A stretch of 64,000 nucleotides of DNA, taken from NCBI GenBank assembly GCA_039961735.1, contig JABRVX010000003.1:62001-126000 (forward strand). The letters run 5' to 3'. The translations under genes were made by a program, and so were the position numbers. The notes under the pieces were generated by a model. The model saw only the letters and a list, made by a program, of their open reading frames with translations. It was not told where the DNA came from and did no database searches. Positions 1 to 64,000 of the stretch are shown here, one piece after another; positions within the stretch are counted from its first letter, which is position 1, and the number at the start of each line of letters is the position of its first letter. Origin of the DNA: Fimbriimonadia bacterium (GTDB lineage Bacteria; Armatimonadota; Fimbriimonadia; Fimbriimonadales; JABRVX01).

Positions 1-399
1 AGCGTGTGGAAGGCCGAGCGCGGCAGCACCACGGCATCATGAGCGTGCCGGTGTACGGACTCTTGCGATGGGGTACTGCTCTCTGGTTGAGATGTACGGC
101 TCGCGTCTTTGCTCATGACACTCCCGGGCGGACTCCTGAACCGTCGCAATAACCGGTGGTTTCGGTCGGCTCCGGGATCGCCCGGTGATAAGTTACCGTA
201 TTTGCGCAATAATACGCAAACCGGACGGGGCGTCCGACCCGGTACCTAATGCGGGCACAAAAACGTAAGTCCACCCACACGTCGGACCGTCCCCTAGACC
301 GGGTCGGCAGCCTCCGACCGGCGCAATCTGCCGTTCACATCGGTGTTGTGACTTTGGCCGCGGGCCTCCGTGAGGCCCCGACCAGCGCACAAGCCCGCT
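1..399. other. Intergenic or unassigned stretch with strong inverted repeats
   Basis: I see no reading frame I can support here. The stretch holds several complementary arms: TTTGCG at 201-206 with CGCAAA at 215-220; GGACG at 223-227 with CGTCC at 231-235; CCGACCCGGT at 234-243 with ACCGGGTCGG at 298-307. GTCCGAC at 232-238 can also pair with GTCGGAC at 281-287. The arms compete or cross, so the DNA could encode a structured RNA, or simply be a cluster of GC-rich repeats. The edge of the window may cut off a gene to the left. Confidence 0.4.
362..378 (-). terminator. Hairpin after the small lysine-rich gene
   Basis: GGGCCTC at 362-368 pairs perfectly with GAGGCCC at 372-378 around a 3-nt loop. 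It lies 22 nt past the stop of the minus-strand gene ending at 400. There is no following T-run, so it is only a possible terminator. Confidence 0.35.
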
Positions 400-597
400 C
401 TACTTGACCTCGGGGACCTTGAGCGACTTGAACGTCTCCTCGTTGATGAACTTGAACAGCTTGGTCCCGTCCACCGTCGCAGTTACGGCATAGCGGACCT
501 GCTTGCCCTTGGAGGTCTTGCGTTCCATCTTCTGCTTCTTGATGTCCTTCTCGGCCACCTCGACGGGCTGTCGTGTCTTCACATTGTAGAACTGCAT
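400..597 (-). CDS. Small lysine-rich protein of unknown function
   Basis: This 65-residue protein is rich in Lys, Glu and Val, with a pattern of charged and beta-branched residues suggesting a small soluble cytoplasmic fold. The start at 597 is preferred over 618 because GAGG lies 5 nt before that ATG (reverse complement of 602-605), while the upstream ATG has no ribosome site. No signal peptide, membrane segment or cysteine is visible. I do not recognise the family. The good ribosome site, compact composition and hairpin after the stop support a real gene. It stands alone, upstream of and in the same direction as nothing else visible to the left. Confidence 0.6.
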   Translation of the reverse strand: MQFYNVKTRQPVEVAEKDIKKQKMERKTSKGKQVRYAVTATVDGTKLFKFINEETFKSLKVPEVK

Positions 598-763
598 TGT
601 ATCCTCACTCTCCACCAATTTGGCTCTTCCGGCGGTCAGGGACGGCCCCGATCCGTGGAGCCCGGGTCAGGATGAATTTGACCTTCCGTTCCTTCCGCAC
701 CCTCCTGCCAGATTCCTTCCTGCACCTGTGCGTTTTTTGGGTACAAGATCGGGTTCGATGAAC

Positions 764-2527
764 CTACCGCTTCAGCCAGCCGTCGAGGACACGCTGTTGC
801 AGCGGCGTTGGGTTGGGTGCGAGCGATAGGGAAGCGCCGGAGTAGGTCCGCGAGCCCATTGTGCCGGCCAGCGACAGCTTCTCGCTCCGACGCAGCGCCG
901 AGATGGCCACGTCCGTACCTGCAGCGATGCCTGCCAACGGGTCCACACGCCCGCGTGCGTCGGTGCCGTTCACCGAGACGATGAAGTCCCCCGGCTGAAG
1001 CCCCATCACCTCTGCCATCGAGTTCGGGCTCACCTCCTGCACCCGCGGGTAGGCCTGAGCGTTGGCCAGCACCAGCGTCAGCCCCGATTCGCCTTGCTCG
1101 CCACTTCCATATTGCAACCCCGCGGCCGTGAACACCTCGCCATAGGGCAGTTCCTCCGTCGTGCGCGCCAGGCGCGTATAGAGGGGGGTGAAGTCGAGCC
1201 CCGTCACTTCGTTGATTGCGACAAGGATGCCGTCTTCGTCATAACCGGGTTTGGGAGGATTGTGCTTCTTCATCATGTGCCGCATCACGTCGTCCAGCGA
1301 TTTCTCGCCGCCGGTCCGAGTGCGGATGGACAAATCGAGCAGCAGACCCATCAGAAAGCCCTTGTTGTAGTAGCTCAGGTTGCCGTAGCCCTGGCTTCCG
1401 CCCTCCCAAGCCCGACGGCTAGCCTCCTCGGCGGTGTATTTCAGCCTATCGCTGCTGCCCTGCAGTGTCTCTATTTGGTTCGTGATGGTCCGCAGCCACT
1501 GATCGCGGTCAATCATGCCGGATCGGTAGAGAGTCAGATCGCCGTAGTAGCTGGTCACCCCCTCGGCGAACCATAGGTTGCCCGTCCGCTGCGGCCCCGT
1601 GTAGTCGAACGGGCCGAGAAGCTTGGGCCGAATCCGCTTTACGTTCCACAGGTGGAAAAACTCGTGCGAAGCAAGCCACCGCAAGTCCAAGTCGGCGTTG
1701 TTCTGCACGTTGAGCGTGGTGGAGGCGCGGTGTTCCAGCCCTCCGCCGAAGCTCCCAGTATCCAAATGGATGTTCCAGAAGTACCGCTTCATGGGCGCCC
1801 CACCGAACATCGCGATCTGGGTCTCGGCAATCAGCTTCAGGTCGGAGACGATCTTGTCGGCGTTGGGCCGCATCTCGCCGCGATACGTGAACGTCGCGAA
1901 CATCGGCACCCCCGCCGCCTGGAAGTCCACACGCTTGAAGTAGCCCAGTTCGAACGGACTGTCCACCAGCTCGTCGTAGTCCTGCGCCACGAACTCGCTC
2001 TCGCGGCCACCGGGGTCTAGGGCAGTCGCAATATTCCAGCCACTGGGCAGGTCGAATCGAATAGCGACCGGCTCCTGGGTACGCCCCGTGGGGTACATGC
2101 ACAGCGAGGCGGGGTTGATGAAACCGTTGCGCTCGCTGAGGTGGGAGCCGAAGAAGCCGAAACCGGCATCGTTCCCCCGCACCTGGTACTCCACTACCAC
2201 TCCCGCCGCACCTCGGTTCTCGATCCTCCAAACCCTGTCGCCTGCTTCGGCCACCTCCAGCCTCACGCCCGAGGTCGTCTTGGCCGAAACGCGCCGGATG
2301 TTCTTGTGGTACTCGGTCAGCACATACCAGCCGGGGCACCACGCCGGGATGCGCACATCCAAAGGCGAGTTGTGCACGTCGCGAACGCTCATCGAAACGT
2401 GATAGCTCTTTGCACCCAAGTCCGGCGTCACGACGTACGTGATGGCCGGCTGCTGCCCCGCGAGCGTGGCGCAGAGCGTGAGCAGAGCGAGAGCGATCGA
2501 GACGACGGTCCGGCGAAGCGGGATCAT
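764..2527 (-). CDS. Secreted M61-family (glycyl aminopeptidase-like) metallopeptidase with PDZ domain
   Basis: The 587-residue product begins with a signal peptide (residues 1-24, hydrophobic core ALALLTLCATLAG). It has the M61 zinc site HEFFH at about 288-292 with the downstream glutamate in WFAEGVTSYY near 322, preceded by GGLEH, typical of M61. A PDZ domain follows at roughly 475-560 (VSPNSMAEVMGLQPGDFIV). The family cleaves N-terminal residues, often glycine or alanine, and the PDZ domain probably guides substrate binding. The start at 2527 has AGGAG 6 nt upstream and gives a clean signal peptide; the longer frame to 2566 does not. It faces away from the DUF2752 gene. Confidence 0.9.
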   Translation of the reverse strand: MIPLRRTVVSIALALLTLCATLAGQQPAITYVVTPDLGAKSYHVSMSVRDVHNSPLDVRIPAWCPGWYVLTEYHKNIRRVSAKTTSGVRLEVAEAGDRVWRIENRGAAGVVVEYQVRGNDAGFGFFGSHLSERNGFINPASLCMYPTGRTQEPVAIRFDLPSGWNIATALDPGGRESEFVAQDYDELVDSPFELGYFKRVDFQAAGVPMFATFTYRGEMRPNADKIVSDLKLIAETQIAMFGGAPMKRYFWNIHLDTGSFGGGLEHRASTTLNVQNNADLDLRWLASHEFFHLWNVKRIRPKLLGPFDYTGPQRTGNLWFAEGVTSYYGDLTLYRSGMIDRDQWLRTITNQIETLQGSSDRLKYTAEEASRRAWEGGSQGYGNLSYYNKGFLMGLLLDLSIRTRTGGEKSLDDVMRHMMKKHNPPKPGYDEDGILVAINEVTGLDFTPLYTRLARTTEELPYGEVFTAAGLQYGSGEQGESGLTLVLANAQAYPRVQEVSPNSMAEVMGLQPGDFIVSVNGTDARGRVDPLAGIAAGTDVAISALRRSEKLSLAGTMGSRTYSGASLSLAPNPTPLQQRVLDGWLKR

Positions 2528-2570
2528 TGAGACTCCTAAGGTGTTCCACGGTGGGAGTGGTTGCACCTCA

Positions 2571-2579
2571 TGCTACACT
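2571..2579 (+). promoter_or_regulatory. Extended -10 box (TGCTACACT)
   Basis: TGCTACACT ends 6 nt before the GTG at 2586. That is the distance at which transcription would begin at the start codon itself, so a leaderless mRNA is likely. The same TACACTACG string occurs before natA at 3558. Confidence 0.5.
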
Positions 2580-2585
2580 ACGAAC

Positions 2586-3038
2586 GTGAACGCGGTCGAG
2601 TCGTCCCGTCAACGGCCTCTCGTTCGAACGGTTCCCATGCCCCGCAAGCGCCTGGTGGCCGAGGTGGCCCTGCTGGTTCTCTGCGGGGGCATGGTGCTCG
2701 TCGCGGCGCTCCTGACGCCCTCGCCAACCGGGACTGGGACGCACACTCAGCTTGGCATGCCGCCCTGCGGGTTTTTGGTCGTTTACCACAAGCCTTGCCC
2801 ATCGTGCGGGCTGACGACCGCGTTCAGCAACATGGCGAGAGGAAACGTCAGCGCCGCGTTTCGGGCGCATCCGGCTGGGCCGATGGCCTTTCTGTACGCC
2901 TTGGGCTGCGGCCTCGTCAGCCTCTATTCGGTGGCAACGGGGCGACGGGTGGTCATCCGGGATGAATGGGCGGTGAAGTCGTTCGTCATCGTAGCGGGTG
3001 GGGTAATGGTGGTGGGGGCGGTGCGGCTCTTCCTCTAG
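2586..3038 (+). CDS. DUF2752 family membrane protein
   Basis: This 150-residue protein has the DUF2752 signature KPCPSCGLTTAF (Cys71 and Cys74 of the chosen frame) between hydrophobic helices, with a further helix at the C-terminus. The function of the family is not established; it is a small inner-membrane protein. I chose the GTG at 2586 because it sits 6 nt after an extended -10 box and would be translated leaderless. The ATG at 2637, giving 133 residues, is the alternative and also lacks a clear ribosome site. It converges with the gene ending at 3040. Confidence 0.75.
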   Translation: MNAVESSRQRPLVRTVPMPRKRLVAEVALLVLCGGMVLVAALLTPSPTGTGTHTQLGMPPCGFLVVYHKPCPSCGLTTAFSNMARGNVSAAFRAHPAGPMAFLYALGCGLVSLYSVATGRRVVIRDEWAVKSFVIVAGGVMVVGAVRLFL

Positions 3039-3039
3039 C

Positions 3040-3363
3040 CTATGCGGCGGCGAACGGGTCCCATCCGGTGGCGAACCAGGCTGCCCAGAGAACGAGGTAG
3101 CTCACGATCCCCACACGCACCCATTTTCGGACGAACTCCTCGTCGCGCCGCCGGTACCATTCGCAGCCCACGGCTGCACCCAGCAGCGTGAGCACCTTGA
3201 CCCCCGCAAACGTTGCCCAGTGGTGATTAAGCAGCGGAGCCATCAGAGGGTTTAGCTCGCGACACAGCCCGGAGCCGACAAGCAGGATGGTGACCACCAT
3301 GTCTGCAAGGCCGATGGCCAGCAACACCAAGGTCTCCGGAAGTGGTCTCGTGAAGGCTTTCAT
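3040..3363 (-). CDS. Small membrane protein (DUF5658-like)
   Basis: The 107-residue product has three or four hydrophobic helices (LVLLAIGLADMVVTILLV; FAGVKVLTLLGAAVG; VGIVSYLVLWAAWFA). The pattern of a helix ending in D, then a short NPL/M loop and a second helix beginning at K, fits the DUF5658 group of unknown function. I placed the start at 3363 (MKAFTRPLPE); the longer frame to 3462 adds a polar stretch with no support. It ends one base from the convergent DUF2752 gene. No partner suggests a role. Confidence 0.6.
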   Translation of the reverse strand: MKAFTRPLPETLVLLAIGLADMVVTILLVGSGLCRELNPLMAPLLNHHWATFAGVKVLTLLGAAVGCEWYRRRDEEFVRKWVRVGIVSYLVLWAAWFATGWDPFAAA

Positions 3364-3554
3364 CCCGACCGGGTCGCTGCAATCCCCGTGCCGTTGGCCC
3401 CAGTCTTTCCCCCTGGCAAAGACTCCCGCCCCCCATGCTTTGGCATCAGAGTGCAGCAGCAATGCCGAAGTAGGAACCGCTCCAGCAGCGGAGGCATCGG
3501 GATTGATTACGCGAACGGCGCCGAGGATCGCAGAAACGGACCAGCCCCACTGCC

Positions 3555-3563
3555 TGGTACACT
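3555..3563 (+). promoter_or_regulatory. Extended -10 box (TGGTACACT) of the natA operon
   Basis: TGGTACACT lies 9 nt before the natA ATG at 3573, so the transcript would start at or just before the start codon. No -35 box is evident, as expected for an extended -10. Confidence 0.5.
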
Positions 3564-3572
3564 ACGCACGAA

Positions 3573-4325
3573 ATGGTGCGCGCCGAGGGCCTCGTCAAGA
3601 CCTTCTTCGACAAAAGGAGGGGCGATGTGCACGCTCTCGAAGATGCATCGTTCGAGTGCCATCCCGGCGAGATATTCGGCGTTCTGGGTGTAAACGGGGC
3701 GGGGAAGACCACCCTCCTCCGCATCCTCGCCACCATCATCGAACCGACGGCAGGTAGTGCCACGGTCGCCGGCTACGACATTCGCAGCCAAGCCCAACAG
3801 GTCCGCCAGAGCATCGGCTTTCTCTCCACCACAACCGCGCTCTACGGCCGCCTCACTCCCCGCGAGATGATCCGCTACATCGCCGGCCTCTACGGCCTGC
3901 AGGGACGCAACCTAGAGGAGCGCACAAACAGCGTCATCCACCGCCTGGGCATCGCCGACTTCGCGGACCGTCTGTGCGACAAGCTGTCCACGGGTCAGAA
4001 GCAGCGTGTTTCCATCGCCCGCACCATCGTGCACGACCCGCCTGTCATCTTCTTCGACGAGCCCACCGTCGGCTTGGACGTGGTCACCTCCCGCACCATC
4101 ATTCGCTTCATCGAGGAGTGCCGCGCGCAGGGCAAGACCGTCATCTTCTCCACGCACATCATGAGCGAGGCCGAGCGCTTGTGCGACCGCATCGCGGTCA
4201 TCCACGAGGGCCGCATCACCGCCTGCGGCCCGCTAGAGCAACTGCGCGCAACCACAGGCGAGACTCAGATGGAGAAGGTGTTCCTCGCCCTCATCGGCAT
4301 TCGCGACGAAGAGGACCTCGCGTGA
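3573..4325 (+). CDS. natA: NatA-type ABC transporter ATP-binding protein
   Basis: The 250-residue ATPase has Walker A (GVNGAGKT, residues 39-46), the signature LSTGQKQRV with Gln in place of the usual second Gly, Walker B (VIFFDEPT) and the switch histidine in FSTHIMSEAE. The ending on a short region after the H-loop matches NatA/CcmA-type exporter subunits. It would energise the two permeases that follow, as part of a sodium- or drug-efflux-type ABC-2 exporter in the inner membrane. Its TGA overlaps the next gene's GTG (GTGA), implying coupled translation. The substrate cannot be read from the sequence. Confidence 0.9.
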   Translation: MVRAEGLVKTFFDKRRGDVHALEDASFECHPGEIFGVLGVNGAGKTTLLRILATIIEPTAGSATVAGYDIRSQAQQVRQSIGFLSTTTALYGRLTPREMIRYIAGLYGLQGRNLEERTNSVIHRLGIADFADRLCDKLSTGQKQRVSIARTIVHDPPVIFFDEPTVGLDVVTSRTIIRFIEECRAQGKTVIFSTHIMSEAERLCDRIAVIHEGRITACGPLEQLRATTGETQMEKVFLALIGIRDEEDLA

Positions 4326-5515
4326 GAACCACCCTTCTGCTGCTGGCCAAGGAACTGCACGAGTTCGTACGCGACCGCCGCGTGCTGGTCGGTGCGATCC
4401 TGCTGCCGGTGGGCTTGGTGGTGGTGATCTCGCTGTTCCTTGGCGCCCTGCATGGGTTTCTGGACAAGCCGGGCGAGTCCGAGATCGCGGTGCTCAACGC
4501 CTCCCTCGGCAAACCCCTTCTGGAGATGGACGTCGCCAAGCAAGCCTTCCGAACGCGGAGCGTGCCGACCCTGGAGGAAGGTTTGGTGTTGGTCCGCGAG
4601 AAGGATGTGCGGATGCTTGTGGCGTTCGAGGGGGACGTTGCGAGTGCGATCGGCGGCGGCAAGCCCGTGGAGGTAAAGGCCTACCTAGACAAGAAGAGCC
4701 TGCCCGCGCAGCTTGCTCTGGCCAGGCTGGAGGCCGCAGCCCAGACGCTGAACGCTAAGCGCCGTGCAGAGGTGCTTGCGAATAAGCGACTTCGAGAGCA
4801 AGACCTGGAACCCATTCGAGTAGAGACGGTGGCTACCACCGAAGCCAAGGAGTTCGGCGGTGACATCGTGTCCACGCTGCTACCCTATCTCCTGGTGGTG
4901 TTCGCGTTCTTCGGTGGAATGAGCCTCGCCGCAGACTCGGTAGCCGGCGAAAAGGAGCGCGGCACGCTGGAGACGCTACTGGTCTCGCCTGCGGGCCGTG
5001 TGCAGATCGCGCTGGGCAAGCTCCTCTCAATGGCATTGGTATGCCTCGCCAGTTCCATCTCGGGGCTCGTGGGGTTGCTCATCGTCGTACTGCCGGGGTT
5101 CGAACTGTCGAAGCCTCTGCTCAAGGGGGGCATCCACGTGTCGCTGGGTGGCACGTTGACCTCGCTCCTGACGATGCTGCCGCTGGTCGTGATGTTCGCG
5201 GCGGTGCTCACCGCGGTGTCCGCCTTTTCAAGAAACCAGCGCGAGGCGAACACATACACCTCGGCCATCAGCTTCGTCGTGATGGTCCCCGCGATTGCCA
5301 GCCAGTTCATCGGCTTCACGGACCTCGCCTCGAAGCTCTGGATAGGCTTCGTGCCCGTGCTCAACTCCGCGATGGTCATCCGCCAAATCCTGATGGGCGA
5401 GTTGAACTGGACGATGTTCGCTCTCACGATGTTGACCTCGTGCGTGCTCGCAGGCGCCGCGTTCCTGGCGGTCGTACTGATGTTCCGTCGGGAATCGGTG
5501 TTGTTCCGGGTGTGA
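4322..5515 (+). CDS. natB: NatB-type ABC-2 permease, first copy
   Basis: The 397-residue permease has an N-terminal membrane helix (residues about 20-40), a large extracytoplasmic domain rich in Lys and Arg, and a C-terminal block of about five helices beginning after VAGEKERGTLETLLVSPAGR, a hallmark of NatB/YhaP-type ABC-2 permeases. The GTG at 4322 overlaps natA by 4 nt and restores the expected N-terminus. With natA and the next permease it forms an asymmetric exporter in which two different membrane subunits share one ATPase. Confidence 0.85.
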   Translation: MRTTLLLLAKELHEFVRDRRVLVGAILLPVGLVVVISLFLGALHGFLDKPGESEIAVLNASLGKPLLEMDVAKQAFRTRSVPTLEEGLVLVREKDVRMLVAFEGDVASAIGGGKPVEVKAYLDKKSLPAQLALARLEAAAQTLNAKRRAEVLANKRLREQDLEPIRVETVATTEAKEFGGDIVSTLLPYLLVVFAFFGGMSLAADSVAGEKERGTLETLLVSPAGRVQIALGKLLSMALVCLASSISGLVGLLIVVLPGFELSKPLLKGGIHVSLGGTLTSLLTMLPLVVMFAAVLTAVSAFSRNQREANTYTSAISFVVMVPAIASQFIGFTDLASKLWIGFVPVLNSAMVIRQILMGELNWTMFALTMLTSCVLAGAAFLAVVLMFRRESVLFRV

Positions 5516-5517
5516 GC

Positions 5518-6777
5518 ATGCCCAACGCGCTGAAGGTGTATCGCAAGGAAATGCGCGAGGCGCTGCGCGACAAGCGAGTGATTCTGACATCGCTGGTTAG
5601 CCCGTTTGCCGCGGTCATCGTGGCGTTCGCGGGTTTCGCCCTCTTGGCCTCCGACATCCAGGAGGCGAGCCAGACTGGTACCCAGCCTCCACGGCATGCC
5701 AAGGTCGGTGGTCCGGAGCGTGTTCGCGTCGGCTTGGTCGGCCCGAGTGCGCCGGTGTTCCTCGATCTGGTGCGAGAGCAGGTTGCCGCTGATTCCACGG
5801 CGCAGCTCACCTACTACCGTTTCACTGAGAGACCGGAAGCGGAGTGCGCGATGGCAGCCGGGCAATGCGACGTCGTGTTGGTACTGAGCGGTAACCCGGA
5901 CGAAGACCTGTACCTGGAGCGTACTGCGCAGGCGACCGTTATCACCAAGTCCGGCTCGCCGAACTCTGTGCGGGCTTCTCGGGTGATCATGAACGCGCTC
6001 GGGTCGGTGGACAGCTTGGTAGTCGGGCGTAGGCTCCAAGCGCACGGGGTGAGCCCGGAGGCGGCTCGCGCAGTCGCCATTGGGTTGGAGAGCCTAGAAG
6101 CGGCGCCGACAAGCGCTCCAGCGGAGCCTTCGGTCCTCGCGCTGTTTCTGCCGTACCTTCTCGTCCTCGCCACCTTCTTCGGGGGGGTGCCCACGGCCTT
6201 CGACGCCGTGGCCGGAGAAAAGGAGCGCGGAACGCTCGAGACGGCTCTCGTAAGTCCGGTCGGGCGCGGCGACCTAGTGTGGGGCAAGTTCCTGGCCGTG
6301 CTGACGGCGTGCATCATGGCAGGAGTGAGTGCGCTTGCAGGTGTGGTGCTTGCGTCCAACAGCGGCATTCCCCCACTGCGCCCGGTGATAGGGTCCAGTT
6401 TCTCCTGGTCACCCGTGTTCCTTTCCCTGGGTGTGATGGTGCCGTTGGGAGTGTTCTTCTCTGCGATGTTGCTGATCGTCTCGAGCTACGCACGCAATCA
6501 GCGCGAGGCGCAGACCTACCTTATGCCCCTCAGCCTAGCCGTGATGCTTCCTGCGATGTACAGCATCTTCGGAGGGTTCGGGGAGTTGCCGGACGGTCTT
6601 GTGGCGGCGCTGGTTCCGGTGTACAACTGCACGGCACTGGTGCGGATGCAGATCGAGGGCGGCACGCCGCTCGAGTTCGTAGCGCTTGCTCTGGGGTCGT
6701 GCTCGGTGTATGCCGTCGTTGGTGTGGCGGTGGCCGAGCGCATTTTTCGGCGCGAGTCGGTTCTGCTGCGGATGTAG
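5518..6777 (+). CDS. NatB-type ABC-2 permease, second copy
   Basis: This 419-residue permease is a diverged paralogue of the one before it. It has the same N-terminal KEMREALRDKR followed by a helix, an extracytoplasmic domain, and the motif VAGEKERGTLETALVSPVGR leading into the C-terminal helix block. Both paralogues end in a matching FRRESVL(F/L)R tail. The ATG at 5518 is 2 nt after the previous stop; a GTG at 5512 giving a GTGA overlap is an equally good start. The pair probably forms the heterodimeric pore of the natA exporter. Confidence 0.85.
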   Translation: MPNALKVYRKEMREALRDKRVILTSLVSPFAAVIVAFAGFALLASDIQEASQTGTQPPRHAKVGGPERVRVGLVGPSAPVFLDLVREQVAADSTAQLTYYRFTERPEAECAMAAGQCDVVLVLSGNPDEDLYLERTAQATVITKSGSPNSVRASRVIMNALGSVDSLVVGRRLQAHGVSPEAARAVAIGLESLEAAPTSAPAEPSVLALFLPYLLVLATFFGGVPTAFDAVAGEKERGTLETALVSPVGRGDLVWGKFLAVLTACIMAGVSALAGVVLASNSGIPPLRPVIGSSFSWSPVFLSLGVMVPLGVFFSAMLLIVSSYARNQREAQTYLMPLSLAVMLPAMYSIFGGFGELPDGLVAALVPVYNCTALVRMQIEGGTPLEFVALALGSCSVYAVVGVAVAERIFRRESVLLRM

Positions 6778-7067
6778 GTGGAGTGGGCGCCATGCCCCGG
6801 TCGCTCGGGCGGCCTACGCTGGGGCCGACGTTGTGCAGGCGCTTGCTCGGTAGCTGCCTAGGACGTCTGCGCTACGCAACTGGATTCCCGGCTCCGCGGG
6901 AATGACAAATGGTATCAGCCTTCGCATAGTAAGTTTCATTCCCGCGAGAGCGGGAATCCAGTGCACTGCCCCGCCGCATAGTGAACCGCACCGTACACGG
7001 ACTTGTCGGCACACTCTGCCTGACGCCGGCGCGGACGACGGCGTCCATCCTAACAGGGAGGCAAGCC
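6778..7067. other. Intergenic stretch with a paired palindromic repeat
   Basis: Apart from the repeat at 6880-6961 and the ribosome site (GGGAGG, 7056-7061) of the next gene, nothing is evident. Reading frames across it have no start signals and no recognisable protein. Confidence 0.5.
6880..6961. repeat. Pair of inverted REP-like palindromes
   Basis: The left copy at 6880-6906 reads CTGGATTCCCG, then a short spacer, then CGGGAATGAC. The right copy at 6936-6961 is the same element in reverse orientation. Each copy is itself a hairpin, and the two together form a longer inverted repeat. This resembles the short palindromes scattered by REP-associated transposases in many bacteria. Confidence 0.7.
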
Positions 7068-7460
7068 ATGCATTACAACCGCAGAATGGTAGCGGGCGCT
7101 ATCGCGCTCGCACTCGTCCTTGTGTTGGTCGCAACATCGCTCGATGCCCAAGTGATGCGCGGCAGCCGAATGACCGTCATCGCGCCTTCGACCGCCACCC
7201 GAGACGTTGCCAGGCAGGTGATGCGCCAGTCAGGTTGGTCGGAAGCCAAGCCGAAGCAGGCTGACGGCGTGCTCGTGGTGGTACGAAGCTCGATGCACGA
7301 TCCGCTGTTCACGAGCAGCAGGTCGTGTTTCTGCGACCTCCGGAAGAACGCAGAGCGGCAACCCAACTTAAGCGGCTCGAAGTACCACATCTACGTATAC
7401 CGCCTGAACGACGATCTGACCGTGACAGAGGTCAAGCACACCACCCGAGACGCGAAGTGA
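7068..7460 (+). CDS. Small secreted protein of unknown function
   Basis: The 130-residue product has a short basic start, a hydrophobic core (AGAIALALVLVLVATSL) and a likely signal peptidase site near LDAQ. The mature part, about 105 residues, has a predicted mixed alpha/beta character with two cysteines close together (SCFCDL) and a YHIYVYRLND strand. GGGAGG lies 6 nt upstream of the chosen ATG at 7068, which fixes the start. I do not recognise the family. It is followed at once by tRNA-Cys and is separated from the natB genes by a REP-like repeat. Confidence 0.65.
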   Translation: MHYNRRMVAGAIALALVLVLVATSLDAQVMRGSRMTVIAPSTATRDVARQVMRQSGWSEAKPKQADGVLVVVRSSMHDPLFTSSRSCFCDLRKNAERQPNLSGSKYHIYVYRLNDDLTVTEVKHTTRDAK

Positions 7461-7488
7461 TCCGACCTCGCCTCGCCGGCCTTCTAGG

Positions 7489-7494
7489 TATAAT
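7489..7494 (+). promoter_or_regulatory. TATAAT -10 box of tRNA-Cys
   Basis: A perfect TATAAT ends 12 nt before the first base of the tRNA, giving a precursor with a leader of about 5 nt. No clear -35 is visible. Confidence 0.6.
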
Positions 7495-7506
7495 TGGCTC
7501 AGACGG

Positions 7507-7582
7507 GGCGCCGTACCCAAGTGGCTAAGGGAAGGGTCTGCAAAACCCTCATTCAGCGGTTCGATTCCGCTCGGCGCCTCCA
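7507..7582 (+). tRNA. tRNA-Cys (GCA)
   Basis: The full cloverleaf can be drawn: acceptor GGCGCCG (7507-7513) with CGGCGCC (7572-7578); D stem CCC/GGG (7516-7518, 7529-7531); anticodon stem AGGGT/ACCCT around loop CTGCAAA with anticodon GCA at 7540-7542; T stem AGCGG/CCGCT (7555-7559, 7567-7571) with loop TTCGATT. The discriminator U (7579) is the cysteine identity base, and CCA is encoded at 7580-7582. The next base starts the scpA reading frame. Confidence 0.97.
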
Positions 7583-8359
7583 GTGCATTGGAGGCCGGCG
7601 ATACCAGCACCCGCACGCAGCAAGGATGCACCCTCGGTAGGCTATCTCGGACCCGGGACCGCTCCACCCGTCACGGTCCGCTCGGAGGAGTTCGAGGGTC
7701 CACTAGAGCGTTTGATCCAACTGGTCCGGGAGTGCCGAATCCAGCTTGCAGGCATTCCGCTCGCTCCCATCTGCCTCGAGTACGTGCGCTACCTCGAGGA
7801 GACCGGCTGCAGCGAGATTGACAGGGCTTCTGCAGGCATGTTCGGCCTTGCGTACTTGGTCGAGCGCAAGGCGTGGGGCATGATCCCTGAGGATGCAGAG
7901 CCGGACGAACTCGAGTCTGAAATCGGCATCGAGCCTACCGCCTCCATCTTCGCTCCCGCCATCGAAGCGTTGGCAGCAGCGAAGGAGATGCGGGACCTGC
8001 TTTTCTTCCGGCAGCAAGTTGCGGCGGACGGAACCTACGAGCTGCCACTGGACCTCTCCAGCGTGAAGACCGAAGACCTGGCGAGGGCGCTGAAGCGGCT
8101 GCTGGAGCGCGCGGCGGAAGAACCGGAAGGACTCCCAGCGCGGCCACGCTTCTCGATGGCCGAACTGACCCAGCGCGTACTGGCGGCAGTGACTGCGGAA
8201 TCACCGGTCGAGTTCGAGAGGCTACTTCCTGAAGACTACACACGAATGGACGTTGTATGGCACTTTCTGGCGGTTTTGGAGAGCGTGAGACTGGGCTTCT
8301 GTCGAGTAACGGTTCGGGACGAGAGGATCTTTCTCCTGAGCCCCGAGAAGACGGCCTAG
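7583..8359 (+). CDS. scpA: Segregation and condensation protein A
   Basis: The 258-residue product has the ScpA kleisin layout: an N-terminal helical segment beginning near EEFEGPLERLIQLVREC (about residue 36), a variable acidic middle, and a C-terminal winged helix (FERLLPEDYTRMDVVWHFLAVLESVRLG). ScpA bridges the SMC dimer with ScpB during chromosome segregation. The N-terminal 30 residues are poorly conserved. The only ATG, GTG or TTG that keeps the domain intact is the GTG at 7583, directly after the tRNA CCA, so there is no room for a ribosome site; tRNA 3' processing would yield a leaderless mRNA. It overlaps scpB by 103 nt. Confidence 0.85.
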   Translation: MHWRPAIPAPARSKDAPSVGYLGPGTAPPVTVRSEEFEGPLERLIQLVRECRIQLAGIPLAPICLEYVRYLEETGCSEIDRASAGMFGLAYLVERKAWGMIPEDAEPDELESEIGIEPTASIFAPAIEALAAAKEMRDLLFFRQQVAADGTYELPLDLSSVKTEDLARALKRLLERAAEEPEGLPARPRFSMAELTQRVLAAVTAESPVEFERLLPEDYTRMDVVWHFLAVLESVRLGFCRVTVRDERIFLLSPEKTA

Positions 8360-8859
8360 CCAAGCTGACTGCGACGGTGGAGTGCGTGCTCTTCGTCGCG
8401 GGTGAGCCTGTTCCTCTGAAGGCACTCGCTGACCTGTGTGGTGCGCCGCAGTCCGAGGTGCAGGCCGCGCTCGACGCATTGCGAAAGAGGCTCGACGGTA
8501 CGAGTGGGCTGCACCTGGTCGAGATCGCGGGGGGCTTCCAGCTAGCCACTAAGCCAGAATTCGCCGACACGGTGGCGGCCTACCTGAACCCTCGTAAGCG
8601 CAAGTTGTCGCGAGCAGCGCTCGAGACGTTGGCCGTGATCGCCTACCGTCAACCCATCACGCTTGCAGAACTGGAGGCGGTCCGCGGCGTCAATAGCGAT
8701 CACTCGGTCAAGATCCTGATGGAGATGGGACTCGTGGAAGCGACAGGGCGAAAGGACACCGTCGGAAGGCCGTACACCTACGGTACCACCGACCAGTTCC
8801 TCCACCAGTTCAACCTGGTGTCGCTCGAGCATCTGCCGCCCATCGAAGCGGAGACGTGA
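8257..8859 (+). CDS. scpB: Segregation and condensation protein B
   Basis: This 200-residue protein has the two winged-helix domains of ScpB: first TATVECVLFVAGEPVPLKAL, and second the diagnostic LSRAALETLAVIAYRQPIT followed by a GRPYTYGTT segment. It binds ScpA in the SMC condensin complex. The ATG at 8257 lies 103 nt inside scpA in another frame and adds about 35 residues before the first domain; no later standard start precedes the domain. It is tightly coupled downstream, its TGA sharing GTGA with the next gene. Confidence 0.9.
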   Translation: MALSGGFGERETGLLSSNGSGREDLSPEPREDGLAKLTATVECVLFVAGEPVPLKALADLCGAPQSEVQAALDALRKRLDGTSGLHLVEIAGGFQLATKPEFADTVAAYLNPRKRKLSRAALETLAVIAYRQPITLAELEAVRGVNSDHSVKILMEMGLVEATGRKDTVGRPYTYGTTDQFLHQFNLVSLEHLPPIEAET

Positions 8860-10007
8860 GGCTCGCCGTCGTCCTGCTGTTGTGCGCCTGTGCTCTCTGC
8901 CACGGGCAGAAGGGCGCGGAAATCCAAGCGGCGTCCTACATCGCAATCGACGCTGCAAGCGGAGCGGTCCTCTTCGAGAAAGCAGCCGACGTTCGGCGAT
9001 ACCCGGCGAGTACGACAAAGATCATGACGGCGCTGCTCGTGCTGGAGTCGTGCGACCTCGACTCCATCGTGACGGCTCCACCGGACTTCACTTTCGTCGG
9101 CGAGAGCTCGATGAACCTTCAGCCCGGCGAACGCATCTCTGTCCGAGATCTTCTTTACTGCATTCTCCTGCGGTCGGCCAACGACGGCTGCCAGCTTGCT
9201 GCCCTTCACGTCTCAGGTTCGGAAGAAGCTTTCTGCGCCAAGATGAACCAGCGCGCGCGACGCCTTGGTGCAGTCAACACCAACTTCGTGAACCCGCACG
9301 GCCTGCACGACGACCGCCACTACAGCACGGCCCGAGACCTCGCACTAATCGCCCGGGAGGCGATGCGCTCGCCTTTCTTCCGACACGTGGTCGCGACGCG
9401 CAAGCACCGAGTCGACCGTAGCGTGAACGGCGAGGACTTGTGGATGATCAACCGCAACCGCCTTCTCGGCCCGGGCTCGAAGGTCGACGGAATCAAGACC
9501 GGCTACACGGCCAAGTCGGGGCACTGCTTCGTGGGCAGCGCGGAGCAGGGGGGCTTTCGCGTTATCACGGTGGTTCTCGACAGCCCCGATTGGCGGGCCG
9601 ACACCCTGGCACTGATAGACCGGTGCTTTGCGTCGTACGACCGGACCGAGGTTCTGCCCAGTCGTCACGTCTCCGGTAGGGCGCTCGTGCGCGGAGGTAC
9701 TGCACCGACGGTTGCGGCACTCACCGCGCGCGAGGCCTACGCGCTTGTCCCGCGTTCATCGCCGTCCAAGCCCGAGATCAAGGTGAACCTCAACGAGGTT
9801 CGGGCTCCCGTAGCACCTGGGCAGAAGTTGGGAGAACTACAGGTCGTTCATGCCGGACAGGTGGTGGACGCGGTACCGCTGATTGCTGCCGAACGGGTGG
9901 GCGTGTCGATGCAGTCTTCCATCTCCGGATGGTCTGCGTGGACGTTGCTCTTCGGGGTGTTCGCGGTGGCCGCGTGGCGCCTGCTGCGCTGGAACCCAGG
10001 TGGCTGA
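8856..10007 (+). CDS. D-alanyl-D-alanine carboxypeptidase (penicillin-binding protein, S11 family)
   Basis: The 383-residue exported enzyme has all three active-site motifs of the S11 family: STTK (52-55), SAN (107-109) and KTG (214-216). It trims the terminal D-Ala from peptidoglycan stem peptides in the periplasm. A signal peptide covers residues 1-17. After the catalytic domain comes the PBP5-type C-terminal domain, then a hydrophobic helix (WSAWTLLFGVFAVAAW) that should anchor it in the inner membrane, where E. coli PBP5 uses an amphipathic helix. The GTG at 8856 overlaps scpB by 4 nt. Confidence 0.93.
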   Translation: MRLAVVLLLCACALCHGQKGAEIQAASYIAIDAASGAVLFEKAADVRRYPASTTKIMTALLVLESCDLDSIVTAPPDFTFVGESSMNLQPGERISVRDLLYCILLRSANDGCQLAALHVSGSEEAFCAKMNQRARRLGAVNTNFVNPHGLHDDRHYSTARDLALIAREAMRSPFFRHVVATRKHRVDRSVNGEDLWMINRNRLLGPGSKVDGIKTGYTAKSGHCFVGSAEQGGFRVITVVLDSPDWRADTLALIDRCFASYDRTEVLPSRHVSGRALVRGGTAPTVAALTAREAYALVPRSSPSKPEIKVNLNEVRAPVAPGQKLGELQVVHAGQVVDAVPLIAAERVGVSMQSSISGWSAWTLLFGVFAVAAWRLLRWNPGG

Positions 10008-10725
10008 GCGTCTCCAGAAGCTGTTGGCTGCTGCAGGATTCGGCTCGCGACGCGCCTGCGAGGTGCTGATCCTCGAAGGGCGAGTCAGCGTGAACGGCAA
10101 AGTAGTCACAGAGCTAGGAACGAAGGCCGACCTCTCCTCAGACGTCATCGAGGTAGATGGAAAGCCGATACATCGTCCGAGACTGCTGTACGTACTGATG
10201 AACAAGCCACCAGGCTACGTTACGACCGTAAAGGACCCCCACGCAAGTCGCTCGGTGATGCAGCTACTTCCAGAGTTGCCCGCACGTGTCTTTCCCGTCG
10301 GTAGGCTGGACAAAGATACCGCCGGGGTGCTGCTATTTACGAACGACGGCGCGCTGGCGAACCGATTGATGCATCCCAGCCACGGTGTGCGCAAGACTTA
10401 CCGAGCCGTCGTGGGCAGTACGCCCTCCGATGCCGCACTCGAACGCCTTCGCAAAGGAGTGCGACTGGAGGACGGGATGACGGCACCGGCCGAGGTCAGA
10501 GTGCTTGGCCAGGACCGGAAGTCGGGCCGCTGCACGCTAGAGCTAGTCCTCAAGGAGGGCCGGAAGCGACAAGTGCGACGTATGTTGGAGGCAGTGGGGC
10601 ACCCAGTCGAAGAGCTCGTGCGTACCCGATTTGGGCCGCTCTCGGCCTACCGGCTACCCAAGGGGGCTTGCCGGATGCTCTCCAAGGCGGAAGTAGAACG
10701 ACTGCAAAAGATCGTGAGCCGATGA
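10000..10725 (+). CDS. rluB: RsuA/RluB-type 23S rRNA pseudouridine synthase
   Basis: The 241-residue enzyme has an N-terminal S4 RNA-binding domain (ERLQKLLAAAGFGSRRACEVLI ... GRVSVNGKVV) and the catalytic motif GRLDKDTAGVLLFTND with Asp104 as the nucleophile. The family converts one rRNA uridine to pseudouridine; the neighbourhood next to scpA-scpB is the common one for rluB in Gram-positive and related genomes. The GTG at 10000 overlaps the end of the carboxypeptidase gene by 8 nt and keeps the complete S4 domain. Assignment as RluB rather than RluE or RsuA is by context. Confidence 0.88.
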   Translation: MAERLQKLLAAAGFGSRRACEVLILEGRVSVNGKVVTELGTKADLSSDVIEVDGKPIHRPRLLYVLMNKPPGYVTTVKDPHASRSVMQLLPELPARVFPVGRLDKDTAGVLLFTNDGALANRLMHPSHGVRKTYRAVVGSTPSDAALERLRKGVRLEDGMTAPAEVRVLGQDRKSGRCTLELVLKEGRKRQVRRMLEAVGHPVEELVRTRFGPLSAYRLPKGACRMLSKAEVERLQKIVSR

Positions 10726-11525
10726 GATCCCTTTTTTGCCTCGTTGTCATGGTGCTATTGCTCGCCGGATGTGCGGAGCGTCAGCGCTCGGGGAAGACGG
10801 AAGGAGTGGTGACGCTCTCACCCGCTCTGACCGAGGTGGTGTTCGCCGTCGGCAGAGGCGACCGTCTCGTAGGCATCACGACTGCGTGCGACTATCCCCC
10901 GGAGGTCGAACGTATCCCGCGAGTAACCGACTACCGCTTGAATGTGGAGGCCGTGGTCGCTGCGGGCCCATCGCTGGTGCTCGCGGACATGACGGTGAAC
11001 AACCCTGACGAGGTATCGCGGTTGGAGTCGCTCGGAGTGCGGGTGGAACGCTTTACACCGACGTCCGTCGCAGCTACGGCTGAGATGATCCGCACCGTAG
11101 GACGGCTTCTCGGTGCCTCGGAGAAGGGCGCGGAGGTTGCGCGTGAGCTGGAGTCCGCAGGGCAAAGGCTCGCTTCGCCACCGAAGGTAGTGTTCACTTT
11201 GGGGAAAGATGGTCTGTACGTGGCGGGCTCCGATTCGCTTACCGCGGATTGCGTGCGCCGGGCAGGCGGCGAGGTCACTGCCGATCATCAGGCGAAGTTC
11301 TATCCCGCCAGCCGCGAGTCGGTGCTCTTCTCCGACCCCGACGTCATTTTCACTACCGGAGACCCCAAGGAATTCCTGGAGGACCCACTGTGGCAGTCTT
11401 GCAAGGCTGTAGCCAACAGGTCCGTGTATCATGTGGATGCATCGCTGGCCACACGCCCTGGACCACGGTTGGCAGAAGCGATTCGTGTGATGTCGGAAGT
11501 TCTGTCGAAACTGGCGAGCCGCTAG
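10722..11525 (+). CDS. BtuF-like substrate-binding lipoprotein of a cobalamin/metal-chelate ABC importer
   Basis: The 267-residue product starts with a lipoprotein signal (MRSLFCLVVMVLLLAGC), so Cys17 should be lipidated. The rest is a helical-backbone binding protein: VVTLSPALTEVVFAVGRGD, then RVTDYRLNVEAVVAAGPSLVLA, typical of BtuF and other cobalamin or siderophore binders. It starts with an ATGA overlap on rluB, so it is the last gene of the scpA operon. No permease or ATPase genes are adjacent. Cobalamin uptake would suit the corrinoid proteins at 48 kb, but that link is inference. Confidence 0.8.
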   Translation: MRSLFCLVVMVLLLAGCAERQRSGKTEGVVTLSPALTEVVFAVGRGDRLVGITTACDYPPEVERIPRVTDYRLNVEAVVAAGPSLVLADMTVNNPDEVSRLESLGVRVERFTPTSVAATAEMIRTVGRLLGASEKGAEVARELESAGQRLASPPKVVFTLGKDGLYVAGSDSLTADCVRRAGGEVTADHQAKFYPASRESVLFSDPDVIFTTGDPKEFLEDPLWQSCKAVANRSVYHVDASLATRPGPRLAEAIRVMSEVLSKLASR

Positions 11526-12100
11526 AGCTCGGATGCAGCGAGTAGCATCTGCTGGATGGCTTCGTCGGCTCTAGCCTCGAGGTCTGCCAGTACCGCGTGA
11601 CGACGAGCGATCTCTCTCGCCCGGTTCAGGATGTTCAGCGCAGTGATCAGGTCCCCGGCAGCCTCTGCGGTTTGCCCCCATGCGATGAGGTACTCCGCGG
11701 CGAGCACCTCGTTGTTCGATCGGGTTGCGATCTCCACGGCGGCGGAGAGGCAGTCTGCCGAGAAATCGTATGCCTCGAGCAAGCGATAGGCCTCCCCGAG
11801 GCGACACAGGCAGCGAGCACGAAACTCGTGGTCGGCTTGTAGGGTAGGGGGCAGAAGGGTGAAGTGCTCCTCGAGCCCACGCTCGAGATAGCGAATCAAC
11901 GCTTCCCAGTCGCCTATGTGGCCATGGCAGATACCGATGTTGTAGAGGGCTTCGGCTCGCGACCGAGCGTTGGCACCTGACTCCTCCAGGCTGACGAGAG
12001 CGTCAAGCCAACGAGTGATGGCGCCCTGGTAGTCCGCCTTCTCGTAGAGGGCTCTGCCTTCCGCGTCGGCCTGAGACCATGCTTGCGTATCAGATTGCAT
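11522..12100 (-). CDS. TPR-repeat cytoplasmic protein
   Basis: The 192-residue protein is almost wholly alpha-helical and contains about four tetratricopeptide-like units (ALYEKADYQGAITRWLDAL; ALYNIGICHGHIGDWEALI; CRLGEAYRLLEAYDFSADCL; AWGQTAEAAGDLITALNIL). TPR proteins act as scaffolds for protein-protein contacts, so no reaction can be named. There is no signal peptide. AAGGA lies upstream of the ATG. Its stop overlaps the stop of the BtuF-like gene by 4 nt (shared CTAG), a tight convergent arrangement. Confidence 0.75.
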   Translation of the reverse strand: MQSDTQAWSQADAEGRALYEKADYQGAITRWLDALVSLEESGANARSRAEALYNIGICHGHIGDWEALIRYLERGLEEHFTLLPPTLQADHEFRARCLCRLGEAYRLLEAYDFSADCLSAAVEIATRSNNEVLAAEYLIAWGQTAEAAGDLITALNILNRAREIARRHAVLADLEARADEAIQQMLLAASEL

Positions 12101-12484
12101 CCGAAGAGTCCTTCATGCCCAGACGACGATATCCAAACTCATCCGGTTCCCGCCGCTCGACCGCCCGGCGACTTCCTGTCGGCGCGGACAAATGAAGGAC
12201 CAATCCTCCAGTTCCTATTGTACCCCCGACTCCAGGATTGCGCATCTGGTCATAACACAAAATGTGGCCTTCACCTCCACGCAGTCTCCAACATCTTGAC
12301 GGTTGGAAGTCCGCTGTACCTACCCTTTGCTCACTGTTCGCCCTATCGGTGCCGCAGATTCCCAGTCGAAAGGCCCTCTCGCACATTGTCGGGACCGCGG
12401 CATGCCCGGCACCCCATTTCGGAGCCCGCACTCCCCCAAACCGTGGTCCGGTAGGGGCGGCGGTTCGGCCTCCCCTACCGAGTT
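12101..12484. other. Intergenic stretch between TPR gene and STN-domain gene
   Basis: I find no supported gene. A possible -10 box for the TPR gene, TACAAT on the minus strand, lies at 12217-12222. The stretch ends in the hairpin at 12449-12480 that follows the STN-domain gene. Frames that cross it have no ribosome site and no family resemblance. Confidence 0.45.
12449..12480 (-). terminator. Hairpin after the STN-domain gene
   Basis: CGGTAGGGG at 12449-12457 pairs with CCCCTACCG at 12472-12480. It begins 4 nt past the stop codon of the minus-strand gene. No T-run follows, so termination may depend on other factors. Confidence 0.45.
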
Positions 12485-13636
12485 CTAGTCGCTCTTGATC
12501 GTTAGCTTCTTTCCGTCCAACATGAAAGACATCGTGATCTGGCTGCCGGGCCCGCCGCGAATGCCAACCATGTTCCGCTGCTTAGGTGTCAGGTCGCTCA
12601 GCTTGAGATACCCCTGCTTTTCGTGGAGTGCCCACTGCTTTGGCGTGATGCTGTCCATCAACTGCCGAACGTCTCCGCCTCGAAACTCGAACGAGTCTCG
12701 GAAGGAGGGCACGTCCTTCAGCATCTCGCGGAGGTCGGGCATGTCCTTGAACAGTTCCTTCAGCGCGGGCACCTCGCCGACCCTCTCACGAATGCGAGGT
12801 ATCTCCAGCTTCAACTCTCGGTCCAGGTAGCCGCGTTCGCGGAGCCACTCCTCCATCTGCTTGCGTTTCTCGGGGGTGAGGTCCTTCCGCCATTCGAACT
12901 CGCGCACACGGTCCGGCGTAAAGAGACGCGGAGCCTCTTTGAACTCGAAGCCCGGAACATCGCCTCGTCTCTCCAGTTCCTTGGCGAGTTTCTCGAGCTG
13001 TTCGGCGCTTTTGCGTAGTTCATCACCTAGCTTTGCCCAGTCCCCGCCGTCACCGTCTCGTTCCTTGGCCGACTCGCGAAGCGCTTTGGCGGTTTCGCGT
13101 AGTGCCTCCGCAATACTGTCCGATTTCGGGAGATCGAATTGGACCCGTCCCGAGTCGTCCGTCCGGAATTTGGGGGCAAGATCGAACAGGGTGCCGGCCT
13201 GTGGGGTCTGGATCAGCAGGCCTCGCCGCTTCAAATGAACAACGCCTTTCTCCACGGCGAACTGACGGTTGTAGGCGGACGCCAGGATCTCGAGCGCTTC
13301 GCGCACGGTCTTCTCCGGCCCGATGCGCAGCGTCACGCGCCGTCCGGCCTCGCCCGGATCCGCGACCACGATGTCCAAGTCCCGGCACGCATCGAGGCCC
13401 GTCAGAATCTCAATGGCGGTTTTGAGGTCGGCATTGTCCAGCGACAGTGTCGTGCCAAGCTTGCGGTCAAGGGCTGCAGGGGCCTGCACTACCGCTTTTA
13501 CCGTCTTGGCAATTTGCACTCCGGACTTCCCACTATCGGTTTTCGATGCATCCTGCTGCGAAATCGCGAACACCAGCCCTAGCGAGGCCGCAAGGATTCC
13601 CGCGGGCACAAGCAGGCGAGCTGCTGAAACGCTCAT
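12485..13636 (-). CDS. Exported protein with STN-like domain and charged helical region
   Basis: The 383-residue product has an N-terminal signal or anchor helix (LLVPAGILAASLGLVFAIS). An STN-like domain follows at about 55-140 (KLGTTLSLDNADLKTAIEIL ... VTLRIGPEKTVREALEIL), the fold used by secretins and TonB-dependent receptors for protein contact. The next 200 residues are very rich in Lys, Arg, Glu and Leu and probably form long helices (ALRETAKALRESAKERDG; ELRKSAEQLEKLAKELERRG). There is no secretin pore domain. AGGAGGAT at 13641-13648 fixes the start. Role unknown; it may be a periplasmic adaptor. Confidence 0.65.
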   Translation of the reverse strand: MSVSAARLLVPAGILAASLGLVFAISQQDASKTDSGKSGVQIAKTVKAVVQAPAALDRKLGTTLSLDNADLKTAIEILTGLDACRDLDIVVADPGEAGRRVTLRIGPEKTVREALEILASAYNRQFAVEKGVVHLKRRGLLIQTPQAGTLFDLAPKFRTDDSGRVQFDLPKSDSIAEALRETAKALRESAKERDGDGGDWAKLGDELRKSAEQLEKLAKELERRGDVPGFEFKEAPRLFTPDRVREFEWRKDLTPEKRKQMEEWLRERGYLDRELKLEIPRIRERVGEVPALKELFKDMPDLREMLKDVPSFRDSFEFRGGDVRQLMDSITPKQWALHEKQGYLKLSDLTPKQRNMVGIRGGPGSQITMSFMLDGKKLTIKSD

Positions 13637-13812
13637 GTCTATCCTCCTGCGTTCTGACATGCCACGACGGCCTAGGGTCGACCGACGCGGCACGAGGCAT
13701 CAATTGACCCTAAGGTTCTATCTGCAGTACGGCTAAGGTCTCCGGCGGAGTTCCGGGCGCAGGGACGGCTAGGTCGAGGCCGAATCCGGCAGGCAACAGG
13801 AGGTTGCTTTAT

Positions 13813-16800
13813 ATGTTGATGTTCCCGGTTCTCGGGGTGGTCCTCGGCATCTGCACGTTCTCGTGGGCGGACGTGGAATGGAAAACCTTTGGCACGATGC
13901 GCCTCGGCGAAGCCGACGTACCCATCCGTTTCCCGGCGGACGCCGTGGTCCCGGTGAACGCACAGGGCCCGCGCTTCGGGCACGGGGGCTGGACGTACGA
14001 GATCAACCAATGGGGCAATCTGGGGCGCGCCTATCTGGGTCGCGGCGGATGGGATGAGTTTGCCAAGGAGTACGAGACGGCGATGGAGCACATCCGCACG
14101 GGAACACCGAACGTGTGGCGCGCCAAATGCACCGTCTTCACCACCCTAGACCTCCTGTACGAAGACGCCGACGGGGTGCTCCACCGTCAGTGGGTGAAGA
14201 TGGATCCCGAAGACCTCGACCTGTGCCGTGAAACCTTCGCCCGATGGAAGACACTCGTCGAGGTGTTCTCAGGCGGAAACCTGAAGGTCGAGATAGACTT
14301 CAACATCGAGGACCAGCCGGTAAGGGGGCAGTATCGCGGCAACGAGTCGTGGTCGTTCGACCCGCGGGTTGCGGGCGAGGTGTACTACCGAGGCCTCATC
14401 AACCGCGGGGACTTCGACTGCATCCTGTTCTTTTGGTACCCGGGCCCTTCCACGGCCTTCTCGTTCGGAGGCACGGCCGGCCGGACGAACGGGGCCACGC
14501 AGGCCTACGTACTGCTCTCGCATGGACGCGAGTTGGGGCCACGCATAGGCCACACGGAAGCTATGCTACACGAGTGGTACCACCAGATCGAGGGTACCTA
14601 CGGGCTTTGGGGATACGGCGGACCGGAGTATAGCTGGCTACCACACCTGCATTCTGCCGAACAAAACGGGTACGCGGTGGACCAAGCAGGCCACACGGGG
14701 TGGTACTCGTGGATGCGAGATCTGTTCCGCTACTCCGTGCGCCCGGGTATGTGGCTGAAGATGAGCAACCGTCGCGAGCCGGACTACGTGGCGGTGGCCA
14801 AGCAGACATATACTACGGACGAACCGGTACCTGTCTCTTGGGGCGACGTCCGCGATGACCCTTGGGCAAAGCTGCCCTATCTAACACCTGACACCATTGC
14901 GAAGCGTCTAGGTGTGTCGGGCATCGAGATTAAGCACACCCAAACCGACGTGTGCTTCGTGCCCTCGGAGACGGGGAGCATCCTCTCAGTCGTGCGCCAA
15001 GAGCCGGACCCCGAGAACTCTATCCTGGATAACCAGCTCAACTTCTTGCGCGAGGGCATGGCAACGTTCCGCTATCGTGCCGGTGATCAGGTTCGGCAGA
15101 TGCTGTTCGTGCGCTGGGACCTGATAGACATGGTTGTGGCGGCGCTGGCCGACCACCCCGTTGGCACTCAGCCGCCAGCGAACGTACTCGGATACCTGAC
15201 GGTGGATGCCAAGATGATGGTAGTGCTGGACACCGCGATGGACCGCGACACCCTCGCGGAGACCGGCCTGCTCCGAGTCGGCACGGCCGGAGTGCCGGTG
15301 GACGTGCAGTTCTCCGGGGCAGCTGCAGCGGGCCAGGAGATCGCACCCCGCATCGAGTGCGACGTTCCCGGCCTGTCGCCGTGGGCACTGTACGAGTGGG
15401 GCACGGACCGACCCATGGAGCGAACGGCGTCGGGGTTCCGCTTCACGCCGCCAGCCAACGTGTCCGCTGCGGTGTACGAGGCGAGGGCGGCTCGCGCCAC
15501 GGGCGAGGTCGTCTCGCGTCCCATCACCGTGCATGTACTCGACGCCTTGCACGTACGCCTTCTACCCGTCGGGACATCCAGGGTGTCCGGCAGAGAGCAC
15601 AGACTAAAGCTGGAGCTGCGGAGCAAGGAGGCCGGAGATGCACGGGTGCAGTGGGACCTCCCGACAGGTTGGCGACCCATCGGGGATACGCCTTCGATCG
15701 TGAGATTGCAGGTGAATGCACTAACCACAGTGGAGTATGCCTTCGACGTGACGGGAGCTCCCGAGGGACCCACCACGGTGCGTGCCATGGTGGAGGTCGG
15801 CGGCAGGGTGTTCCCGGCGGAGGTGGCTCTCGAAGTCTTCCGACAGCCAGTGCTGCAGCATGACGATTTCGAGACGGACCTCGGGGGCTGGGGCACCCTT
15901 AGACACGATCTTGCGGGCTGGACAGTCGAGGCCGTAACCGATGCAGAGCGTGGCGGTAACGTCCTGTCCATCACGGACCAGGGTGGGACCCACTGGGGGC
16001 GGGTGAATGCCTTCGGCAAATACCTGCCCAACGCACAACCCGACCCTGCCGGGCCCGGCTACGATGCGAGCGTCTACCGCTTCGTGGAGTTGTATCTGAA
16101 GACCACGAGCCGCGAGTCGTGCGGGCTGATCGTGACCCTTGCGGACCAAAAACGCTACGCCGTGATGCTCACCGGCCGCCACCGCGAGCAGTGGGGCGAG
16201 AGTATGGAGTTGCCTCGGGCACGCTTCGTCGCCGATGGTACGTGGCAGCGGGTGGTGTACGATCTGGGCGGCGCGCTCGAGAAGGCCATCGGTAGTCCCG
16301 GACCGCACATCGTGACGGACATCGGATTCGGCGACCCGCGGAAGTTCTGTAGCAACCAGTGGTTCTCGTCCGATCGCATCACCTACTACGTGGACGACTT
16401 TCGCATCTTGCAGCAGGCTGAGGTTGGCGAGGAGGCCCCGCTGCTCGAAGCGGCGCCGAGTTTCGAGTCCGCAGATGCGCTCCTGCGCGCTGCCGCCTGC
16501 GCGCGCATCAAAGCCGATTCCCCGCTCTCGGATATCCAGACTGCGGCAAAGCTGCTATCCGACGTCAACGCGACGGTGCGGCTGAACGCCGCCGCCGTCT
16601 TCACGCGTGTTAGGCATCCCGAAGTCGAGCCTGCGCTGATTCAGGAGATCATGGATACGGACGCGCGGGTGGCCGAGTATGCCGCGCGCGCACTCGCGTT
16701 CCAGGACACGGAGAGGGCGAAGGTGGCCCTGCGAGAGGGTGTTGCGAAGGCATTGTCAGGCTACACGCGCGGGGTCATTGCCGAGCTGCTTGCCGAAAAA

Positions 16801-17280
16801 AACGACACGAAGGCGCTGGCAGGAATCGGCTCGCTCATGAACTCGTCTGACATCGCCGGCCGGGTGGCAGCCTGTCGCGCGCTCGGCAAGATGGGTGGTC
16901 AGGGCGGCCACGTGTTCCTACTCGGCTTCTTGAACGACCCAGACCCGAACGTGCGCGCGGCGGCGGCACGTGCCGTATCCGACCCATCGCTCGTGGGGCT
17001 GGACGTCCGCCTGGCCGATGCAGTGCAGCACGAGACCTCGGATCTGGTGCGGGCTGAAGCAGGCGCGGCGCTCTTGCTCTCCAACAAGCCCGCCATGGTG
17101 GAAGTCGGCATTTCGTTGCTGAAACACCCCAACCCGGACATCCGCGAGCTGGTGGTGTCCCGAGTGGGGCAGATCGGTCGAAAGGAGTGGGCCGAGAGAG
17201 TGCGTCCGCTCGCGGAGGATGCCAACCCGGAGGTTCGTGAAGCGGCTCGCCGTGCGCTTCGTCGGCTGCAGGGCGAGTAG
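13813..17280 (+). CDS. Large exported protein: HEXXH metallopeptidase-like domain plus C-terminal HEAT repeats
   Basis: The 1155-residue protein has a signal peptide (LGVVLGICTFSWA) and an HEWYH zinc-peptidase motif at residues 253-257 in an aromatic-rich N-terminal domain. A central region of beta-sandwich character follows, including a galactose-binding-like segment starting DDFETDLGGWGTL (about residues 682-870). The last 280 residues form HEAT or PBS-lyase-like helical repeats (SDVNATVRLNAAAVFTRVRH; NDPDPNVRAAAARAVSD; HPNPDIRELVVSRVGQ). AGGAGG at 13798-13803 sets the ATG at 13813. Its substrate is unknown; a cell-surface protease or a degenerate one acting in binding are both possible. 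Confidence 0.7.
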   Translation: MLMFPVLGVVLGICTFSWADVEWKTFGTMRLGEADVPIRFPADAVVPVNAQGPRFGHGGWTYEINQWGNLGRAYLGRGGWDEFAKEYETAMEHIRTGTPNVWRAKCTVFTTLDLLYEDADGVLHRQWVKMDPEDLDLCRETFARWKTLVEVFSGGNLKVEIDFNIEDQPVRGQYRGNESWSFDPRVAGEVYYRGLINRGDFDCILFFWYPGPSTAFSFGGTAGRTNGATQAYVLLSHGRELGPRIGHTEAMLHEWYHQIEGTYGLWGYGGPEYSWLPHLHSAEQNGYAVDQAGHTGWYSWMRDLFRYSVRPGMWLKMSNRREPDYVAVAKQTYTTDEPVPVSWGDVRDDPWAKLPYLTPDTIAKRLGVSGIEIKHTQTDVCFVPSETGSILSVVRQEPDPENSILDNQLNFLREGMATFRYRAGDQVRQMLFVRWDLIDMVVAALADHPVGTQPPANVLGYLTVDAKMMVVLDTAMDRDTLAETGLLRVGTAGVPVDVQFSGAAAAGQEIAPRIECDVPGLSPWALYEWGTDRPMERTASGFRFTPPANVSAAVYEARAARATGEVVSRPITVHVLDALHVRLLPVGTSRVSGREHRLKLELRSKEAGDARVQWDLPTGWRPIGDTPSIVRLQVNALTTVEYAFDVTGAPEGPTTVRAMVEVGGRVFPAEVALEVFRQPVLQHDDFETDLGGWGTLRHDLAGWTVEAVTDAERGGNVLSITDQGGTHWGRVNAFGKYLPNAQPDPAGPGYDASVYRFVELYLKTTSRESCGLIVTLADQKRYAVMLTGRHREQWGESMELPRARFVADGTWQRVVYDLGGALEKAIGSPGPHIVTDIGFGDPRKFCSNQWFSSDRITYYVDDFRILQQAEVGEEAPLLEAAPSFESADALLRAAACARIKADSPLSDIQTAAKLLSDVNATVRLNAAAVFTRVRHPEVEPALIQEIMDTDARVAEYAARALAFQDTERAKVALREGVAKALSGYTRGVIAELLAEKNDTKALAGIGSLMNSSDIAGRVAACRALGKMGGQGGHVFLLGFLNDPDPNVRAAAARAVSDPSLVGLDVRLADAVQHETSDLVRAEAGAALLLSNKPAMVEVGISLLKHPNPDIRELVVSRVGQIGRKEWAERVRPLAEDANPEVREAARRALRRLQGE

Positions 17281-17330
17281 GGGCTAGGGAACTGATGAGC
17301 CGGCGCATCGCGTGCTTGCAATGGAAGGAA

Positions 17331-17347
17331 GCGCGAGAGACTCGCGC
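17331..17347 (+). terminator. Short hairpin between the HEAT-repeat gene and the nucleoside hydrolase gene
   Basis: GCGCGAG at 17331-17337 pairs perfectly with CTCGCGC at 17341-17347 around AGA. It could end the upstream transcript or protect the downstream leader. There is no T-run. Confidence 0.35.
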
Positions 17348-17376
17348 AGTGCCAATCCACTCCTCGGGAGGGTGAG

Positions 17377-18249
17377 ATGAAGTCGCTTTGGATGGCCCTG
17401 ATGTGTGTGGCGGTATCGGCCTGGTCAGCCAAGCCGGTCGTGGTCGTCACCGACTGCGGCAACTGGGTGGACGACCAATTGGCCATCGTGTACTTGCTGG
17501 CCTCGCCATCGGTCGAGGTCAAAGGCATCGTGGCCTCGCACTACGGTGCGCCCGGCACTGCGAAGTTGGCGAAGGAAGCGGTCACCAAGCTGCTCGCCGA
17601 CCTCGGTTCACAGGTGCCCGTGTGGCAAGGTGCGGAGGTGTCGCTCGCCGAAAAGCCGGATCAACCTGCCTCGGAGGGGGCACTCCAGATCGCCACGCTC
17701 GCCAAGCAGGGCCGACTGGACGTGCTCTGCTTCTCGGCCGCCACGGATGTGGCCCAAGCTCTGAAAGAGGGCGCCGCAGCGAAGGCACAGGTGTATTGGG
17801 TTGGCGGAGGACCGCTGCCGAAGGGCGGACGCGGCGACTTCAACCTGGCGAACGACGTGAGGGCGGCACAGATGCTGTTCGAATCGCCGGTGACGCTCTA
17901 TTGGATGCCCGCGGTAGGCGTGGCTGATGCCATCAAGCTGACCGGCACCGAGGTCCGCGAGCGCTTCGCGGACTATGGCACGCCCGGCAAGTTGCTGAAA
18001 GAAGTGGCTGCGACCATGGGCCGATCGCCTGCCTCGCTATGGGACCTCAGCCTGGCAGGGGTGTACGTCCGGCCGGGGCTGGGAATCACGGAGACCAAAC
18101 CTGCTCCGGAGATCACGGAAGACTTCCGGCTCGTAGAGCGCAAGCGTGGCAAGGACGTGGTGGTGTTCACTCGCGTGCGTGTGGAGCCGGTGCTGCACGA
18201 CTTCGAGAACGCTCTGAAGGCATGGGCGAAGCGTGAGCGCGACCGTTAG
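17377..18249 (+). CDS. Exported nucleoside hydrolase-family protein
   Basis: The 290-residue protein has a signal-like N-terminus (LWMALMCVAVSAWSA) followed by the inosine-uridine hydrolase fold opening VVVTDCGNWVDDQLAIVY. The family splits the N-glycosidic bond of ribonucleosides with a calcium held by Asp residues. Here the usual DxDxGxDxDD cluster is partly changed: position 24 is Val and 30 is Trp, while Asp26, Asp32 and Asp33 remain. So substrate or activity may differ. It overlaps psuG by 17 nt, which argues for a joint role in nucleoside breakdown. GGGAGG precedes the ATG. Confidence 0.75.
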   Translation: MKSLWMALMCVAVSAWSAKPVVVVTDCGNWVDDQLAIVYLLASPSVEVKGIVASHYGAPGTAKLAKEAVTKLLADLGSQVPVWQGAEVSLAEKPDQPASEGALQIATLAKQGRLDVLCFSAATDVAQALKEGAAAKAQVYWVGGGPLPKGGRGDFNLANDVRAAQMLFESPVTLYWMPAVGVADAIKLTGTEVRERFADYGTPGKLLKEVAATMGRSPASLWDLSLAGVYVRPGLGITETKPAPEITEDFRLVERKRGKDVVVFTRVRVEPVLHDFENALKAWAKRERDR

Positions 18250-19126
18250 CGAGTGCGTGCGCGACGCGGTTGCCGCAAGGCGTCCGGTGGTCGCACTGGA
18301 GACCGCGGTGCTCACCCATGGACTGCCGAAGCCGCTCGGCATAGAAACGGTACTGCAACAGGTCGCCGCTATCGAGCAGGAGCACGCGGTAGCGGCGGTT
18401 GTGGGCCTGCTGGACGGTAAGGCGAAGGTTGGGCTGACGAACGACGAGTTGCTGCGGCTAAGGGAGCAGGACGAACCGCAGAAGGTAAACCTGCAGAACC
18501 TGTCCGTCGCGTGTCACGCCGGGGCGTGCGGGGGCACGACCGTCTCGGCCACGATGCATCTTGCCCACCGCGTCGGAATCAAAGTGATGGCAACTGGTGG
18601 AATCGGGGGCGTGCATCGTGGCGGGCAGGACGTGTCCACCGACCTCATGGCATTGGCTTCCATCCCCATGGTCGTGGTGTGCAGCGGGCCGAAGGCGGTG
18701 CTGGACGTCCCGACGACACTAGAGCGCCTGGAGGCGAGCGGTGTGCCGGTGGTCGGGTACCGCACTGACAGGATTCCGGCGTTCTACTGTGCTAATAGCG
18801 GCTACGCTGCCACGGGAAGGGTGGACTCCCCGGAAGCTGCGGCCTCGGTCTTCCGTGAGCAGATGGATCTGGCCGTGCGCAGCGCGGTGCTGCTCTGCCA
18901 GCCGCCGCCCCAGGACGCTGCTTTGCCCTGGCATGTGGTGCAACGTGCGGTGGATCAGGCAGAGGACGCCTGCGCACGAGAAGGAGTGGAGGGCAGAGAG
19001 GTAACACCGCGGCTGTTGGAAGCCGTCACGCTCGCCCTGCACGGCGAAAACCTGCGAACGAACGCGGCGCTCCTCGTCGCCAATGCTCGGCTGGCCGCTC
19101 AGGTCGCCTGCGCCTTGGCCCGCTAG
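18233..19126 (+). CDS. psuG: Pseudouridine-5'-phosphate glycosidase
   Basis: The 297-residue enzyme matches PsuG along its length: VVALETAVLTHGLP, VVGLLDGKAKVGLTNDEL, ATGGIGGVHRGG, VCSGPKAVLDVPTTLE and GVPVVGYRTDRIPAFYC. It reversibly cleaves pseudouridine 5'-phosphate to uracil and ribose 5-phosphate. No PsuK kinase lies next to it; its partner here is the nucleoside hydrolase with a 17-nt overlap. The start is a GTG inside the upstream gene's end. The cytoplasmic PsuG and the exported hydrolase would act in different compartments. Confidence 0.93.
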   Translation: MSATVSECVRDAVAARRPVVALETAVLTHGLPKPLGIETVLQQVAAIEQEHAVAAVVGLLDGKAKVGLTNDELLRLREQDEPQKVNLQNLSVACHAGACGGTTVSATMHLAHRVGIKVMATGGIGGVHRGGQDVSTDLMALASIPMVVVCSGPKAVLDVPTTLERLEASGVPVVGYRTDRIPAFYCANSGYAATGRVDSPEAAASVFREQMDLAVRSAVLLCQPPPQDAALPWHVVQRAVDQAEDACAREGVEGREVTPRLLEAVTLALHGENLRTNAALLVANARLAAQVACALAR

Positions 19127-20235
19127 GGCTCGACGCACGAGCTACTAAAGGTGAACGAGTATAACTCCACTCCCGCCGCCTGTGGCGTGAGGGTGAGCAC
19201 GTGCTCTCCGTGCTTCGGGTTCACGACGAGGCTGTACATCCGCCCTTCGGCCACTTCCACGTAGCAGTTGCTCTGCTCGTCGAAGCGCGCATCTTGCCCC
19301 GCACTGGCCTTGTTCAGTGGTTTGCCGTCTTGCGTGACGAGCAATCGAATCGGCTGTGCCCCACCAGACTTCAGCACTGCATTCACCTCGGTCGCCTTAT
19401 AGCTCAGCTCGATTGCAGCAGGCATCCCTTCCGCCCGAACGCTCTCGGGCCCGCAGTACCACTTGCCCGACAGGTATATGCGCCCAGCGTCGCGCGGCTG
19501 TTCCTTTGAAAACACCACCACCTGCCCTTGACGGTAGAACGCATCCTGCCCGAAGTGGCCGCTCTGGTACCCGCGGCTGCCCGCGTAGAGCTCGGGGGTA
19601 GTCGGGTAGCACACCGCGCCCGGCCTATCAGTCTCACGGACCGACTCCATAATCGGAGGCAGTTCGCCCGAATAGCCCGCGTCGCGCAACAGCGCCTGGA
19701 TGCGTTTCTCTGTCGTCCCGTAGCCACCCTCCCCGATGTGGTCGTACACGATCTTGCCATTCTTGTCAATCAGGTACTTGCGTGGCCAATAGCGGTTGGC
19801 GTAGGCGGACCAGTTCTCGTACTCGTTGTCGAGGAGTATCGGGAAGGCGAGACCAAACCGCTGCGCGGCAGCCGAAACCCTCTCCTTCGACTTCGCGAAC
19901 TCGAACTCGGGAGTGTGTATCCCGACTATGACGAGCCCCTTGTCAGCATATCTGCGATACCATTCGGTCAGGTAGGGAAAGGTGCGAATGCAGTTCACGC
20001 AGGTGTACTCCCAGAAGTCCACCAGCACGACCTTGCCGCGAAGGTCCTTGATGCTCAGGGGCTTACTGTTCAGCCAGTCGTCCGTACCTCCGACGAACTC
20101 TGGCGCGTTCACAACGGGGTAGCTAATGGATGCCAGTTTGCTGTCTCCTTCGGCTCTACCGCACCCGGTCGGAAGCATACACAACACGGCGAGGAGAGGC
20201 AGGAACCCGAGCACGCGAGCGGAGCAGATATACAT
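19123..20235 (-). CDS. Thioredoxin-fold lipoprotein with DipZ-like C-terminal domain
   Basis: The 370-residue product has a lipobox (LPTGC, Cys25) and a TlpA/DipZ-type thioredoxin domain with active site CVNC (79-82) in the frame VLVDFWEYTCVNCIRTFPYL. The last 130 residues (KWYCGPESVRAEG ... LTPQAAGVELYSFTFS) resemble the carbohydrate-binding-like domain found C-terminal in mycobacterial DipZ. It probably handles disulfide exchange outside the inner membrane. There is no CcdA/DsbD membrane domain in the same protein or next door, unlike DipZ. The start has a weak ribosome site. It converges with psuG, overlapping by 4 nt. Confidence 0.8.
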   Translation of the reverse strand: MYICSARVLGFLPLLAVLCMLPTGCGRAEGDSKLASISYPVVNAPEFVGGTDDWLNSKPLSIKDLRGKVVLVDFWEYTCVNCIRTFPYLTEWYRRYADKGLVIVGIHTPEFEFAKSKERVSAAAQRFGLAFPILLDNEYENWSAYANRYWPRKYLIDKNGKIVYDHIGEGGYGTTEKRIQALLRDAGYSGELPPIMESVRETDRPGAVCYPTTPELYAGSRGYQSGHFGQDAFYRQGQVVVFSKEQPRDAGRIYLSGKWYCGPESVRAEGMPAAIELSYKATEVNAVLKSGGAQPIRLLVTQDGKPLNKASAGQDARFDEQSNCYVEVAEGRMYSLVVNPKHGEHVLTLTPQAAGVELYSFTFSSSCVEP

Positions 20236-20280
20236 GCAGCTTCAAACGAGTTCCCGCCGGTAAGGGTTGCCTATGAATGG

Positions 20281-20308
20281 GCGCCCCGGAGCTAGTGCTC
20301 CGGGGCGC
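20281..20308 (-). terminator. 12-bp perfect hairpin after flagellin 1
   Basis: GCGCCCCGGAGC at 20281-20292 and GCTCCGGGGCGC at 20297-20308 form a perfect 12-bp stem with loop TAGT. It sits about 30 nt past the flagellin stop and before the thioredoxin lipoprotein gene on the same strand. No T-run follows. Confidence 0.55.
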
Positions 20309-20338
20309 GTTCCCTAGTGCCGACCCGAACGTCCGGGC

Positions 20339-21796
20339 CTATCGGAGCAGCGCGAGGACCGATTGAGGAGCAGCGTTGGCCTGCGCTAGCACCGATAGGC
20401 CGGACTGCTGGAGGATTTGCAGCTTGGTGAAGCTGGTGATCTCGTTGGCTAAATCGAGGTCGCGAATCTGCGACTCGGTCGCCGATAGGTTCTCCCTGGC
20501 AACGCCTAGTGACCGGATGTTGGACTCCAGTACGTTGCGGGTGAACGAGCCGATCGACGCTCGAAGCGACGACACCTCTTCGATGGCGGCGTCCACGATA
20601 GCGAGCGCCTCCGTCGCACCTGCCGAGGTAGTCACGTCTACAGTACTTAAGTTCTTTCCACTGAACACCGTGTCGCCAAGATTGGCGGTCGCGATGTTCA
20701 TAAGCGAAAGGGCAGTGGTGTTGTTGGCGTTGGCGCCAATTTGGAACTGCGCCATGCCGGCGGTGATCTGCGCCACGGCGACCGCGGTTGTTCCCAGGGA
20801 GCTGTTGCCCTGTTCGGTGAGCAGCAGTACGTTACCGTAGCGGTCGGTAAGGCGCAGTCCAGTGTCCCCGGCGTTGCGGCCGCCTGTAAAAAGCACCGTC
20901 TCGACACCCGAGGCAGTAGTTACCGATACGCTGACCTGCGCGTCCCGGGCAGTCACTGTCACCGAATCGGCGCTCGCGATCATGTCCGTCTTGTCGTACA
21001 AGGTAATGCCGTAGCGGCTGCCGTAGTTGGTTTGGCTGAGGCGCACGAACACCTGGGTAGCCGATGCGAACGAGGCCTCGGCAGTAACGCCCGTGCTCTT
21101 GCTCTGCAGGTTGATCTTGGTGATGATCTCCTGCAGGGTCTCCGTCCCGCTGGAGGTGATGGACACGCCATTGATGACGAACGTGCCCGCCGACACGATG
21201 CTGGACAGCGCGCCGTAGGTCACGTCCAGCGTGGTGGAGGCTCGCGTCGCGCTGGTCACGATGGCCACCGACACCAGCCCGTCCGACTGTACCGAGTTGC
21301 CGTTGAACGTGCCGCCGATGTTGATGGCCGCCAGTATCGAGGTGTCCGTCACGCTCGACGAGATGCCCGACGAGCCGTCCAGCAGCCGCTTACCACCGAA
21401 CTGTGTCGTCGAGGCGATGCGGTCAATCGTAGCGATGATAGAGTTGATCTGATTTTGGTTGGCCTGTAGCGCTGCTTGGTCCAGCACACCGGTGTTAGCC
21501 GAAGCCACGGCGAGGGAGCGGGCGTCGCGCAGCAGCCGATTCACCTCGTCTAGCGCCCCTTCCGCCGTCTTTGCGAAGTTCGTGGCGTCCTGGGCGTTGC
21601 GAATCGCCTGGTCGATGCCTCCGATCTGCGCGCGGAGGCTCTCCGAGATGATCAGTCCTGCTGGGTCGTCGGCCGCCGTAGAGATGCGGAGGCCCGTGGA
21701 CAGACGCGTCACACTCTTCGAGAACTCACTCTCGATCATGTTCAGGTTGCGCAACGCATTGAGCGCCGATGTATTGGTGTTGATTCGGAACCCCAC
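20339..21796 (-). CDS. fliC: Flagellin, copy 1
   Basis: The 485-residue flagellin has the conserved N-terminal D0/D1 region (GFRINTNTSALNALRNL, SVTRLSTGLRIS, ADDPAGLIISESLRAQ) and the matching C-terminal helices (SQIRDLDLANEITSFTKLQILQQ, ending in SVLALLR). The variable middle contains hook-IN-like repeats around SVTVTARDAQVSV. It polymerises into the flagellar filament. The start is GTG at 21796 with GGAGG 7 nt upstream. A near-copy lies upstream on the same strand, so this is a tandem duplication. No other flagellar gene lies in the window. Confidence 0.96.
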   Translation of the reverse strand: MGFRINTNTSALNALRNLNMIESEFSKSVTRLSTGLRISTAADDPAGLIISESLRAQIGGIDQAIRNAQDATNFAKTAEGALDEVNRLLRDARSLAVASANTGVLDQAALQANQNQINSIIATIDRIASTTQFGGKRLLDGSSGISSSVTDTSILAAINIGGTFNGNSVQSDGLVSVAIVTSATRASTTLDVTYGALSSIVSAGTFVINGVSITSSGTETLQEIITKINLQSKSTGVTAEASFASATQVFVRLSQTNYGSRYGITLYDKTDMIASADSVTVTARDAQVSVSVTTASGVETVLFTGGRNAGDTGLRLTDRYGNVLLLTEQGNSSLGTTAVAVAQITAGMAQFQIGANANNTTALSLMNIATANLGDTVFSGKNLSTVDVTTSAGATEALAIVDAAIEEVSSLRASIGSFTRNVLESNIRSLGVARENLSATESQIRDLDLANEITSFTKLQILQQSGLSVLAQANAAPQSVLALLR

Positions 21797-21999
21797 TGCT
21801 TATCCTCCATGATGCCGTGCCCCTCGCTCCTTCGCGGGCCTCCTCCGGGCGGCTGCACGCCCTTCGGGATTGCGCCGATACACCCTCAGGCCCTTCGGCG
21901 CTCTGGCTCCTTCTGGGGGGCCACGGCTGTTTGCTGGCAGGTTCTTTCCACGGCTGTCAAAGCTGCTACCATGCAAAGATGCCGGGATCGTCAGTTCTT
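21797..21999 (-). other. Leader and promoter region of flagellin 1
   Basis: This stretch between the terminator of flagellin 2 and the GTG of flagellin 1 contains the ribosome site GGAGG and short GC hairpins such as CCCGAAGGG. I could not identify a sigma-28 promoter with confidence. No gene is supported. Confidence 0.4.
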
Positions 22000-22041
22000 C
22001 AAAAACAAGAGGGCGCCCCGGCCCGACCGAGCCGAGGCGCC
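22000..22041 (-). terminator. Rho-independent terminator of flagellin 2
   Basis: On the minus strand a hairpin with GGCGCC arms (22036-22041 with 22012-22017) extended by CGGC/GCCG is followed by CTCTTGTTTTTG (T-run at 22001-22005). It lies about 25 nt past the flagellin 2 stop and is the clearest intrinsic terminator in the window. It insulates flagellin 1 from read-through. Confidence 0.75.
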
Positions 22042-22066
22042 GAGTTGCCGACTGCCGTGACTGGAC

Positions 22067-23524
22067 CTACCGAAGCAGCAGCAACACCGTCTGCGGCGCA
22101 GCGTTGGCCTGCGCCAGCACCGATAGGCCGGACTGCTGGAGAATCTGCAGCTTAGTAAAGTTGGTGATCTCCTGGGCCACGTCCAGGTCGCGGATCTGCG
22201 ACTCCGTCGCCGACAGGTTCTCCTTGGCGACACCCAGGGACCGAATCGAGGATTCCAACACGTTGCGCTGGAACGAGCCGATGTCCGAGCGTAGCGAGGA
22301 TACCTTCTCGATGGCGGCATCGATGATGGACAACGCCTCCGTTGCCCCTGCCGAGGTCGTCACGTCGATAGTGCTCAGGTTCTTGCCGGACACCACCGTC
22401 GTTCCGAGCTGAGACGTGTTGACGTTGGCCAGCGACAGTGCCGTCGTGTTGTTCGCGTTCGCGCCGATCTGGAACTGCGCGCTGCCAGCCGAGATCTGTG
22501 CAACCACCGCGGCCGTCGTTGATAGCGATGCATTGCCTTGCTCGGTAAGGAGCATCGCGTTGCCATAGCGGTCTGTTAGCCGCAACCCGCTGTCACCAGA
22601 GTTCCGCCCGCCGGTGAACGCTACCGTCTCGGCTCCCGCCGAAGTCGTCACGGTCACGCTCACCACCGCGTCGCGTGCCGTGGCCGTCACTGAATCGGCA
22701 GATGCGATCAGATCTGACTTATCGTACAGCGTGATACTGTAGTTGCTGCCGTAGTTGGTCTGGTTCAGCTTTACGAAGATCTGCGTCGAGGTGGCAAACG
22801 ACGCTTCCGCCGTTACACCAGTCACCCCGCTCTTCAGGTTGATCTTGTTGATGATCTCCTGGAGCGTCTCGGTCCCGTTCGAACTGATGGACACGCCGTT
22901 CAACACGAACGTGCCTGCAGCCACCACGCTCGTCAGTGCGCCGTACGTGATGTCGAGCGTTGTCGAAGCACGTGTGGCGCTGGTCACCAACGCGACCGAC
23001 ACGACGCCATCGGACTGAATGGAGTTTCCATTGAACGTGCCGCCGAGGCTGATTCCGGCCAGCGTCCCGGTGTCCGTCACGTTCGCGCTGATGCCCGATG
23101 AACCGTCGAGAAGTTTCTTCCCGCCGAACTGGGTGGTAGACGAGATTCGGTCGATACTCGCCAGGATAGACATGATCTGGTTCTGGTTAGCCTGCAGGGC
23201 TGCTGAGTCCAGAACACCGGTGTTGGAAGCTGCGACCGCTAGGGCGCGAGCGTCGCGCAGCAGTCGGCTGACCTCGTCCAACGCTCCTTCAGCGGTCTTG
23301 GCAAAGCTGGTCGCGTCCTGAGCGTTTCGTACAGCCTGGTCAATGCTGCCAATCTGGGCACGCAGGTTCTCCGAGATGATCAATCCCGCGGGGTCGTCCG
23401 CCGCATTGGAGATGCGCAGGCCGGTCGAGAGTCTTGTGACACTCTTCGCAAACTCGGTCTCTGCGAGGCCCAAGTTGCGCAGTGCGTTCATGGCAGAGGT
23501 ATTCGTATTGATCCTGAAACCCAA
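22067..23524 (-). CDS. fliC: Flagellin, copy 2
   Basis: The 485 residues match copy 1 in length and most of their sequence, both at the ends (GFRINTNTSAMNALRNL; LQILQQSGLSVLAQANAAPQ) and in the middle. The start is TTG at 23524 with GGAGG 6 nt upstream, a weaker start codon than copy 1. With its own terminator and a long leader of up to 400 nt, it is probably transcribed separately. Two flagellins may form a mixed or segmented filament, or be used in turn; the sequence does not say which. Confidence 0.96.
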   Translation of the reverse strand: MGFRINTNTSAMNALRNLGLAETEFAKSVTRLSTGLRISNAADDPAGLIISENLRAQIGSIDQAVRNAQDATSFAKTAEGALDEVSRLLRDARALAVAASNTGVLDSAALQANQNQIMSILASIDRISSTTQFGGKKLLDGSSGISANVTDTGTLAGISLGGTFNGNSIQSDGVVSVALVTSATRASTTLDITYGALTSVVAAGTFVLNGVSISSNGTETLQEIINKINLKSGVTGVTAEASFATSTQIFVKLNQTNYGSNYSITLYDKSDLIASADSVTATARDAVVSVTVTTSAGAETVAFTGGRNSGDSGLRLTDRYGNAMLLTEQGNASLSTTAAVVAQISAGSAQFQIGANANNTTALSLANVNTSQLGTTVVSGKNLSTIDVTTSAGATEALSIIDAAIEKVSSLRSDIGSFQRNVLESSIRSLGVAKENLSATESQIRDLDVAQEITNFTKLQILQQSGLSVLAQANAAPQTVLLLLR

Positions 23525-23943
23525 TGGTCTCCTCCGTGATAGGTTTCTTTGTGCCCAACCGTCGAGCTTTGCGGTTCACGCGAGCCCACTCAGGGCTCTT
23601 ACGGGCACTGCAGCGCTCGACGTCCTATGTCCGCGCCCGAGCCCCTGAGGGATCATGCCTCTACCCGTTGCGTTGGAGGCTTCCCCCATCGCGCAAGCTC
23701 GTCGGCCTAATGCCGGGCTATTCGTACAGGGCATTCCACGGGCGAGGTGGAATGGGCACCCGCATGGCTGCGGGTGTTTGCCTGCAGGGCCGAAAGCCCG
23801 CACGTCATCGGGGGAGATTTGACCAGTTACCCATTCCCGCACCATAATGCGCAAAGAGAGGGGACTGTCAATGCGCCGTCAGACCGAACACTACGCCTTC
23901 GCCGGTTGCGGTGGAGGCGTCAGCGCCCAGGGTCACACCGAAG
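23525..23943. other. Divergent intergenic region with four hairpins
   Basis: This separates flagellin 2 (minus) from the macro-like gene (plus). Hairpins in order: GCCTC at 23657 with GAGGC ending 23680; CATTCCAC (23732-23739) with GTGGAATG (23747-23754); CACCCGC (23757-23763) with GCGGGTG (23770-23776); GGGC with GCCC near 23787-23799. The first belongs to a palindrome family also found at 40076 and in folK. The others might form a structured flagellin leader on the minus strand. Confidence 0.5.
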
Positions 23944-23951
23944 ATGCCTAA
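23871..23951 (+). CDS. Possible 26-residue peptide upstream of the macro-like gene
   Basis: A short frame (26 codons plus TAA) begins at an ATG with a purine-rich GAGAGGGG 7 nt before it and ends overlapping the ATG of the next gene at 23944 by 8 nt. This looks like a translation-coupled leader peptide; it is glycine-rich and ends QGHTEDA. However, its 3' half carries TTGCGGTGGAGGC, a half-copy of the palindrome family seen in folK, so it could be chance coding across a repeat. Confidence 0.35.
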   Translation: MRRQTEHYAFAGCGGGVSAQGHTEDA

Positions 23952-24696
23952 CGTACTCCAATGGCAGCCCGAACAGACGCCGCTTGCCGCGCTGGGGGCA
24001 TCGGGGGACCCGAGCTCCGCGGTCATGCTCCTATTCCTGGTGCTGGTCCTGCCACTGGTGGTTATCCTGGCCGCCGTAGGCTTCTGGTGGCGTTACCTGC
24101 GCCTCAGGGTGTCGTGGGTAGCTAGTCTCGACGGGGTCAAAATCGAGCTTTTTAATAGCCCTGGCACCTATCTCAAGAAGATCCCCGGCGATGCCTTACT
24201 GGTACCCGTGGCAGCCGACGCCTGGCTCGGGCGCTGCATGACCAAGATTGTTAGAGACCAAGGCGGTGACGTCGTCCAAGAGCAGCTCCACGCTTCGGGG
24301 CCGTTCCAGCAGGGTGAGGCCCGTGCGGTCACGGGAGGGAAGCTGAAGGCTAAGCACGTGATCGCCTACCGCATGTACGACATTGAAAACCGAGTCACGC
24401 CGAGCCTCGCCGCGACTGCGCTGGACGCGGCGTTCTCGACCGCCGAAGGCCTCGGTGCACGCGAACTGATCTTCATGGACGTTTCTCCCGCGTTCGCCTA
24501 TTCACGTGATAGGCACGACGGTGGGTTCGTGGCACGCATCGTGTTGGACGCCGTGCGGCGACACAGACGCTCGCTACGAACCGTCCGCGTGTTCATCCCG
24601 GAGCACTGGAGCTATGTGCAGTGGCTCTCGGAGGTGCGAACGGCCGCCCGCGGCGGCGCACAATCCCAACCTGCGCAAGCCACTTCAGCTTCCTAG
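23944..24696 (+). CDS. Membrane-anchored macro-domain-like protein
   Basis: The 250-residue protein has one transmembrane helix at about 26-48 (AVMLLFLVLVLPLVVILAA) and a cytoplasmic domain that follows the macro-domain pattern: IPGDALLVPVAADAWLG (80-96), a glycine pair after a helix (VRDQGGD), GEARAVTGGKLKAKHVIAY (124-142), an ELIFMDVSP strand, and a long helix before VRVFIP. Macro domains bind ADP-ribose or related nucleotides; the usual Asn of the ADP-ribose pocket is not obvious here. The start at 23944 is chosen for a proper N-terminus; a GTG at 23911 is possible. It heads a three-gene cluster with GT2 and an FAD enzyme. Confidence 0.55.
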   Translation: MPNVLQWQPEQTPLAALGASGDPSSAVMLLFLVLVLPLVVILAAVGFWWRYLRLRVSWVASLDGVKIELFNSPGTYLKKIPGDALLVPVAADAWLGRCMTKIVRDQGGDVVQEQLHASGPFQQGEARAVTGGKLKAKHVIAYRMYDIENRVTPSLAATALDAAFSTAEGLGARELIFMDVSPAFAYSRDRHDGGFVARIVLDAVRRHRRSLRTVRVFIPEHWSYVQWLSEVRTAARGGAQSQPAQATSAS

Positions 24697-24782
24697 CCCA
24701 AAAAGCTAAGACAAGGCCTCCGATTTGCCCACCTCCGGTCCGATGATCCCTTTGGAGAACATCGAAGGGAAAGGATCGGTCC

Positions 24783-25556
24783 ATGCGTACGGAAGTCACG
24801 CCCGCACTTCGCCTGTCGTCGCTCAGCATCGTGTTCCCAGCGCACAACGAGGTGGACAACATCGAACCCCTGGTTGCAGAGGCCTCACATGTCGCGCCGC
24901 GACTGGCCGAGCGACATGAGATTATCGTGGTGGACGACGGCTCCACCGACGGCACGGGTGATCTGGCAGGCGAACTGGCTCACGATTACGCGGGCGTTCG
25001 CGTAGTGCGCAACTGGCCCAACCGCGGGTACGGTGGGGCACTGAAGGCCGGCTTCGCAGCAGCAACTGGTGAGTGGGTGTTCTTCACCGACGGTGACCGG
25101 CAGTTTCGGCTCGACGAACTACCCCAGTTCGTGGCCGCCTCCTCGCAAGCCGACCTCGTCATCGGCTATCGTCTTCGACGCAGCGACCCGCCGCACCGCT
25201 TGCTGAACGCGTGGTTGTATAAGAGATTCGTCCGTTCCCTGTTCGGCCTTCGTGTGCGCGACATAGACTGTGCGTACAAGCTGATCCGTCGCTCGGTGCT
25301 CGATGCAGCGAGGTTGGAGTCCGAGGGGGCGCTGATAAGCGCGGAGCTCCTGGTCAAGGCTCTGCGAATGGGGTGCCGTATCGTCGAACTCGGCGTCCAC
25401 CACTATCCGCGGACCGCAGGCAAGCAATCGGGCGCCAACCTAGGAGTCATCCTAAAAATGTTCCGTGAGGTCCGTGCGCTCCATGGAAAGATACGGTCGT
25501 TCGAGGCTCGTGCTGCAGTCGAACCGGCAGACATCGGTGCGGAGAAGGTGGCTTGA
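24783..25556 (+). CDS. GT2-family glycosyltransferase (polyprenyl-phosphate sugar synthase-like)
   Basis: The 257-residue enzyme has the GT-A fold motifs LSIVFPAHNEVDNI, VVDDGSTDGT and the metal-binding FFTDGDRQF. Its end (VRDIDCAYKLIRRSVLD ... ELGVHHYPRTAGKQSGAN) is like dolichol-phosphate mannose synthase-type transferases that load a sugar on a lipid carrier. It has no C-terminal membrane helices, so it would act at the cytoplasmic face. AAGGAT precedes the ATG. Its TGA overlaps the TTG of the next gene, so the two are translated together. Sugar and acceptor are unknown. Confidence 0.88.
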   Translation: MRTEVTPALRLSSLSIVFPAHNEVDNIEPLVAEASHVAPRLAERHEIIVVDDGSTDGTGDLAGELAHDYAGVRVVRNWPNRGYGGALKAGFAAATGEWVFFTDGDRQFRLDELPQFVAASSQADLVIGYRLRRSDPPHRLLNAWLYKRFVRSLFGLRVRDIDCAYKLIRRSVLDAARLESEGALISAELLVKALRMGCRIVELGVHHYPRTAGKQSGANLGVILKMFREVRALHGKIRSFEARAAVEPADIGAEKVA

Positions 25557-26902
25557 GCAAGCCTGAGCACGTCATCGTGGTGGGGGGTGGTTTCTCTGGC
25601 CTGGGCGTTGCGTACGGCTTGGCCGAGCGAGGCGTCGAAGTAACGTTGTGCGAGGCGGACCTCGAACTCGGCGGGCTCGCAGGCACCTTCCCCGTCGGCG
25701 AGGTGCGCCTCGAAAAGTTCTACCACCACTGGTTTACGTCCGACACCGTGGCACTGGAGATGGTCCACCGCCTGGGCCTAGGTGAGAACCTGGTTCGTAA
25801 ACCCACGTTCACTGGCTCGTGGTACAGCGGCCGTGTGCACCGGCTGTCTACGCCTCTCGACCTGCTTCGCTTCAGCCCCCTGCCACTCGTCGATCGCCTG
25901 CGTCTCGCGCGCCTGGTCCTTAGGGCGCGGGCCGCTGAAGACTGGCGAGAGCTAGAGCACATCACCGCTCGCGAGTGGCTGATTCGCCTTGGCGGAGAGC
26001 GAGTGTACCGAGTGGTGTGGGAACCCCTGCTGCGTGGGAAGTTCGGCGCGTACGCCGACGACATCGCCGCCGTGTGGATATGGGGAAAGCTGCGGTTGAG
26101 AGGTGGCTCACGAGGCCGTAAGCGGCAGGAGGAGCTACTGTACCTCCGGGGCGGCTTCGGACGCCTCGCCGAAGCCATGGCCGAGCATGTCGTGGCGCGG
26201 GGCGGGGAAGTGCGTCTCGACGCGCCGGTGACTCAGGTCCTGGTGAAGAGCGGCAGAGCCGAGGGAGTGCGCTTGGCCGACAGCAGAGAACTGAGTGCAG
26301 ATGCCGTGGTGCTAACGCTCGCACCCGAGCAGGCCTTGGCCTTGTTGCCCCAGGTCCCCGAGCGACTATCCGCCCTGCTCGACGGCATCCCGTACCTCGC
26401 TGCGCAGTGCCTTGTCCTAGAGCTTGACCGCAGCCTGTCCGAAGCTTATTGGCTGAATGTGACGGACACCGAAGCCCCGTTCGTGGGCGTCATCGAGCAC
26501 ACCAACTTCGAACCTCCTGATAAGTATGCAGGCAGGCACATCGTGTACCTGTCCAAGTACCTCCCGGCGGAACACCCGGACTACCTGGCCTCCGAGCAGG
26601 CGGTTACCGAGAGGTACGTGGAACACCTGACGCGTATGTTCCCGTCCATTCGGGAAGGCTGGCTGCTACGCACGAGCCTGTGGCGAGCCCGCTACGCTCA
26701 ACCCGTGGTGCTGACCGACTACGGCGGTCGTATCCCTCCGAGGCGGACCGAGGTAGAAGGACTGTGGCTGTGCAACATGGCCCAGGTGTATCCGGAGGAC
26801 AGGGGTACCAACTACGCCCTGAAGCACGGCTTGGAGTGCGCCGAGCAGATGCTGCGGGCACAAGCAACTCAGCGTGTGGGTGAAGCTATCGAGGTGGCTT
26901 GA
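25553..26902 (+). CDS. NAD(P)/FAD-dependent oxidoreductase (amine-oxidase fold)
   Basis: The 449-residue protein opens with the dinucleotide-binding motif VVGGGFSGLGVAYGLAERG and an acidic residue ending the second strand (LCEADLELGG). The middle has WEPLLRGKFG and LYLRGGFGRLAEAMA, typical of the protoporphyrinogen oxidase/UDP-galactopyranose mutase-like superfamily often found beside lipid-linked glycosyltransferases. It likely oxidises or isomerises a glycolipid or sugar nucleotide made with the preceding GT2. The TTG at 25553 overlaps the GT2 stop. Exact substrate unknown. Confidence 0.85.
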   Translation: MSKPEHVIVVGGGFSGLGVAYGLAERGVEVTLCEADLELGGLAGTFPVGEVRLEKFYHHWFTSDTVALEMVHRLGLGENLVRKPTFTGSWYSGRVHRLSTPLDLLRFSPLPLVDRLRLARLVLRARAAEDWRELEHITAREWLIRLGGERVYRVVWEPLLRGKFGAYADDIAAVWIWGKLRLRGGSRGRKRQEELLYLRGGFGRLAEAMAEHVVARGGEVRLDAPVTQVLVKSGRAEGVRLADSRELSADAVVLTLAPEQALALLPQVPERLSALLDGIPYLAAQCLVLELDRSLSEAYWLNVTDTEAPFVGVIEHTNFEPPDKYAGRHIVYLSKYLPAEHPDYLASEQAVTERYVEHLTRMFPSIREGWLLRTSLWRARYAQPVVLTDYGGRIPPRRTEVEGLWLCNMAQVYPEDRGTNYALKHGLECAEQMLRAQATQRVGEAIEVA

Positions 26903-26926
26903 GCCCGACCCGAGAGACCTAAGGGA

Positions 26927-26957
26927 AGAGGCCCCGAAGTTGGACGCCGGGGCCTCT
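26927..26957. terminator. Bidirectional hairpin between convergent genes
   Basis: AGAGGCCCCG (26927-26936) pairs with CGGGGCCTCT (26948-26957), a perfect 10-bp stem, placed between the FAD oxidoreductase (plus) and the first kelch-type gene (minus). It can serve both. Confidence 0.6.
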
Positions 26958-27004
26958 CCATTCGGAGGTTACATTACTCTAGTAACAGGTCTCGAAGACG
27001 GTGA

Positions 27005-28885
27005 CTAGTTGTCGCCCGTCTTGCCGAAGTTCACGAGAACGATGTTGAGGTCGGCGAGACCCACCGAGCCGCTGCCGTCGTAGTCGCCCGAGCCGGTGCC
27101 GCCGAAGTTGATGAGTACCTGGTTCAGGTCGCCAAGCTCGATCTGGTTGTTGGCATTGCCGTCACCGCAGATCAGGTTGACGGTGCCGACGTTGTTCGAT
27201 CCGCCGGACAGCACCACATTGCCGAGCCTCTTCCACAGGTAGTTCGGCGCACCGAAGCGCAGGTCGTAGTTGCCGGGGCCGAGGGTCAACGTGGTGGTGA
27301 AGTTGCCCGACCCGTCCAGAGTGAGGGACTTGGTCTCCAGCACGGTACCGCCGCCGACAGCGTACACCTCCAGGGTACCCGTCACGCTACCGACGTTGAC
27401 ATGGAACTCGAGCCCGAGCTTGCCGCTGACCGAGACGGTGGTCGGGATGAGCTGGGATATGTGGATCTTGTAGGCTTCCTTGGTGTTAGCCGGATGACTC
27501 GCGTTGTTAGGCGGATCGGCGTCGGGGTTATAGCCCACGACACCACCAGTTAGGTACACGGTACCGCTAACGGGGTCCAGGCCGACAGCCACGTTGGCAC
27601 CCTTATACGGCATCTTTACGCTAGAGACAGTCCAGGTATCAGTCGTCGTATCGTAGATCTGGATGTCGTCTACGAGCGTTGCGAAGTCGTTTTCAGCCAT
27701 CGTGCCGCCAAAGGCAATCAGATAGCGGTCGAGGTAGCTGATCGCGGAGGCTCGCCATCCGGTTACCGGAGGAGCCGCCTTCGGGGTGACCACGCCGGAT
27801 AGCGGCACATAGGCATCGAGCCGGTTCGGCCCGCTAAGGATGTAGGCAGTACCGCCGATTCCCACTATGTTGGCGCGACGGTTCACGGTGTAACCGGCAC
27901 CGATCGGGTCCTCGGTCCAAGTGTCCGTGGCGAAGTCGTAGACTTCCATGTTGTTGTCTAGGGTGTTCCAGACGAACTTATCGCCGACCTGACCACCGGC
28001 GCCTCGTGCCTCGCCACCGTAGGTTACGGAAGCGCCACTCGACCACTCGCCGGTCGCGGGGTTGTAGATGTCCACGTCTCCTGGCTTCCAGTTCGGATAG
28101 CCGCCGAAGACATAGATCTCCTTCGTCCCGTCGTTGTCCTTGTCGTATGCGCCGCAGTTGGTCTGGGCGTAGCTGAAGTTACCGTTCGACAGTAGCGGCG
28201 GGTAGGCGCCCGCGTTGTAGCCATCGGCAACGCCGCCGGGTTCCGTATCCCAGTTGTTCATGCCGGTGTGCCCGAGCGACGTGGTGATGTAGATCTTGTC
28301 GTCTGGGTCGTTGATCCAGGTGTCCGGCACGTGCATCCAACTGCAGCACGTTCCCTCGAATACCAGATAGGTTACTCCGGCATCGTACACGACCTGGTTC
28401 ACGACCAGACCGAACGAGTTGTTCTCGCCGGCCTGAATGCCGCGGCCCGAAACGATCTTCACGAAGTCGCCGGGAAATATGGTGGTGCTCAGGTCGCCGA
28501 GCATGTAGACGGACAGAGCGTCGTTGTATACGACGTCCCCAGTGTTGACGAGCAGGTCCTGAGTGCCCGCAGTCTCCCAAGCAGCGCCTGTGTATGCGCT
28601 GACCTTGGACTGCCGGTTCCAGTCCCATGCGCGGGTACCTTCCTTAAGCTGAACGCGGTCCGAACCTACGCCCCAGCTCAGGTCAAACATGCCGTACCCG
28701 CCAATTACCCAGAACTTACCGTTGGCAAACGTGCTGGCCGAGCCCATGGTCGGCACCGCATAGTTGCCGATAGAGTCGCCGTAGGACCAGACGCAGGGGT
28801 CGTCGGCGATCTGAGTCCACTGCGCCACAGCGGCGCCACAAAGGGCCGATGCGACGAGCAGGGTTGAAATCCCTCGTCGTACCAT
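27005..28885 (-). CDS. Exported kelch-type beta-propeller protein with C-terminal dockerin-like module, copy 1
   Basis: The 626-residue protein has a signal peptide ending AVAQ, then about five kelch-like blades (GKFWVIGGYG; DGTKEIYVFGGYPNW; NMEVYDFATDTWTEDP; IQIYDTTTDTWTVSS). The C-terminal 190 residues hold a beta-sandwich with YDLRFGAPNYLWKRL and two calcium-loop repeats (GDGNANNQIELGDLNQVL; GDYDGSGSVGLADLNIVL), ending NFGKTGDN. It should be secreted or surface-held; no enzyme motif is seen. AAAGGAG lies 12 nt before the ATG, a long spacing shared by all three paralogues. Confidence 0.8.
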   Translation of the reverse strand: MVRRGISTLLVASALCGAAVAQWTQIADDPCVWSYGDSIGNYAVPTMGSASTFANGKFWVIGGYGMFDLSWGVGSDRVQLKEGTRAWDWNRQSKVSAYTGAAWETAGTQDLLVNTGDVVYNDALSVYMLGDLSTTIFPGDFVKIVSGRGIQAGENNSFGLVVNQVVYDAGVTYLVFEGTCCSWMHVPDTWINDPDDKIYITTSLGHTGMNNWDTEPGGVADGYNAGAYPPLLSNGNFSYAQTNCGAYDKDNDGTKEIYVFGGYPNWKPGDVDIYNPATGEWSSGASVTYGGEARGAGGQVGDKFVWNTLDNNMEVYDFATDTWTEDPIGAGYTVNRRANIVGIGGTAYILSGPNRLDAYVPLSGVVTPKAAPPVTGWRASAISYLDRYLIAFGGTMAENDFATLVDDIQIYDTTTDTWTVSSVKMPYKGANVAVGLDPVSGTVYLTGGVVGYNPDADPPNNASHPANTKEAYKIHISQLIPTTVSVSGKLGLEFHVNVGSVTGTLEVYAVGGGTVLETKSLTLDGSGNFTTTLTLGPGNYDLRFGAPNYLWKRLGNVVLSGGSNNVGTVNLICGDGNANNQIELGDLNQVLINFGGTGSGDYDGSGSVGLADLNIVLVNFGKTGDN

Positions 28886-28933
28886 CGAAGTTCGATGCTC
28901 CTTTCTAAATGGAGGCCTGTTGGCTTTGCAGTC

Positions 28934-28939
28934 ATTATA
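28934..28939 (-). promoter_or_regulatory. TATAAT -10 box, kelch copy 1
   Basis: TATAATG on the minus strand, about 49 nt before the ATG at 28885. The other two kelch genes have the same box at nearly the same distance. Confidence 0.55.
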
Positions 28940-29048
28940 TCGCACCTTCGTTCACGAAGCATCCGTTGAACAGAGCAAAGTTGCGGAAATCTGCTGGTTA
29001 AGAGGTCGAAGGGTCGAAAGACCCTGGTACGGAAGTGTCGCAAAGCGT

Positions 29049-29077
29049 CGGTCCAGCGCCCAACGGGCGCTGGACCG
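29049..29077 (-). terminator. 13-bp perfect hairpin after kelch copy 2
   Basis: CGGTCCAGCGCCC (29049-29061) pairs perfectly with GGGCGCTGGACCG (29065-29077) around a 3-nt loop, 30 nt past the stop of the gene ending at 29107. Only a weak T-rich tail (CTTTGCG) follows. Confidence 0.65.
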
Positions 29078-29106
29078 TGAGCTAACTTAGTGACAAACGT
29101 CAGCGA

Positions 29107-30969
29107 CTAGCTGTCGCCGGCTTTGCCGAAGTTCACGAGAACGATATTCAGGTCGGCGAGACCCACCGAACCACTGCCGTCGTAGTCGCCCGAACCAGTG
29201 CCACCGAAGTTGATGAGTACCTGGTTGAGGTCGCCAAGCTCGATCTGGTTGTTAGCGTTGCCGTCACCGCAGATCAGGTTGACGGTGCCAACGTTGTTGG
29301 TGCCACCAGAGAGGCTGACGTTGCTCAGCCTCTTCCACAGGTAGTTCGGCGCGCCGAAGCGCAGGTCGTAGGTTCCGGGAGCGACGCCCAAGTCCACGCT
29401 GAAGTTGCCCGACCCGTCCAGAGTGAGCGACTTCGTCTCGAGTAGCCCGCCACCGCCAGCGCCGTAGACCTGCAGGGTGCCGGTCACGCTGCCAACGTTG
29501 ACATGGAACTCGAGACCGAGCTTACCCGTTACCGTGACGGTGGTCGGGATGAGCTGCGACACATGGATCTTGTACGCATCGTTGACCCAGACGACGGACT
29601 CATTGAGACCGTTCGCGAAGTAGATCGTTCCGTCCGGAGCGATGGCCGCCGAGGCCGTGCTCGCCTTGTAGGGAGTCTTGATGGACGAAACGGTCCAGGT
29701 GTCGTTCACGGTGTCGTAGATCTGGATCGCGTCCGTAGCAGAACCTGCGCCACCCCCCGTGCGGCCGGCCAGCAGGATAATGTACTGTCCGTACTTTACG
29801 ATTGCGCCCTGGTTGGCGGTCACGGGCGGCGGGGTCTTCTTGACCCAAGTGCCGTCGTTGAGGTCAACCACCAGCGTGGTGTGAAGCCACGCGGGCGGGC
29901 TCGCGCCGTCCCAGCCCCAGAACACGTAGAGCTTGTCGCCGACCACTTCGCAGTGCTTCATCAGCGGCATACCGGCGGTAGCGTCACCGGGGTTCAGGAT
30001 GTCCATGTCGGACCAGGTCTCGGTGGACAGGTCGTAGGTGAACAGCTTGAACCAGGTCGGCGTTGCACCGCTCTGCTGCGTGATCCAGTAGAACTTGTTA
30101 CCGCTCTGGACGCCGCCGGGAGCCGGAGCATCGATGCCGGGGAATGCGCTCAAGTAGTCGTTGTCGCCAGCATCGCGCCAGTCGTTGGTCGCGTAGTTGT
30201 ATACGTCAACGCTGTGCGGTACCCAGTGCGGATAGCCGCCGAAGATAAAGATCTCCTGGATGCCGTCCGCGTCGGTGTCCCAAGCTGCGCACATGTTGGT
30301 GTAGGACTGGTAGCCGTGAGACTCGAAGGGCGGCATGCTGCCTCTCGCAGGCCACTGGATCAGTCCGTTGAGCCCGGAGACCGTGACCTTGAAGAAGCGA
30401 TCACCAGAGCCACCGAGCCACCAGTAGCAGACGCCATTGGCGCCACGTCGCACGAACTTGACCTCTCCGATACCGTCCGCGAAGGTGACGGATTCGACTT
30501 CGCCGTAGCAAGCGGCCGAATCGTCTGCAGCGATCACCTTGATCCAGTCGCCCGGAAAGATGACGCCGGTAAGGTCGCTGAGCGTCAGCATGGTATCTTC
30601 GTCGAGCTGGCCGGTGTCGGAAGTGGCTACTAACTGCGACTGCGTGCTTGCGGTCTCCCAAGTGTTGGTGACCGGGTCGTACAGGCTCATCTTGGAATGG
30701 CGGTTGGTGGTTGCCCAGTTCTTAGGCGTGTCCCGCCAACCGTCCTCCGTGTAGTCCGTGCCCGAGCGACCGCCCAGGATGTTGAACTTGCCGTTCGCGA
30801 AAACGGTGAAGGTGCGGTAAACGTTCAGCACCTGCGAATTGGTGGGTGTGAAGATGCTGTCCCCGTATGGCCAAACGGACGGATCATTCGGGATCGCCGT
30901 CCACTGGGCGGCTGCGAGGCCCACCAGACCGAGGGAGAGAACGATGGATGCGATACTGCGTCGTATCAT
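29107..30969 (-). CDS. Exported kelch-type beta-propeller protein with C-terminal dockerin-like module, copy 2
   Basis: The 620-residue paralogue has signal peptide MIRRSIASIVLSLGLVGLAAA, the same N-terminal WTAIPNDPSVWPYGDS start, kelch blades (GKFNILGGRSG; IFIFGGYPHWVPHSVDVYN; LFTYDLSTETWSDMD; IQIYDTVNDTWTVSS) and the same C-terminal module ending NFGKAGDS. Its last 470 nt are nearly identical to those of copy 1, far closer than the propeller regions, so the ends were recently duplicated or homogenised by gene conversion. AAAGGAG lies 13 nt before the ATG. Its own promoter and terminator make it a single-gene unit. Confidence 0.8.
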   Translation of the reverse strand: MIRRSIASIVLSLGLVGLAAAQWTAIPNDPSVWPYGDSIFTPTNSQVLNVYRTFTVFANGKFNILGGRSGTDYTEDGWRDTPKNWATTNRHSKMSLYDPVTNTWETASTQSQLVATSDTGQLDEDTMLTLSDLTGVIFPGDWIKVIAADDSAACYGEVESVTFADGIGEVKFVRRGANGVCYWWLGGSGDRFFKVTVSGLNGLIQWPARGSMPPFESHGYQSYTNMCAAWDTDADGIQEIFIFGGYPHWVPHSVDVYNYATNDWRDAGDNDYLSAFPGIDAPAPGGVQSGNKFYWITQQSGATPTWFKLFTYDLSTETWSDMDILNPGDATAGMPLMKHCEVVGDKLYVFWGWDGASPPAWLHTTLVVDLNDGTWVKKTPPPVTANQGAIVKYGQYIILLAGRTGGGAGSATDAIQIYDTVNDTWTVSSIKTPYKASTASAAIAPDGTIYFANGLNESVVWVNDAYKIHVSQLIPTTVTVTGKLGLEFHVNVGSVTGTLQVYGAGGGGLLETKSLTLDGSGNFSVDLGVAPGTYDLRFGAPNYLWKRLSNVSLSGGTNNVGTVNLICGDGNANNQIELGDLNQVLINFGGTGSGDYDGSGSVGLADLNIVLVNFGKAGDS

Positions 30970-31279
30970 CCTCAGATAGGTGCTCCTTTTCTAGTTTGAA
31001 GCCGGAAGGCTGCATACCCATTATACAGCAAGTTTATCGTTTAGTTATACTAAACATTTGACTTTCTTCCCTGAAAACCGCCGGAGAATGAAAGTTAACA
31101 ATTCTAAAGGGCCGCAGCCACTCACGCTATTAACCCGCGTTGATGACCGAATACGAACGATGATTAGGACCAAAGGACTTAAGCGGTTTACCGGCACAGC
31201 GGCTTGTAGGAGTCCAAAGCAGAGTGGGAAGCCGCAGAGATGGTGCTCTGTCGCGCACGACCTCAGAACGAACCGCTCA
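30970..31279. other. AT-richer intergenic region between kelch copies 2 and 3
   Basis: The stretch holds the ribosome site and -10 box of copy 2 (31020-31025). The rest, notably 31026-31170, is less GC-rich than the surroundings and has no supported frame. Nothing else is recognised. Confidence 0.5.
31020..31025 (-). promoter_or_regulatory. TATAAT -10 box, kelch copy 2
   Basis: TGTATAATG on the minus strand, about 51 nt before the ATG at 30969. Confidence 0.55.
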
Positions 31280-33079
31280 CTAGTTGTCACCCTGCTTACT
31301 GAAGTTGACGAGAACGATGTTGAGATCGGCAAGGCCGACGTGCCCGTCGCCGTCGTAGTCGCCGATTCCTGACTTCGCGAAGTTGATGAGGACGATGTTG
31401 AGATCGGCCAGATCCACCTGGTTGTTGCCGCTTCCGTCGCCGTTCAACAATGCGATGGTGCCGACTGCGTTGTCTCCGCGCGACAGGGTCACGCTGCTCA
31501 AGCGCTTGGCCAGGAAGTTCTGGGCGAGAAAGCGCAGATCATAGACGCCGGGCGAGATCCCTAGCGGGGCGACGAATCCTCCGGTAGCGCTGAGCTCCAC
31601 AGACGCGGCAGCTATGGGCTCCGTACCCCCCGGAGCGAAAACCTGAACTGCGGCCGGCACGCCCGAAGGGTCCAGGTGGAACTCGAGGTCGAGCACGCCG
31701 GAAATCCCACTCGTGAGGAGTGATGAAGCCTGGATGGAATAGGCATCGTTCCGCCATAAGACATTGTGATCGAGTCCGCCGGTTACGTAGACGATTCCCT
31801 CTGGCGAAATGCCTGCAGCAACGCCGCTCGCACGGTAGGGCAACCGGTACGGCGACACGAACCACGTGTCGCGGGTCGTGTCGTATACCTGGATGGCATC
31901 TACTGCGGTAGACGCGCCACTGCCGGATCGTCCGCCAAACAGTATCACATAATCGCCGTAGCGTACGGACGCACCCTGGTTAGCAGTAATCGGTGGAGGC
32001 GCGAGGGTCGCGAAGCTCCCCTGCAACACATCGTAGCGCACCGTTTTCTTCGAAGAGGAGTCGCCTCCGAAGTAGTAAACTGCGCCGCTCGGACCTATCT
32101 CGGGGAAGCCCTGGCCGGTGCACAGGAAGTCGAGCGTTAGGCCCGGCACGAGGTCGAGTGTCCATGTGTCGGAGAGCAGGTCGTACACCTGTACCTGGCC
32201 GCCTTCGTCCCGCCCCATCCAGCAGAACAAATCGCCCACCTGCGCTCCGGCAGCACGCTGTTCGTTGACCGACCCTGGAAGGTTACCGCTCGCTCTAGAC
32301 CAGGAGTTGGTGGCTGGGTCGTACACGTCCACGTTGTTGGGGGTCCAGTGCGGGTAGCCGGAGAAAAGGTAAATCTCCTTCTCGCCGTCGCCATCCCTAT
32401 CGTGCGCCGCGACCATCGTGTGGTTGCCTGCCTGATAACCCTCTCCCGCGCGTGCCACGTCCAGCTCGTTACCGTTGTTGATGGGCGTCGGGCCCACGAC
32501 CGTCACAATAAACACTTTGTCGCCGGGTTTCGGGCTCCATGTAGGTGGCACCGTGCCTCGAGAGAGGGTTACGGTCGTCGCCATGCCGTCGAACGAGAGG
32601 CTAGCTACTCTCCCTACGAACGACTTCACCTCGCCCGGCACTATGCCATCGCCCGACTCGACACGAATCTGGTCGTCCACTGCGAGGTCGTCGGTGACAT
32701 CGCCCTGCACCAGGAAGCTGCTCGCATCCAGACGCACGACTTCACCGGTGTAGGCGAGCTGCGACTGCACCCCACCACCTTCCCACGTGCCGGAGACGGG
32801 GTCGAGAACACTCGCATGAGAGTGCCGGTTCGAGTTGGGCCAGACGATGAGGCCCTCTTCGTAGTCGAACCCCGAGCGGCCGCCGAACACGTAGAACTTG
32901 CCGTTGGCGAACACCGAGAAAGAGCGGCTGAGGCTGATCTGCTGGCTGTTCGCAGGTTGCGAGATGCTATCGGCGTAGGGCCAGATGCAGGGGTCCGGGG
33001 GCAGGGCGGTCCACTGCGCAACTGCGGTGGCGCAGACCGATACGATGCAGATGCCAAGCCAGATGATGCGAGCTGTCAT
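31280..33079 (-). CDS. Exported kelch-type beta-propeller protein with C-terminal dockerin-like module, copy 3
   Basis: The 599-residue paralogue is more diverged than copies 1 and 2. It has a signal peptide (IIWLGICIVSVCATAVA), then WTALPPDPCIWPYADS, kelch-like blades (GKFYVFGGRSGFD; IYLFSGYPHWTPNNVDVYD; VQVYDLLSDTWTLD; IQVYDTTRDTWFVSP), and the C-terminal YDLRFLAQNFLAKRL sandwich plus twin repeats ending NFSKQGDN. I start at 33079, with AAAGGAG 11 nt before it, rather than 33118, because it gives a clean signal peptide. Likely function is surface binding, as for its neighbours. Confidence 0.78.
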   Translation of the reverse strand: MTARIIWLGICIVSVCATAVAQWTALPPDPCIWPYADSISQPANSQQISLSRSFSVFANGKFYVFGGRSGFDYEEGLIVWPNSNRHSHASVLDPVSGTWEGGGVQSQLAYTGEVVRLDASSFLVQGDVTDDLAVDDQIRVESGDGIVPGEVKSFVGRVASLSFDGMATTVTLSRGTVPPTWSPKPGDKVFIVTVVGPTPINNGNELDVARAGEGYQAGNHTMVAAHDRDGDGEKEIYLFSGYPHWTPNNVDVYDPATNSWSRASGNLPGSVNEQRAAGAQVGDLFCWMGRDEGGQVQVYDLLSDTWTLDLVPGLTLDFLCTGQGFPEIGPSGAVYYFGGDSSSKKTVRYDVLQGSFATLAPPPITANQGASVRYGDYVILFGGRSGSGASTAVDAIQVYDTTRDTWFVSPYRLPYRASGVAAGISPEGIVYVTGGLDHNVLWRNDAYSIQASSLLTSGISGVLDLEFHLDPSGVPAAVQVFAPGGTEPIAAASVELSATGGFVAPLGISPGVYDLRFLAQNFLAKRLSSVTLSRGDNAVGTIALLNGDGSGNNQVDLADLNIVLINFAKSGIGDYDGDGHVGLADLNIVLVNFSKQGDN

Positions 33080-33135
33080 GGCGATGCGGACTCCTTTCCA
33101 AATCGAGGCCACCGCCACTCGCGGCGACCCTGTGC

Positions 33136-33141
33136 ATTATA
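33136..33141 (-). promoter_or_regulatory. TATAAT -10 box, kelch copy 3
   Basis: TTATAATG on the minus strand, about 57 nt before the ATG at 33079. Confidence 0.55.
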
Positions 33142-33168
33142 ACGTGATCCGGCGAGTTTGCTGCCCTC

Positions 33169-35574
33169 CTATGGCGCCCAGGGGTCGATCGCTCCGTAGG
33201 GGTAGGCGCCGTCAATCCGAGCAAAGAACATGCTCCGGTTGGTGATCACTTCGACCCCATACAACACCCCTTGGGGGGCGACGTGGAGAGACGCGCGCCA
33301 GGCATCGCCCGAAAGCTGCATCGCGTCGCGCGTCCAATCGGCCTCCGACCGAAATGGCTTGGACAGCAAGCGCACGGCCATGATGCGCTCGTCCCGCCCA
33401 AGGCCGCTGATCCGGGCCGCCACCTCCACCGTCTGCTCTCCGCGCAACCTGTCCACGGCAGTGACCTCGACCGAAACACGGATGTTTGCACCATCCCCCA
33501 TCGGCCTGTTCTGCACGCCCGGTGGCTTGTCCGACACCGGCATCGCCACGAAGTCCTTCTCGTCCTGATCGAACAGCTTCACGGACTGCGACCACTGATA
33601 GGTCTCCGTGTGCATACGAAGGCGGTCTATGATCGGGCGGAAGTGCCTGTCCCCCTCCTCGGCTAGAGCAACCCAGGCAGCTTTCGATTTTGCTGTCAGC
33701 TCCCGCGCCGCCTCGACGCGCTTCCGGTCGGAAGTGACCTCGGCCAGCGCGTACTCGGTAGCTGCGCGGAGCCGCGTGGCATAGTAGCGCGCGAGCAGCA
33801 CGAGCATCCTCGCATCGGTCTTGAGGTCGTCCAGCGATTTGCTCGCTCCGGACGGAATCGCTCGTTGCCTACCTTCAGTCTCCGCTGCCATGCGCTCCAG
33901 CATCTCCGCAGCCTGCACCGGAGTGCGGCGACCCGTGAAGTTGCCTGTGGTCACCTCGCGCGCGTACTCAGCGCATCCCATCGCGAAGTACGTGTCGAAC
34001 GGGAGGGCGCGCGCCCACTGACGAATGGACCCGCCCCACTCCAGCTCCGGAGCGTGATCCCTGTGGTCCGGGCCCAGTGAGAACTGCGTCTTGATGGTGG
34101 GTAGGATGCGACTCATGCTCTGCAGCAGTCGGTACGCCGCGTCCCCGTGTTTGCCGCCCCACTGCCGCTTGGCCTCCATGCGGAACAGGTCTTCTGTAGT
34201 CCCTGGATCGTAACCCAGGCGACCCCACATCAGATACCACAGCGGGTTCCGCTCGTACTCCCAACGGAACATCGGCTCGGGGTGCAGGAAATCGTCCATC
34301 GGGTAGTAGGTGCAGAAAGGCTCCACCGTGAAACCTACCGAGCCGGCCAAGTTCGTCGTCTTGACACACGCCCGTATATGCTCGTAGTCCGCCCATTGAA
34401 ACACTCGGTTCGTACCGTTCGCGCGGATCTGCCAGATCACTTTGTACTGACGCGGATAGAACAGGTAGTCCTGATACGAGTAGTCTCGCCATCCTGCCAT
34501 ACGCCCGCCTGCCAGGTGCCATGGCGGACCCATCTGCTCCCCGTTGTATTTGATCTCGATCAGGAACTTGTCGGGATACATCGCCCCCAGCTCCATCAGC
34601 TTCTCTTTCTTTGCTCCCCACGTACGTGTGTAGAGCGGTAGCGGCCTGCCCATTTCCTCGAGTGCGGCCACGTAGCTCTTGGCATAGAAGTCCTCGCCAT
34701 AGCCCGACTCGCCGATGCGGAACCCTATCATCGCAAGGTCCGGGCAGCGCTCGATGATCTGCTTCAGCCCCTCTTTGGTATAGGAGATGAAGTCGTCCAC
34801 GGAGCGTTCTGGCGCTTGGCGGCAGCCCGGCCAGTTCCAACCGCCGGTGTAGTTCATGATCCCGACCCGGATGCCACGTTGCTTCGCCATGGTGCACACT
34901 TTGGCCAGCATCTGCATGTTCTTCTCGGCCTGAGCCGGCTCCATGCCCACGTCCGGGTACTTTTTGCTCACCACGAAGTATGGCCACATGTTTGGGAAGC
35001 GCGTGGTCTGCAGGTCGTACATGCCGTGCAGATCCAACAGGTTGATGCGTGCGCGCGCCAACAGGTCGAGATATCCGCGCCAGAACTCCTCGTCGGTGAA
35101 CCACCAGTGCTCCCAATCGCGCTTGCCTTCCGCGTCCGCGCGTGGGATGGAGAGGAACGGGTTGACGGCGCGCACCTCTATGGCCGGTGTGTGTGTTTCA
35201 GCCTTGTTAGGGAAGGCGCCTGCGATGCCCTTCATGCGCACTCGCTCCGCCAGATCGAGCAGGGCGTACATGAGGCCGATCTCGCCGCCCCCCTTGCAGA
35301 CGACTCCTGCCGAGTAGGGCTCGAAGACATAATCCTCGGCATTCATCTCAGACACGGCCATCGCGGGAAGTGGGTAGCGGCGTGCGACAACCGCTATCAT
35401 CTTCTTGTCGCCATCGGCCCACGTGTGCACGTTGACCTCTGTGCGACGCTCGGCCAAGGCATCACGCAACTCACCTGCGGCAAAGGCCGCCGGCTCGCAA
35501 CCCGACGGTATCATGATCTGGATAGGCTCTGCGATTAGAGACGTTGCTACGCTCAGAGCGCAAAGGAATATCAT
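33169..35574 (-). CDS. Exported glycoside hydrolase-like protein (GH67/GH20-type architecture)
   Basis: The 801-residue protein has a short signal peptide (MIFLCALSVATSLIA) and an N-terminal alpha/beta domain (ACEPAAFAAGELRDAL-like opening, then GGGEIGLMYALLDLAERV) of the kind that precedes the barrel in GH20, GH67 and GH84 enzymes. A TIM-barrel-like core follows (INLLDLHGMYD; GIRVGIMNYTGGW; FLIEIKYNGEQMG), then a helical C-terminal part. It probably cleaves a glycan outside the cytoplasm, perhaps a uronic acid linkage, but the family is not certain. AGGGAGG fixes the start. It starts 12 nt after the PfkB kinase stop, so it shares that operon. Confidence 0.55.
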   Translation of the reverse strand: MIFLCALSVATSLIAEPIQIMIPSGCEPAAFAAGELRDALAERRTEVNVHTWADGDKKMIAVVARRYPLPAMAVSEMNAEDYVFEPYSAGVVCKGGGEIGLMYALLDLAERVRMKGIAGAFPNKAETHTPAIEVRAVNPFLSIPRADAEGKRDWEHWWFTDEEFWRGYLDLLARARINLLDLHGMYDLQTTRFPNMWPYFVVSKKYPDVGMEPAQAEKNMQMLAKVCTMAKQRGIRVGIMNYTGGWNWPGCRQAPERSVDDFISYTKEGLKQIIERCPDLAMIGFRIGESGYGEDFYAKSYVAALEEMGRPLPLYTRTWGAKKEKLMELGAMYPDKFLIEIKYNGEQMGPPWHLAGGRMAGWRDYSYQDYLFYPRQYKVIWQIRANGTNRVFQWADYEHIRACVKTTNLAGSVGFTVEPFCTYYPMDDFLHPEPMFRWEYERNPLWYLMWGRLGYDPGTTEDLFRMEAKRQWGGKHGDAAYRLLQSMSRILPTIKTQFSLGPDHRDHAPELEWGGSIRQWARALPFDTYFAMGCAEYAREVTTGNFTGRRTPVQAAEMLERMAAETEGRQRAIPSGASKSLDDLKTDARMLVLLARYYATRLRAATEYALAEVTSDRKRVEAARELTAKSKAAWVALAEEGDRHFRPIIDRLRMHTETYQWSQSVKLFDQDEKDFVAMPVSDKPPGVQNRPMGDGANIRVSVEVTAVDRLRGEQTVEVAARISGLGRDERIMAVRLLSKPFRSEADWTRDAMQLSGDAWRASLHVAPQGVLYGVEVITNRSMFFARIDGAYPYGAIDPWAP

Positions 35575-35586
35575 GCCGAACCTCCC

Positions 35587-36558
35587 TCAGTCTGTGCTGC
35601 GCTGATTCGTCAGCAACTGCTCGAAGCTACCCTCGCCGAGCTGGTCCTCCAACAACTGCATAACCGCCGAGAGTGACGTTACGCCGTGGTGGCTCAGTCG
35701 AGTGGTGCACAGCGCGCCCACTGCGTTGGCAAAGGCCAAGTTCGCACGCAGTGGCCACTCGTGGGCCAGTCCGTACAGAAAGCCCGCCGCGAAAGAGTCT
35801 CCCGCACAAGTCGTGTCAATCACAGGCACCCGGAATGCCGCGACGTGAAGCGAACCCTGCGCTGTCACCGCCGTCGAGCCTCCAGCTCCCTGTTTCACCA
35901 CCACCACCTGTGGGCCGAAAGCTAACAGTGACCGTCCAATCGCCTGGGTATCCTCCTCGCCGGTCAACATACGTCCTTCCATCTCGTTCGTCATCAGAAC
36001 GCGAACGTGCGGGAGCGCGGGTCTCAGGTGCTCGATCCAAACACCTCGTGCGTCCCAGTCGGTGTCTAGCGTGGTGATGCACCCGGCCTCGCTAGCACGC
36101 CGTAGCACGGATGCTATGTCCAGGTTCACTAGCTTCATCGCACCGCCGATGTGCACGATGCGCACGCCGTCGAACAGCGAATCGGGGATCACGTCATCCG
36201 TTAGCTGTTCGTTGGCTCCCGGGCGGCACAAGAATGACCTTTCGCCGGAGGATTCTATCAGCCCGATTACAGCCGAAGTTAGGTACTTCTCCGTCCGTCT
36301 TACCGTGCTCACATCCACACCTACGGCCTTTAGGTCTGCCAGCACGGAGTCTCCGAGACGATCCGTACCGATTTGTCCCGCCACTGCCACCGACATCCCG
36401 AGTTTGGCTAGCACCGACGCGCAGTTTGCCGCGCAGCCACCGGCAACCAACGCCAGGTCCTCGACGAGGATCGAAGTCCCAGGCATGGGCATCGAATCTG
36501 CGGGGCGCACCACCACGTCGGCAACCAGCAGGCCAACGCACAGGATGCGCTCGTTCAC
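35587..36558 (-). CDS. PfkB-family carbohydrate kinase
   Basis: The 323-residue kinase has the first PfkB signature GGCAANCASVLAKLG (40-54) and the second DTTCAGDSFAAGF, where Asp254 is the catalytic base. It phosphorylates a sugar or ketose with ATP in the cytoplasm. The GTG at 36558 overlaps the aldolase stop (GTGA), so kinase and aldolase are made together. Placed between an aldolase and a secreted glycosidase, it most likely phosphorylates a ketose produced by the divergent isomerase at 37493. Adenosine or ribose kinase activity is possible but does not fit the context. Confidence 0.85.
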   Translation of the reverse strand: MNERILCVGLLVADVVVRPADSMPMPGTSILVEDLALVAGGCAANCASVLAKLGMSVAVAGQIGTDRLGDSVLADLKAVGVDVSTVRRTEKYLTSAVIGLIESSGERSFLCRPGANEQLTDDVIPDSLFDGVRIVHIGGAMKLVNLDIASVLRRASEAGCITTLDTDWDARGVWIEHLRPALPHVRVLMTNEMEGRMLTGEEDTQAIGRSLLAFGPQVVVVKQGAGGSTAVTAQGSLHVAAFRVPVIDTTCAGDSFAAGFLYGLAHEWPLRANLAFANAVGALCTTRLSHHGVTSLSAVMQLLEDQLGEGSFEQLLTNQRSTD

Positions 36559-37373
36559 AGTGCGTACCTCTTCGCGGCATCCTCTGCATGGGTGCCTTCG
36601 TGCACCACTGCGCAGAGGGCACGGAGGATTTCCTTGCGGTTTGGTCGCTGCCACACGTTCCGACCGTAGATCACGCCCTTGGCTCCAGCCTCCAGCCCCG
36701 CCTCTGTCATCTCGAGCAGGCCGACGGGCGTATCCGCGCACGGGCCGCCCGCGATCACCACGGGAACCGTGGCGGTGGCGGTCACCTGACGGAAGCTCTC
36801 GGCGGAGCCCGTGTACACGGTTTTGATGGCGTCGGCACCGTGCTCGGCACCAACTCGGGCGGCCAGCGCAACCTGTTCGGTCAGCTCTGCCTCGCTTGGC
36901 GGCGTGTCGGCAGGCCCGAAGTGCCCCGCCAAGGCTGCGGCAGGGATCATCTCGGCGAACAGCGGCAGGCCCCAGCGCTCGCACTCCTCCGCTGTCTCCC
37001 CGAGCTTTCGGAGCAGATCGTCCTCATTCTCCACCCCCACGTACACGTTCAGGACGCACGCGTCGGCGCCCCCGGCCAGCGCGGCCTCCACACTCGAGAA
37101 GCGCTGGAACCGAGTGAGATGCGAACCCAATCGCGTCGCCGTACCGTCTAGCCGGGCAATGACCCCCAATTGCCCGATGACTCCTGAAACCCTCCGCAGT
37201 GTCGCGAGAGTGAGCAGCAGCCCGTCCGCGGGGGTCTCGGCGGTGTCCCGCACCAGAACTACCGGGTCCTCCACGCCCTCCATCGGGCCGAAGAACAACG
37301 GGTGGTCCATGGGGAGGATCACGCACCGACCCTTCGGGAACAACCTGCGCATCCTTATCTGCTTCGCACTCAT
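36555..37373 (-). CDS. DhnA-type class I aldolase
   Basis: The 272-residue enzyme fits the DhnA/LsrF-like class Ia aldolase family: VILPMDHPLFFGP at the start, Lys184 in GADAIKTVYTG as the Schiff-base lysine, VPVVIAGGP and GAKGVIYGRNVWQ at the phosphate-binding end. Such enzymes split a ketose phosphate to dihydroxyacetone phosphate and an aldehyde, or run related condensations. It heads the operon aldolase-kinase-glycosidase. AGGAG lies 10 nt before the ATG at 37373. The longer frame to 37478 has no support. Confidence 0.85.
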   Translation of the reverse strand: MSAKQIRMRRLFPKGRCVILPMDHPLFFGPMEGVEDPVVLVRDTAETPADGLLLTLATLRRVSGVIGQLGVIARLDGTATRLGSHLTRFQRFSSVEAALAGGADACVLNVYVGVENEDDLLRKLGETAEECERWGLPLFAEMIPAAALAGHFGPADTPPSEAELTEQVALAARVGAEHGADAIKTVYTGSAESFRQVTATATVPVVIAGGPCADTPVGLLEMTEAGLEAGAKGVIYGRNVWQRPNRKEILRALCAVVHEGTHAEDAAKRYAL

Positions 37374-37453
37374 GTGGGGTTCGTCTCCTGCGACCTGCCT
37401 GCCACGGGATTCGAGGGCGAGGCGTCTTCGCCTGCACGTCACGCGCGCGCCGG

Positions 37454-37459
37454 TACAAT
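37454..37459 (+). promoter_or_regulatory. TACAAT -10 box of the isomerase gene
   Basis: GGTACAATC lies 33 nt upstream of the ATG at 37493, leaving a short leader with ribosome site GAGG. Confidence 0.45.
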
Positions 37460-37492
37460 CGGCCCTACGGCACGACATCCCGCCGAGGTGAC

Positions 37493-38935
37493 ATGATGGC
37501 GACTTCTGCGAACGGCCCGCGACCCGGTCCGAGGCTCGGACTGCTGATAACCTCGATTGACGTGTTCAACCCGGAAGCGAAGGAGCGCTCGGAAGCCGGC
37601 ATCCGGGCCTACTTCGACGAACTGGTGGCGAGCGGTAAGGTGGACGCGGGCTCGGTCGTGGTGGGGCGGATCGAGCGGCCACACGAAGCGGTAGCCGCGG
37701 CGGAGGAGTTCGCACAGGCGTGCGTGGACGTGGTTGCCATCGCGAACGTCGCCTTTCCCAATGGACAGGTTTTCCTCGCGCTGGCCACTAATCCCCATCT
37801 GTCCCGTCTACCTCTGGCCGTGATCGCCGATCCGGAGCCCAAGGGGGACGAGTGGGCGACCAACGCTTGGTGCGGCGCGATCATGAACAACTTCGCGGCG
37901 CATCGTCTGGGGCGGCCGATCGCTGCTATCCCTGGACCATCGGATGCCCGGTCATTCCGCGATGAGTTCGAAAGGCTGTTGCGGGTGGCCGCCACGATCA
38001 AGGCGATGCGACACGAGTTCATTGGGCGCTATGGCGACGCGCCCGGTGGTTTCCACTCGGCGACGGGAGACCAGCTCGCGTATGCCGCGAAGTTCGGGAC
38101 CAGGGTGGACACGGTGGACCTTAGCGCGGTCCGCGAGTGCTTCACGACAGGCAAGACCAGTGGGTACCTGGCCGACGAGAGCTTCACCGACGACGACGTA
38201 AGAGCAACCATGCAGTCGGTGCGCGAGGGCAGGGAAGTGAGCGTGGACGACCAGATGCTGGAGAGGGGCTGCCGGATGTACCATGCCCTCCGCTGCATGG
38301 CGCGTGCCAATGGTCACACGTCGCTCGCTCTGCGCTGCTGGCCCGAGGTGAACGAACCACACATCGGAGTAAGCCTGTGCCTATGCATCAGTCTGCTGTT
38401 AGGGAACGCCGATGTGCGGGCCGCTGCGTGCGAAGCCGACTGGCCGGCAGCAGTGGTGCAGTTGTTAGGCACTCTGCTAACAGGACAGCCGGCTGTCTGC
38501 CTGGACTGGGTGAACTACACTGGTGGATCGGACATCGTGCAGCTCGGGCACTGCGGCGTCGGGCTAATGGGTCACATGGCAGCGGGCTGCCAGTGCGAGG
38601 TGGTTACAGCGCATCCCGTGCTGCGGCAGGGAGGACGGCACATGGGCCCCGTGCACATCGGGCAGTACGAGTACGGGCCGAAGACCGGAATCTGCATGAT
38701 GCAGGACGTGGACCGCCGATTTCGAATGCTGGCGTTCACCGGCGAGAGCGGACCGGAGACGGACCGTGGGATGAAGTACGTGGCTGCGGACGTTCGCTTC
38801 CCGAAGTATCGCGAGCTGCATCGGCTGATCCTGGAAGGTGGATTTCCGCATCACCTCGCCGTCGCGTTCGGGGACATCCGCGAAGATCTGCGGCTGCTGT
38901 GCAAGTTCCTGGAGGTCGAGTACGTGGAGCCGTAG
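37493..38935 (+). CDS. L-fucose/arabinose isomerase-family protein
   Basis: The 480-residue protein resembles the COG2407-type fucose isomerase-related family: an N-terminal Rossmann-like part (RLGLLITSIDVFNPEAKERS), a middle with MRHEFIGRYGDAPGGFHSATGD, and a C-terminal substrate domain (LRCWPEVNEPHIGVSLCLCISLLL; CLDWVNYTGGSDIVQLGHCG). These enzymes interconvert an aldose and a ketose with a divalent metal. It diverges from the aldolase-kinase-glycosidase operon with 119 nt between starts, so all four genes may answer to one regulator. GAGG precedes the ATG; the next ATG at 37496 is also possible. Confidence 0.75.
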   Translation: MMATSANGPRPGPRLGLLITSIDVFNPEAKERSEAGIRAYFDELVASGKVDAGSVVVGRIERPHEAVAAAEEFAQACVDVVAIANVAFPNGQVFLALATNPHLSRLPLAVIADPEPKGDEWATNAWCGAIMNNFAAHRLGRPIAAIPGPSDARSFRDEFERLLRVAATIKAMRHEFIGRYGDAPGGFHSATGDQLAYAAKFGTRVDTVDLSAVRECFTTGKTSGYLADESFTDDDVRATMQSVREGREVSVDDQMLERGCRMYHALRCMARANGHTSLALRCWPEVNEPHIGVSLCLCISLLLGNADVRAAACEADWPAAVVQLLGTLLTGQPAVCLDWVNYTGGSDIVQLGHCGVGLMGHMAAGCQCEVVTAHPVLRQGGRHMGPVHIGQYEYGPKTGICMMQDVDRRFRMLAFTGESGPETDRGMKYVAADVRFPKYRELHRLILEGGFPHHLAVAFGDIREDLRLLCKFLEVEYVEP

Positions 38936-39038
38936 GTGCGCCCCTGCCATCCGGAAGGAGCGCTCGACCGTTTCGTGTGTGGGTGAGCAAGCAGAAGGCG
39001 CGATTCTATGGTGTGACAATTACGACCTACACCTATCA

Positions 39039-40007
39039 CTACCTCGCCTCTGCAGGGGAGAAGCGATCTACGCTGAGGCGGAAGATCTCGCGCTGTTCGT
39101 TGGTCACCAGCAGCGTGCGGTCGTCTACGAAGCAAACGCCTTCGCACTGCTTGCCACCCGAGAAAACGAAGCGCCTGGCCTTGCCGGATAGCAGCTTGTT
39201 ATCCTGAGCCGGAACGTCGAAGAGCCACACCGAGGAGATGGGAAAGTGCGTCAACACAGCTAGCAGCTTTCCGTCCGGGGAGATATCGGCAGCCGTCACC
39301 CACCCACCCAGGTCTTGCTTGGAGTCCAGCAGCGTCAGCACATTCACTCGATCCGTGTGCTCCGTGTCGAGACGGTACAGCTTCGTGCCGTTCTCCGGCA
39401 GGTCGCCGGACGCACCCGCGCGATGTTTGGTTAGGAAGTGCAGCTTGCCCTCGTGTACGAAGAGAGCTTCGCAGTCGAAGTGCCACCTATCGCCGGGGAA
39501 CGCGTCTTGATCGGGATACGCGACCGGCAGCCACTTCAGAACCCTGGTCCTCGACGTTGCGGCCGGGTTGGGCTCCTTCAGCACGTACACTCCGAGATCG
39601 CGTCGCGCGTTGCCGTTGTTACCCATGTCCCCGATGTATAGAGTGTCGCCCTCGATGGCGATATCCTCCCAATCGAGGTTGTGTGCCGCATCTAGTTTGA
39701 TCCCTGGATACGGCTCCTTGCCATCCATGGGTTGGTTCGCGTAGTACCTGTCCCCGACCCAGCTAGGCATAACCACCGATCCATCGGCACGAACGGCGAA
39801 GATGCGTGCCTCGTCTCCACTGTCATTGTGCACCCAATACACGTCTTCGTAGGTCCGGCTCTTGACGATGCCACTCATCTCGTTGATCGGTGGGTGCATG
39901 ACGGTGACGGTGGATGCGAGTCTCGAAGGCTCCTGCCTCTCTTGCACCGGTGCGTGCGTGCCCAGCGAAGCTACAACTGCCAGCCCAACAGTGGTCAAGA
40001 CTCTCAC
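39039..40007 (-). CDS. Exported beta-propeller protein of unknown function
   Basis: The 322-residue protein starts at a GTG (40007) with AGGAGGGGG 6 nt upstream, giving a signal peptide (VLTTVGLAVVASLGTHA). The mature part is a run of beta blades: VYWVHNDSGDEARIFAV, NLDWEDIAIEGDTLYIGDMGNNG, ALFVHEGKLHFLTKH, VTAADISPDGKLLAVLTH. The pattern is that of the esterase-like phytase/SdiA-regulated propeller families. No catalytic residues can be named. It is the last gene before the converging isomerase. The longer frame to 40184 runs into a repeat. Confidence 0.7.
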   Translation of the reverse strand: MRVLTTVGLAVVASLGTHAPVQERQEPSRLASTVTVMHPPINEMSGIVKSRTYEDVYWVHNDSGDEARIFAVRADGSVVMPSWVGDRYYANQPMDGKEPYPGIKLDAAHNLDWEDIAIEGDTLYIGDMGNNGNARRDLGVYVLKEPNPAATSRTRVLKWLPVAYPDQDAFPGDRWHFDCEALFVHEGKLHFLTKHRAGASGDLPENGTKLYRLDTEHTDRVNVLTLLDSKQDLGGWVTAADISPDGKLLAVLTHFPISSVWLFDVPAQDNKLLSGKARRFVFSGGKQCEGVCFVDDRTLLVTNEQREIFRLSVDRFSPAEAR

Positions 40008-40075
40008 TGCTGTCCCCCTCCTGTTCTCCTCTTCCCGTGCCTCCACCGCCCTTTCAGTGGACGCCTTCCGCTCAT

Positions 40076-40101
40076 GCCTCCATCCTTCCTCGGATGGAGG
40101 C
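40076..40101. repeat. GCCTCCA-type palindrome
   Basis: GCCTCCATCC (40076-40085) pairs perfectly with GGATGGAGGC (40092-40101). It begins CATGCCTCCA, as do related palindromes at 23657 and in folK at 52859. Confidence 0.6.
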
Positions 40102-40178
40102 AGGTACACAGTACCTCGGTCACCACCCCATCTCTCGACCCGGTGGTGGGGCGAGAAGAAGGTAAGGGCTGTCTGACC

Positions 40179-40285
40179 CGTCATGCCGAGCCCGTCGAAG
40201 CATGCGATCGCTGGACGCGACGCCTGCGTCTTCGGGTGTTACCATGCCATCATCGGTCGCATGGTTCGACAGACTCGGCATGACG
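40179..40285. repeat. Paired inverted REP-like elements
   Basis: The 32-nt arm at 40179-40210 (starting CGTCATGCCGAG, containing GTCGAA and CATGCGA) is repeated in reverse at 40254-40285 with four mismatches. The inner spacer has its own small hairpin (GACGC/GCGTC). A single related copy lies at 45611. The layout is that of bacterial interspersed mosaic elements. Confidence 0.7.
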
Positions 40286-40315
40286 ATTGGGTGTGACCGC
40301 GGCTGAGACAACCAC

Positions 40316-41620
40316 CTAGCCATCCGCCTTTCCACGTCGCCGTTCCTCCATCCGCGCGCGCAGCTTGGGTTCGATGCCCTGATCGCTCGGCTCGTAGTAG
40401 GGAAGTTCCCAGTCTCCCTCGGGCAGGTACTGCTGCTCCACGTAGTGGCCGGGGAAGTCGTGAGGATACACGTACCCCTCGCCCCCCTCGAGTTTCGGCG
40501 CGAAGGAGGCCCCGCTAGACCGTAGATGCTTCGGCACCGGAGGCGGCTGCCGCTTGCGCACGTCGGCTGTCGCGCGCGTGATCGCCACCATGGCCGCGTT
40601 CGACTTCGGTGCACAGGCCAGATAGGTGACGGCCTGTGCGAGCGAGAGCTGGGCTTCTGGCCAACCGATTCGCTCCACGACGTGAAACGCCGCCATAGCA
40701 AGCACCAACGCCATCGGGTCGGCATTCCCGATGTCCTCGCTGGCCAGGATCACGAGCCTGCGTGCGATAAAGCGAGGGTCTTCACCCGCTTCGATCATCC
40801 GCGCCAGGTAGTGCAGCGCGGCGTCTGGGTCGGAGCCTCTCACCGATTTGATGAATGCGGAGATGGTGTCATAGTGCGCATCGCCAGCGCGGTCGTACTT
40901 CGGTGCGGGTGCCTGCTGCGCCGCCTCCACATGTGCGAGATTGATGGAACCTTCGGTAGGGGCGAGGTTTGCGGCGGCCTCTAGGAGATTGAGCGCGATT
41001 CGTGCATCACCACCTGCCAATCGCACCACGTGCGCCAGAGCATCTGGTTCGCACTCACGCCCTATCCCGCGCTCCGTGTCGGCGAGCGCTCGCTCGACGA
41101 TGACGCGCACCTCGTCATCGGTCAGCGGCTTCAGAATCAGCACTCGGCACCGCGACAGCAGTGGGGATGCGAGTGCGAACGATGGGTTCTCGGTGGTTGC
41201 GGCAACCATCTCCAGCGTGCCGTCCTCCACGTAGCCCAGGAGCGCGTCCTGTTGTGTCCGGGTGAAGTGGTGCACCTCGTCCAAGAACAGCACCGTTCGC
41301 TTGCCTGTGCTCGCCTTGCGGTTGCGGGCCGCCTGTGCCAGCTTGCGGATATCGGCAATCCCCACCGACACCGCGCTGTGCGGCTCGAAGTGAGCGTTGG
41401 AGTGTGCCGCGATGATGCACGCGAGCGTGGTCTTGCCGCAGCCCGCCGGCCCCCAAAGGATCACCGAACCCAACTTGCCCTCGCGGATAAGTCGGTGCAG
41501 CGGCGCTCCGGGCGCGAGAATATGAACCTGGCCGACGTACTCCTCCAGAGTGCGCGGCCGCATGCGGGCCGCTAGCGGCTGGTCGAGCCCGATTTCGGAG
41601 GGCTCTTCGAAGAGGGTCAT
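40316..41620 (-). CDS. rarA: Replication-associated recombination protein A (AAA+ ATPase)
   Basis: The 434-residue ATPase matches RarA/MgsA: MRPRTLEEYVGQ, Walker A GPAGCGKT (57-64), Walker B LFLDEVHHF, then the C-terminal tetramerisation region (YDTISAFIKSVRGSDPDAALHYLARMIEAGEDPRFIARRL). It acts at stalled replication forks with single-strand binding protein. The start at 41620 (MTLFEEPSE) has AAGG 5 nt upstream. An extended -10 box at 41823 provides its promoter, so it is probably a separate transcript from the subtilases upstream. Confidence 0.93.
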   Translation of the reverse strand: MTLFEEPSEIGLDQPLAARMRPRTLEEYVGQVHILAPGAPLHRLIREGKLGSVILWGPAGCGKTTLACIIAAHSNAHFEPHSAVSVGIADIRKLAQAARNRKASTGKRTVLFLDEVHHFTRTQQDALLGYVEDGTLEMVAATTENPSFALASPLLSRCRVLILKPLTDDEVRVIVERALADTERGIGRECEPDALAHVVRLAGGDARIALNLLEAAANLAPTEGSINLAHVEAAQQAPAPKYDRAGDAHYDTISAFIKSVRGSDPDAALHYLARMIEAGEDPRFIARRLVILASEDIGNADPMALVLAMAAFHVVERIGWPEAQLSLAQAVTYLACAPKSNAAMVAITRATADVRKRQPPPVPKHLRSSGASFAPKLEGGEGYVYPHDFPGHYVEQQYLPEGDWELPYYEPSDQGIEPKLRARMEERRRGKADG

Positions 41621-41822
41621 GCACACCTTCTTCCGCGAACCACCCCGCAATCACCGTGTGCCGGCGATGTTCTGGAACCCCGAACACAGGGTGGGCGCAG
41701 CCGAGCCGCCGCCGGAACGAGGTACGCTCCTTAGAACGACACGAGTCCGACGCCCTAGAACACGCTATCGGCTCCGAACACCTTGGGCAAGCACGCGTGT
41801 CGCAGGGTGGTTCTCTATCTAC

Positions 41823-41831
41823 AGTGTACCA
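41823..41831 (-). promoter_or_regulatory. Extended -10 box (TGGTACACT) of rarA
   Basis: TGGTACACT on the minus strand, identical to the box before natA, about 200 nt upstream of rarA and just past the stop of the subtilase gene. Confidence 0.5.
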
Positions 41832-41832
41832 G

Positions 41833-43467
41833 CTACGGATCGGCGGTCTTAGCAAAGTTCACGAGGACCATCGTCAAGTCTCCGATGTCCACCCGGCCCG
41901 AGCCGTCCAGGTCGAGGGAGGCGAAGGCTTTGTCGAAGTTGACCAGCAGGAGCGTGAGGTCTGCGAGGTCCACGATGGCGTCCCGGTTGGCGTCCCCGCC
42001 CGGCAGACTCACGCTCAGACCATCGAGCGCCTCGCCCACCTCCACGTTCTGCCCGACGAGCCTGCGGGCGAGGAAGGGCTTCCCCGGCGTCTGAAAGCGG
42101 ATATCGTACTGCCCGCTGGACTGGAACATCAGGTCGAACGCGCCACCCTCGCCTGGGTTGAATGCCTGGCTCTCGATGTGTTGTGTGCCGTTCATCAGAG
42201 AAGCGATCACCAAGATGGTGCGGGGGTCGAGGTGGCCAGGCAGGAACAGGCTGCCGCGAACAGTGGCCCGTGTGGCGCGCAGAAGAGCCCGAAAGGCGTT
42301 GATCCGACCGAAGCGCACCCACTCGCCGATGGCGTCCGCGTTCTGCTCGATGTAGTTGCGCACTGCTAGGGCATGCGCCTTCGTGCGGGGCACGTCGGGC
42401 AAGTCGCGGGCCCGGGCCCCGTACAGCAGCGCGGCCAGTCCGGAAGCGAAGGGTGCTGCATAGGAAGTCCCCGAGTCGATGCCGTAGGCGCCATCCGACA
42501 GGGTAGATAGGATGTCATCTCCCGGAGCCGCAACATCTACGTATTGGTCCGGTCCCCAGTTGTACTGCGACCATGGCCAGCGCAAATCACCCGGCGAGGT
42601 AGCTCCTACGTCAATCACTACTTCATACGCTGCGGGGTAGACAGGCCAGGTGGCTGCGCTGTTGCCAGCAGCCCCTACGAGTACTGCTCCGGCATCCCAT
42701 GCAGCGAGACAAGTTTCCTCCACCGCGGGGTCGTGTACCGGCCCACCGAGGCTCAGGTTGATGACGTGACAGCCGTTGGTGGTGGCCCACTGGATCGCTT
42801 CGCGCACGTCTGCAGTCGTACCTTGCGCGAATTGGTCGAGGGCCTTCAGAGGTATCAACCTTACGTTAGGTGCGGTGCCTGCAATGCCAATCCCATTGTC
42901 GGTCATGGCCCCGACGATGCCTGCAACCATGGTGCCGTGCCCGTTGTCGTCGGCGATGTTGGTGTTGTTCTCGATGGTGTTCCAGCCTGGGCCGACGTTG
43001 AGCCACAGGTCCGGATGATCCGATCGCACCCCCGTGTCCACGATGGCTACGCGCACGTCGGTTCTGCCACGGTAGAGGTCCATCGCCTGTTCCCAGCGGA
43101 TGGCAGGGAGACCCCACTGGAACGGATAACTCGGGTCGTTGGGTTGCCAGAGCGCTCGATAGATATAATTAGGTTGAGCGTCCTGCACGAACGGGAGTGA
43201 CTTCGCTGCCCTGACCAGGAGTTCCACGTCAGCATCCGTAGGTGCTTTAAAGAGCGCGAACCGCCCATCGCTGAGAGTTCTTTCGTGGGTGACTCCGACG
43301 TGCCGCTCGACCTCGGCGATGACGGCAGGCTGCACGGCAGAGAATCGAACGAGCACGGCGCCCGGCTCCCACTCGCCGGATGGTGGCATCGGCATCTGGG
43401 ATGCGAGCGCAGCAGTCGCGAAGGCGGCTGCGTAGGTCGGAAGCGCCAATCGCACAAGCAGCATCAT
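41833..43467 (-). CDS. Exported subtilisin-family (S8) peptidase with C-terminal dockerin-like module, copy 1
   Basis: The 544-residue protein has a signal peptide and a fervidolysin-like propeptide (GAVLVRF ... YIYRALWQPNDPSYPFQWGLP). The complete S8 triad is Asp144 (IVDTGV), His177 (NGHGTMVAG) and Ser335 (SGTSYAAPFASG), with the oxyanion Asn in GAAGNSA. After the protease comes the module YDIRFQTPGKPFLARRL plus twin calcium-loop repeats (GDANRDAIVDLADLTLLLV; DLDGSGRVDIGDLTMVLV), ending NFAKTADP. The start (43467, or ATG at 43464) is 20 nt after the upstream subtilase stop, so the two are one operon. Confidence 0.88.
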   Translation of the reverse strand: MMLLVRLALPTYAAAFATAALASQMPMPPSGEWEPGAVLVRFSAVQPAVIAEVERHVGVTHERTLSDGRFALFKAPTDADVELLVRAAKSLPFVQDAQPNYIYRALWQPNDPSYPFQWGLPAIRWEQAMDLYRGRTDVRVAIVDTGVRSDHPDLWLNVGPGWNTIENNTNIADDNGHGTMVAGIVGAMTDNGIGIAGTAPNVRLIPLKALDQFAQGTTADVREAIQWATTNGCHVINLSLGGPVHDPAVEETCLAAWDAGAVLVGAAGNSAATWPVYPAAYEVVIDVGATSPGDLRWPWSQYNWGPDQYVDVAAPGDDILSTLSDGAYGIDSGTSYAAPFASGLAALLYGARARDLPDVPRTKAHALAVRNYIEQNADAIGEWVRFGRINAFRALLRATRATVRGSLFLPGHLDPRTILVIASLMNGTQHIESQAFNPGEGGAFDLMFQSSGQYDIRFQTPGKPFLARRLVGQNVEVGEALDGLSVSLPGGDANRDAIVDLADLTLLLVNFDKAFASLDLDGSGRVDIGDLTMVLVNFAKTADP

Positions 43468-43486
43468 CCCCGGCAATGCTACTCCA

Positions 43487-45160
43487 CTACGGGTCGGATG
43501 TCTTAGTGAAGTTGACGAGCGCAATCGAGAGGTCGAGCAGGTCCACTACCCCGTCGCCATTCAGATCGCCACTGCCTGCGCCCGCGAACTGCAGCAGGAT
43601 GATGTTCAGATCGGCGATATCCACGGCGCCAGTGCCATCCGCGTCGCCGTTCAAGAGCGTGGCATCTACCGTAGACGCCGCGGCAACGCGAGACAAGCCC
43701 ACGTTCGGAACGCGTCGAGCGAGGAACTTGCTCGACGCCGAGAACCGCACGTCGTACGTGCCCGGAACCGTGAAGGTGGCGGAGTACGAGCCGTCCTCGT
43801 CCAGGGCAATCGGCTTGGATGCCACCAGGTTCGAGGTGCCGGGCTCGAAGAGTTGGATCGTGATTGGCACGGTCTGCGGTGCGACGTGTCCCTGTAGTGT
43901 TAGTGTGCCCGAGATAGCTGCAGGCAGGTTAAGAGCGGCATTCAGTGCCGCATCGAGTTTGATGCGCCCATACGTGACCCACGAGCCAACGTTGTGGCAA
44001 TTGGACTCGATGAGTTGTCGTACCAGCGATGCGGCCTCCGGGCTGCGTGGAGTATCTGTTCTGGGCTCCGTCAACACAGAGTAGAGCAGTGCTGCCTCCG
44101 CGGAGACATGTGGTGTGGCCATAGACGTCCCGCTGTCATATCCATAGGTCCCGCCCAGGAAGCACGAGTAGATGCTAGTTCCGGGTGCCGCGACATCCAC
44201 CCACTGGTAGTCACCCTGGTTGAAGTTAGATGATCCCGCGCGAAAGTCCCCCGATGTCGAGGACGCCACGGCGATGCACTCGACGAACGATGCAGGGTAG
44301 GTCGGGAAGTAGGAGTTGTTGTTGCCCGCTGCCACCACGACGAGTACGCCGCTTGCCACGGCATACTGAACGGCGGTGAGCACGCTTGCTGGCGGGACGG
44401 CGGTGCCCGCTAGGCTCATGTTGATCACGTGGGCGCCGTTGTTCACGGAGTAGTTGATGCCGTTCGCAACGTTCTCCCACGTGCCATTGCCGCTGGCATT
44501 CAGGATCTTCACCGGTAGTAGCATGGCGGTGGGGTTCATGCCGGCGATTCCGGTAGCGTTGTTCGTTGCTGCAGCCGCAATGCCTGCCACGTGTGTCCCA
44601 TGCTTGTGGTCGTCTTCGGCGACGGCGTCGTTGTTCACGAAGTCCCAGCCGGAGTTGATGATCTTAGACTGCAGGTCGGGATGGCTGAGGGCGATGCCGG
44701 TGTCGCAGATGGCAATGATGACCGAGGACTTACCCTGGTAGGTGTCCATCGCTGCAGGCCACCCGACCTTGGGCAGGCCCCACTGAAGACCGTAGAACTC
44801 ATCGTCTGGCCAAGCGATCCGAACGATACCGTTCGGCTCGGCGAACTCCACACTCGGGTCGAAGCGGAGCCACGAGGAAAGGCCGACCACATTGGCGGTC
44901 GGAGCCAGCTTGATCTTGTAGATGCCGAGGTCCGGGATGGAAGGAAGCAGAGAGCCGCCGAGCCGCCCAGCAAGGCACTGCATACGTTCTGGTGTAGTGC
45001 CCTGCCGGAACTTGATCAGCATCTCTCCAGGGACGTACTCGAACGTTGGTGTCTGCGCTCGCGCGTTGAACTGGGCATGCGCGAGGCAGAGCAGTGCCAC
45101 AGCGGCGGTCGTGGCGGCGCCGCGACGCAGCGCCGCTAGGGCAATCCTGGTCGAATTCAT
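43487..45160 (-). CDS. Exported subtilisin-family (S8) peptidase with C-terminal dockerin-like module, copy 2
   Basis: The 557-residue protease has a signal peptide ending near LAHAQ, a short propeptide (YVPGEMLIKFRQG), and triad Asp153 (ICDTGIA), His187 (KHGTHVAG) and Ser346 (SGTSMATPHVSA), with oxyanion Asn in AAGNNN. Its C-terminus carries YDVRFSASSKFLARRV and twin repeats (GDADGTGAVDIADLNIILL; DLNGDGVVDLLDLSIALV), ending NFTKTSDP. GGAAAGG sits 4 nt before the ATG at 45160. It is first in a two-protease operon. Likely role: extracellular protein breakdown or processing of surface proteins with the same tail. Confidence 0.88.
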   Translation of the reverse strand: MNSTRIALAALRRGAATTAAVALLCLAHAQFNARAQTPTFEYVPGEMLIKFRQGTTPERMQCLAGRLGGSLLPSIPDLGIYKIKLAPTANVVGLSSWLRFDPSVEFAEPNGIVRIAWPDDEFYGLQWGLPKVGWPAAMDTYQGKSSVIIAICDTGIALSHPDLQSKIINSGWDFVNNDAVAEDDHKHGTHVAGIAAAATNNATGIAGMNPTAMLLPVKILNASGNGTWENVANGINYSVNNGAHVINMSLAGTAVPPASVLTAVQYAVASGVLVVVAAGNNNSYFPTYPASFVECIAVASSTSGDFRAGSSNFNQGDYQWVDVAAPGTSIYSCFLGGTYGYDSGTSMATPHVSAEAALLYSVLTEPRTDTPRSPEAASLVRQLIESNCHNVGSWVTYGRIKLDAALNAALNLPAAISGTLTLQGHVAPQTVPITIQLFEPGTSNLVASKPIALDEDGSYSATFTVPGTYDVRFSASSKFLARRVPNVGLSRVAAASTVDATLLNGDADGTGAVDIADLNIILLQFAGAGSGDLNGDGVVDLLDLSIALVNFTKTSDP

Positions 45161-45239
45161 GGCACCTTTCCTCTCGGCAAGAATCACAATGGGCTCAGGC
45201 AAGCTGGTCCGTGCATGAGTTCTGCCGCAAATCCTGAGC

Positions 45240-45255
45240 CAATATAACTATATTG
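45240..45255. promoter_or_regulatory. AT-rich palindrome upstream of the subtilase operon
   Basis: CAATATA (45240-45246) and TATATTG (45249-45255) form a perfect palindrome around AC, 80-95 nt before the ATG at 45160, in otherwise GC-rich DNA. It may be an operator, and it contains TATATT-like -10 sequences on both strands. Confidence 0.45.
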
Positions 45256-45610
45256 AACTGGGTAAGCGGCTCCGAAGTTCCGTTCCGTGCGCTGCGTTCC
45301 CCAAGCCCGGTATTCCACCTGGCCGTAGCGCCCAGGCAGACCGAGCCAGATGCCTCGACGCTTTGGCTGCGGACTGCGACAAAGCAGACGTCATCGCGCA
45401 GAAACCGCCGCCCGGTTTCCACCTCGGACGCGAGGCGGTAACTCACCTGCAGAAGGTTGCGGGAGACACGTTCTAGTGGCCGGTGCTGGTGGCTGTCTTG
45501 GACGATTGCGTTGGCAGTTCCGACCCTCCGACCGACGGGCTTTCTCGGATTGCGCACCGGTTCAATCGTCGTCGTAGCGCCCGTTCAAAAGGAAGTGTCT
45601 CAATAACACG

Positions 45611-45638
45611 CGTCATGCTGAGCCCGTCGAAGCATGAC
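45611..45638. repeat. Single REP-like element
   Basis: This copy (CGTCATGCTGAG, then CCCGTCGAAGCATGAC) matches the arms of the paired element at 40179-40285 with one or two differences. It lies outside any gene. Confidence 0.65.
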
Positions 45639-45720
45639 TGCTGATACCGCTAAGGTGGCAGTTAGGCCTGCTGATCCCTTCGCACCCCACCGCTGGAGCA
45701 GTGGAGGCATGGGGAATCCG

Positions 45721-46791
45721 CTACCACCCCAGCCGGCTGAGTAACTCCCGCGCCTGCCCTTCGTTCTCCGCCCGTGTGATCGTGAACAGCCCCTCGGGGC
45801 CTATCGCATCCACGAGCGGCAGCAGGTCCTCTGGAGCCACCTCCACGGCCTGCACGCACTTGCCTGCATCCCGAATACGCCGGTAGAGATCGTACCACTG
45901 TGGGTCTCCGCCACGCGGCAATCCCGCCTGGGGTGTCCACTCGATTGCGTGAATGGACTTTATGGCGAGCAGCGCATCGAGATGAGGCAGCGCCTGGGTC
46001 CCGTCCAGATGATACAGCACGAAGTCCATCTTGCGGCACTGCTCGTCCAGCGCAGGCACCACGAACTCACGGAACATCGCCGGGCTGATCATGCAAGAGA
46101 AGTCGCACTGCACTTTCACGGTCTTGCCGGGGCCCCAGAGTTGGAACGCGGTGAAGGCACTCCCACCCCACGGGTCTCGCACCCGCTCCAACAGTCGGTC
46201 GTAGGCTTCGAAGTAGGCTACGTTGATTTCCGTCAGACGCTCCTTCACCCACTCAGGCCGCTCGAGCAGGTCCATCAGTGTGTTGTCTGCACCCCGTAGC
46301 TGTGCGAGCGTGTCTATGTTCTCGATCAGATCAGGGAAGCCTAAAAGGTACCTACCATCTGCGTGCTCAGCTGCTTTGTCCAGCACCTCGAGATGCAGCT
46401 TCCACCATCGGTTGTCAGGGTCGAAGCGCAAGGGCGGGTGACTCTCGGGGTCGGCGATGCATGGCTCATACCAGACCGTGTTCTCCGCCACGTGTCCCTC
46501 CGCGCCCAGAAACAGCCCGAGACTGCCCGGCCCCCCGACGTCCCCATCGAACAGCGGGAAGGCCACGCCGCCGAAGAAGGTCCGGGACATTCGATACAGC
46601 TCCCGCTGCAGTCTAAGGTCTGGATCCAGCCATAGGTCCTGCTCTGGCGCGTCAGACGGTGGATGCACGTCCTCCCACGGCTCGTCCTTGGGTGCGGTGA
46701 TGTGCACGGCCAGGCCCTTGCCCGCCCACCAATCCGTGAGAGCCTGCCGCGCCTTCGGCCAATCGTCCTTCCAGAGCCGCGACTCGCTCAC
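45721..46791 (-). CDS. Uroporphyrinogen decarboxylase-family protein of the corrinoid operon (MtaA-like fold)
   Basis: The 356-residue protein has the UroD barrel pattern (LLGFPDLIENIDTLAQLRG; LLERPEWVKERL; SPAMFREFVVPALDEQCRKM; RIRDAGKCVQAVEV). In methyltransferases of this family such as MtaA, zinc is held by His-x-Cys and a later Cys. Here the first site reads YHLDG (His261, Asp263), and no Cys appears near the C-terminal FTITRAEN. So thiol activation as in coenzyme M methylation is unlikely. The GTG at 46791 overlaps the mtaB stop (GTGA). It probably passes the methyl group to, or reactivates, the corrinoid protein with a different acceptor. Confidence 0.75.
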   Translation of the reverse strand: MSESRLWKDDWPKARQALTDWWAGKGLAVHITAPKDEPWEDVHPPSDAPEQDLWLDPDLRLQRELYRMSRTFFGGVAFPLFDGDVGGPGSLGLFLGAEGHVAENTVWYEPCIADPESHPPLRFDPDNRWWKLHLEVLDKAAEHADGRYLLGFPDLIENIDTLAQLRGADNTLMDLLERPEWVKERLTEINVAYFEAYDRLLERVRDPWGGSAFTAFQLWGPGKTVKVQCDFSCMISPAMFREFVVPALDEQCRKMDFVLYHLDGTQALPHLDALLAIKSIHAIEWTPQAGLPRGGDPQWYDLYRRIRDAGKCVQAVEVAPEDLLPLVDAIGPEGLFTITRAENEGQARELLSRLGW

Positions 46792-48188
46792 GGCGTGAGG
46801 CCGTACTCCTCGGGCACATAGTTCACGTGGCTCATCTCGCCGAGCATCTCCCGGATGAAGGCGTCCTCGTCCTCCGGGATGACCTCTGCCTCTCTCGACA
46901 TCCGGTCGAGCCAGCGTGCTTCGGTCTCGGTTATGCGAAGATGTCCCGCCGACCAGGCGTTCCGTATCTCCTCCAGCGCGACCAATGCTGCCCGCCGAGT
47001 CTGCAGAAAGTGCGTCGGCTCCTTGACGATGTGCTGCGAGATACGGAGTACGACATCCGGCCGTAGCACGTAGGCCTGCGGATCCAGGGCGGAATCCGAG
47101 TCGGAGAGCCAATCCCGCAGTCGTACGGCGTCCTCGTGCGAGCGCTTGGAGGCGGAGTTCAGCAGTCTGCAGTCGTAGATGAGCTGCTCCACCGAGACCG
47201 TCGGCGCGTAGTCGCTCAGCAGCCGCACGTTCTGCACGCTCTCGTTAGACCAGCAGTCGCACACGGCTTGCGCGATGTTGCCCATGGTGCTAAGGTGCGC
47301 ACATGCGGCACTTCGACCCTCCATGGAGATCGGCACCCCGGCGATTGCCTTCATGTAGGGGCCCTCGTATGCGCAGTCCTTGCTCGGGCCCACCGCGCCG
47401 CGCTCGTAGGCGACAAGACTTCTCGGCACCGCCGCGACACGCGCCACGGCAGCAAACACTCGCGGGATCATCTTCTGCTCCGCCAGAGCCATCGCAGTGT
47501 TCGCGAATCCACACGCCGTGTCGCCCGAGGGGATGACACCGTTTTCCTTGCACACGCCTACGATGCGGTCCCACAGGAACTCCATGTCCCTACACGCCAA
47601 CACCCCTAGCGCGAATACCAGCGCCCGCAGGTCGCCCGTCATGAGCGCTTCGTCGGAGATCTCCTTGCCGCCAGTAGATTCGATGGCTAGCAGATCGGCT
47701 CCAGCGCCGGCAGCCTGGCTGAAGAGACCCATCATGCCTTCCCAATACTGACTGGTCTTCATGCGGGTCGGTCGTTCCATGTCCCGATTGTCGTTCGGTG
47801 TCAGTCGGAGCGCGTTCTTCTGGCCGTGCCTGTCGTGATACTCCTGGAGGGTGTCGGCCAGAATGCGAGTGACATCTGCACCCCAGGCAGGCCGCATGGT
47901 CATGGGTGGTAGTGTCTCGAACTCGACGAGCAGGGCAGGGGCTTCGAGCGCGACGGCACGCTCGCAGACGCGGCGGATCATGTCCGAATACTGGTCACGG
48001 ATTTCCGGCCAGGTCGCCTCGCCGATGTCAATCGGGGGCAGCGTGAAGTTGACTTCGGGGATGACCGTCCCGGTTCCGATCTCGACGCCTCGACCGCAGG
48101 TGACGGGCTTGGGGGCGCGCCCGAAGATGAAGTCGTTCAGCGAGGCGATGGCAAGCGTGCCGTCTTTCCAGGTGGCTTCTGGTGGCAT
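46788..48188 (-). CDS. mtaB: Methanol:corrinoid methyltransferase-type protein
   Basis: The 466-residue protein follows MtaB from end to end: FIFGRAPKPVTCGRGVEIG, VIPEVNFTLPP, ALRLTPNDNRDMERP, GADLLAIESTGGKE, SGDTACGFANTAM, SLVAYERGAVGPSKDCAYEG, CDCWSNESVQNVRLL. The zinc ligands known from Methanosarcina barkeri MtaB (Glu164, Cys220, Cys269) are all present as Glu170, Cys226 and Cys272. It should transfer a methyl group from methanol or a related O-methyl compound to the cob(I)amide of the MtaC-like protein encoded just upstream, 4 nt away. Methanol itself as substrate is inference. Confidence 0.88.
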   Translation of the reverse strand: MPPEATWKDGTLAIASLNDFIFGRAPKPVTCGRGVEIGTGTVIPEVNFTLPPIDIGEATWPEIRDQYSDMIRRVCERAVALEAPALLVEFETLPPMTMRPAWGADVTRILADTLQEYHDRHGQKNALRLTPNDNRDMERPTRMKTSQYWEGMMGLFSQAAGAGADLLAIESTGGKEISDEALMTGDLRALVFALGVLACRDMEFLWDRIVGVCKENGVIPSGDTACGFANTAMALAEQKMIPRVFAAVARVAAVPRSLVAYERGAVGPSKDCAYEGPYMKAIAGVPISMEGRSAACAHLSTMGNIAQAVCDCWSNESVQNVRLLSDYAPTVSVEQLIYDCRLLNSASKRSHEDAVRLRDWLSDSDSALDPQAYVLRPDVVLRISQHIVKEPTHFLQTRRAALVALEEIRNAWSAGHLRITETEARWLDRMSREAEVIPEDEDAFIREMLGEMSHVNYVPEEYGLTP

Positions 48189-48192
48189 GGCG

Positions 48193-48840
48193 TTAGGCGG
48201 CCGTCAGCGAGCGCGCGACGCGTACTGCACCGCTGGCGTTGTCGCTGAACCCGTGAGCGCCGATCTCGTCGGCGTACGCTTGCGTCACGGGTGCGCCGCC
48301 TATCATCACCTTTACCTTGCCATGCAGGCCGGCTTCCTTGATGGCATCCACCGTTGCCTTCATCCCCGGCATGGTGGTTGTCAATAGGGCCGACATTGCC
48401 ACTATCTGAGCGTCGTTGTCCTGTGCTGCCTGCACGAACTTCTCGGGACTCACGTCCACGCCGAGGTCCACCACTTCGAACCCGCCGCCTTCCAGCATCG
48501 CCGCAACGAGGTTCTTGCCGATATCGTGCAGGTCGCCCTTCACGGTCCCGATCACGACCCTGCCGGAAAAGCTGCTGCCGCCGGCCACCAGAGCGGGCCG
48601 GATCAGCTCCATCGCAGCCTTCATCGCGCGGGCGGAGATCAGCAGCTCGGGTACGAAGTACTCGTTCGCCTCATAGCGCTTGCCGACCTCGTCCATCGCG
48701 GGGATCATGTATTGGGTGAGCAATGTGTTGGGGTCGATACCTTCCGCAAGGGCTTCTTCGACGATGCTTCTCGCCGTGTTCGCCTTACCTTCGAGCACTG
48801 CGGTGTACAAGGGGCCCAGTTCGACCATTTGCGCATTCAT
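48193..48840 (-). CDS. mtaC: Corrinoid protein (MtaC-like)
   Basis: The 215-residue protein has the two expected domains: an N-terminal helical cap (LYTAVLEGKANTARSIVEEAL ... YFVPELLISARAMKAAMELI) and a B12-binding Rossmann domain with DLHDIGKNL, where His105 is the lower axial cobalt ligand, then MSALLTTTMPGMKATVDAI and VMIGGAPVTQAYADEIGA. It carries the methyl group between the MtaB-type and UroD-type proteins encoded downstream. A TGGTAGAAT box at 48904 gives the operon promoter, with a leader of about 55 nt. No corrinoid-activating ATPase (RamA type) is in the window. Confidence 0.92.
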   Translation of the reverse strand: MNAQMVELGPLYTAVLEGKANTARSIVEEALAEGIDPNTLLTQYMIPAMDEVGKRYEANEYFVPELLISARAMKAAMELIRPALVAGGSSFSGRVVIGTVKGDLHDIGKNLVAAMLEGGGFEVVDLGVDVSPEKFVQAAQDNDAQIVAMSALLTTTMPGMKATVDAIKEAGLHGKVKVMIGGAPVTQAYADEIGAHGFSDNASGAVRVARSLTAA

Positions 48841-48903
48841 CTCCGGGTTGAGGTCCCAAGTTCGGCCATCGTCGCGCCGATGGGCCTCGGATTGGAACGG
48901 CCT

Positions 48904-48912
48904 ATTCTACCA
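48904..48912 (-). promoter_or_regulatory. Extended -10 box (TGGTAGAAT) of the mtaC-mtaB-UroD operon
   Basis: TGGTAGAAT on the minus strand lies 63 nt before the mtaC ATG, in the gap between pilB and mtaC. It follows the same TGGTAnnnT pattern as boxes before natA, rarA and rpsO. Confidence 0.5.
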
Positions 48913-48953
48913 AACCGCCGGGGCACCTTCCCAACGTGGGCCGGAAGGCCGAC

Positions 48954-50219
48954 CTACGCATCGGCCACACCCGTGTATACGGCCCGAAGAACCTCCGCAG
49001 GCGTCGTCCAGCCCTGCAGGATCTTCTGCAGGCCGTCCTCCATCATGGTTCGCATGCCCTGCTGCCGAGCCGCATGCAGAAGGTCGGGTGAGGCCCCTCC
49101 TCGTGCGATGGCGGTGCGAAACTCTGGCGTTGCAGTGACCAATTCGAAGACGCCGATGCGACCCTTGTAGCCCGTTTTACGGCATGCCTCGCAGCCCTTG
49201 CCTCGGAAGAACTGAGCGTTCCCGATCCGCTCGGGCCCGAGGCCGAGCGCGATCAACTCGTTCTCGGGCGGCACGAAAGGCTCGCGGCACTTCGGGCAGT
49301 TGAGACGGACGAGACGCTGCGCCATGATTGCTACGGTCGTACTCGCGACGAGGTAGGGCTCTGCACCCATGTCGAACATGCGCTGCACAGTCTCTACTGC
49401 GTTGTTGGTGTGAATGGTGGTAAGCACGAGATGGCCGGTGAGCGCCGCGTGGATGCCGATGGCGAGCGACTCGGTGTCTCGCATCTCGCCGACCATCATG
49501 ATGTCAGGGTCCTGCCTCAGGAAGGTGCGGATGACCCTAGCAAAGGGCATCTTCTCGGTGACCTGCACCTGGCACACCCGGCTCTCGAACTCGTACTCGA
49601 TGGGATCCTCTACCGTGACGATGTTGGTCTCCGGGCGGTTCAGCTTGATCAGCGAGGCGTAGAGGGTGGATGTCTTGCCCGAACCGGTCGGTCCTGTCAC
49701 GCAGATCAGGCCGTACGGTTGGGAGATCGCGCGTTCCCACTTCTCGCGAACGTCTGCGTTCATCCCCAGCTTGTCCAGGTCCACCTTCATCGCTCCTGGG
49801 TCGAGGATGCGCATCACCACCTTCTCGCCGTTCAGGGAGGGAAGGCAGGAGACACGAGAACTGAGCCGTCGCTCTTCGAACTCCATGTCGATACGCCCGT
49901 CCTGCGGTTCACGGCGCTCATCAATCTGCATGTTGGCGGCCAGCTTGATGCGTGCGACGATGTTCTGAGCGATCTCGGGCGGAAACTGCCCGAAGTCGTG
50001 TAGCACGCCGTCTATGCGGTAACGCACCTTGAGCTGCTGCCTCTCCGGTTGGAGGTGGATGTCGGAAGCGTTCTGCTCCAGTGCGCGGATGAACAGGTTG
50101 TCCACCATCAGAACGGCTTCGGAGAGCTCGTCGCCGCCCATCTCGCGCATCATCCCGGTGTCTCTCAAAATGAGGCGAAACCTGCGCTTCGACTGCCATC
50201 CGCCCTGGTTCGTTGTCAT
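48954..50219 (-). CDS. pilB: PilB/GspE-type assembly ATPase, short form
   Basis: The 421-residue ATPase has GspE motifs: ASDIHLQPE, Walker A GPTGSGKT (176-183), VTVEDPIEYEFE (Asp box), LRQDPDIMMVGEMRD (Walker B) and TGHLVLTTIHTN (His box), plus the four-cysteine zinc site (CPKC ... CEAC) of extension ATPases. It lacks the N-terminal MshEN domain that brings typical PilB to about 560 residues. It powers assembly of type IV pili or a type II secretion pseudopilus. GGGAGG lies 6 nt before the ATG. It is last in the operon folK-pilC-J protein-pilB. Confidence 0.92.
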   Translation of the reverse strand: MTTNQGGWQSKRRFRLILRDTGMMREMGGDELSEAVLMVDNLFIRALEQNASDIHLQPERQQLKVRYRIDGVLHDFGQFPPEIAQNIVARIKLAANMQIDERREPQDGRIDMEFEERRLSSRVSCLPSLNGEKVVMRILDPGAMKVDLDKLGMNADVREKWERAISQPYGLICVTGPTGSGKTSTLYASLIKLNRPETNIVTVEDPIEYEFESRVCQVQVTEKMPFARVIRTFLRQDPDIMMVGEMRDTESLAIGIHAALTGHLVLTTIHTNNAVETVQRMFDMGAEPYLVASTTVAIMAQRLVRLNCPKCREPFVPPENELIALGLGPERIGNAQFFRGKGCEACRKTGYKGRIGVFELVTATPEFRTAIARGGASPDLLHAARQQGMRTMMEDGLQKILQGWTTPAEVLRAVYTGVADA

Positions 50220-50298
50220 CTCTGTCCTCCCATTCGCCCGCTGCTGTCGCTACGTTCGACGTGTCGCTTGCGTCTCCGTGTTGCCTGAGCCATGCGCC

Positions 50299-51414
50299 CT
50301 ACCCCTTGAACGCGTCCATCACGCGCCAGCCTGCGAGGGCTCCGAGGAAGAGCACGTTGCCGCCCCAGATCGCAACCTCGGCCCAGCCGTGGGGTTGGGG
50401 TAGTGAAAATGCCACGGCGAAACAAGCGGTGAGAATAGTGGTCCATCCGAACAGGCGTGTGAGGCTCGGCGAGCCGGCTTCCTGCAGCAGGGCCGACACG
50501 CCGTACGCAACTAGTGCCACCCAGAACTGGATGGCGGCCACTACGCCATACACGCCCGCACGCGAGAACCTTCCGCCGAGCGAGCCGAGCGACTCCCACC
50601 GATCCAACTGTTCGGACGCAGACAGCAGCACTCCTGTGATCGCCCCGCTCACGAACATCATGAGGAGCAGACTGGGGGTCCAGTGTAGGATCATCGGAAG
50701 CAGTGCGAGCGGTGCGTCGTTGGACACGCATACGAAACCCATCAGCACAGGTTGCACGATGAGGGACACACCTAGTGCGACGTTGCGGTTGCGGATGCTC
50801 CTCGCGAGAGGCCCCTGCTTGGCGAGGCGAATCTCCTCGAGCTTGTCCAGCACCTGCTGATAGCGTCGCTCGAAACTGCGATCGTGCGGGGCGTACTGGA
50901 TGGCCAAGGAGTACATCCGTGCCGCGACGTCCCACTTCTGCTGTGTTCGGTACACGTCCCCCAATAGTGCATAAGCCGGCGCAAGGCGGGGGTAGCGTCC
51001 GATAAGCGTCTTGGCTTCCTGCTCGGCAAGGCGCAGGCGCCCGGTAGCAAAGTGGATGTGCGCAGCGTCCAGTCGCTCTCTGACCTCTCTCGACGCACTA
51101 GTCGGCGAAGGCCCTGCCTTCGGGGCTTGTTCGCTCGATGCCTGTCGCCGCTCACCGGAACTCGGGGCCGTACCAGCTTTATTGCCCGATCGCCTACTCT
51201 CGATGTCCAGAATCGCATCGAAGTTAGACCTGCGTACAGGGTCGGACAGAACTCGATAGCTCTCGGTGACCTGAACAAAGCGGGCGGTGGTCTCCGGAGA
51301 GCAGCTCACGTCTGGGTGCAGCTCCCGAACTAACTGCCGGTACCGGGCCTTGATCTCTTCCTGCGTCGCATGCCGATCCAAACCCAAGATGCGGTAGTGG
51401 TCAATCGCCGGCAC
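50299..51414 (-). CDS. J-domain/TPR membrane protein within the pilus operon
   Basis: The 371-residue protein starts with a J domain (YRILGLDRHATQEEIKARYRQL, HPD at 33-35), then a linker, TPR-like helices (IHFATGRLRLAEQEAKTLIG; PAYALLGDVYRTQQKWDVAARMYSLA) and four or five membrane helices (GVSLIVQPVLMGFVCV; LLLMMFVSGAITGVLL; VVAAIQFWVALVAYGVSA). J domains stimulate a DnaK chaperone. Its GTG overlaps the pilC stop by 1 nt with AAGGAG upstream, so it belongs to the pilus operon and may recruit DnaK to the assembly machine. The pilus link is from context only. Confidence 0.85.
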   Translation of the reverse strand: MPAIDHYRILGLDRHATQEEIKARYRQLVRELHPDVSCSPETTARFVQVTESYRVLSDPVRRSNFDAILDIESRRSGNKAGTAPSSGERRQASSEQAPKAGPSPTSASREVRERLDAAHIHFATGRLRLAEQEAKTLIGRYPRLAPAYALLGDVYRTQQKWDVAARMYSLAIQYAPHDRSFERRYQQVLDKLEEIRLAKQGPLARSIRNRNVALGVSLIVQPVLMGFVCVSNDAPLALLPMILHWTPSLLLMMFVSGAITGVLLSASEQLDRWESLGSLGGRFSRAGVYGVVAAIQFWVALVAYGVSALLQEAGSPSLTRLFGWTTILTACFAVAFSLPQPHGWAEVAIWGGNVLFLGALAGWRVMDAFKG

Positions 51415-52595
51415 TAGAACTCCTTGAGCAATCCAGTCGCATATCCGGCATAGAACGACAAGATCATGTATGCGATGTAGATCATGATCCCGACATACAC
51501 GAGGACGGAGAACCCCATAGCCGACTGCTTGGCTCGTACCTTCGACTCTGCCTCGCAGGCCTGCGCGACACTGGTCATCATGGCATTCAACTCACCGGTC
51601 TGCTCTCCCGTCCGGAGCATGTCGATCAGCATTGGAGAGAAAACCTGCGTGTCAGCGAGCGTCTGCGCGATGGGGGCGCCAGCCTCGATTCGGGGTGCAG
51701 CGTCATGTGCCTTCGACGCAATGACCACGCTGCCCGAGCTGTCGCCGGCTAGTCGAAGCGCGTCTCCCAACGGCACGCCGGATGCATGGAGTGCACCCAG
51801 TGCGCGTCCGAATCGTCCCATGGCAGCGATGCGTGCCGTCTTGCCTACTACTGGGAAGTTGAGACGAAACGCGTCCCACCAAAGGCGGAAGCGTTCGGAG
51901 CGCATTGCCAGCCGAAACAACACCGTGACCACGATAACAGCAGCGGCTACCGTGAGCAGTACGCCCGCATCACTAAGCGGCGCCTTGATCGTCATGCCAG
52001 AACTACCTACCACCCCCCGAATGAAGGCGTTGACCCCGAATGGCAAGACGATAGCGAACACTAACAGAAGAACGGGATAAGCAAGCTGCACCCGAAGCAG
52101 TCGTCGAATCTCGATATCGCTTTCGAGGTAGTCCGAGAGATGGCGCAATGCGTTGTCCAGGAAGCCTCCCTTCTCACCTGCCCCAACAATCGCCACCTCT
52201 AGTGGCGAGAATGTCGGTGCGCATCGCTGCATGGCTTCCCTCAGTGACGAACCCGCATCGGTCTCCTGCGAGAGCCGAATGATGGCTGCACGTAAGCGTG
52301 GGTTCGCGGTCTGCCGCGAGAGGCTCTCGAGTGCGCTCGGCATCGCCATGCCCGCCTTCAACATCATGGCAAGTTGGGAGTAGAAGGGAGCCAGCGCGTA
52401 CGGGCTGATTCCGCCCCGAACCGCGCGCAGAGCCGCCTGCCCGGGCACGTGGCCGACCGGCTCGACGGCGAGCGGATCGTATCCGCGTGACCGAAGCTGC
52501 TGCTGCACCGCCGCCGAGGTATCGGCGGTCACGAGCCCGGAGACCTCGTGTCCCATCGCATCGCGCGCCGTATAGCGGAATTTCATCGCGGGCAT
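51414..52595 (-). CDS. pilC: PilC/GspF-type inner-membrane platform protein
   Basis: The 393-residue protein has the N-terminal cytoplasmic segment (FRYTARDAMGHEVSGLV) and two repeated T2SSF domains: LAPFYSQLAMMLKAGMAMPSAL, then FGRALGALHASGVPLGDAL, each followed by membrane helices, with a GEQTGELNAMM motif and the C-terminal helix VYVGIMIYIAYMILSFYAGY. It forms the membrane base on which PilB acts to assemble the pilus or pseudopilus. A GGGGGT stretch precedes the ATG. It lies 15 nt after folK and overlaps the J-protein gene by 1 nt. Confidence 0.92.
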   Translation of the reverse strand: MPAMKFRYTARDAMGHEVSGLVTADTSAAVQQQLRSRGYDPLAVEPVGHVPGQAALRAVRGGISPYALAPFYSQLAMMLKAGMAMPSALESLSRQTANPRLRAAIIRLSQETDAGSSLREAMQRCAPTFSPLEVAIVGAGEKGGFLDNALRHLSDYLESDIEIRRLLRVQLAYPVLLLVFAIVLPFGVNAFIRGVVGSSGMTIKAPLSDAGVLLTVAAAVIVVTVLFRLAMRSERFRLWWDAFRLNFPVVGKTARIAAMGRFGRALGALHASGVPLGDALRLAGDSSGSVVIASKAHDAAPRIEAGAPIAQTLADTQVFSPMLIDMLRTGEQTGELNAMMTSVAQACEAESKVRAKQSAMGFSVLVYVGIMIYIAYMILSFYAGYATGLLKEF

Positions 52596-52610
52596 TTCGA
52601 TGACCCCCTA

Positions 52611-53201
52611 TCAATAAGTCGGATGGAAGGATGCCGCGAGTTCGCCCAGTCGCTCCACGCGCTGCGCACGAATCTCATCACGGGCAAGGAGCTCGCACAC
52701 GGAAGCGCCAGACGGGAGGATTAGGTTCGGCTCGATCTCGGCCAGCGGGGTCAGTACGAACGAACGCTGTTCCATCCGCGGGTGGGGGATGCATAGCGAG
52801 TCCGTCTCGATCTGCAGGTCGTCGTACAGGAGAAGGTCAATGTCCAGGGTGCGGGGAGCGATGCCTCCACCGCTTGCGGTGGAGGCATCGCTGGTCCCAG
52901 TCCCCACGCACGCGTCAGCCTCCACCGCAAGCGACGGAGGCATGAACTCTCGAATGCGGCCCCGAGCGGCTTCTATGGCCAGACAGCGCCCCAGCACCTC
53001 CTCGGGTCCGAGTGAAGTGTCACAGCCCACCACGGCATTCAGATAGTCAGGCTGGTGGCTGACACCCTGTGGGGCAGTGCGGTACAACGACGACACGTGC
53101 AAGATAGGACCGATCTCGCGGGCAATCCGCTCAATCGCGTATCTTAGATGCGCTGGGCTGTCCCCGAGGTTCGAGCCGAGACTGAAAAACACCCTGGCCA
53201 C
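52611..53201 (-). CDS. folK: 2-amino-4-hydroxy-6-hydroxymethyldihydropteridine pyrophosphokinase with an in-frame repeat insertion
   Basis: The 196-residue HPPK has FFSLGSNLGDSPAHL, LYRTAPQGVSHQPDYLNAVVG, PRTLDIDLLLYDD and IPHPRMEQRSFVLTPLAE. It transfers pyrophosphate from ATP to the pterin in folate synthesis. Between GRIRE and APRTLDIDLL, where E. coli HPPK has a short loop carrying catalytic Trp and Arg residues, there are about 30 extra or replaced residues coded by a tandem palindromic repeat (52859-52941). The frame stays open. The GTG at 53201 is 6 nt after a TAGAAT box, so the mRNA is probably leaderless. Confidence 0.88.
   Translation of the reverse strand: MARVFFSLGSNLGDSPAHLRYAIERIAREIGPILHVSSLYRTAPQGVSHQPDYLNAVVGCDTSLGPEEVLGRCLAIEAARGRIREFMPPSLAVEADACVGTGTSDASTASGGGIAPRTLDIDLLLYDDLQIETDSLCIPHPRMEQRSFVLTPLAEIEPNLILPSGASVCELLARDEIRAQRVERLGELAASFHPTY
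52859..52941. repeat. Tandem palindromic elements inside folK
   Basis: The first is a perfect 15-bp palindrome: CGATGCCTCCACCGC (52859-52873), TT, GCGGTGGAGGCATCG (52876-52890). The second, GCCTCCACCGC (52918-52928), aa, GCGACGGAGGC (52931-52941), has two mismatches. They are separated by 27 nt and are read through as protein by folK. Confidence 0.8.
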
Positions 53202-53207
53202 GGGCGG

Positions 53208-53213
53208 ATTCTA
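53208..53213 (-). promoter_or_regulatory. TAGAAT -10 box of folK
   Basis: TAGAAT on the minus strand is followed by 6 nt and then the folK GTG, the same spacing as at 2574-2586. It probably drives the folK-pilC-J-pilB operon with a leaderless first gene. Confidence 0.5.
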
Positions 53214-53244
53214 CTCCAGGGGCCCAGGATGCTCGTGGCCGTGA

Positions 53245-53790
<546 letters not shown>

Positions 53791-53802
53791 CGACCCATGC
53801 CC

Positions 53803-53830
53803 CCGAGCCAGGCTAGCAATGTAGGCTCGG
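53803..53830 (+). terminator. Hairpin after the lyxose isomerase-like gene
   Basis: CCGAGCC (53803-53809) pairs with GGCTCGG (53824-53830) around a 14-nt loop, directly before the rpsO promoter box. There is no T-run. Confidence 0.4.
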
Positions 53831-53834
53831 CCCG

Positions 53835-53843
53835 TGGTACAGT
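53835..53843 (+). promoter_or_regulatory. Extended -10 box (TGGTACAGT) of rpsO-pnp
   Basis: TGGTACAGT lies 127 nt before the rpsO ATG. The leader of about 120 nt contains GC-rich self-complementary segments (GGCGCCGGCGC near 53900) that could serve S15 feedback control, as known for rpsO elsewhere. Confidence 0.5.
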
Positions 53844-53970
53844 CGTGTTAAGGTCGGATGGGGCTGTCTCGTGCCGTTGTCCGCAGGTGCTTCAGAGAAG
53901 GCGCCGGCGCAGAGCGGCATAACGCGGCCCTCCGACACACTGACGGAAGGAACATCGGAGGCCACGGTAT

Positions 53971-54240
53971 ATGCCGCTGCCGCGTGAAACAAAAGCGCAG
54001 ATCGTAACGGAATACGGACGAGCGGAACGGGACACGGGTTCTGCCGACGTGCAGATTGCTTTGCTGACCGCTCGCATTCAGTCCATCACAGACCATCTGC
54101 GCACCCACAAGAAGGACTTCCATTCTCGGCGGGGCCTGCTGCTTCTGGTTGGCCGCCGCCGAAGGCTTCAGCAATACCTTCGTAACGTGGACATCGAACG
54201 ATACCGCGAGCTAATCAAGCGTCTTGGTATCCGCGGCTAG
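53971..54240 (+). CDS. rpsO: 30S ribosomal protein S15
   Basis: The 89-residue protein matches S15 over its full length: [51 protein letters not shown]. It binds the central domain of 16S rRNA early in 30S assembly. GGAGG lies 9 nt upstream of the ATG. It stands directly before pnp, as in most bacteria, and the two are probably co-transcribed from the box at 53835. The long leader fits autogenous control, but no S15 site can be proven here. Confidence 0.98.
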
Positions 54241-54272
54241 GCTCCGTAGCCATCGAGCTAAAACAAACTACA

Positions 54273-56642
54273 ATGATTCATACTGTCAGCCGGGAGATCG
54301 CCGGCAAGCTGTTCGCATTCGAGAGCGGGCGGCTGGCGAAACAGGCCGGCGGCGCGGTTGTTGCAGGGGTGGGCGACACCATCGTCCTTGCCTGCGCGAC
54401 CATGGCCCGCACCCCTCGCGAGGGGCAGGGATTTTTCCCCCTAACGTGCGACTACGAAGAGCGAAAGTACAGTGTAGGGAAGATCCCCGGCGGCTTCATC
54501 AAGCGCGGGGGACGCCCGAGCGACAAGGCTGTGCTCACATCGCGCCTGATTGACCGCCCGCTTCGACCATTGTTCCCAGATGGCATGCGGAATGACGTCC
54601 AGGTCATCGTTACGACCCTCTCCACCGAGGCTGACAATCCGAGCGACGTCGTGGCCGTTACGGCCGCATCTGCTGCCCTCTGCGTCTCCGACATCCCCTT
54701 CGGCGGCCCCATCGCCTGCGTGCGAGTGGGGCTGATCCAGGGCGAGATGATCGCGTTTCCTTCGGTCGAGCAAATTAATCAGTCGGACCTCGATCTGGTT
54801 CTGGCGGGCACGAAAGACCAGATTGTGATGGTCGAGGCAGGGGCCAAGTGGGTGCCAGAGTCGGTCATGCTGGACGCCATGGAACTCGGGCAAGGTGTCA
54901 TCCGCGAGCTGTGCGAACTGCAAGAGGAACTTGTCGCTCTAGCCGGCAAGCCTAAGGCCGAGGTGCCCCTGTTCCTCATAGACCCGACGGTGTTGCAGAC
55001 GGTTCGCACCGAGTGTGCCGCCGATATCCAGAGTGCGCTGCAGAACCCAGACAAACTCAGCCGGGAGTCCGCACTGGATGACCTGAAGGCAGACATCGTC
55101 GAGAAAATGGCAGAGCGATTCGAAGACGAGAGCCTGCAGGCTCAAGTCGGCGAAGCGGTGGACAAGTTGATCAAAGAGGCCGTGCGCTCCTCGCTCCTCG
55201 CTACCGGCAAGCGACCCGACGGGCGTGGTCCCACCGACATTCGTGAGTTGAGTGCAGAGGTGGGGCTCTTGCCTCGAACACACGGAAGTGGTCTCTTCAC
55301 CCGAGGGCAGACGCAGGTTCTCACCTCGGTCACCCTCGGCCCGCTGGACGACGCCCAGATCATAGACGGCCTCGAAGAGGACACCCGGAAGCGCTACATG
55401 CACTTCTACAACTTCCCGCCGTACTCGACGGGTGAGACCCGCTTCATGCGCGGCCCGGGAAGACGAGAGGTGGGCCACGGCGCACTGGCCGAGCGCGCGC
55501 TGAAGCCGGTGATCCCGGATGAGGAGAGCTTCCCCTATGCCATCCTTCTGGTCTCGGAGGTCTTGGAGTCCAACGGCTCTTCCTCGATGGCGAGCGTGTG
55601 TGGAAGCACCTTGGCCCTGATGGACGCGGGCGTGAAAATCTCTGCGCCTGTCGCCGGGATCGCCATGGGGATGATCAGCGACTCCGAGCGACGTGTGATC
55701 TTGACGGACATCCAAGGCATCGAGGACGCCTGCGGGGACATGGACTTCAAGGTGGCCGGCACACGCGATGGGATTACGGCGTTGCAACTCGACGCCAAGA
55801 TCGGTGGCCTGACCAGAGAGGACTTGGCACAGGCGCTCGAGCAAGCACGACAGGCGCGAATGGTCATTCTCGACTGCATCGTGTCCACTATTCCGGAGCC
55901 GAGAGAGAGCCTGTCGCAGTACGCGCCGCGCATCTTCATAATGGAGATTGACCCGAGCAAAATCGGCGAGGTCATCGGCCCCGGCGGCCGGGTCATCCAG
56001 AAGATCTGCGCGCTCTCAGGAGCCGAGATTGACATCGAGCAGACCGGTAAGGTGTACATCGCCGCACCGACCTTCGAGGGCGGCGAACTTGCCCAGAAGA
56101 TGATCCGCGACCTCACGCAAGAGGCGGTCATCGGGTCCGAGTACGACGGCGTCGTCACTCGCTTCACCGGCCGAGGTGCATTCGTGGAGTTCTTGCCCGG
56201 CCGCGAAGGCCTGGTTCCTGTGGACAAGCTCGTACGATGGCGCATTCGCCGACCCGAGGAAGTGGTTCAGATCGGCGACTCGATCCGCGTCAAAATTGAT
56301 GAGGTGGACAACCTCGGAAGGCTGAACCTGACGGCTTTGGGCCTGCCACAGACTCTGGAAAGCTTGGACGAGGCGAACCGACCGGTCGGGGCCCAAGCTG
56401 AGCGCTCTGGAGGCGGAGGCGGCTCCTACGGTCGCGGGCCAAGTGACAGAGGCCCGCGGGCTGGCGGCGATGGCCCTCGACCGAATCGTGGTGGCCCGTC
56501 TCGAGGAGGCGGTGAGCGTGGAGGCGACCGAGGACATGGACCCGGGGATCGTGGTCCGGCCCGGGGCGACAAGCCGCAAGGCAATGACCGAGGCCCGCGG
56601 CAAGACGATGGGCCTCAGGCTCGGTTCCGACCTCGGCGCTAG
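54273..56642 (+). CDS. pnp: Polynucleotide phosphorylase
   Basis: The 789-residue enzyme has two RNase PH-like domains (GRLAKQAGGAVVAGVGDTIVL; GLFTRGQTQVLTSVTLG) separated by a helical domain, then a KH domain (MEIDPSKIGEVIGPGGRVIQ) and an S1 domain (YDGVVTRFTGRGAFVEFLPG). It degrades RNA 3' to 5' with phosphate. It is about 80 residues longer than E. coli PNPase because of a disordered Arg-Gly-Pro-Asp-rich tail after about 705, probably an extra RNA- or protein-binding segment. It starts 32 nt after rpsO with a weak ribosome site. Confidence 0.97.
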   Translation: MIHTVSREIAGKLFAFESGRLAKQAGGAVVAGVGDTIVLACATMARTPREGQGFFPLTCDYEERKYSVGKIPGGFIKRGGRPSDKAVLTSRLIDRPLRPLFPDGMRNDVQVIVTTLSTEADNPSDVVAVTAASAALCVSDIPFGGPIACVRVGLIQGEMIAFPSVEQINQSDLDLVLAGTKDQIVMVEAGAKWVPESVMLDAMELGQGVIRELCELQEELVALAGKPKAEVPLFLIDPTVLQTVRTECAADIQSALQNPDKLSRESALDDLKADIVEKMAERFEDESLQAQVGEAVDKLIKEAVRSSLLATGKRPDGRGPTDIRELSAEVGLLPRTHGSGLFTRGQTQVLTSVTLGPLDDAQIIDGLEEDTRKRYMHFYNFPPYSTGETRFMRGPGRREVGHGALAERALKPVIPDEESFPYAILLVSEVLESNGSSSMASVCGSTLALMDAGVKISAPVAGIAMGMISDSERRVILTDIQGIEDACGDMDFKVAGTRDGITALQLDAKIGGLTREDLAQALEQARQARMVILDCIVSTIPEPRESLSQYAPRIFIMEIDPSKIGEVIGPGGRVIQKICALSGAEIDIEQTGKVYIAAPTFEGGELAQKMIRDLTQEAVIGSEYDGVVTRFTGRGAFVEFLPGREGLVPVDKLVRWRIRRPEEVVQIGDSIRVKIDEVDNLGRLNLTALGLPQTLESLDEANRPVGAQAERSGGGGGSYGRGPSDRGPRAGGDGPRPNRGGPSRGGGERGGDRGHGPGDRGPARGDKPQGNDRGPRQDDGPQARFRPRR

Positions 56643-56656
56643 TCGCTGAGAGGTGA

Positions 56657-56684
56657 GCGACGGCCGGCGGGAGCCGGCCGTCGC
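56657..56684 (+). terminator. 12-bp perfect hairpin after pnp
   Basis: GCGACGGCCGGC (56657-56668) pairs perfectly with GCCGGCCGTCGC (56673-56684) around GGGA, 15 nt past the pnp stop. No T-run follows. Confidence 0.6.
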
Positions 56685-56774
56685 AGTCATGGGGGAACTG
56701 CTGGTCAGCGGAGCGAAGTCTCTCGACGATCGATCGGGGCATGGCAGCAGTCCGATCGAGACTTTAGGGGTGCT

Positions 56775-58025
56775 ATGAGTACAAACCGCATTGAACGCAC
56801 TGTCTTAGCGAACCGTCTGCGGGTTTTGGTGGAACCAGTGGACTATGTGGAGTCCGTGGCCCTCGGGCTGTGGGTAGGCACCGGCTCGCGCTACGAGAGC
56901 CCTCAGGAAGCCGGTATCTCGCACGTGCTGGAGCACATGATGTTCAAAGGTACCAAATCCCGCACGGCTAAGCAGATCGCGGAAGAGATCGAGGGACGCG
57001 GTGGCTCTCTCAACGCGTTCACGGACCGCGAGTTCACGTGCTACTACGCGCGCGTGCTTTCCGATGACCTCCCGGTCGCTATGGACGTGCTATGCGACAT
57101 GCTGGTCAACTCGCTATTCGACCCCGAGGAACTGGCCCGCGAGCGGCAAGTGATCCTGGATGAGATCAAGCGGCACGAGGATGAGCCGGACGACTTGGTG
57201 CACGACCTGCACGCCCGAGCATGCTGGGACGGCCATCCGCTCGCTCCCCCGGTGATAGGTACTGCAGAGTCCGTATCAGCGATAAAGCGGGAAGGCCTGG
57301 TGGACTACATCGAGCGTCGGTATCGGCCGAATCGCATCGTTGTTAGTGTCGCTGGCAACGCCGATCCGGCTGATGTGGTGCGTATGGTGGAGGAACGCCT
57401 CGGACTGCTGTCCGGGTTTGCGGCCGTCTCTAACGAGCAGCCTCCGGATCTCAAGCCGCAGCGCCAATCGCTGGCGAGAGACGTGGAGCAGGTTCACTTC
57501 TGTTATGGCGGACGCGGCTACGGTCAGCACGACCCCAAGAAGTATGTTGCCGGCGTACTGGATGCACTGCTAGGTGGTAGCATGAGCAGCCGGCTTTTCC
57601 AGGAGATCAGGGAAAAGAGAGGACTGGCCTACGCGATAGGATCCTATACGACCTGTCATGCGGAGGGCGGTCTGTTCACGGTGTATGGCGGTACTAGCCT
57701 TGCCAACTTCCCTCAGGTGCTGGATCTGATCCGAGTCGAGTTGAACAAAGTGGTGTCCGAGCCACCTCCTGCGGACGAGGTAGAGCGTGTCAAGAACCAG
57801 ATCCGCGGAAACCTGGTTCTAGGGCTCGAGAGCATGAGCAGTCGGATGTCGCGCATGGCTAGGAACGAGCTGTACTTCGAGCGTGTGGTGCCCCTAGAAG
57901 AGACTATCGAGCGTATCAACGCTGTGAAGCCCGAGGACCTGCAACGGGCGGCCGCCGAGTGCTTTGGCGAAGACAGAATGAGCCTCACCGCAGTAGGTCC
58001 CTTCGGGCGGGAGGCGCAGGCCTAG
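56775..58025 (+). CDS. M16-family zinc peptidase (processing peptidase-like)
   Basis: The 416-residue peptidase has the inverted zinc motif HVLEH (50-54) within GISHVLEHMMFKGT and a downstream glutamate in VILDEIKRHEDEP. A second, inactive half follows (SSRLFQEIREKRGLAYAIGSY). It resembles B. subtilis MlpA/YmxG, which also lies after pnp. Substrates in bacteria are poorly known; the short length without a signal peptide suggests a cytoplasmic enzyme. AGGGGT precedes the ATG. It ends 1 nt before dapB. Confidence 0.9.
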   Translation: MSTNRIERTVLANRLRVLVEPVDYVESVALGLWVGTGSRYESPQEAGISHVLEHMMFKGTKSRTAKQIAEEIEGRGGSLNAFTDREFTCYYARVLSDDLPVAMDVLCDMLVNSLFDPEELARERQVILDEIKRHEDEPDDLVHDLHARACWDGHPLAPPVIGTAESVSAIKREGLVDYIERRYRPNRIVVSVAGNADPADVVRMVEERLGLLSGFAAVSNEQPPDLKPQRQSLARDVEQVHFCYGGRGYGQHDPKKYVAGVLDALLGGSMSSRLFQEIREKRGLAYAIGSYTTCHAEGGLFTVYGGTSLANFPQVLDLIRVELNKVVSEPPPADEVERVKNQIRGNLVLGLESMSSRMSRMARNELYFERVVPLEETIERINAVKPEDLQRAAAECFGEDRMSLTAVGPFGREAQA

Positions 58026-58026
58026 C

Positions 58027-58815
58027 ATGTCCACACCATCGCCGCTTCGCATAGGGGTATGCGGAGCCGCTGGACGAATGGGCCGCGAAGTGGTCGCGGC
58101 GGTCGCCGGCGATGATGGTCTAGTCCTTACTGCGGCGATCGACCGCGGCCATGTCGGTGAGGACAGTGGCACACTCGCGGGCATCGCACCCAACGGTGTA
58201 CCGATTGCGGGTGACCTCCCGTCGGCATTGACCCAAGCAAGGTGTGATGTGTTGGTGGACTTCACGCAGCCTGACGCCGCGACGGAGAACGCCAGGCGTG
58301 CAGCACAACTCGGTGTTAGACCTGTGATCGGCACGAGCGGGGTCAGCGCAGAAAACAGAGCGGAACTGGACTCGCTGCTTCGTGCCAACGGTCTCGGCGG
58401 GCTGCTCGTCCCGAACTTCGCACTCGGCGCAGTGCTGATGATGAGGTTTGCCGCAGAAGCAGCCAAGTACTATCCCAATCGGGAGATCATCGAACTCCAT
58501 CATGGTCAGAAGCTGGACGCGCCGTCCGGCACGGCCATTCGCACCGCCGAAATGATGTCGGAGAGCGCTGGGTGTGCCGGACCGAAGGAAAATTCTGCTG
58601 CGAGGGGAGCGGAGGTGTGCGGCGTCCGCATCCATAGCGTCCGTCTGCCCGGTCTCGTGGCCCATCAAGAGGTCTTGTTCGGACAGCCCGGCGAGCTTCT
58701 GACCATTCGTCACGACTCCTTCGACCGCAAGTGCTTCATGCCCGGAGTGCTCCTCGCCATCCGGAAGGTCTTCGATGTCGAAGGGCTCGTGGTCGGTCTT
58801 GAAGCGGTTCTGTAG
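58027..58815 (+). CDS. dapB: 4-hydroxy-tetrahydrodipicolinate reductase
   Basis: The 262-residue enzyme has the nucleotide motif IGVCGAAGRMGREV, VDFTQPDA, VIGTSGV and the active-site string ELHHGQKLDAPSGTA, with His158/His159 and Lys162 for proton transfer and substrate binding. It reduces the product of DapA with NAD(P)H in lysine and diaminopimelate synthesis. It begins 1 nt after the M16 gene. With asd and dapA downstream this forms a near-complete first half of the pathway; lysC is not in the window. Confidence 0.96.
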   Translation: MSTPSPLRIGVCGAAGRMGREVVAAVAGDDGLVLTAAIDRGHVGEDSGTLAGIAPNGVPIAGDLPSALTQARCDVLVDFTQPDAATENARRAAQLGVRPVIGTSGVSAENRAELDSLLRANGLGGLLVPNFALGAVLMMRFAAEAAKYYPNREIIELHHGQKLDAPSGTAIRTAEMMSESAGCAGPKENSAARGAEVCGVRIHSVRLPGLVAHQEVLFGQPGELLTIRHDSFDRKCFMPGVLLAIRKVFDVEGLVVGLEAVL

Positions 58816-58820
58816 CCAGG

Positions 58821-58826
58821 TACACT
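58821..58826 (+). promoter_or_regulatory. Possible TACACT -10 box of asd
   Basis: CCAGGTACACT lies between dapB and asd, 41 nt before the asd GTG. It resembles the TGGTACACT boxes but lacks the TG. Confidence 0.35.
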
Positions 58827-58867
58827 TTCCATTCACGCACAACTTCGTGGGAACAGGTAGGTGTCGG

Positions 58868-59881
58868 GTGTCTCGTCCTTGGAACATCGGTGTGGTCGGC
58901 GCTACGGGAGCTGTAGGACAGGAGTTCTTGAATCTTCTCGGCTCTCGGCGGATGCCGGTGGGCGAACTGAGGCTTTTCGCGTCAGCAGCATCGGAGGGCA
59001 AGACACTGGAGGCTCTCGGGGCAGACCACGTTGTTAGGGCAGCAGCAGAGGGGTGCTTCGACGGCTTGGACCTCGTCTTCTTCTCTGCAGGCTCCGGCAC
59101 CGCTCGGGAGTTGGCCCCCCAGGCAATAGAAGCCGGCGCGCGGGTAGTGGACAACTCGAGCGCATTCCGAATGAACTCGGGCGTGCCACTCGTCATACCC
59201 GAGATCAACGGTGACGAGATCACCTCCGACACATGTCTGGCAGCCGTCCCGAACTGCTCCACCATTATCCTGCTGATGGCCGTGGCCCCGCTGAGGGCCC
59301 TTGCGCCCGTCCGCCGTGTCATCGTTTCCACGTATCAGGCGGCGAGCGGGGCGGGGGCGAAGGCCATGCAGGAATTGATTGACCAAGCCGGCGCAGTGCT
59401 TCGCGGTGAGAGCGTCATTCCGAAAGCTCTGCCCCACCAGATCGCTTTCAACGTATTCAGCCACGATAGCCCCCTGGACGAGACCCTGAGAAACGAAGAA
59501 GAGCGCAAGATCGAGGCCGAGTCGCGACGAATCTTGGGTCAGCACGATCTTGGTGTAACCGCAACGTGCATGAGGGTCCCGGTGCTGCGCGCTCACACCC
59601 AATCGGCCTATGTCGAGTTCGATGCCGATGTGGATGTGAACCGTGCACATGAGGTCCTCTCGCGCTTTCCAGGCGTCGCGGTCGTGGACGATCCGGCAGC
59701 AAATCACTTCCCCATGCCGATCGAGGCAACAGGTCGTGACGAGGTGCTCGTGGGGCGGATACGACGAGATACGTATAACCCCAGGGCTATAAACTTGCTC
59801 GTTTCTGGCGATCAGCTTCGCAAGGGTGCGGCCCTGAACAGCATTCAGATCGCAGAGTTGATGCGGGAAGTGGCAAGCTAG
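58868..59881 (+). CDS. asd: Aspartate-semialdehyde dehydrogenase
   Basis: The 337-residue enzyme opens with IGVVGATGAVGQEFL for NADP binding, has Cys130 in AAVPNCSTI as the catalytic thiol, and GAGAKAMQEL and VPVLRAHTQSAYVEF in the substrate half. It reduces aspartyl phosphate to aspartate semialdehyde, the branch point to lysine, threonine and methionine. The GTG at 58868 is chosen because AGGTAGGTG lies just upstream and the Rossmann motif follows at residue 7. It sits between dapB and dapA. Confidence 0.96.
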   Translation: MSRPWNIGVVGATGAVGQEFLNLLGSRRMPVGELRLFASAASEGKTLEALGADHVVRAAAEGCFDGLDLVFFSAGSGTARELAPQAIEAGARVVDNSSAFRMNSGVPLVIPEINGDEITSDTCLAAVPNCSTIILLMAVAPLRALAPVRRVIVSTYQAASGAGAKAMQELIDQAGAVLRGESVIPKALPHQIAFNVFSHDSPLDETLRNEEERKIEAESRRILGQHDLGVTATCMRVPVLRAHTQSAYVEFDADVDVNRAHEVLSRFPGVAVVDDPAANHFPMPIEATGRDEVLVGRIRRDTYNPRAINLLVSGDQLRKGAALNSIQIAELMREVAS

Positions 59882-59942
59882 TCCTTATGAGATTTGCACA
59901 AGATAACAGGCGGAACCTGTACGATGTGAAAGGCGGTGTGAC

Positions 59943-60830
59943 ATGCGAGATTGGGGAAGGCTGCTGACAGCGATCGTGACCCCCTTCTCGTCTGACGGGC
60001 GGAACGTCAATCACGCAGAGATGGCGCGAATCGCTGGTCACTTGGTGGACACGGGAAGCTCGGGCATCGTGGTGGCAGGTACCACGGGGGAGTCTCCGAC
60101 CCTGAGCCACGAAGAGAAGATCGCGGTGTTTGGAACCGTTCGAGATGCCGTCGGACAACGAGCGGCCGTCGTGGCTGGCACGGGAAGCAACGACACGGAG
60201 CAATCCATCCGGGTGACCATCGAGGCGGAGAAGATGGGCCTGGACGGTGTGATGCTGGTCGCGCCCTACTACAACAAGCCCTCTCAGGATGGCCTGTTCC
60301 GCCACTTCGAAGCCATAGCCTCCCGCACGAAACTTCCGGTGCTCATCTACAATATTCCCAGCAGGACCTCGGTGAACGTGGAGCCCGCGACGATACTGCG
60401 GCTGATGGATGCCTGTTCGAACGTGATCGCAGTGAAAGAAGCCAGTGGCAACATCGGGCAGATATCCGAGCTGTGCGCCGCGGTTCCGGAGGGCAGAAGG
60501 GTGTACAGTGGGGACGATGCGCTGACGCTCCCCGTGCTGGCGGTGGGGGGCTACGGCGTCGTGAGTGTCATGGCTCACGTTGCGGGCAAGGCGATCCGTG
60601 AAATGATAGAAGCCTACGTGTCCGGCAATGGTGCAGAAGCGCTTCGGCTGCACCGCCAGACGGCCCCACTCTGCAGAGCGCTATTCTGCACCACCAGCCC
60701 GACGCCGGTGAAGGAAGCCGTAGGGATGCTGGGCTTCGACGTGGGGCCGGTTCGGTTGCCGCTCGTGCCCCTGACATCGGAGCAGCGGAGTCTGGTCAGA
60801 GACGCTATGGTCGCTGCGGGGGTGCTATGA
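59943..60830 (+). CDS. dapA: 4-hydroxy-tetrahydrodipicolinate synthase
   Basis: The 295-residue class I aldolase has AGTTGESPTLSHEE (pyruvate-binding Thr-Thr), Tyr136 in LIYNIPSRT and Lys165 in VIAVKEASGN as the Schiff-base lysine. It joins pyruvate with aspartate semialdehyde. AAGGCGG precedes the ATG. Upstream is a small palindrome, ACAGG/CCTGT at 59906-59920, overlapping a TACGAT box, which might be an operator. Its end overlaps the next gene by 4 nt (ATGA). Confidence 0.95.
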   Translation: MRDWGRLLTAIVTPFSSDGRNVNHAEMARIAGHLVDTGSSGIVVAGTTGESPTLSHEEKIAVFGTVRDAVGQRAAVVAGTGSNDTEQSIRVTIEAEKMGLDGVMLVAPYYNKPSQDGLFRHFEAIASRTKLPVLIYNIPSRTSVNVEPATILRLMDACSNVIAVKEASGNIGQISELCAAVPEGRRVYSGDDALTLPVLAVGGYGVVSVMAHVAGKAIREMIEAYVSGNGAEALRLHRQTAPLCRALFCTTSPTPVKEAVGMLGFDVGPVRLPLVPLTSEQRSLVRDAMVAAGVL

Positions 60831-61957
60831 GCGACACCGAGAAGCGCAGGTTTTTCTTTCACCCAGGCTCCTATGAGTACGACTTCGGTCACCCCCACCC
60901 GCTTCGCCCGGAGAGACTCCGGCGCACGTTGGAGCTGCTAGCCGCAGTGGGCGTTACCGATGGCATGCGCGTGGAGGAGCCGAAGCTGGCGCACACTGAC
61001 GAACTGCTGCGCTGCCACTCCCACGATTACGTCGTCGCGGTGGAGCGCGCGAGCGATGGTCATGTTGCTGAACTGGAGTTCGGGCTGCGTGCGACAGACA
61101 ACCCGGCGTTCCCAGGGATGTTCGAGGCCTCTTTGGCCTACACCAGTGCATCGATCGCAGCCGCCTACGCCGTCGTTAATGGTGCAGAGGTAGCATTCAA
61201 TATCACGGGTGGTCTGCACCACGCGATGCGCAGTCGAGCGGCGGGATTCTGCATCTTCAACGATTGCGCTATCGCGTGTTCCATCCTCTGCGAACGGTTC
61301 GCCCGCGTGGCATATGTGGATATTGACCTCCATCACGGCGACGGTGTGCAATTCTTATTCTATGACGACCCATCGGTCCTAACATTTTCCATCCACCAAG
61401 ACGGTCGCTCATTGTTTCCGGGCACGGGGCACGTAAGCGAGATCGGCGAAGGACCCGGCGCGGGTTCGTCGGTCAACGTGCCCATGCCGCCCGGCACCAC
61501 CGACTCGCTGTGGCTCGCAGCGTTCGAACCTGCCCTCCGACGCAGCTTCGAGCTGTTCGAGCCAGAAGCGGTGGTGCTGCAGATGGGGACCGACCCGCAC
61601 TATATGGACCCGCTCGGCCAGCTCTCGATGACGGCTCAGGGCTGGCTCGAAGCGGTGCGCATCGTCTCCGGCTACGATCTTCCGCTCGTGGGACTCGGGG
61701 GAGGGGGCTACAACCTCTCGACGGTGCCCAGGATGTGGACCGCCGCGGTTGCCCACCTATCCGGTGTGCCCATTCCGGATGAGATCCCTGTGGAGCTGGC
61801 GGCAAAGATCGGTGCGGATCATTTCTTCGACCTCGAACGACCGCCGGACGAGGAGGCGATGGCGCAGCAGCTGCAGCCCATCGTTGACGATATCCGTCAC
61901 GCCGTAGCAGTCGGTCCGCTTGCAGCACTCGAGAGCCTCGTGCAGTCCCGTGGCTAA
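60827..61957 (+). CDS. acuC: AcuC-type histone deacetylase-family protein
   Basis: The 376-residue protein has the deacetylase signature: HDYVVAVERASDG, GGLHHAMRSRAAGFCIFND, VDIDLHHGDGVQFLFYDD (zinc Asp and His), FSIHQDGRSLFPGTG and GGGGYNLSTVPRMW. AcuC deacetylates acetyl-CoA synthetase in B. subtilis; relatives act on acetylated proteins or polyamines. It is translationally coupled to dapA by an ATGA overlap and to radA by 8 nt, which is an unusual company and gives no clear substrate. Confidence 0.9.
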   Translation: MSDTEKRRFFFHPGSYEYDFGHPHPLRPERLRRTLELLAAVGVTDGMRVEEPKLAHTDELLRCHSHDYVVAVERASDGHVAELEFGLRATDNPAFPGMFEASLAYTSASIAAAYAVVNGAEVAFNITGGLHHAMRSRAAGFCIFNDCAIACSILCERFARVAYVDIDLHHGDGVQFLFYDDPSVLTFSIHQDGRSLFPGTGHVSEIGEGPGAGSSVNVPMPPGTTDSLWLAAFEPALRRSFELFEPEAVVLQMGTDPHYMDPLGQLSMTAQGWLEAVRIVSGYDLPLVGLGGGGYNLSTVPRMWTAAVAHLSGVPIPDEIPVELAAKIGADHFFDLERPPDEEAMAQQLQPIVDDIRHAVAVGPLAALESLVQSRG

Positions 61958-63299
61958 GCGCAGCACCACCTTCGTGTGCCAGGAGTGCGGTGCAGGTACG
62001 CCAAAGTGGCTTGGGCGGTGTCCCGCGTGCGACGCATGGAATAGCCTCATTGAGGAGCCGACGGCCTCTCACATCCAGCATTCTGCGTCACCACCCTCAC
62101 AGCTCGTTCCAATATCAGAGGTGGCTCCCCAGCCGCAGGAGCGCGCTTCGACCGGCCTCCCCACGCTCGACACGCTACTCGGTGGCGGCTTGGTGCGTGG
62201 CTCCGTGGTGTTAGTGGCGGGGGAACCCGGGGTGGGGAAGTCCACCATCGTATCGCAAGCCGCCGTGGGACTGTGTGAGGCCGGACCCGTGGTGTATGTG
62301 TCTGCCGAGGAGTCGCCTGCGCAGGTGGCTCTTCGCATGGCGCGTCTCGGCGGCGCACCATGCAACCTGTTAGTGACCGACGAGACGCTGGTCGAGGAGA
62401 TGGAGGCCCACTTACTTCAAGGCCACGTCGCCATCGTGGATTCTATCCAGACGGTGCGCACGGACGCGCTGGACTCGGCACAGGGGAGCGTCTCACAAGT
62501 GAGGGAGGCGGCCAGTCGCTTGCAGCGCATCGCAAAGGAACACGGTGTTTCGATACTGCTCATCGGACACGTGACCAAAGAAGGCGCGATCGCAGGCCCT
62601 AGGGTGCTGGAGCACCTAGTGGATGTTGTGCTCTACTTCGAGGGGGAGCGGGGTGTTCCGTATCGGGTGCTAAGGGCTACCAAGAATCGGTTCGGCGCAA
62701 CCGACGAGGTTGCGCTGTTCGAAATGGCCGAGGATGGACTCCGTCCTGTCGAGAACCCCTCTGCCGCGTTACTTGCAGAGCGGGCCGAGGGGGCGCCGGG
62801 CTCCGCGGTCATGCCAGTGATGGAGGGTTCGCGGTGCCTGCTGGCGGAAGTGCAGGTCCTATGCACTCCGAGTTTTCTCACGAACCCGCGCCGCGTGTTC
62901 ACGGGAGTGGACTACAACCGAATGACCATCGTGATCGCCGTGATGGAGAAACGGCTAGGCTTCCGCATGGGCGGGCAAGACGTTTTCCTGAACATCGCAG
63001 GTGGCCTGAAAGTGGAAGAACCCGCAGCCGATCTGTGCGCCCTTATGGCGGCCCTTTCCAGCGTCAAAGACACCCCGCTGCCCAGTGACCTCGTCACGTT
63101 CGGCGAGGTAGGACTTGCCGGAGAGCTCCGCTCCGTCAGCCACGCGGATCGCCGTCTCAAGGAAGCGGCGCGGATGGGTTTCCGCACCGCCTTGATACCT
63201 ACGGCCCAGAAGGTCGCGTCCGACTCGGGACTGCGCATAATCCGGGCGGCCGATGTACGCAGCGCGATGAACGCTATCCTTCCTTCGTCTGGGCAATGA
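61950..63299 (+). CDS. radA: DNA repair protein RadA (Sms)
   Basis: The 449-residue protein has the N-terminal C4 zinc finger (Cys10, Cys13, Cys24, Cys27 in FVCQECGAGTPKWLGRCPAC), Walker A GEPGVGKST (91-99), the RadA-specific KNRFG (245-249), and a C-terminal Lon-like domain (GFRMGGQDVFLNIAGGLKVEEPAADL). It drives branch migration during recombination. The GTG at 61950 overlaps acuC by 8 nt. Its 3' end overlaps the convergent metallopeptidase gene by 26 nt. Confidence 0.97.
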   Translation: MAKRSTTFVCQECGAGTPKWLGRCPACDAWNSLIEEPTASHIQHSASPPSQLVPISEVAPQPQERASTGLPTLDTLLGGGLVRGSVVLVAGEPGVGKSTIVSQAAVGLCEAGPVVYVSAEESPAQVALRMARLGGAPCNLLVTDETLVEEMEAHLLQGHVAIVDSIQTVRTDALDSAQGSVSQVREAASRLQRIAKEHGVSILLIGHVTKEGAIAGPRVLEHLVDVVLYFEGERGVPYRVLRATKNRFGATDEVALFEMAEDGLRPVENPSAALLAERAEGAPGSAVMPVMEGSRCLLAEVQVLCTPSFLTNPRRVFTGVDYNRMTIVIAVMEKRLGFRMGGQDVFLNIAGGLKVEEPAADLCALMAALSSVKDTPLPSDLVTFGEVGLAGELRSVSHADRRLKEAARMGFRTALIPTAQKVASDSGLRIIRAADVRSAMNAILPSSGQ

Positions 63300-64000
63300 A
63301 ATAGGAGGGGTTGAGCGGCTCGCCCGTAGTCCGACGAATCGTTTCTCGCCAATCGAACAGGTCGCCCATCTTGAATAGACCCTCTCGGAAAAACTCGCCC
63401 AGCTTGGGACTTGTTACCATCTCCCGCATATCACCACTGGGAATCACCTTGCTCAGGATGAAGTGCCGTAGCTGACATGCATACAGATCGCCGAGTAGGT
63501 AGTTGTGGTAGTACGCAGGGGCTAGGGCGACATGCATCTTCGTGGCCCAGTCCGGCATGTCACGGCCCTCTGGCTTACGCACCAACTGCTTAGCTTGAAC
63601 CAACTCCCACCACAGAGCGTTCAAGTCACGTTCCGGATCCTGATACATCCCACGCTCGAAGTGTGTCATCACGAGCACCCATCGCGTGAAGATCAGCTTC
63701 TGCATGCGGTCTTGCTCGCGCGCGGCGGCAGCTACCGCGGCGGCTTCCTCTGCAGGCACACCGGCATACTCGATGAGCCACGCGTCGGTGGTCACGAGAC
63801 TCCCAAAGAAGATGGCGACTGCCTCCGTAGTCAGTATGTGACTGGGACTGCGAAGCAGCCATGGCAAAGATGGCTCAATGAACTTATCGTACACGGCGTG
63901 CCCATACTCGTGCAGAAGCGTGCCCATCCACCTCGCCGTGGGTCGCACGTTGCACAACACGCGCACGTCGCCCCGCCTATCTATATCCGTGCAAAACGCA
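63274..64000 (-). CDS. Zinc metallopeptidase, M2/M3-like (C-terminal part; runs off the window)
   Basis: The frame is open to the right edge, so the N-terminus is missing; at least 241 residues are visible. It contains the gluzincin site HEYGHAVYDKF in WMGTLLHEYGHAVYD, followed by the third-ligand region SHILTTEAVAIFFGSL, where the Glu of TTEA should bind zinc. The rest is helical (EQDRMQKLIFTRWVLVMTHFERGMYQDPE). This pattern is that of oligopeptidases of the M2 and M3 families, which cleave short peptides; which family cannot be settled from this part. It converges with radA. Confidence 0.8.
   Translation of the reverse strand, partial: AFCTDIDRRGDVRVLCNVRPTARWMGTLLHEYGHAVYDKFIEPSLPWLLRSPSHILTTEAVAIFFGSLVTTDAWLIEYAGVPAEEAAAVAAAAREQDRMQKLIFTRWVLVMTHFERGMYQDPERDLNALWWELVQAKQLVRKPEGRDMPDWATKMHVALAPAYYHNYLLGDLYACQLRHFILSKVIPSGDMREMVTSPKLGEFFREGLFKMGDLFDWRETIRRTTGEPLNPSYFIAQTKEG

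Follow-up and report, generated by a model that had tools for sequence, protein, structure and literature searches.

In clostridia, the calcium-binding module of the XDoc type serves as the plug for cellulosome assembly. To our knowledge, cohesins are the only known partners of dockerins, and dockerins without cohesins are a recognised puzzle. The type-II XDoc dyad of cellulosomal scaffoldins consists of an X-module and a dockerin, the former featuring a short helix between strands 1 and 2 (PMC5141474). In the type-II dockerin of B. cellulosolvens, the second calcium is held by Asp41 to Asp52, which makes Met50 position 10 (p10) and Phe60 p20 of the F-hand; with Asp19 as p12 of repeat 1, Met17 is p10, Met21 p14, Gln25 p18, and Phe27 p20 (PMC8063739). 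The contacts of CipB are Leu147/Phe148 at p10/p11, Ile154 at p17, Phe124 at p20, and Gly125/Asn158 at p21 (PMC5141474). The position numbers for the residues of both papers were counted in this analysis, and the contact positions in solved type-II complexes are p9, p10, p11, p14, p17, p18, p20, and p21. Outside clostridia, a dockerin/cohesin complex was proposed for Ca. Stygibacter (Cloacimonadota), where enzymes with signal peptides (S8, C25, and GH) carry C-terminal dockerins and a scaffoldin of 3,755 aa carries tandem cohesins (PMC8542988). The GC-type dockerin NF041540 is likewise a C-terminal dockerin tag, but its model of 67 positions has no space for an X-module.

The window is a stretch of 64,000 nucleotides from an Armatimonadota genome of 3.24 Mb. 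Its PNPase is closest, at 53–61%, to those of Chthonomonadales and Fimbriimonadales genomes, and the order is probably Fimbriimonadales. Five of its ORFs, all on the minus strand, end in a common C-terminal module of approximately 144 residues. The features, named by their profile and model matches, are:

27005..28945, minus strand: carrier K1, with signal peptide, kelch beta-propeller, and C-terminal XDoc module (Pfam Kelch_1 5.6e-11; module E 2e-70 against the A1 profile)
27173..27445, minus strand: K1 X-module, a carboxypeptidase-regulatory-like beta-sandwich (AlphaFold2 strands E4 to E91; PF13620 sub-threshold at 0.0026; alignment to 4wi0)
27008..27172, minus strand: K1 dockerin, two predicted F-hand calcium loops with helices, end NFGKTGDN
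29107..30969, minus strand: carrier K2, with signal peptide, kelch propeller, and XDoc module
29110..29547, minus strand: K2 XDoc module (X-module 29275-29547, dockerin 29110-29274), sharing 87% identity with that of K1
31280..33118, minus strand: carrier K3, with signal peptide, kelch propeller, and XDoc module (Kelch_6 5.5e-18)
31283..31720, minus strand: K3 XDoc module (X-module 31448-31720, dockerin 31283-31447), sharing 55% identity with that of K1
41833..43524, minus strand: carrier S1, a subtilase (S8) with fervidolysin-like prodomain and XDoc module (PF00082 8e-45, PF22148 4.7e-6)
41836..42276, minus strand: S1 XDoc module (X-module 42001-42276, dockerin 41836-42000)
43487..45202, minus strand: carrier S2, a subtilase (S8) with fervidolysin-like prodomain and XDoc module (PF00082 4.9e-48, PF22148 9.5e-11; Dockerin_1 only 0.38)
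43490..43930, minus strand: S2 XDoc module (X-module 43655-43930, dockerin 43490-43654)

At their C-terminal end, the five ORFs all carry the motifs that the first-pass annotation had described as a shared module. The five modules have 31 invariant columns in common—including YD.RF, L..R, GD...D.L...L..F, and NF.K..D—and 5–6 residues follow the last NF. The same annotation had called the N-terminal domains unrelated, which holds genome-wide, where the hosts are diverse, but not in the window: since the three kelch proteins are paralogues and both subtilases are S8, the window contains two host families, not five. The carrier tails inspected lack the LPXTG motif and end NFG..GD(P) with no helix after it, in agreement with the earlier reading that neither LPXTG nor PEP-CTERM tails are present.

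As judged by profile and model comparisons, the module is an X-module–dockerin dyad of the kind found in type-II cellulosomal scaffoldins. In an hmmsearch of the PDB, the profile of 62 modules from the window genome (A2) matches 4wi0 at E 3.2e-13, covering positions 6-144 of 146, followed by 4u3s (7e-13) and CipA 2b59 (4e-12); 3kcp, 5g5d, and 5k39 are also matched. The whole dyad thereby aligns with those of Acetivibrio cellulolyticus ScaA (4wi0/4u3s) and Clostridium thermocellum CipA (2b59/3kcp) and CipB (5k39/5m0y) at E 3e-13 to 1e-6. The AlphaFold2 model of the module (pLDDT 97.4, pTM 0.90) is one well-packed unit and features the short helix between strands 1 and 2 of the X-module described in PMC5141474. 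Its ten best PDB matches in Foldseek are all type-II XDoc, with TM of 0.73–0.76 over approximately 160 columns. What had been noted as a beta-sandwich has, accordingly, a carboxypeptidase-regulatory/X-module fold, and the "calcium-loop repeats" correspond to the pair of dockerin F-hands. The ligand positions 1, 3, 5, and 12 are kept in both loops of the 62 modules and position 9 in most, from which two calcium-binding loops per module are predicted. The C-terminal place and the Phe closing both helices are further features shared with the scaffoldin dyads. However, the modules of the window genome are 22–25% identical to them, have a different contact code and a shorter linker between the F-hands, and occur on approximately 70 proteins rather than on one or two scaffoldins. 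At E ≤ 0.01, the 62 modules are matched by CarboxypepD_reg in 18 cases, by NF041540 in 16, and by Dockerin_1 in just 11—so that standard annotation overlooks the system. In the window, NF041540 reaches 10.5 bits for S1 and 13.2 bits for S2, below its cut-off of 29 bits, and has no match in K1–K3.

The profile of the five window modules finds 84 places in the genome, approximately 60 of them at E < 1e-16, which is far above chance. The module lies no more than 6 residues from the C-terminus in 75 ORFs, 66 of which have both F-hands, so about 70 exported proteins of this genome share the XDoc tail as their C-terminal end; the search for further carriers proposed with the first reading thus found the module well beyond the window. 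By a crude rule, a signal peptide is predicted in 66 of 74 carriers compared with 2 of 11 other window genes, and several carriers failing the rule are truncated ORFs. The placement at the C-terminus of exported proteins has one clear exception. Genome-wide, the hosts comprise peptidases (S8, M28, M12B-like, and C25), kelch and PD40 propellers, beta-helix, C-type lectin, and CARDB proteins, along with one phosphatase-like domain and one melibiase-like enzyme; numerous hosts have no Pfam domain. This spectrum differs from that of a cellulosome: apart from the one melibiase-like enzyme, dockerin-bearing glycoside hydrolases for plant cell walls are not seen among the 25 commonest host families.

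Arrays of 20–124 copies occur in several Armatimonadota families, with near relatives lacking them. Among 31 genomes of the order, the family of the window genome has 76 copies, all sampled members of family f2 have 26–124, and some of family f3 have 93 and 20; in family f5 and most of f3, the array is absent or nearly so. In a survey of 251 genomes of the phylum, in which at most 15 places per genome were scored, 55 carry at least one copy at 1e-10, and the count reaches nine or more in 32. Among the papers searched, the word dockerin was not found in those naming Fimbriimonas, Chthonomonas, or Armatimonadota, and none of those combining dockerin with Armatimonadetes deals with such tag arrays.

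The PEP-CTERM/exosortase system resembles the arrays in placing a C-terminal tag on dozens of exported proteins of the same genome. Exosortase is found in 28 of the 31 genomes of the order, and the window genome has 34 PEP-CTERM tails. However, the PEP-CTERM tail model is short, with 24 positions, compared with a folded dyad of 144 residues. A trade-off between the two was considered and dropped, as their counts are uncorrelated (rho 0.01); PEP-CTERM/exosortase is distinct from the XDoc array with which it shares the genome.

The contact positions were compared in 122 modules from seven genomes and five lineages, those of the other genomes being the top-scoring ones. Phe at p20 and Gly at p21 are near-invariant throughout. 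The 62 modules of the window genome feature Leu/Ile at p10 in approximately 88–91% and Phe at p20 in 89–94%; p10 is Asp in f2. The lineage codes read LxDLNxVL (window genome), DADLLxVLF (f2), LFDFGxLV (f8), and IGD(Y/F)(S/A)xLS (G029). The known type-II complexes have a hydrophobic cohesin contact at p14, where the window genome has Asn and the other lineages have Gly, Leu, or Ser/Ala. For the X-module, pairwise identity is 0.27 both within and between lineages; for p10, p11, p13, p14, and p18, it is 0.52 within and 0.13 between. Of the 139 columns, the 13 that are most lineage-informative all fall within the F-hands of the dockerin, and 11 of them are contact positions from the literature (hypergeometric 5e-11; within the dockerin 4e-6)—statistics that are descriptive only, since there are five lineages and the modules were picked by high score. 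Positions p13 and p17 may have a role in core packing instead of contact. X-module identity is 25% in genome G005 and 23% in G011, and yet the six code positions are 100% identical across the sampled copies and both repeats. Because the X-module drifts and synonymous codons at the code positions vary, recent duplication or gene conversion does not explain this uniformity. The window's own lineage has a looser code, with 50% within-genome identity at the code positions, below the other lineages. As read from these alignments, each lineage has its own near-fixed code, with much the same residues in the two repeats, and the X-module bears no such signal; selection by a single receptor common to all tags of a genome would produce this pattern.

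The module probably acts as a docking tag that carriers throughout the genome bear at their C-terminus, all fitting one receptor shared within the genome. In the proposed mechanism, the N-terminal signal peptide would export each carrier and the X-module would brace the dockerin, whose two calcium-loaded F-hands would present two near-equivalent helices. Either helix could plug into the shared receptor, giving a dual binding mode; this receptor would sit at the cell surface or belong to an extracellular scaffold. It may be a highly divergent cohesin or another protein and would co-evolve with the tags, so that each lineage would have its own contact code.

The first-pass annotation had proposed a sorting or docking tag with a cohesin-like receptor, and here the results diverge: XDoc homology, C-terminal place, and lineage code speak strongly for a docking tag, but the search for cohesin-like domains, run with PF00963 and with a profile built from 27 cohesins of the phylum (A4), found none in the window genome or the other array genomes searched. 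The Pfam model has no match over cut-off in this genome and its relatives, and neither profile finds a credible cohesin in 23 array genomes. The lone weak match in the window genome (E 0.02-0.07) is a beta-galactosidase-like (GH2-like) enzyme and, hence, a false match; the weak A4 matches that were inspected look, on reading, like a glycosyltransferase, an MraY-like protein, outer-membrane proteins, and others. No array genome searched shows a cohesin, which leaves the tag without its known partner; in this, the arrays differ from the scaffoldin XDoc systems, from the cellulosome with its cohesin scaffoldin, and from Ca. Stygibacter with its tandem cohesins. Still, a true but highly divergent cohesin of a non-cellulosomal system, hidden from profiles, has a chance a little short of even. 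Most Ruminococcus cohesins escape PF00963 and related profiles, and AlphaFold2 alone recovered them (PMC11557425), and the Phe at p20 together with the hydrophobic p10 fits cohesin-binding dockerins. Cohesins are also present elsewhere in the phylum, at E ≤ 1e-3 in 33 of 251 genomes; in the five genomes of genus g59, the gene of a single-cohesin lipoprotein directly adjoins that of a protein ending in a dockerin, which is a precedent in the phylum for a cohesin on a lipoprotein. A dockerin re-purposed to a new, non-cohesin partner seems the less likely form of the docking tag, at perhaps one chance in a few. It would fit the residues at p14 (Asn in the window genome, Gly, Leu, or Ser/Ala in other lineages) and the lack of overlap between cohesins and arrays, the former occurring in 0 of 32 array genomes versus 33 of 219 others (Fisher p 0.011, uncorrected for kinship among phylogenetically clustered genomes). 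An undetected cohesin is, however, weak evidence of its absence, and the analysis found no other candidate.

Two further explanations dispense with such a receptor. The module could be a calcium-stabilised C-terminal cap or folding aid, in line with its intact calcium loops, its well-packed model, and the lack of a detectable partner. This is improbable: a cap needs no lineage-specific, repeat-symmetric contact identity while the X-module drifts to approximately 25%, and related families do without the module altogether. A type IX secretion signal, recognised by a SprA/PorU-like machine, would likewise be a C-terminal beta-sandwich on many exported proteins, C25 and S8 peptidases included, and a family of outer-membrane proteins matches residues 587-691 of the SprA model. 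None of 23 array genomes, however, has a match to SprA itself (TIGR04189) over cut-off; all 30 further genomes searched have the partial match equally, and 28 of these have at most a few modules; and the fold is that of XDoc, which makes this reading highly implausible. Three alternatives fit less well (ALTERNATIVES): type IX secretion, for want of SprA over cut-off; PEP-CTERM, by its different tail and uncorrelated numbers; and the partnerless cap, which leaves the code unexplained.

The docking-tag reading makes these arrays a strong case of dockerins without cohesins: approximately 70 dyads in one genome, 20–124 in relatives, and a contact face that looks selected by a partner. A bolder picture—genome-wide surface display in several Armatimonadota families, with the XDoc plug fitting a non-cohesin receptor and the code co-switched at least three times—is speculative and rather doubtful. 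As near relatives lack the array, the receptor can be searched for by comparing array and non-array genomes. Its discovery would reveal how the secretome is displayed in a poorly studied phylum and would provide mutually distinct plug-and-socket sets for protein engineering.

The XDoc module, an X-module followed by a dockerin of two F-hands, is C-terminal in the carriers of the genome to which the window belongs, with one clear exception: the protein at L093:18-2279 (-) has it at the N-terminus, immediately after a signal-like segment, and Pfam recognizes nothing in the approximately 590 residues that follow except for a weak FlgD_ig match. A paralogous group of carriers (loci L065, L066, and L070) features SSGAP or similar at the N-terminus, a long insertion separating the two F-hands, and a terminal GP.RW or similar in place of GD(P). 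The genome has two further proteins whose terminal X-module is paired with just one F-hand, as though half a dockerin sufficed:
L062:1272-1631 (-), X-module and single F-hand at the protein end
L037:4633-4995 (-), X-module and single F-hand at the protein end

The listed ORF of the subtilase S1 and the end of the subtilase S2 share 38 bases (window 43487-43524); the true start of S1 probably lies further downstream than listed, near MMLLVRLALP. The window also contains:
20339-21796 and 22067-23524 (-), adjacent pair of very similar flagellin genes
45721-48188 (-), two adjacent genes for methyltransferase-corrinoid system-like proteins, which by reading only look like uroporphyrinogen decarboxylase/MtaA-like and MtaB-like proteins

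Nearly all Fimbriimonadales searched, with or without arrays, have a family of outer-membrane proteins, about 850-1100 aa long (L272, L281), in which one domain matches positions 587-691 of the model of the type IX translocon SprA.

In genus g59 of family f21, all five genomes (loci L231, L233, L237, L239, and L241) encode a lipoprotein that has a lipobox followed by a G-rich linker and carries a single cohesin domain. In each, its gene directly adjoins, on the downstream side, that of a secreted protein with a C-terminal two-repeat dockerin. This gene pair is a minimal anchored cohesin–dockerin pair, separate from the array system.
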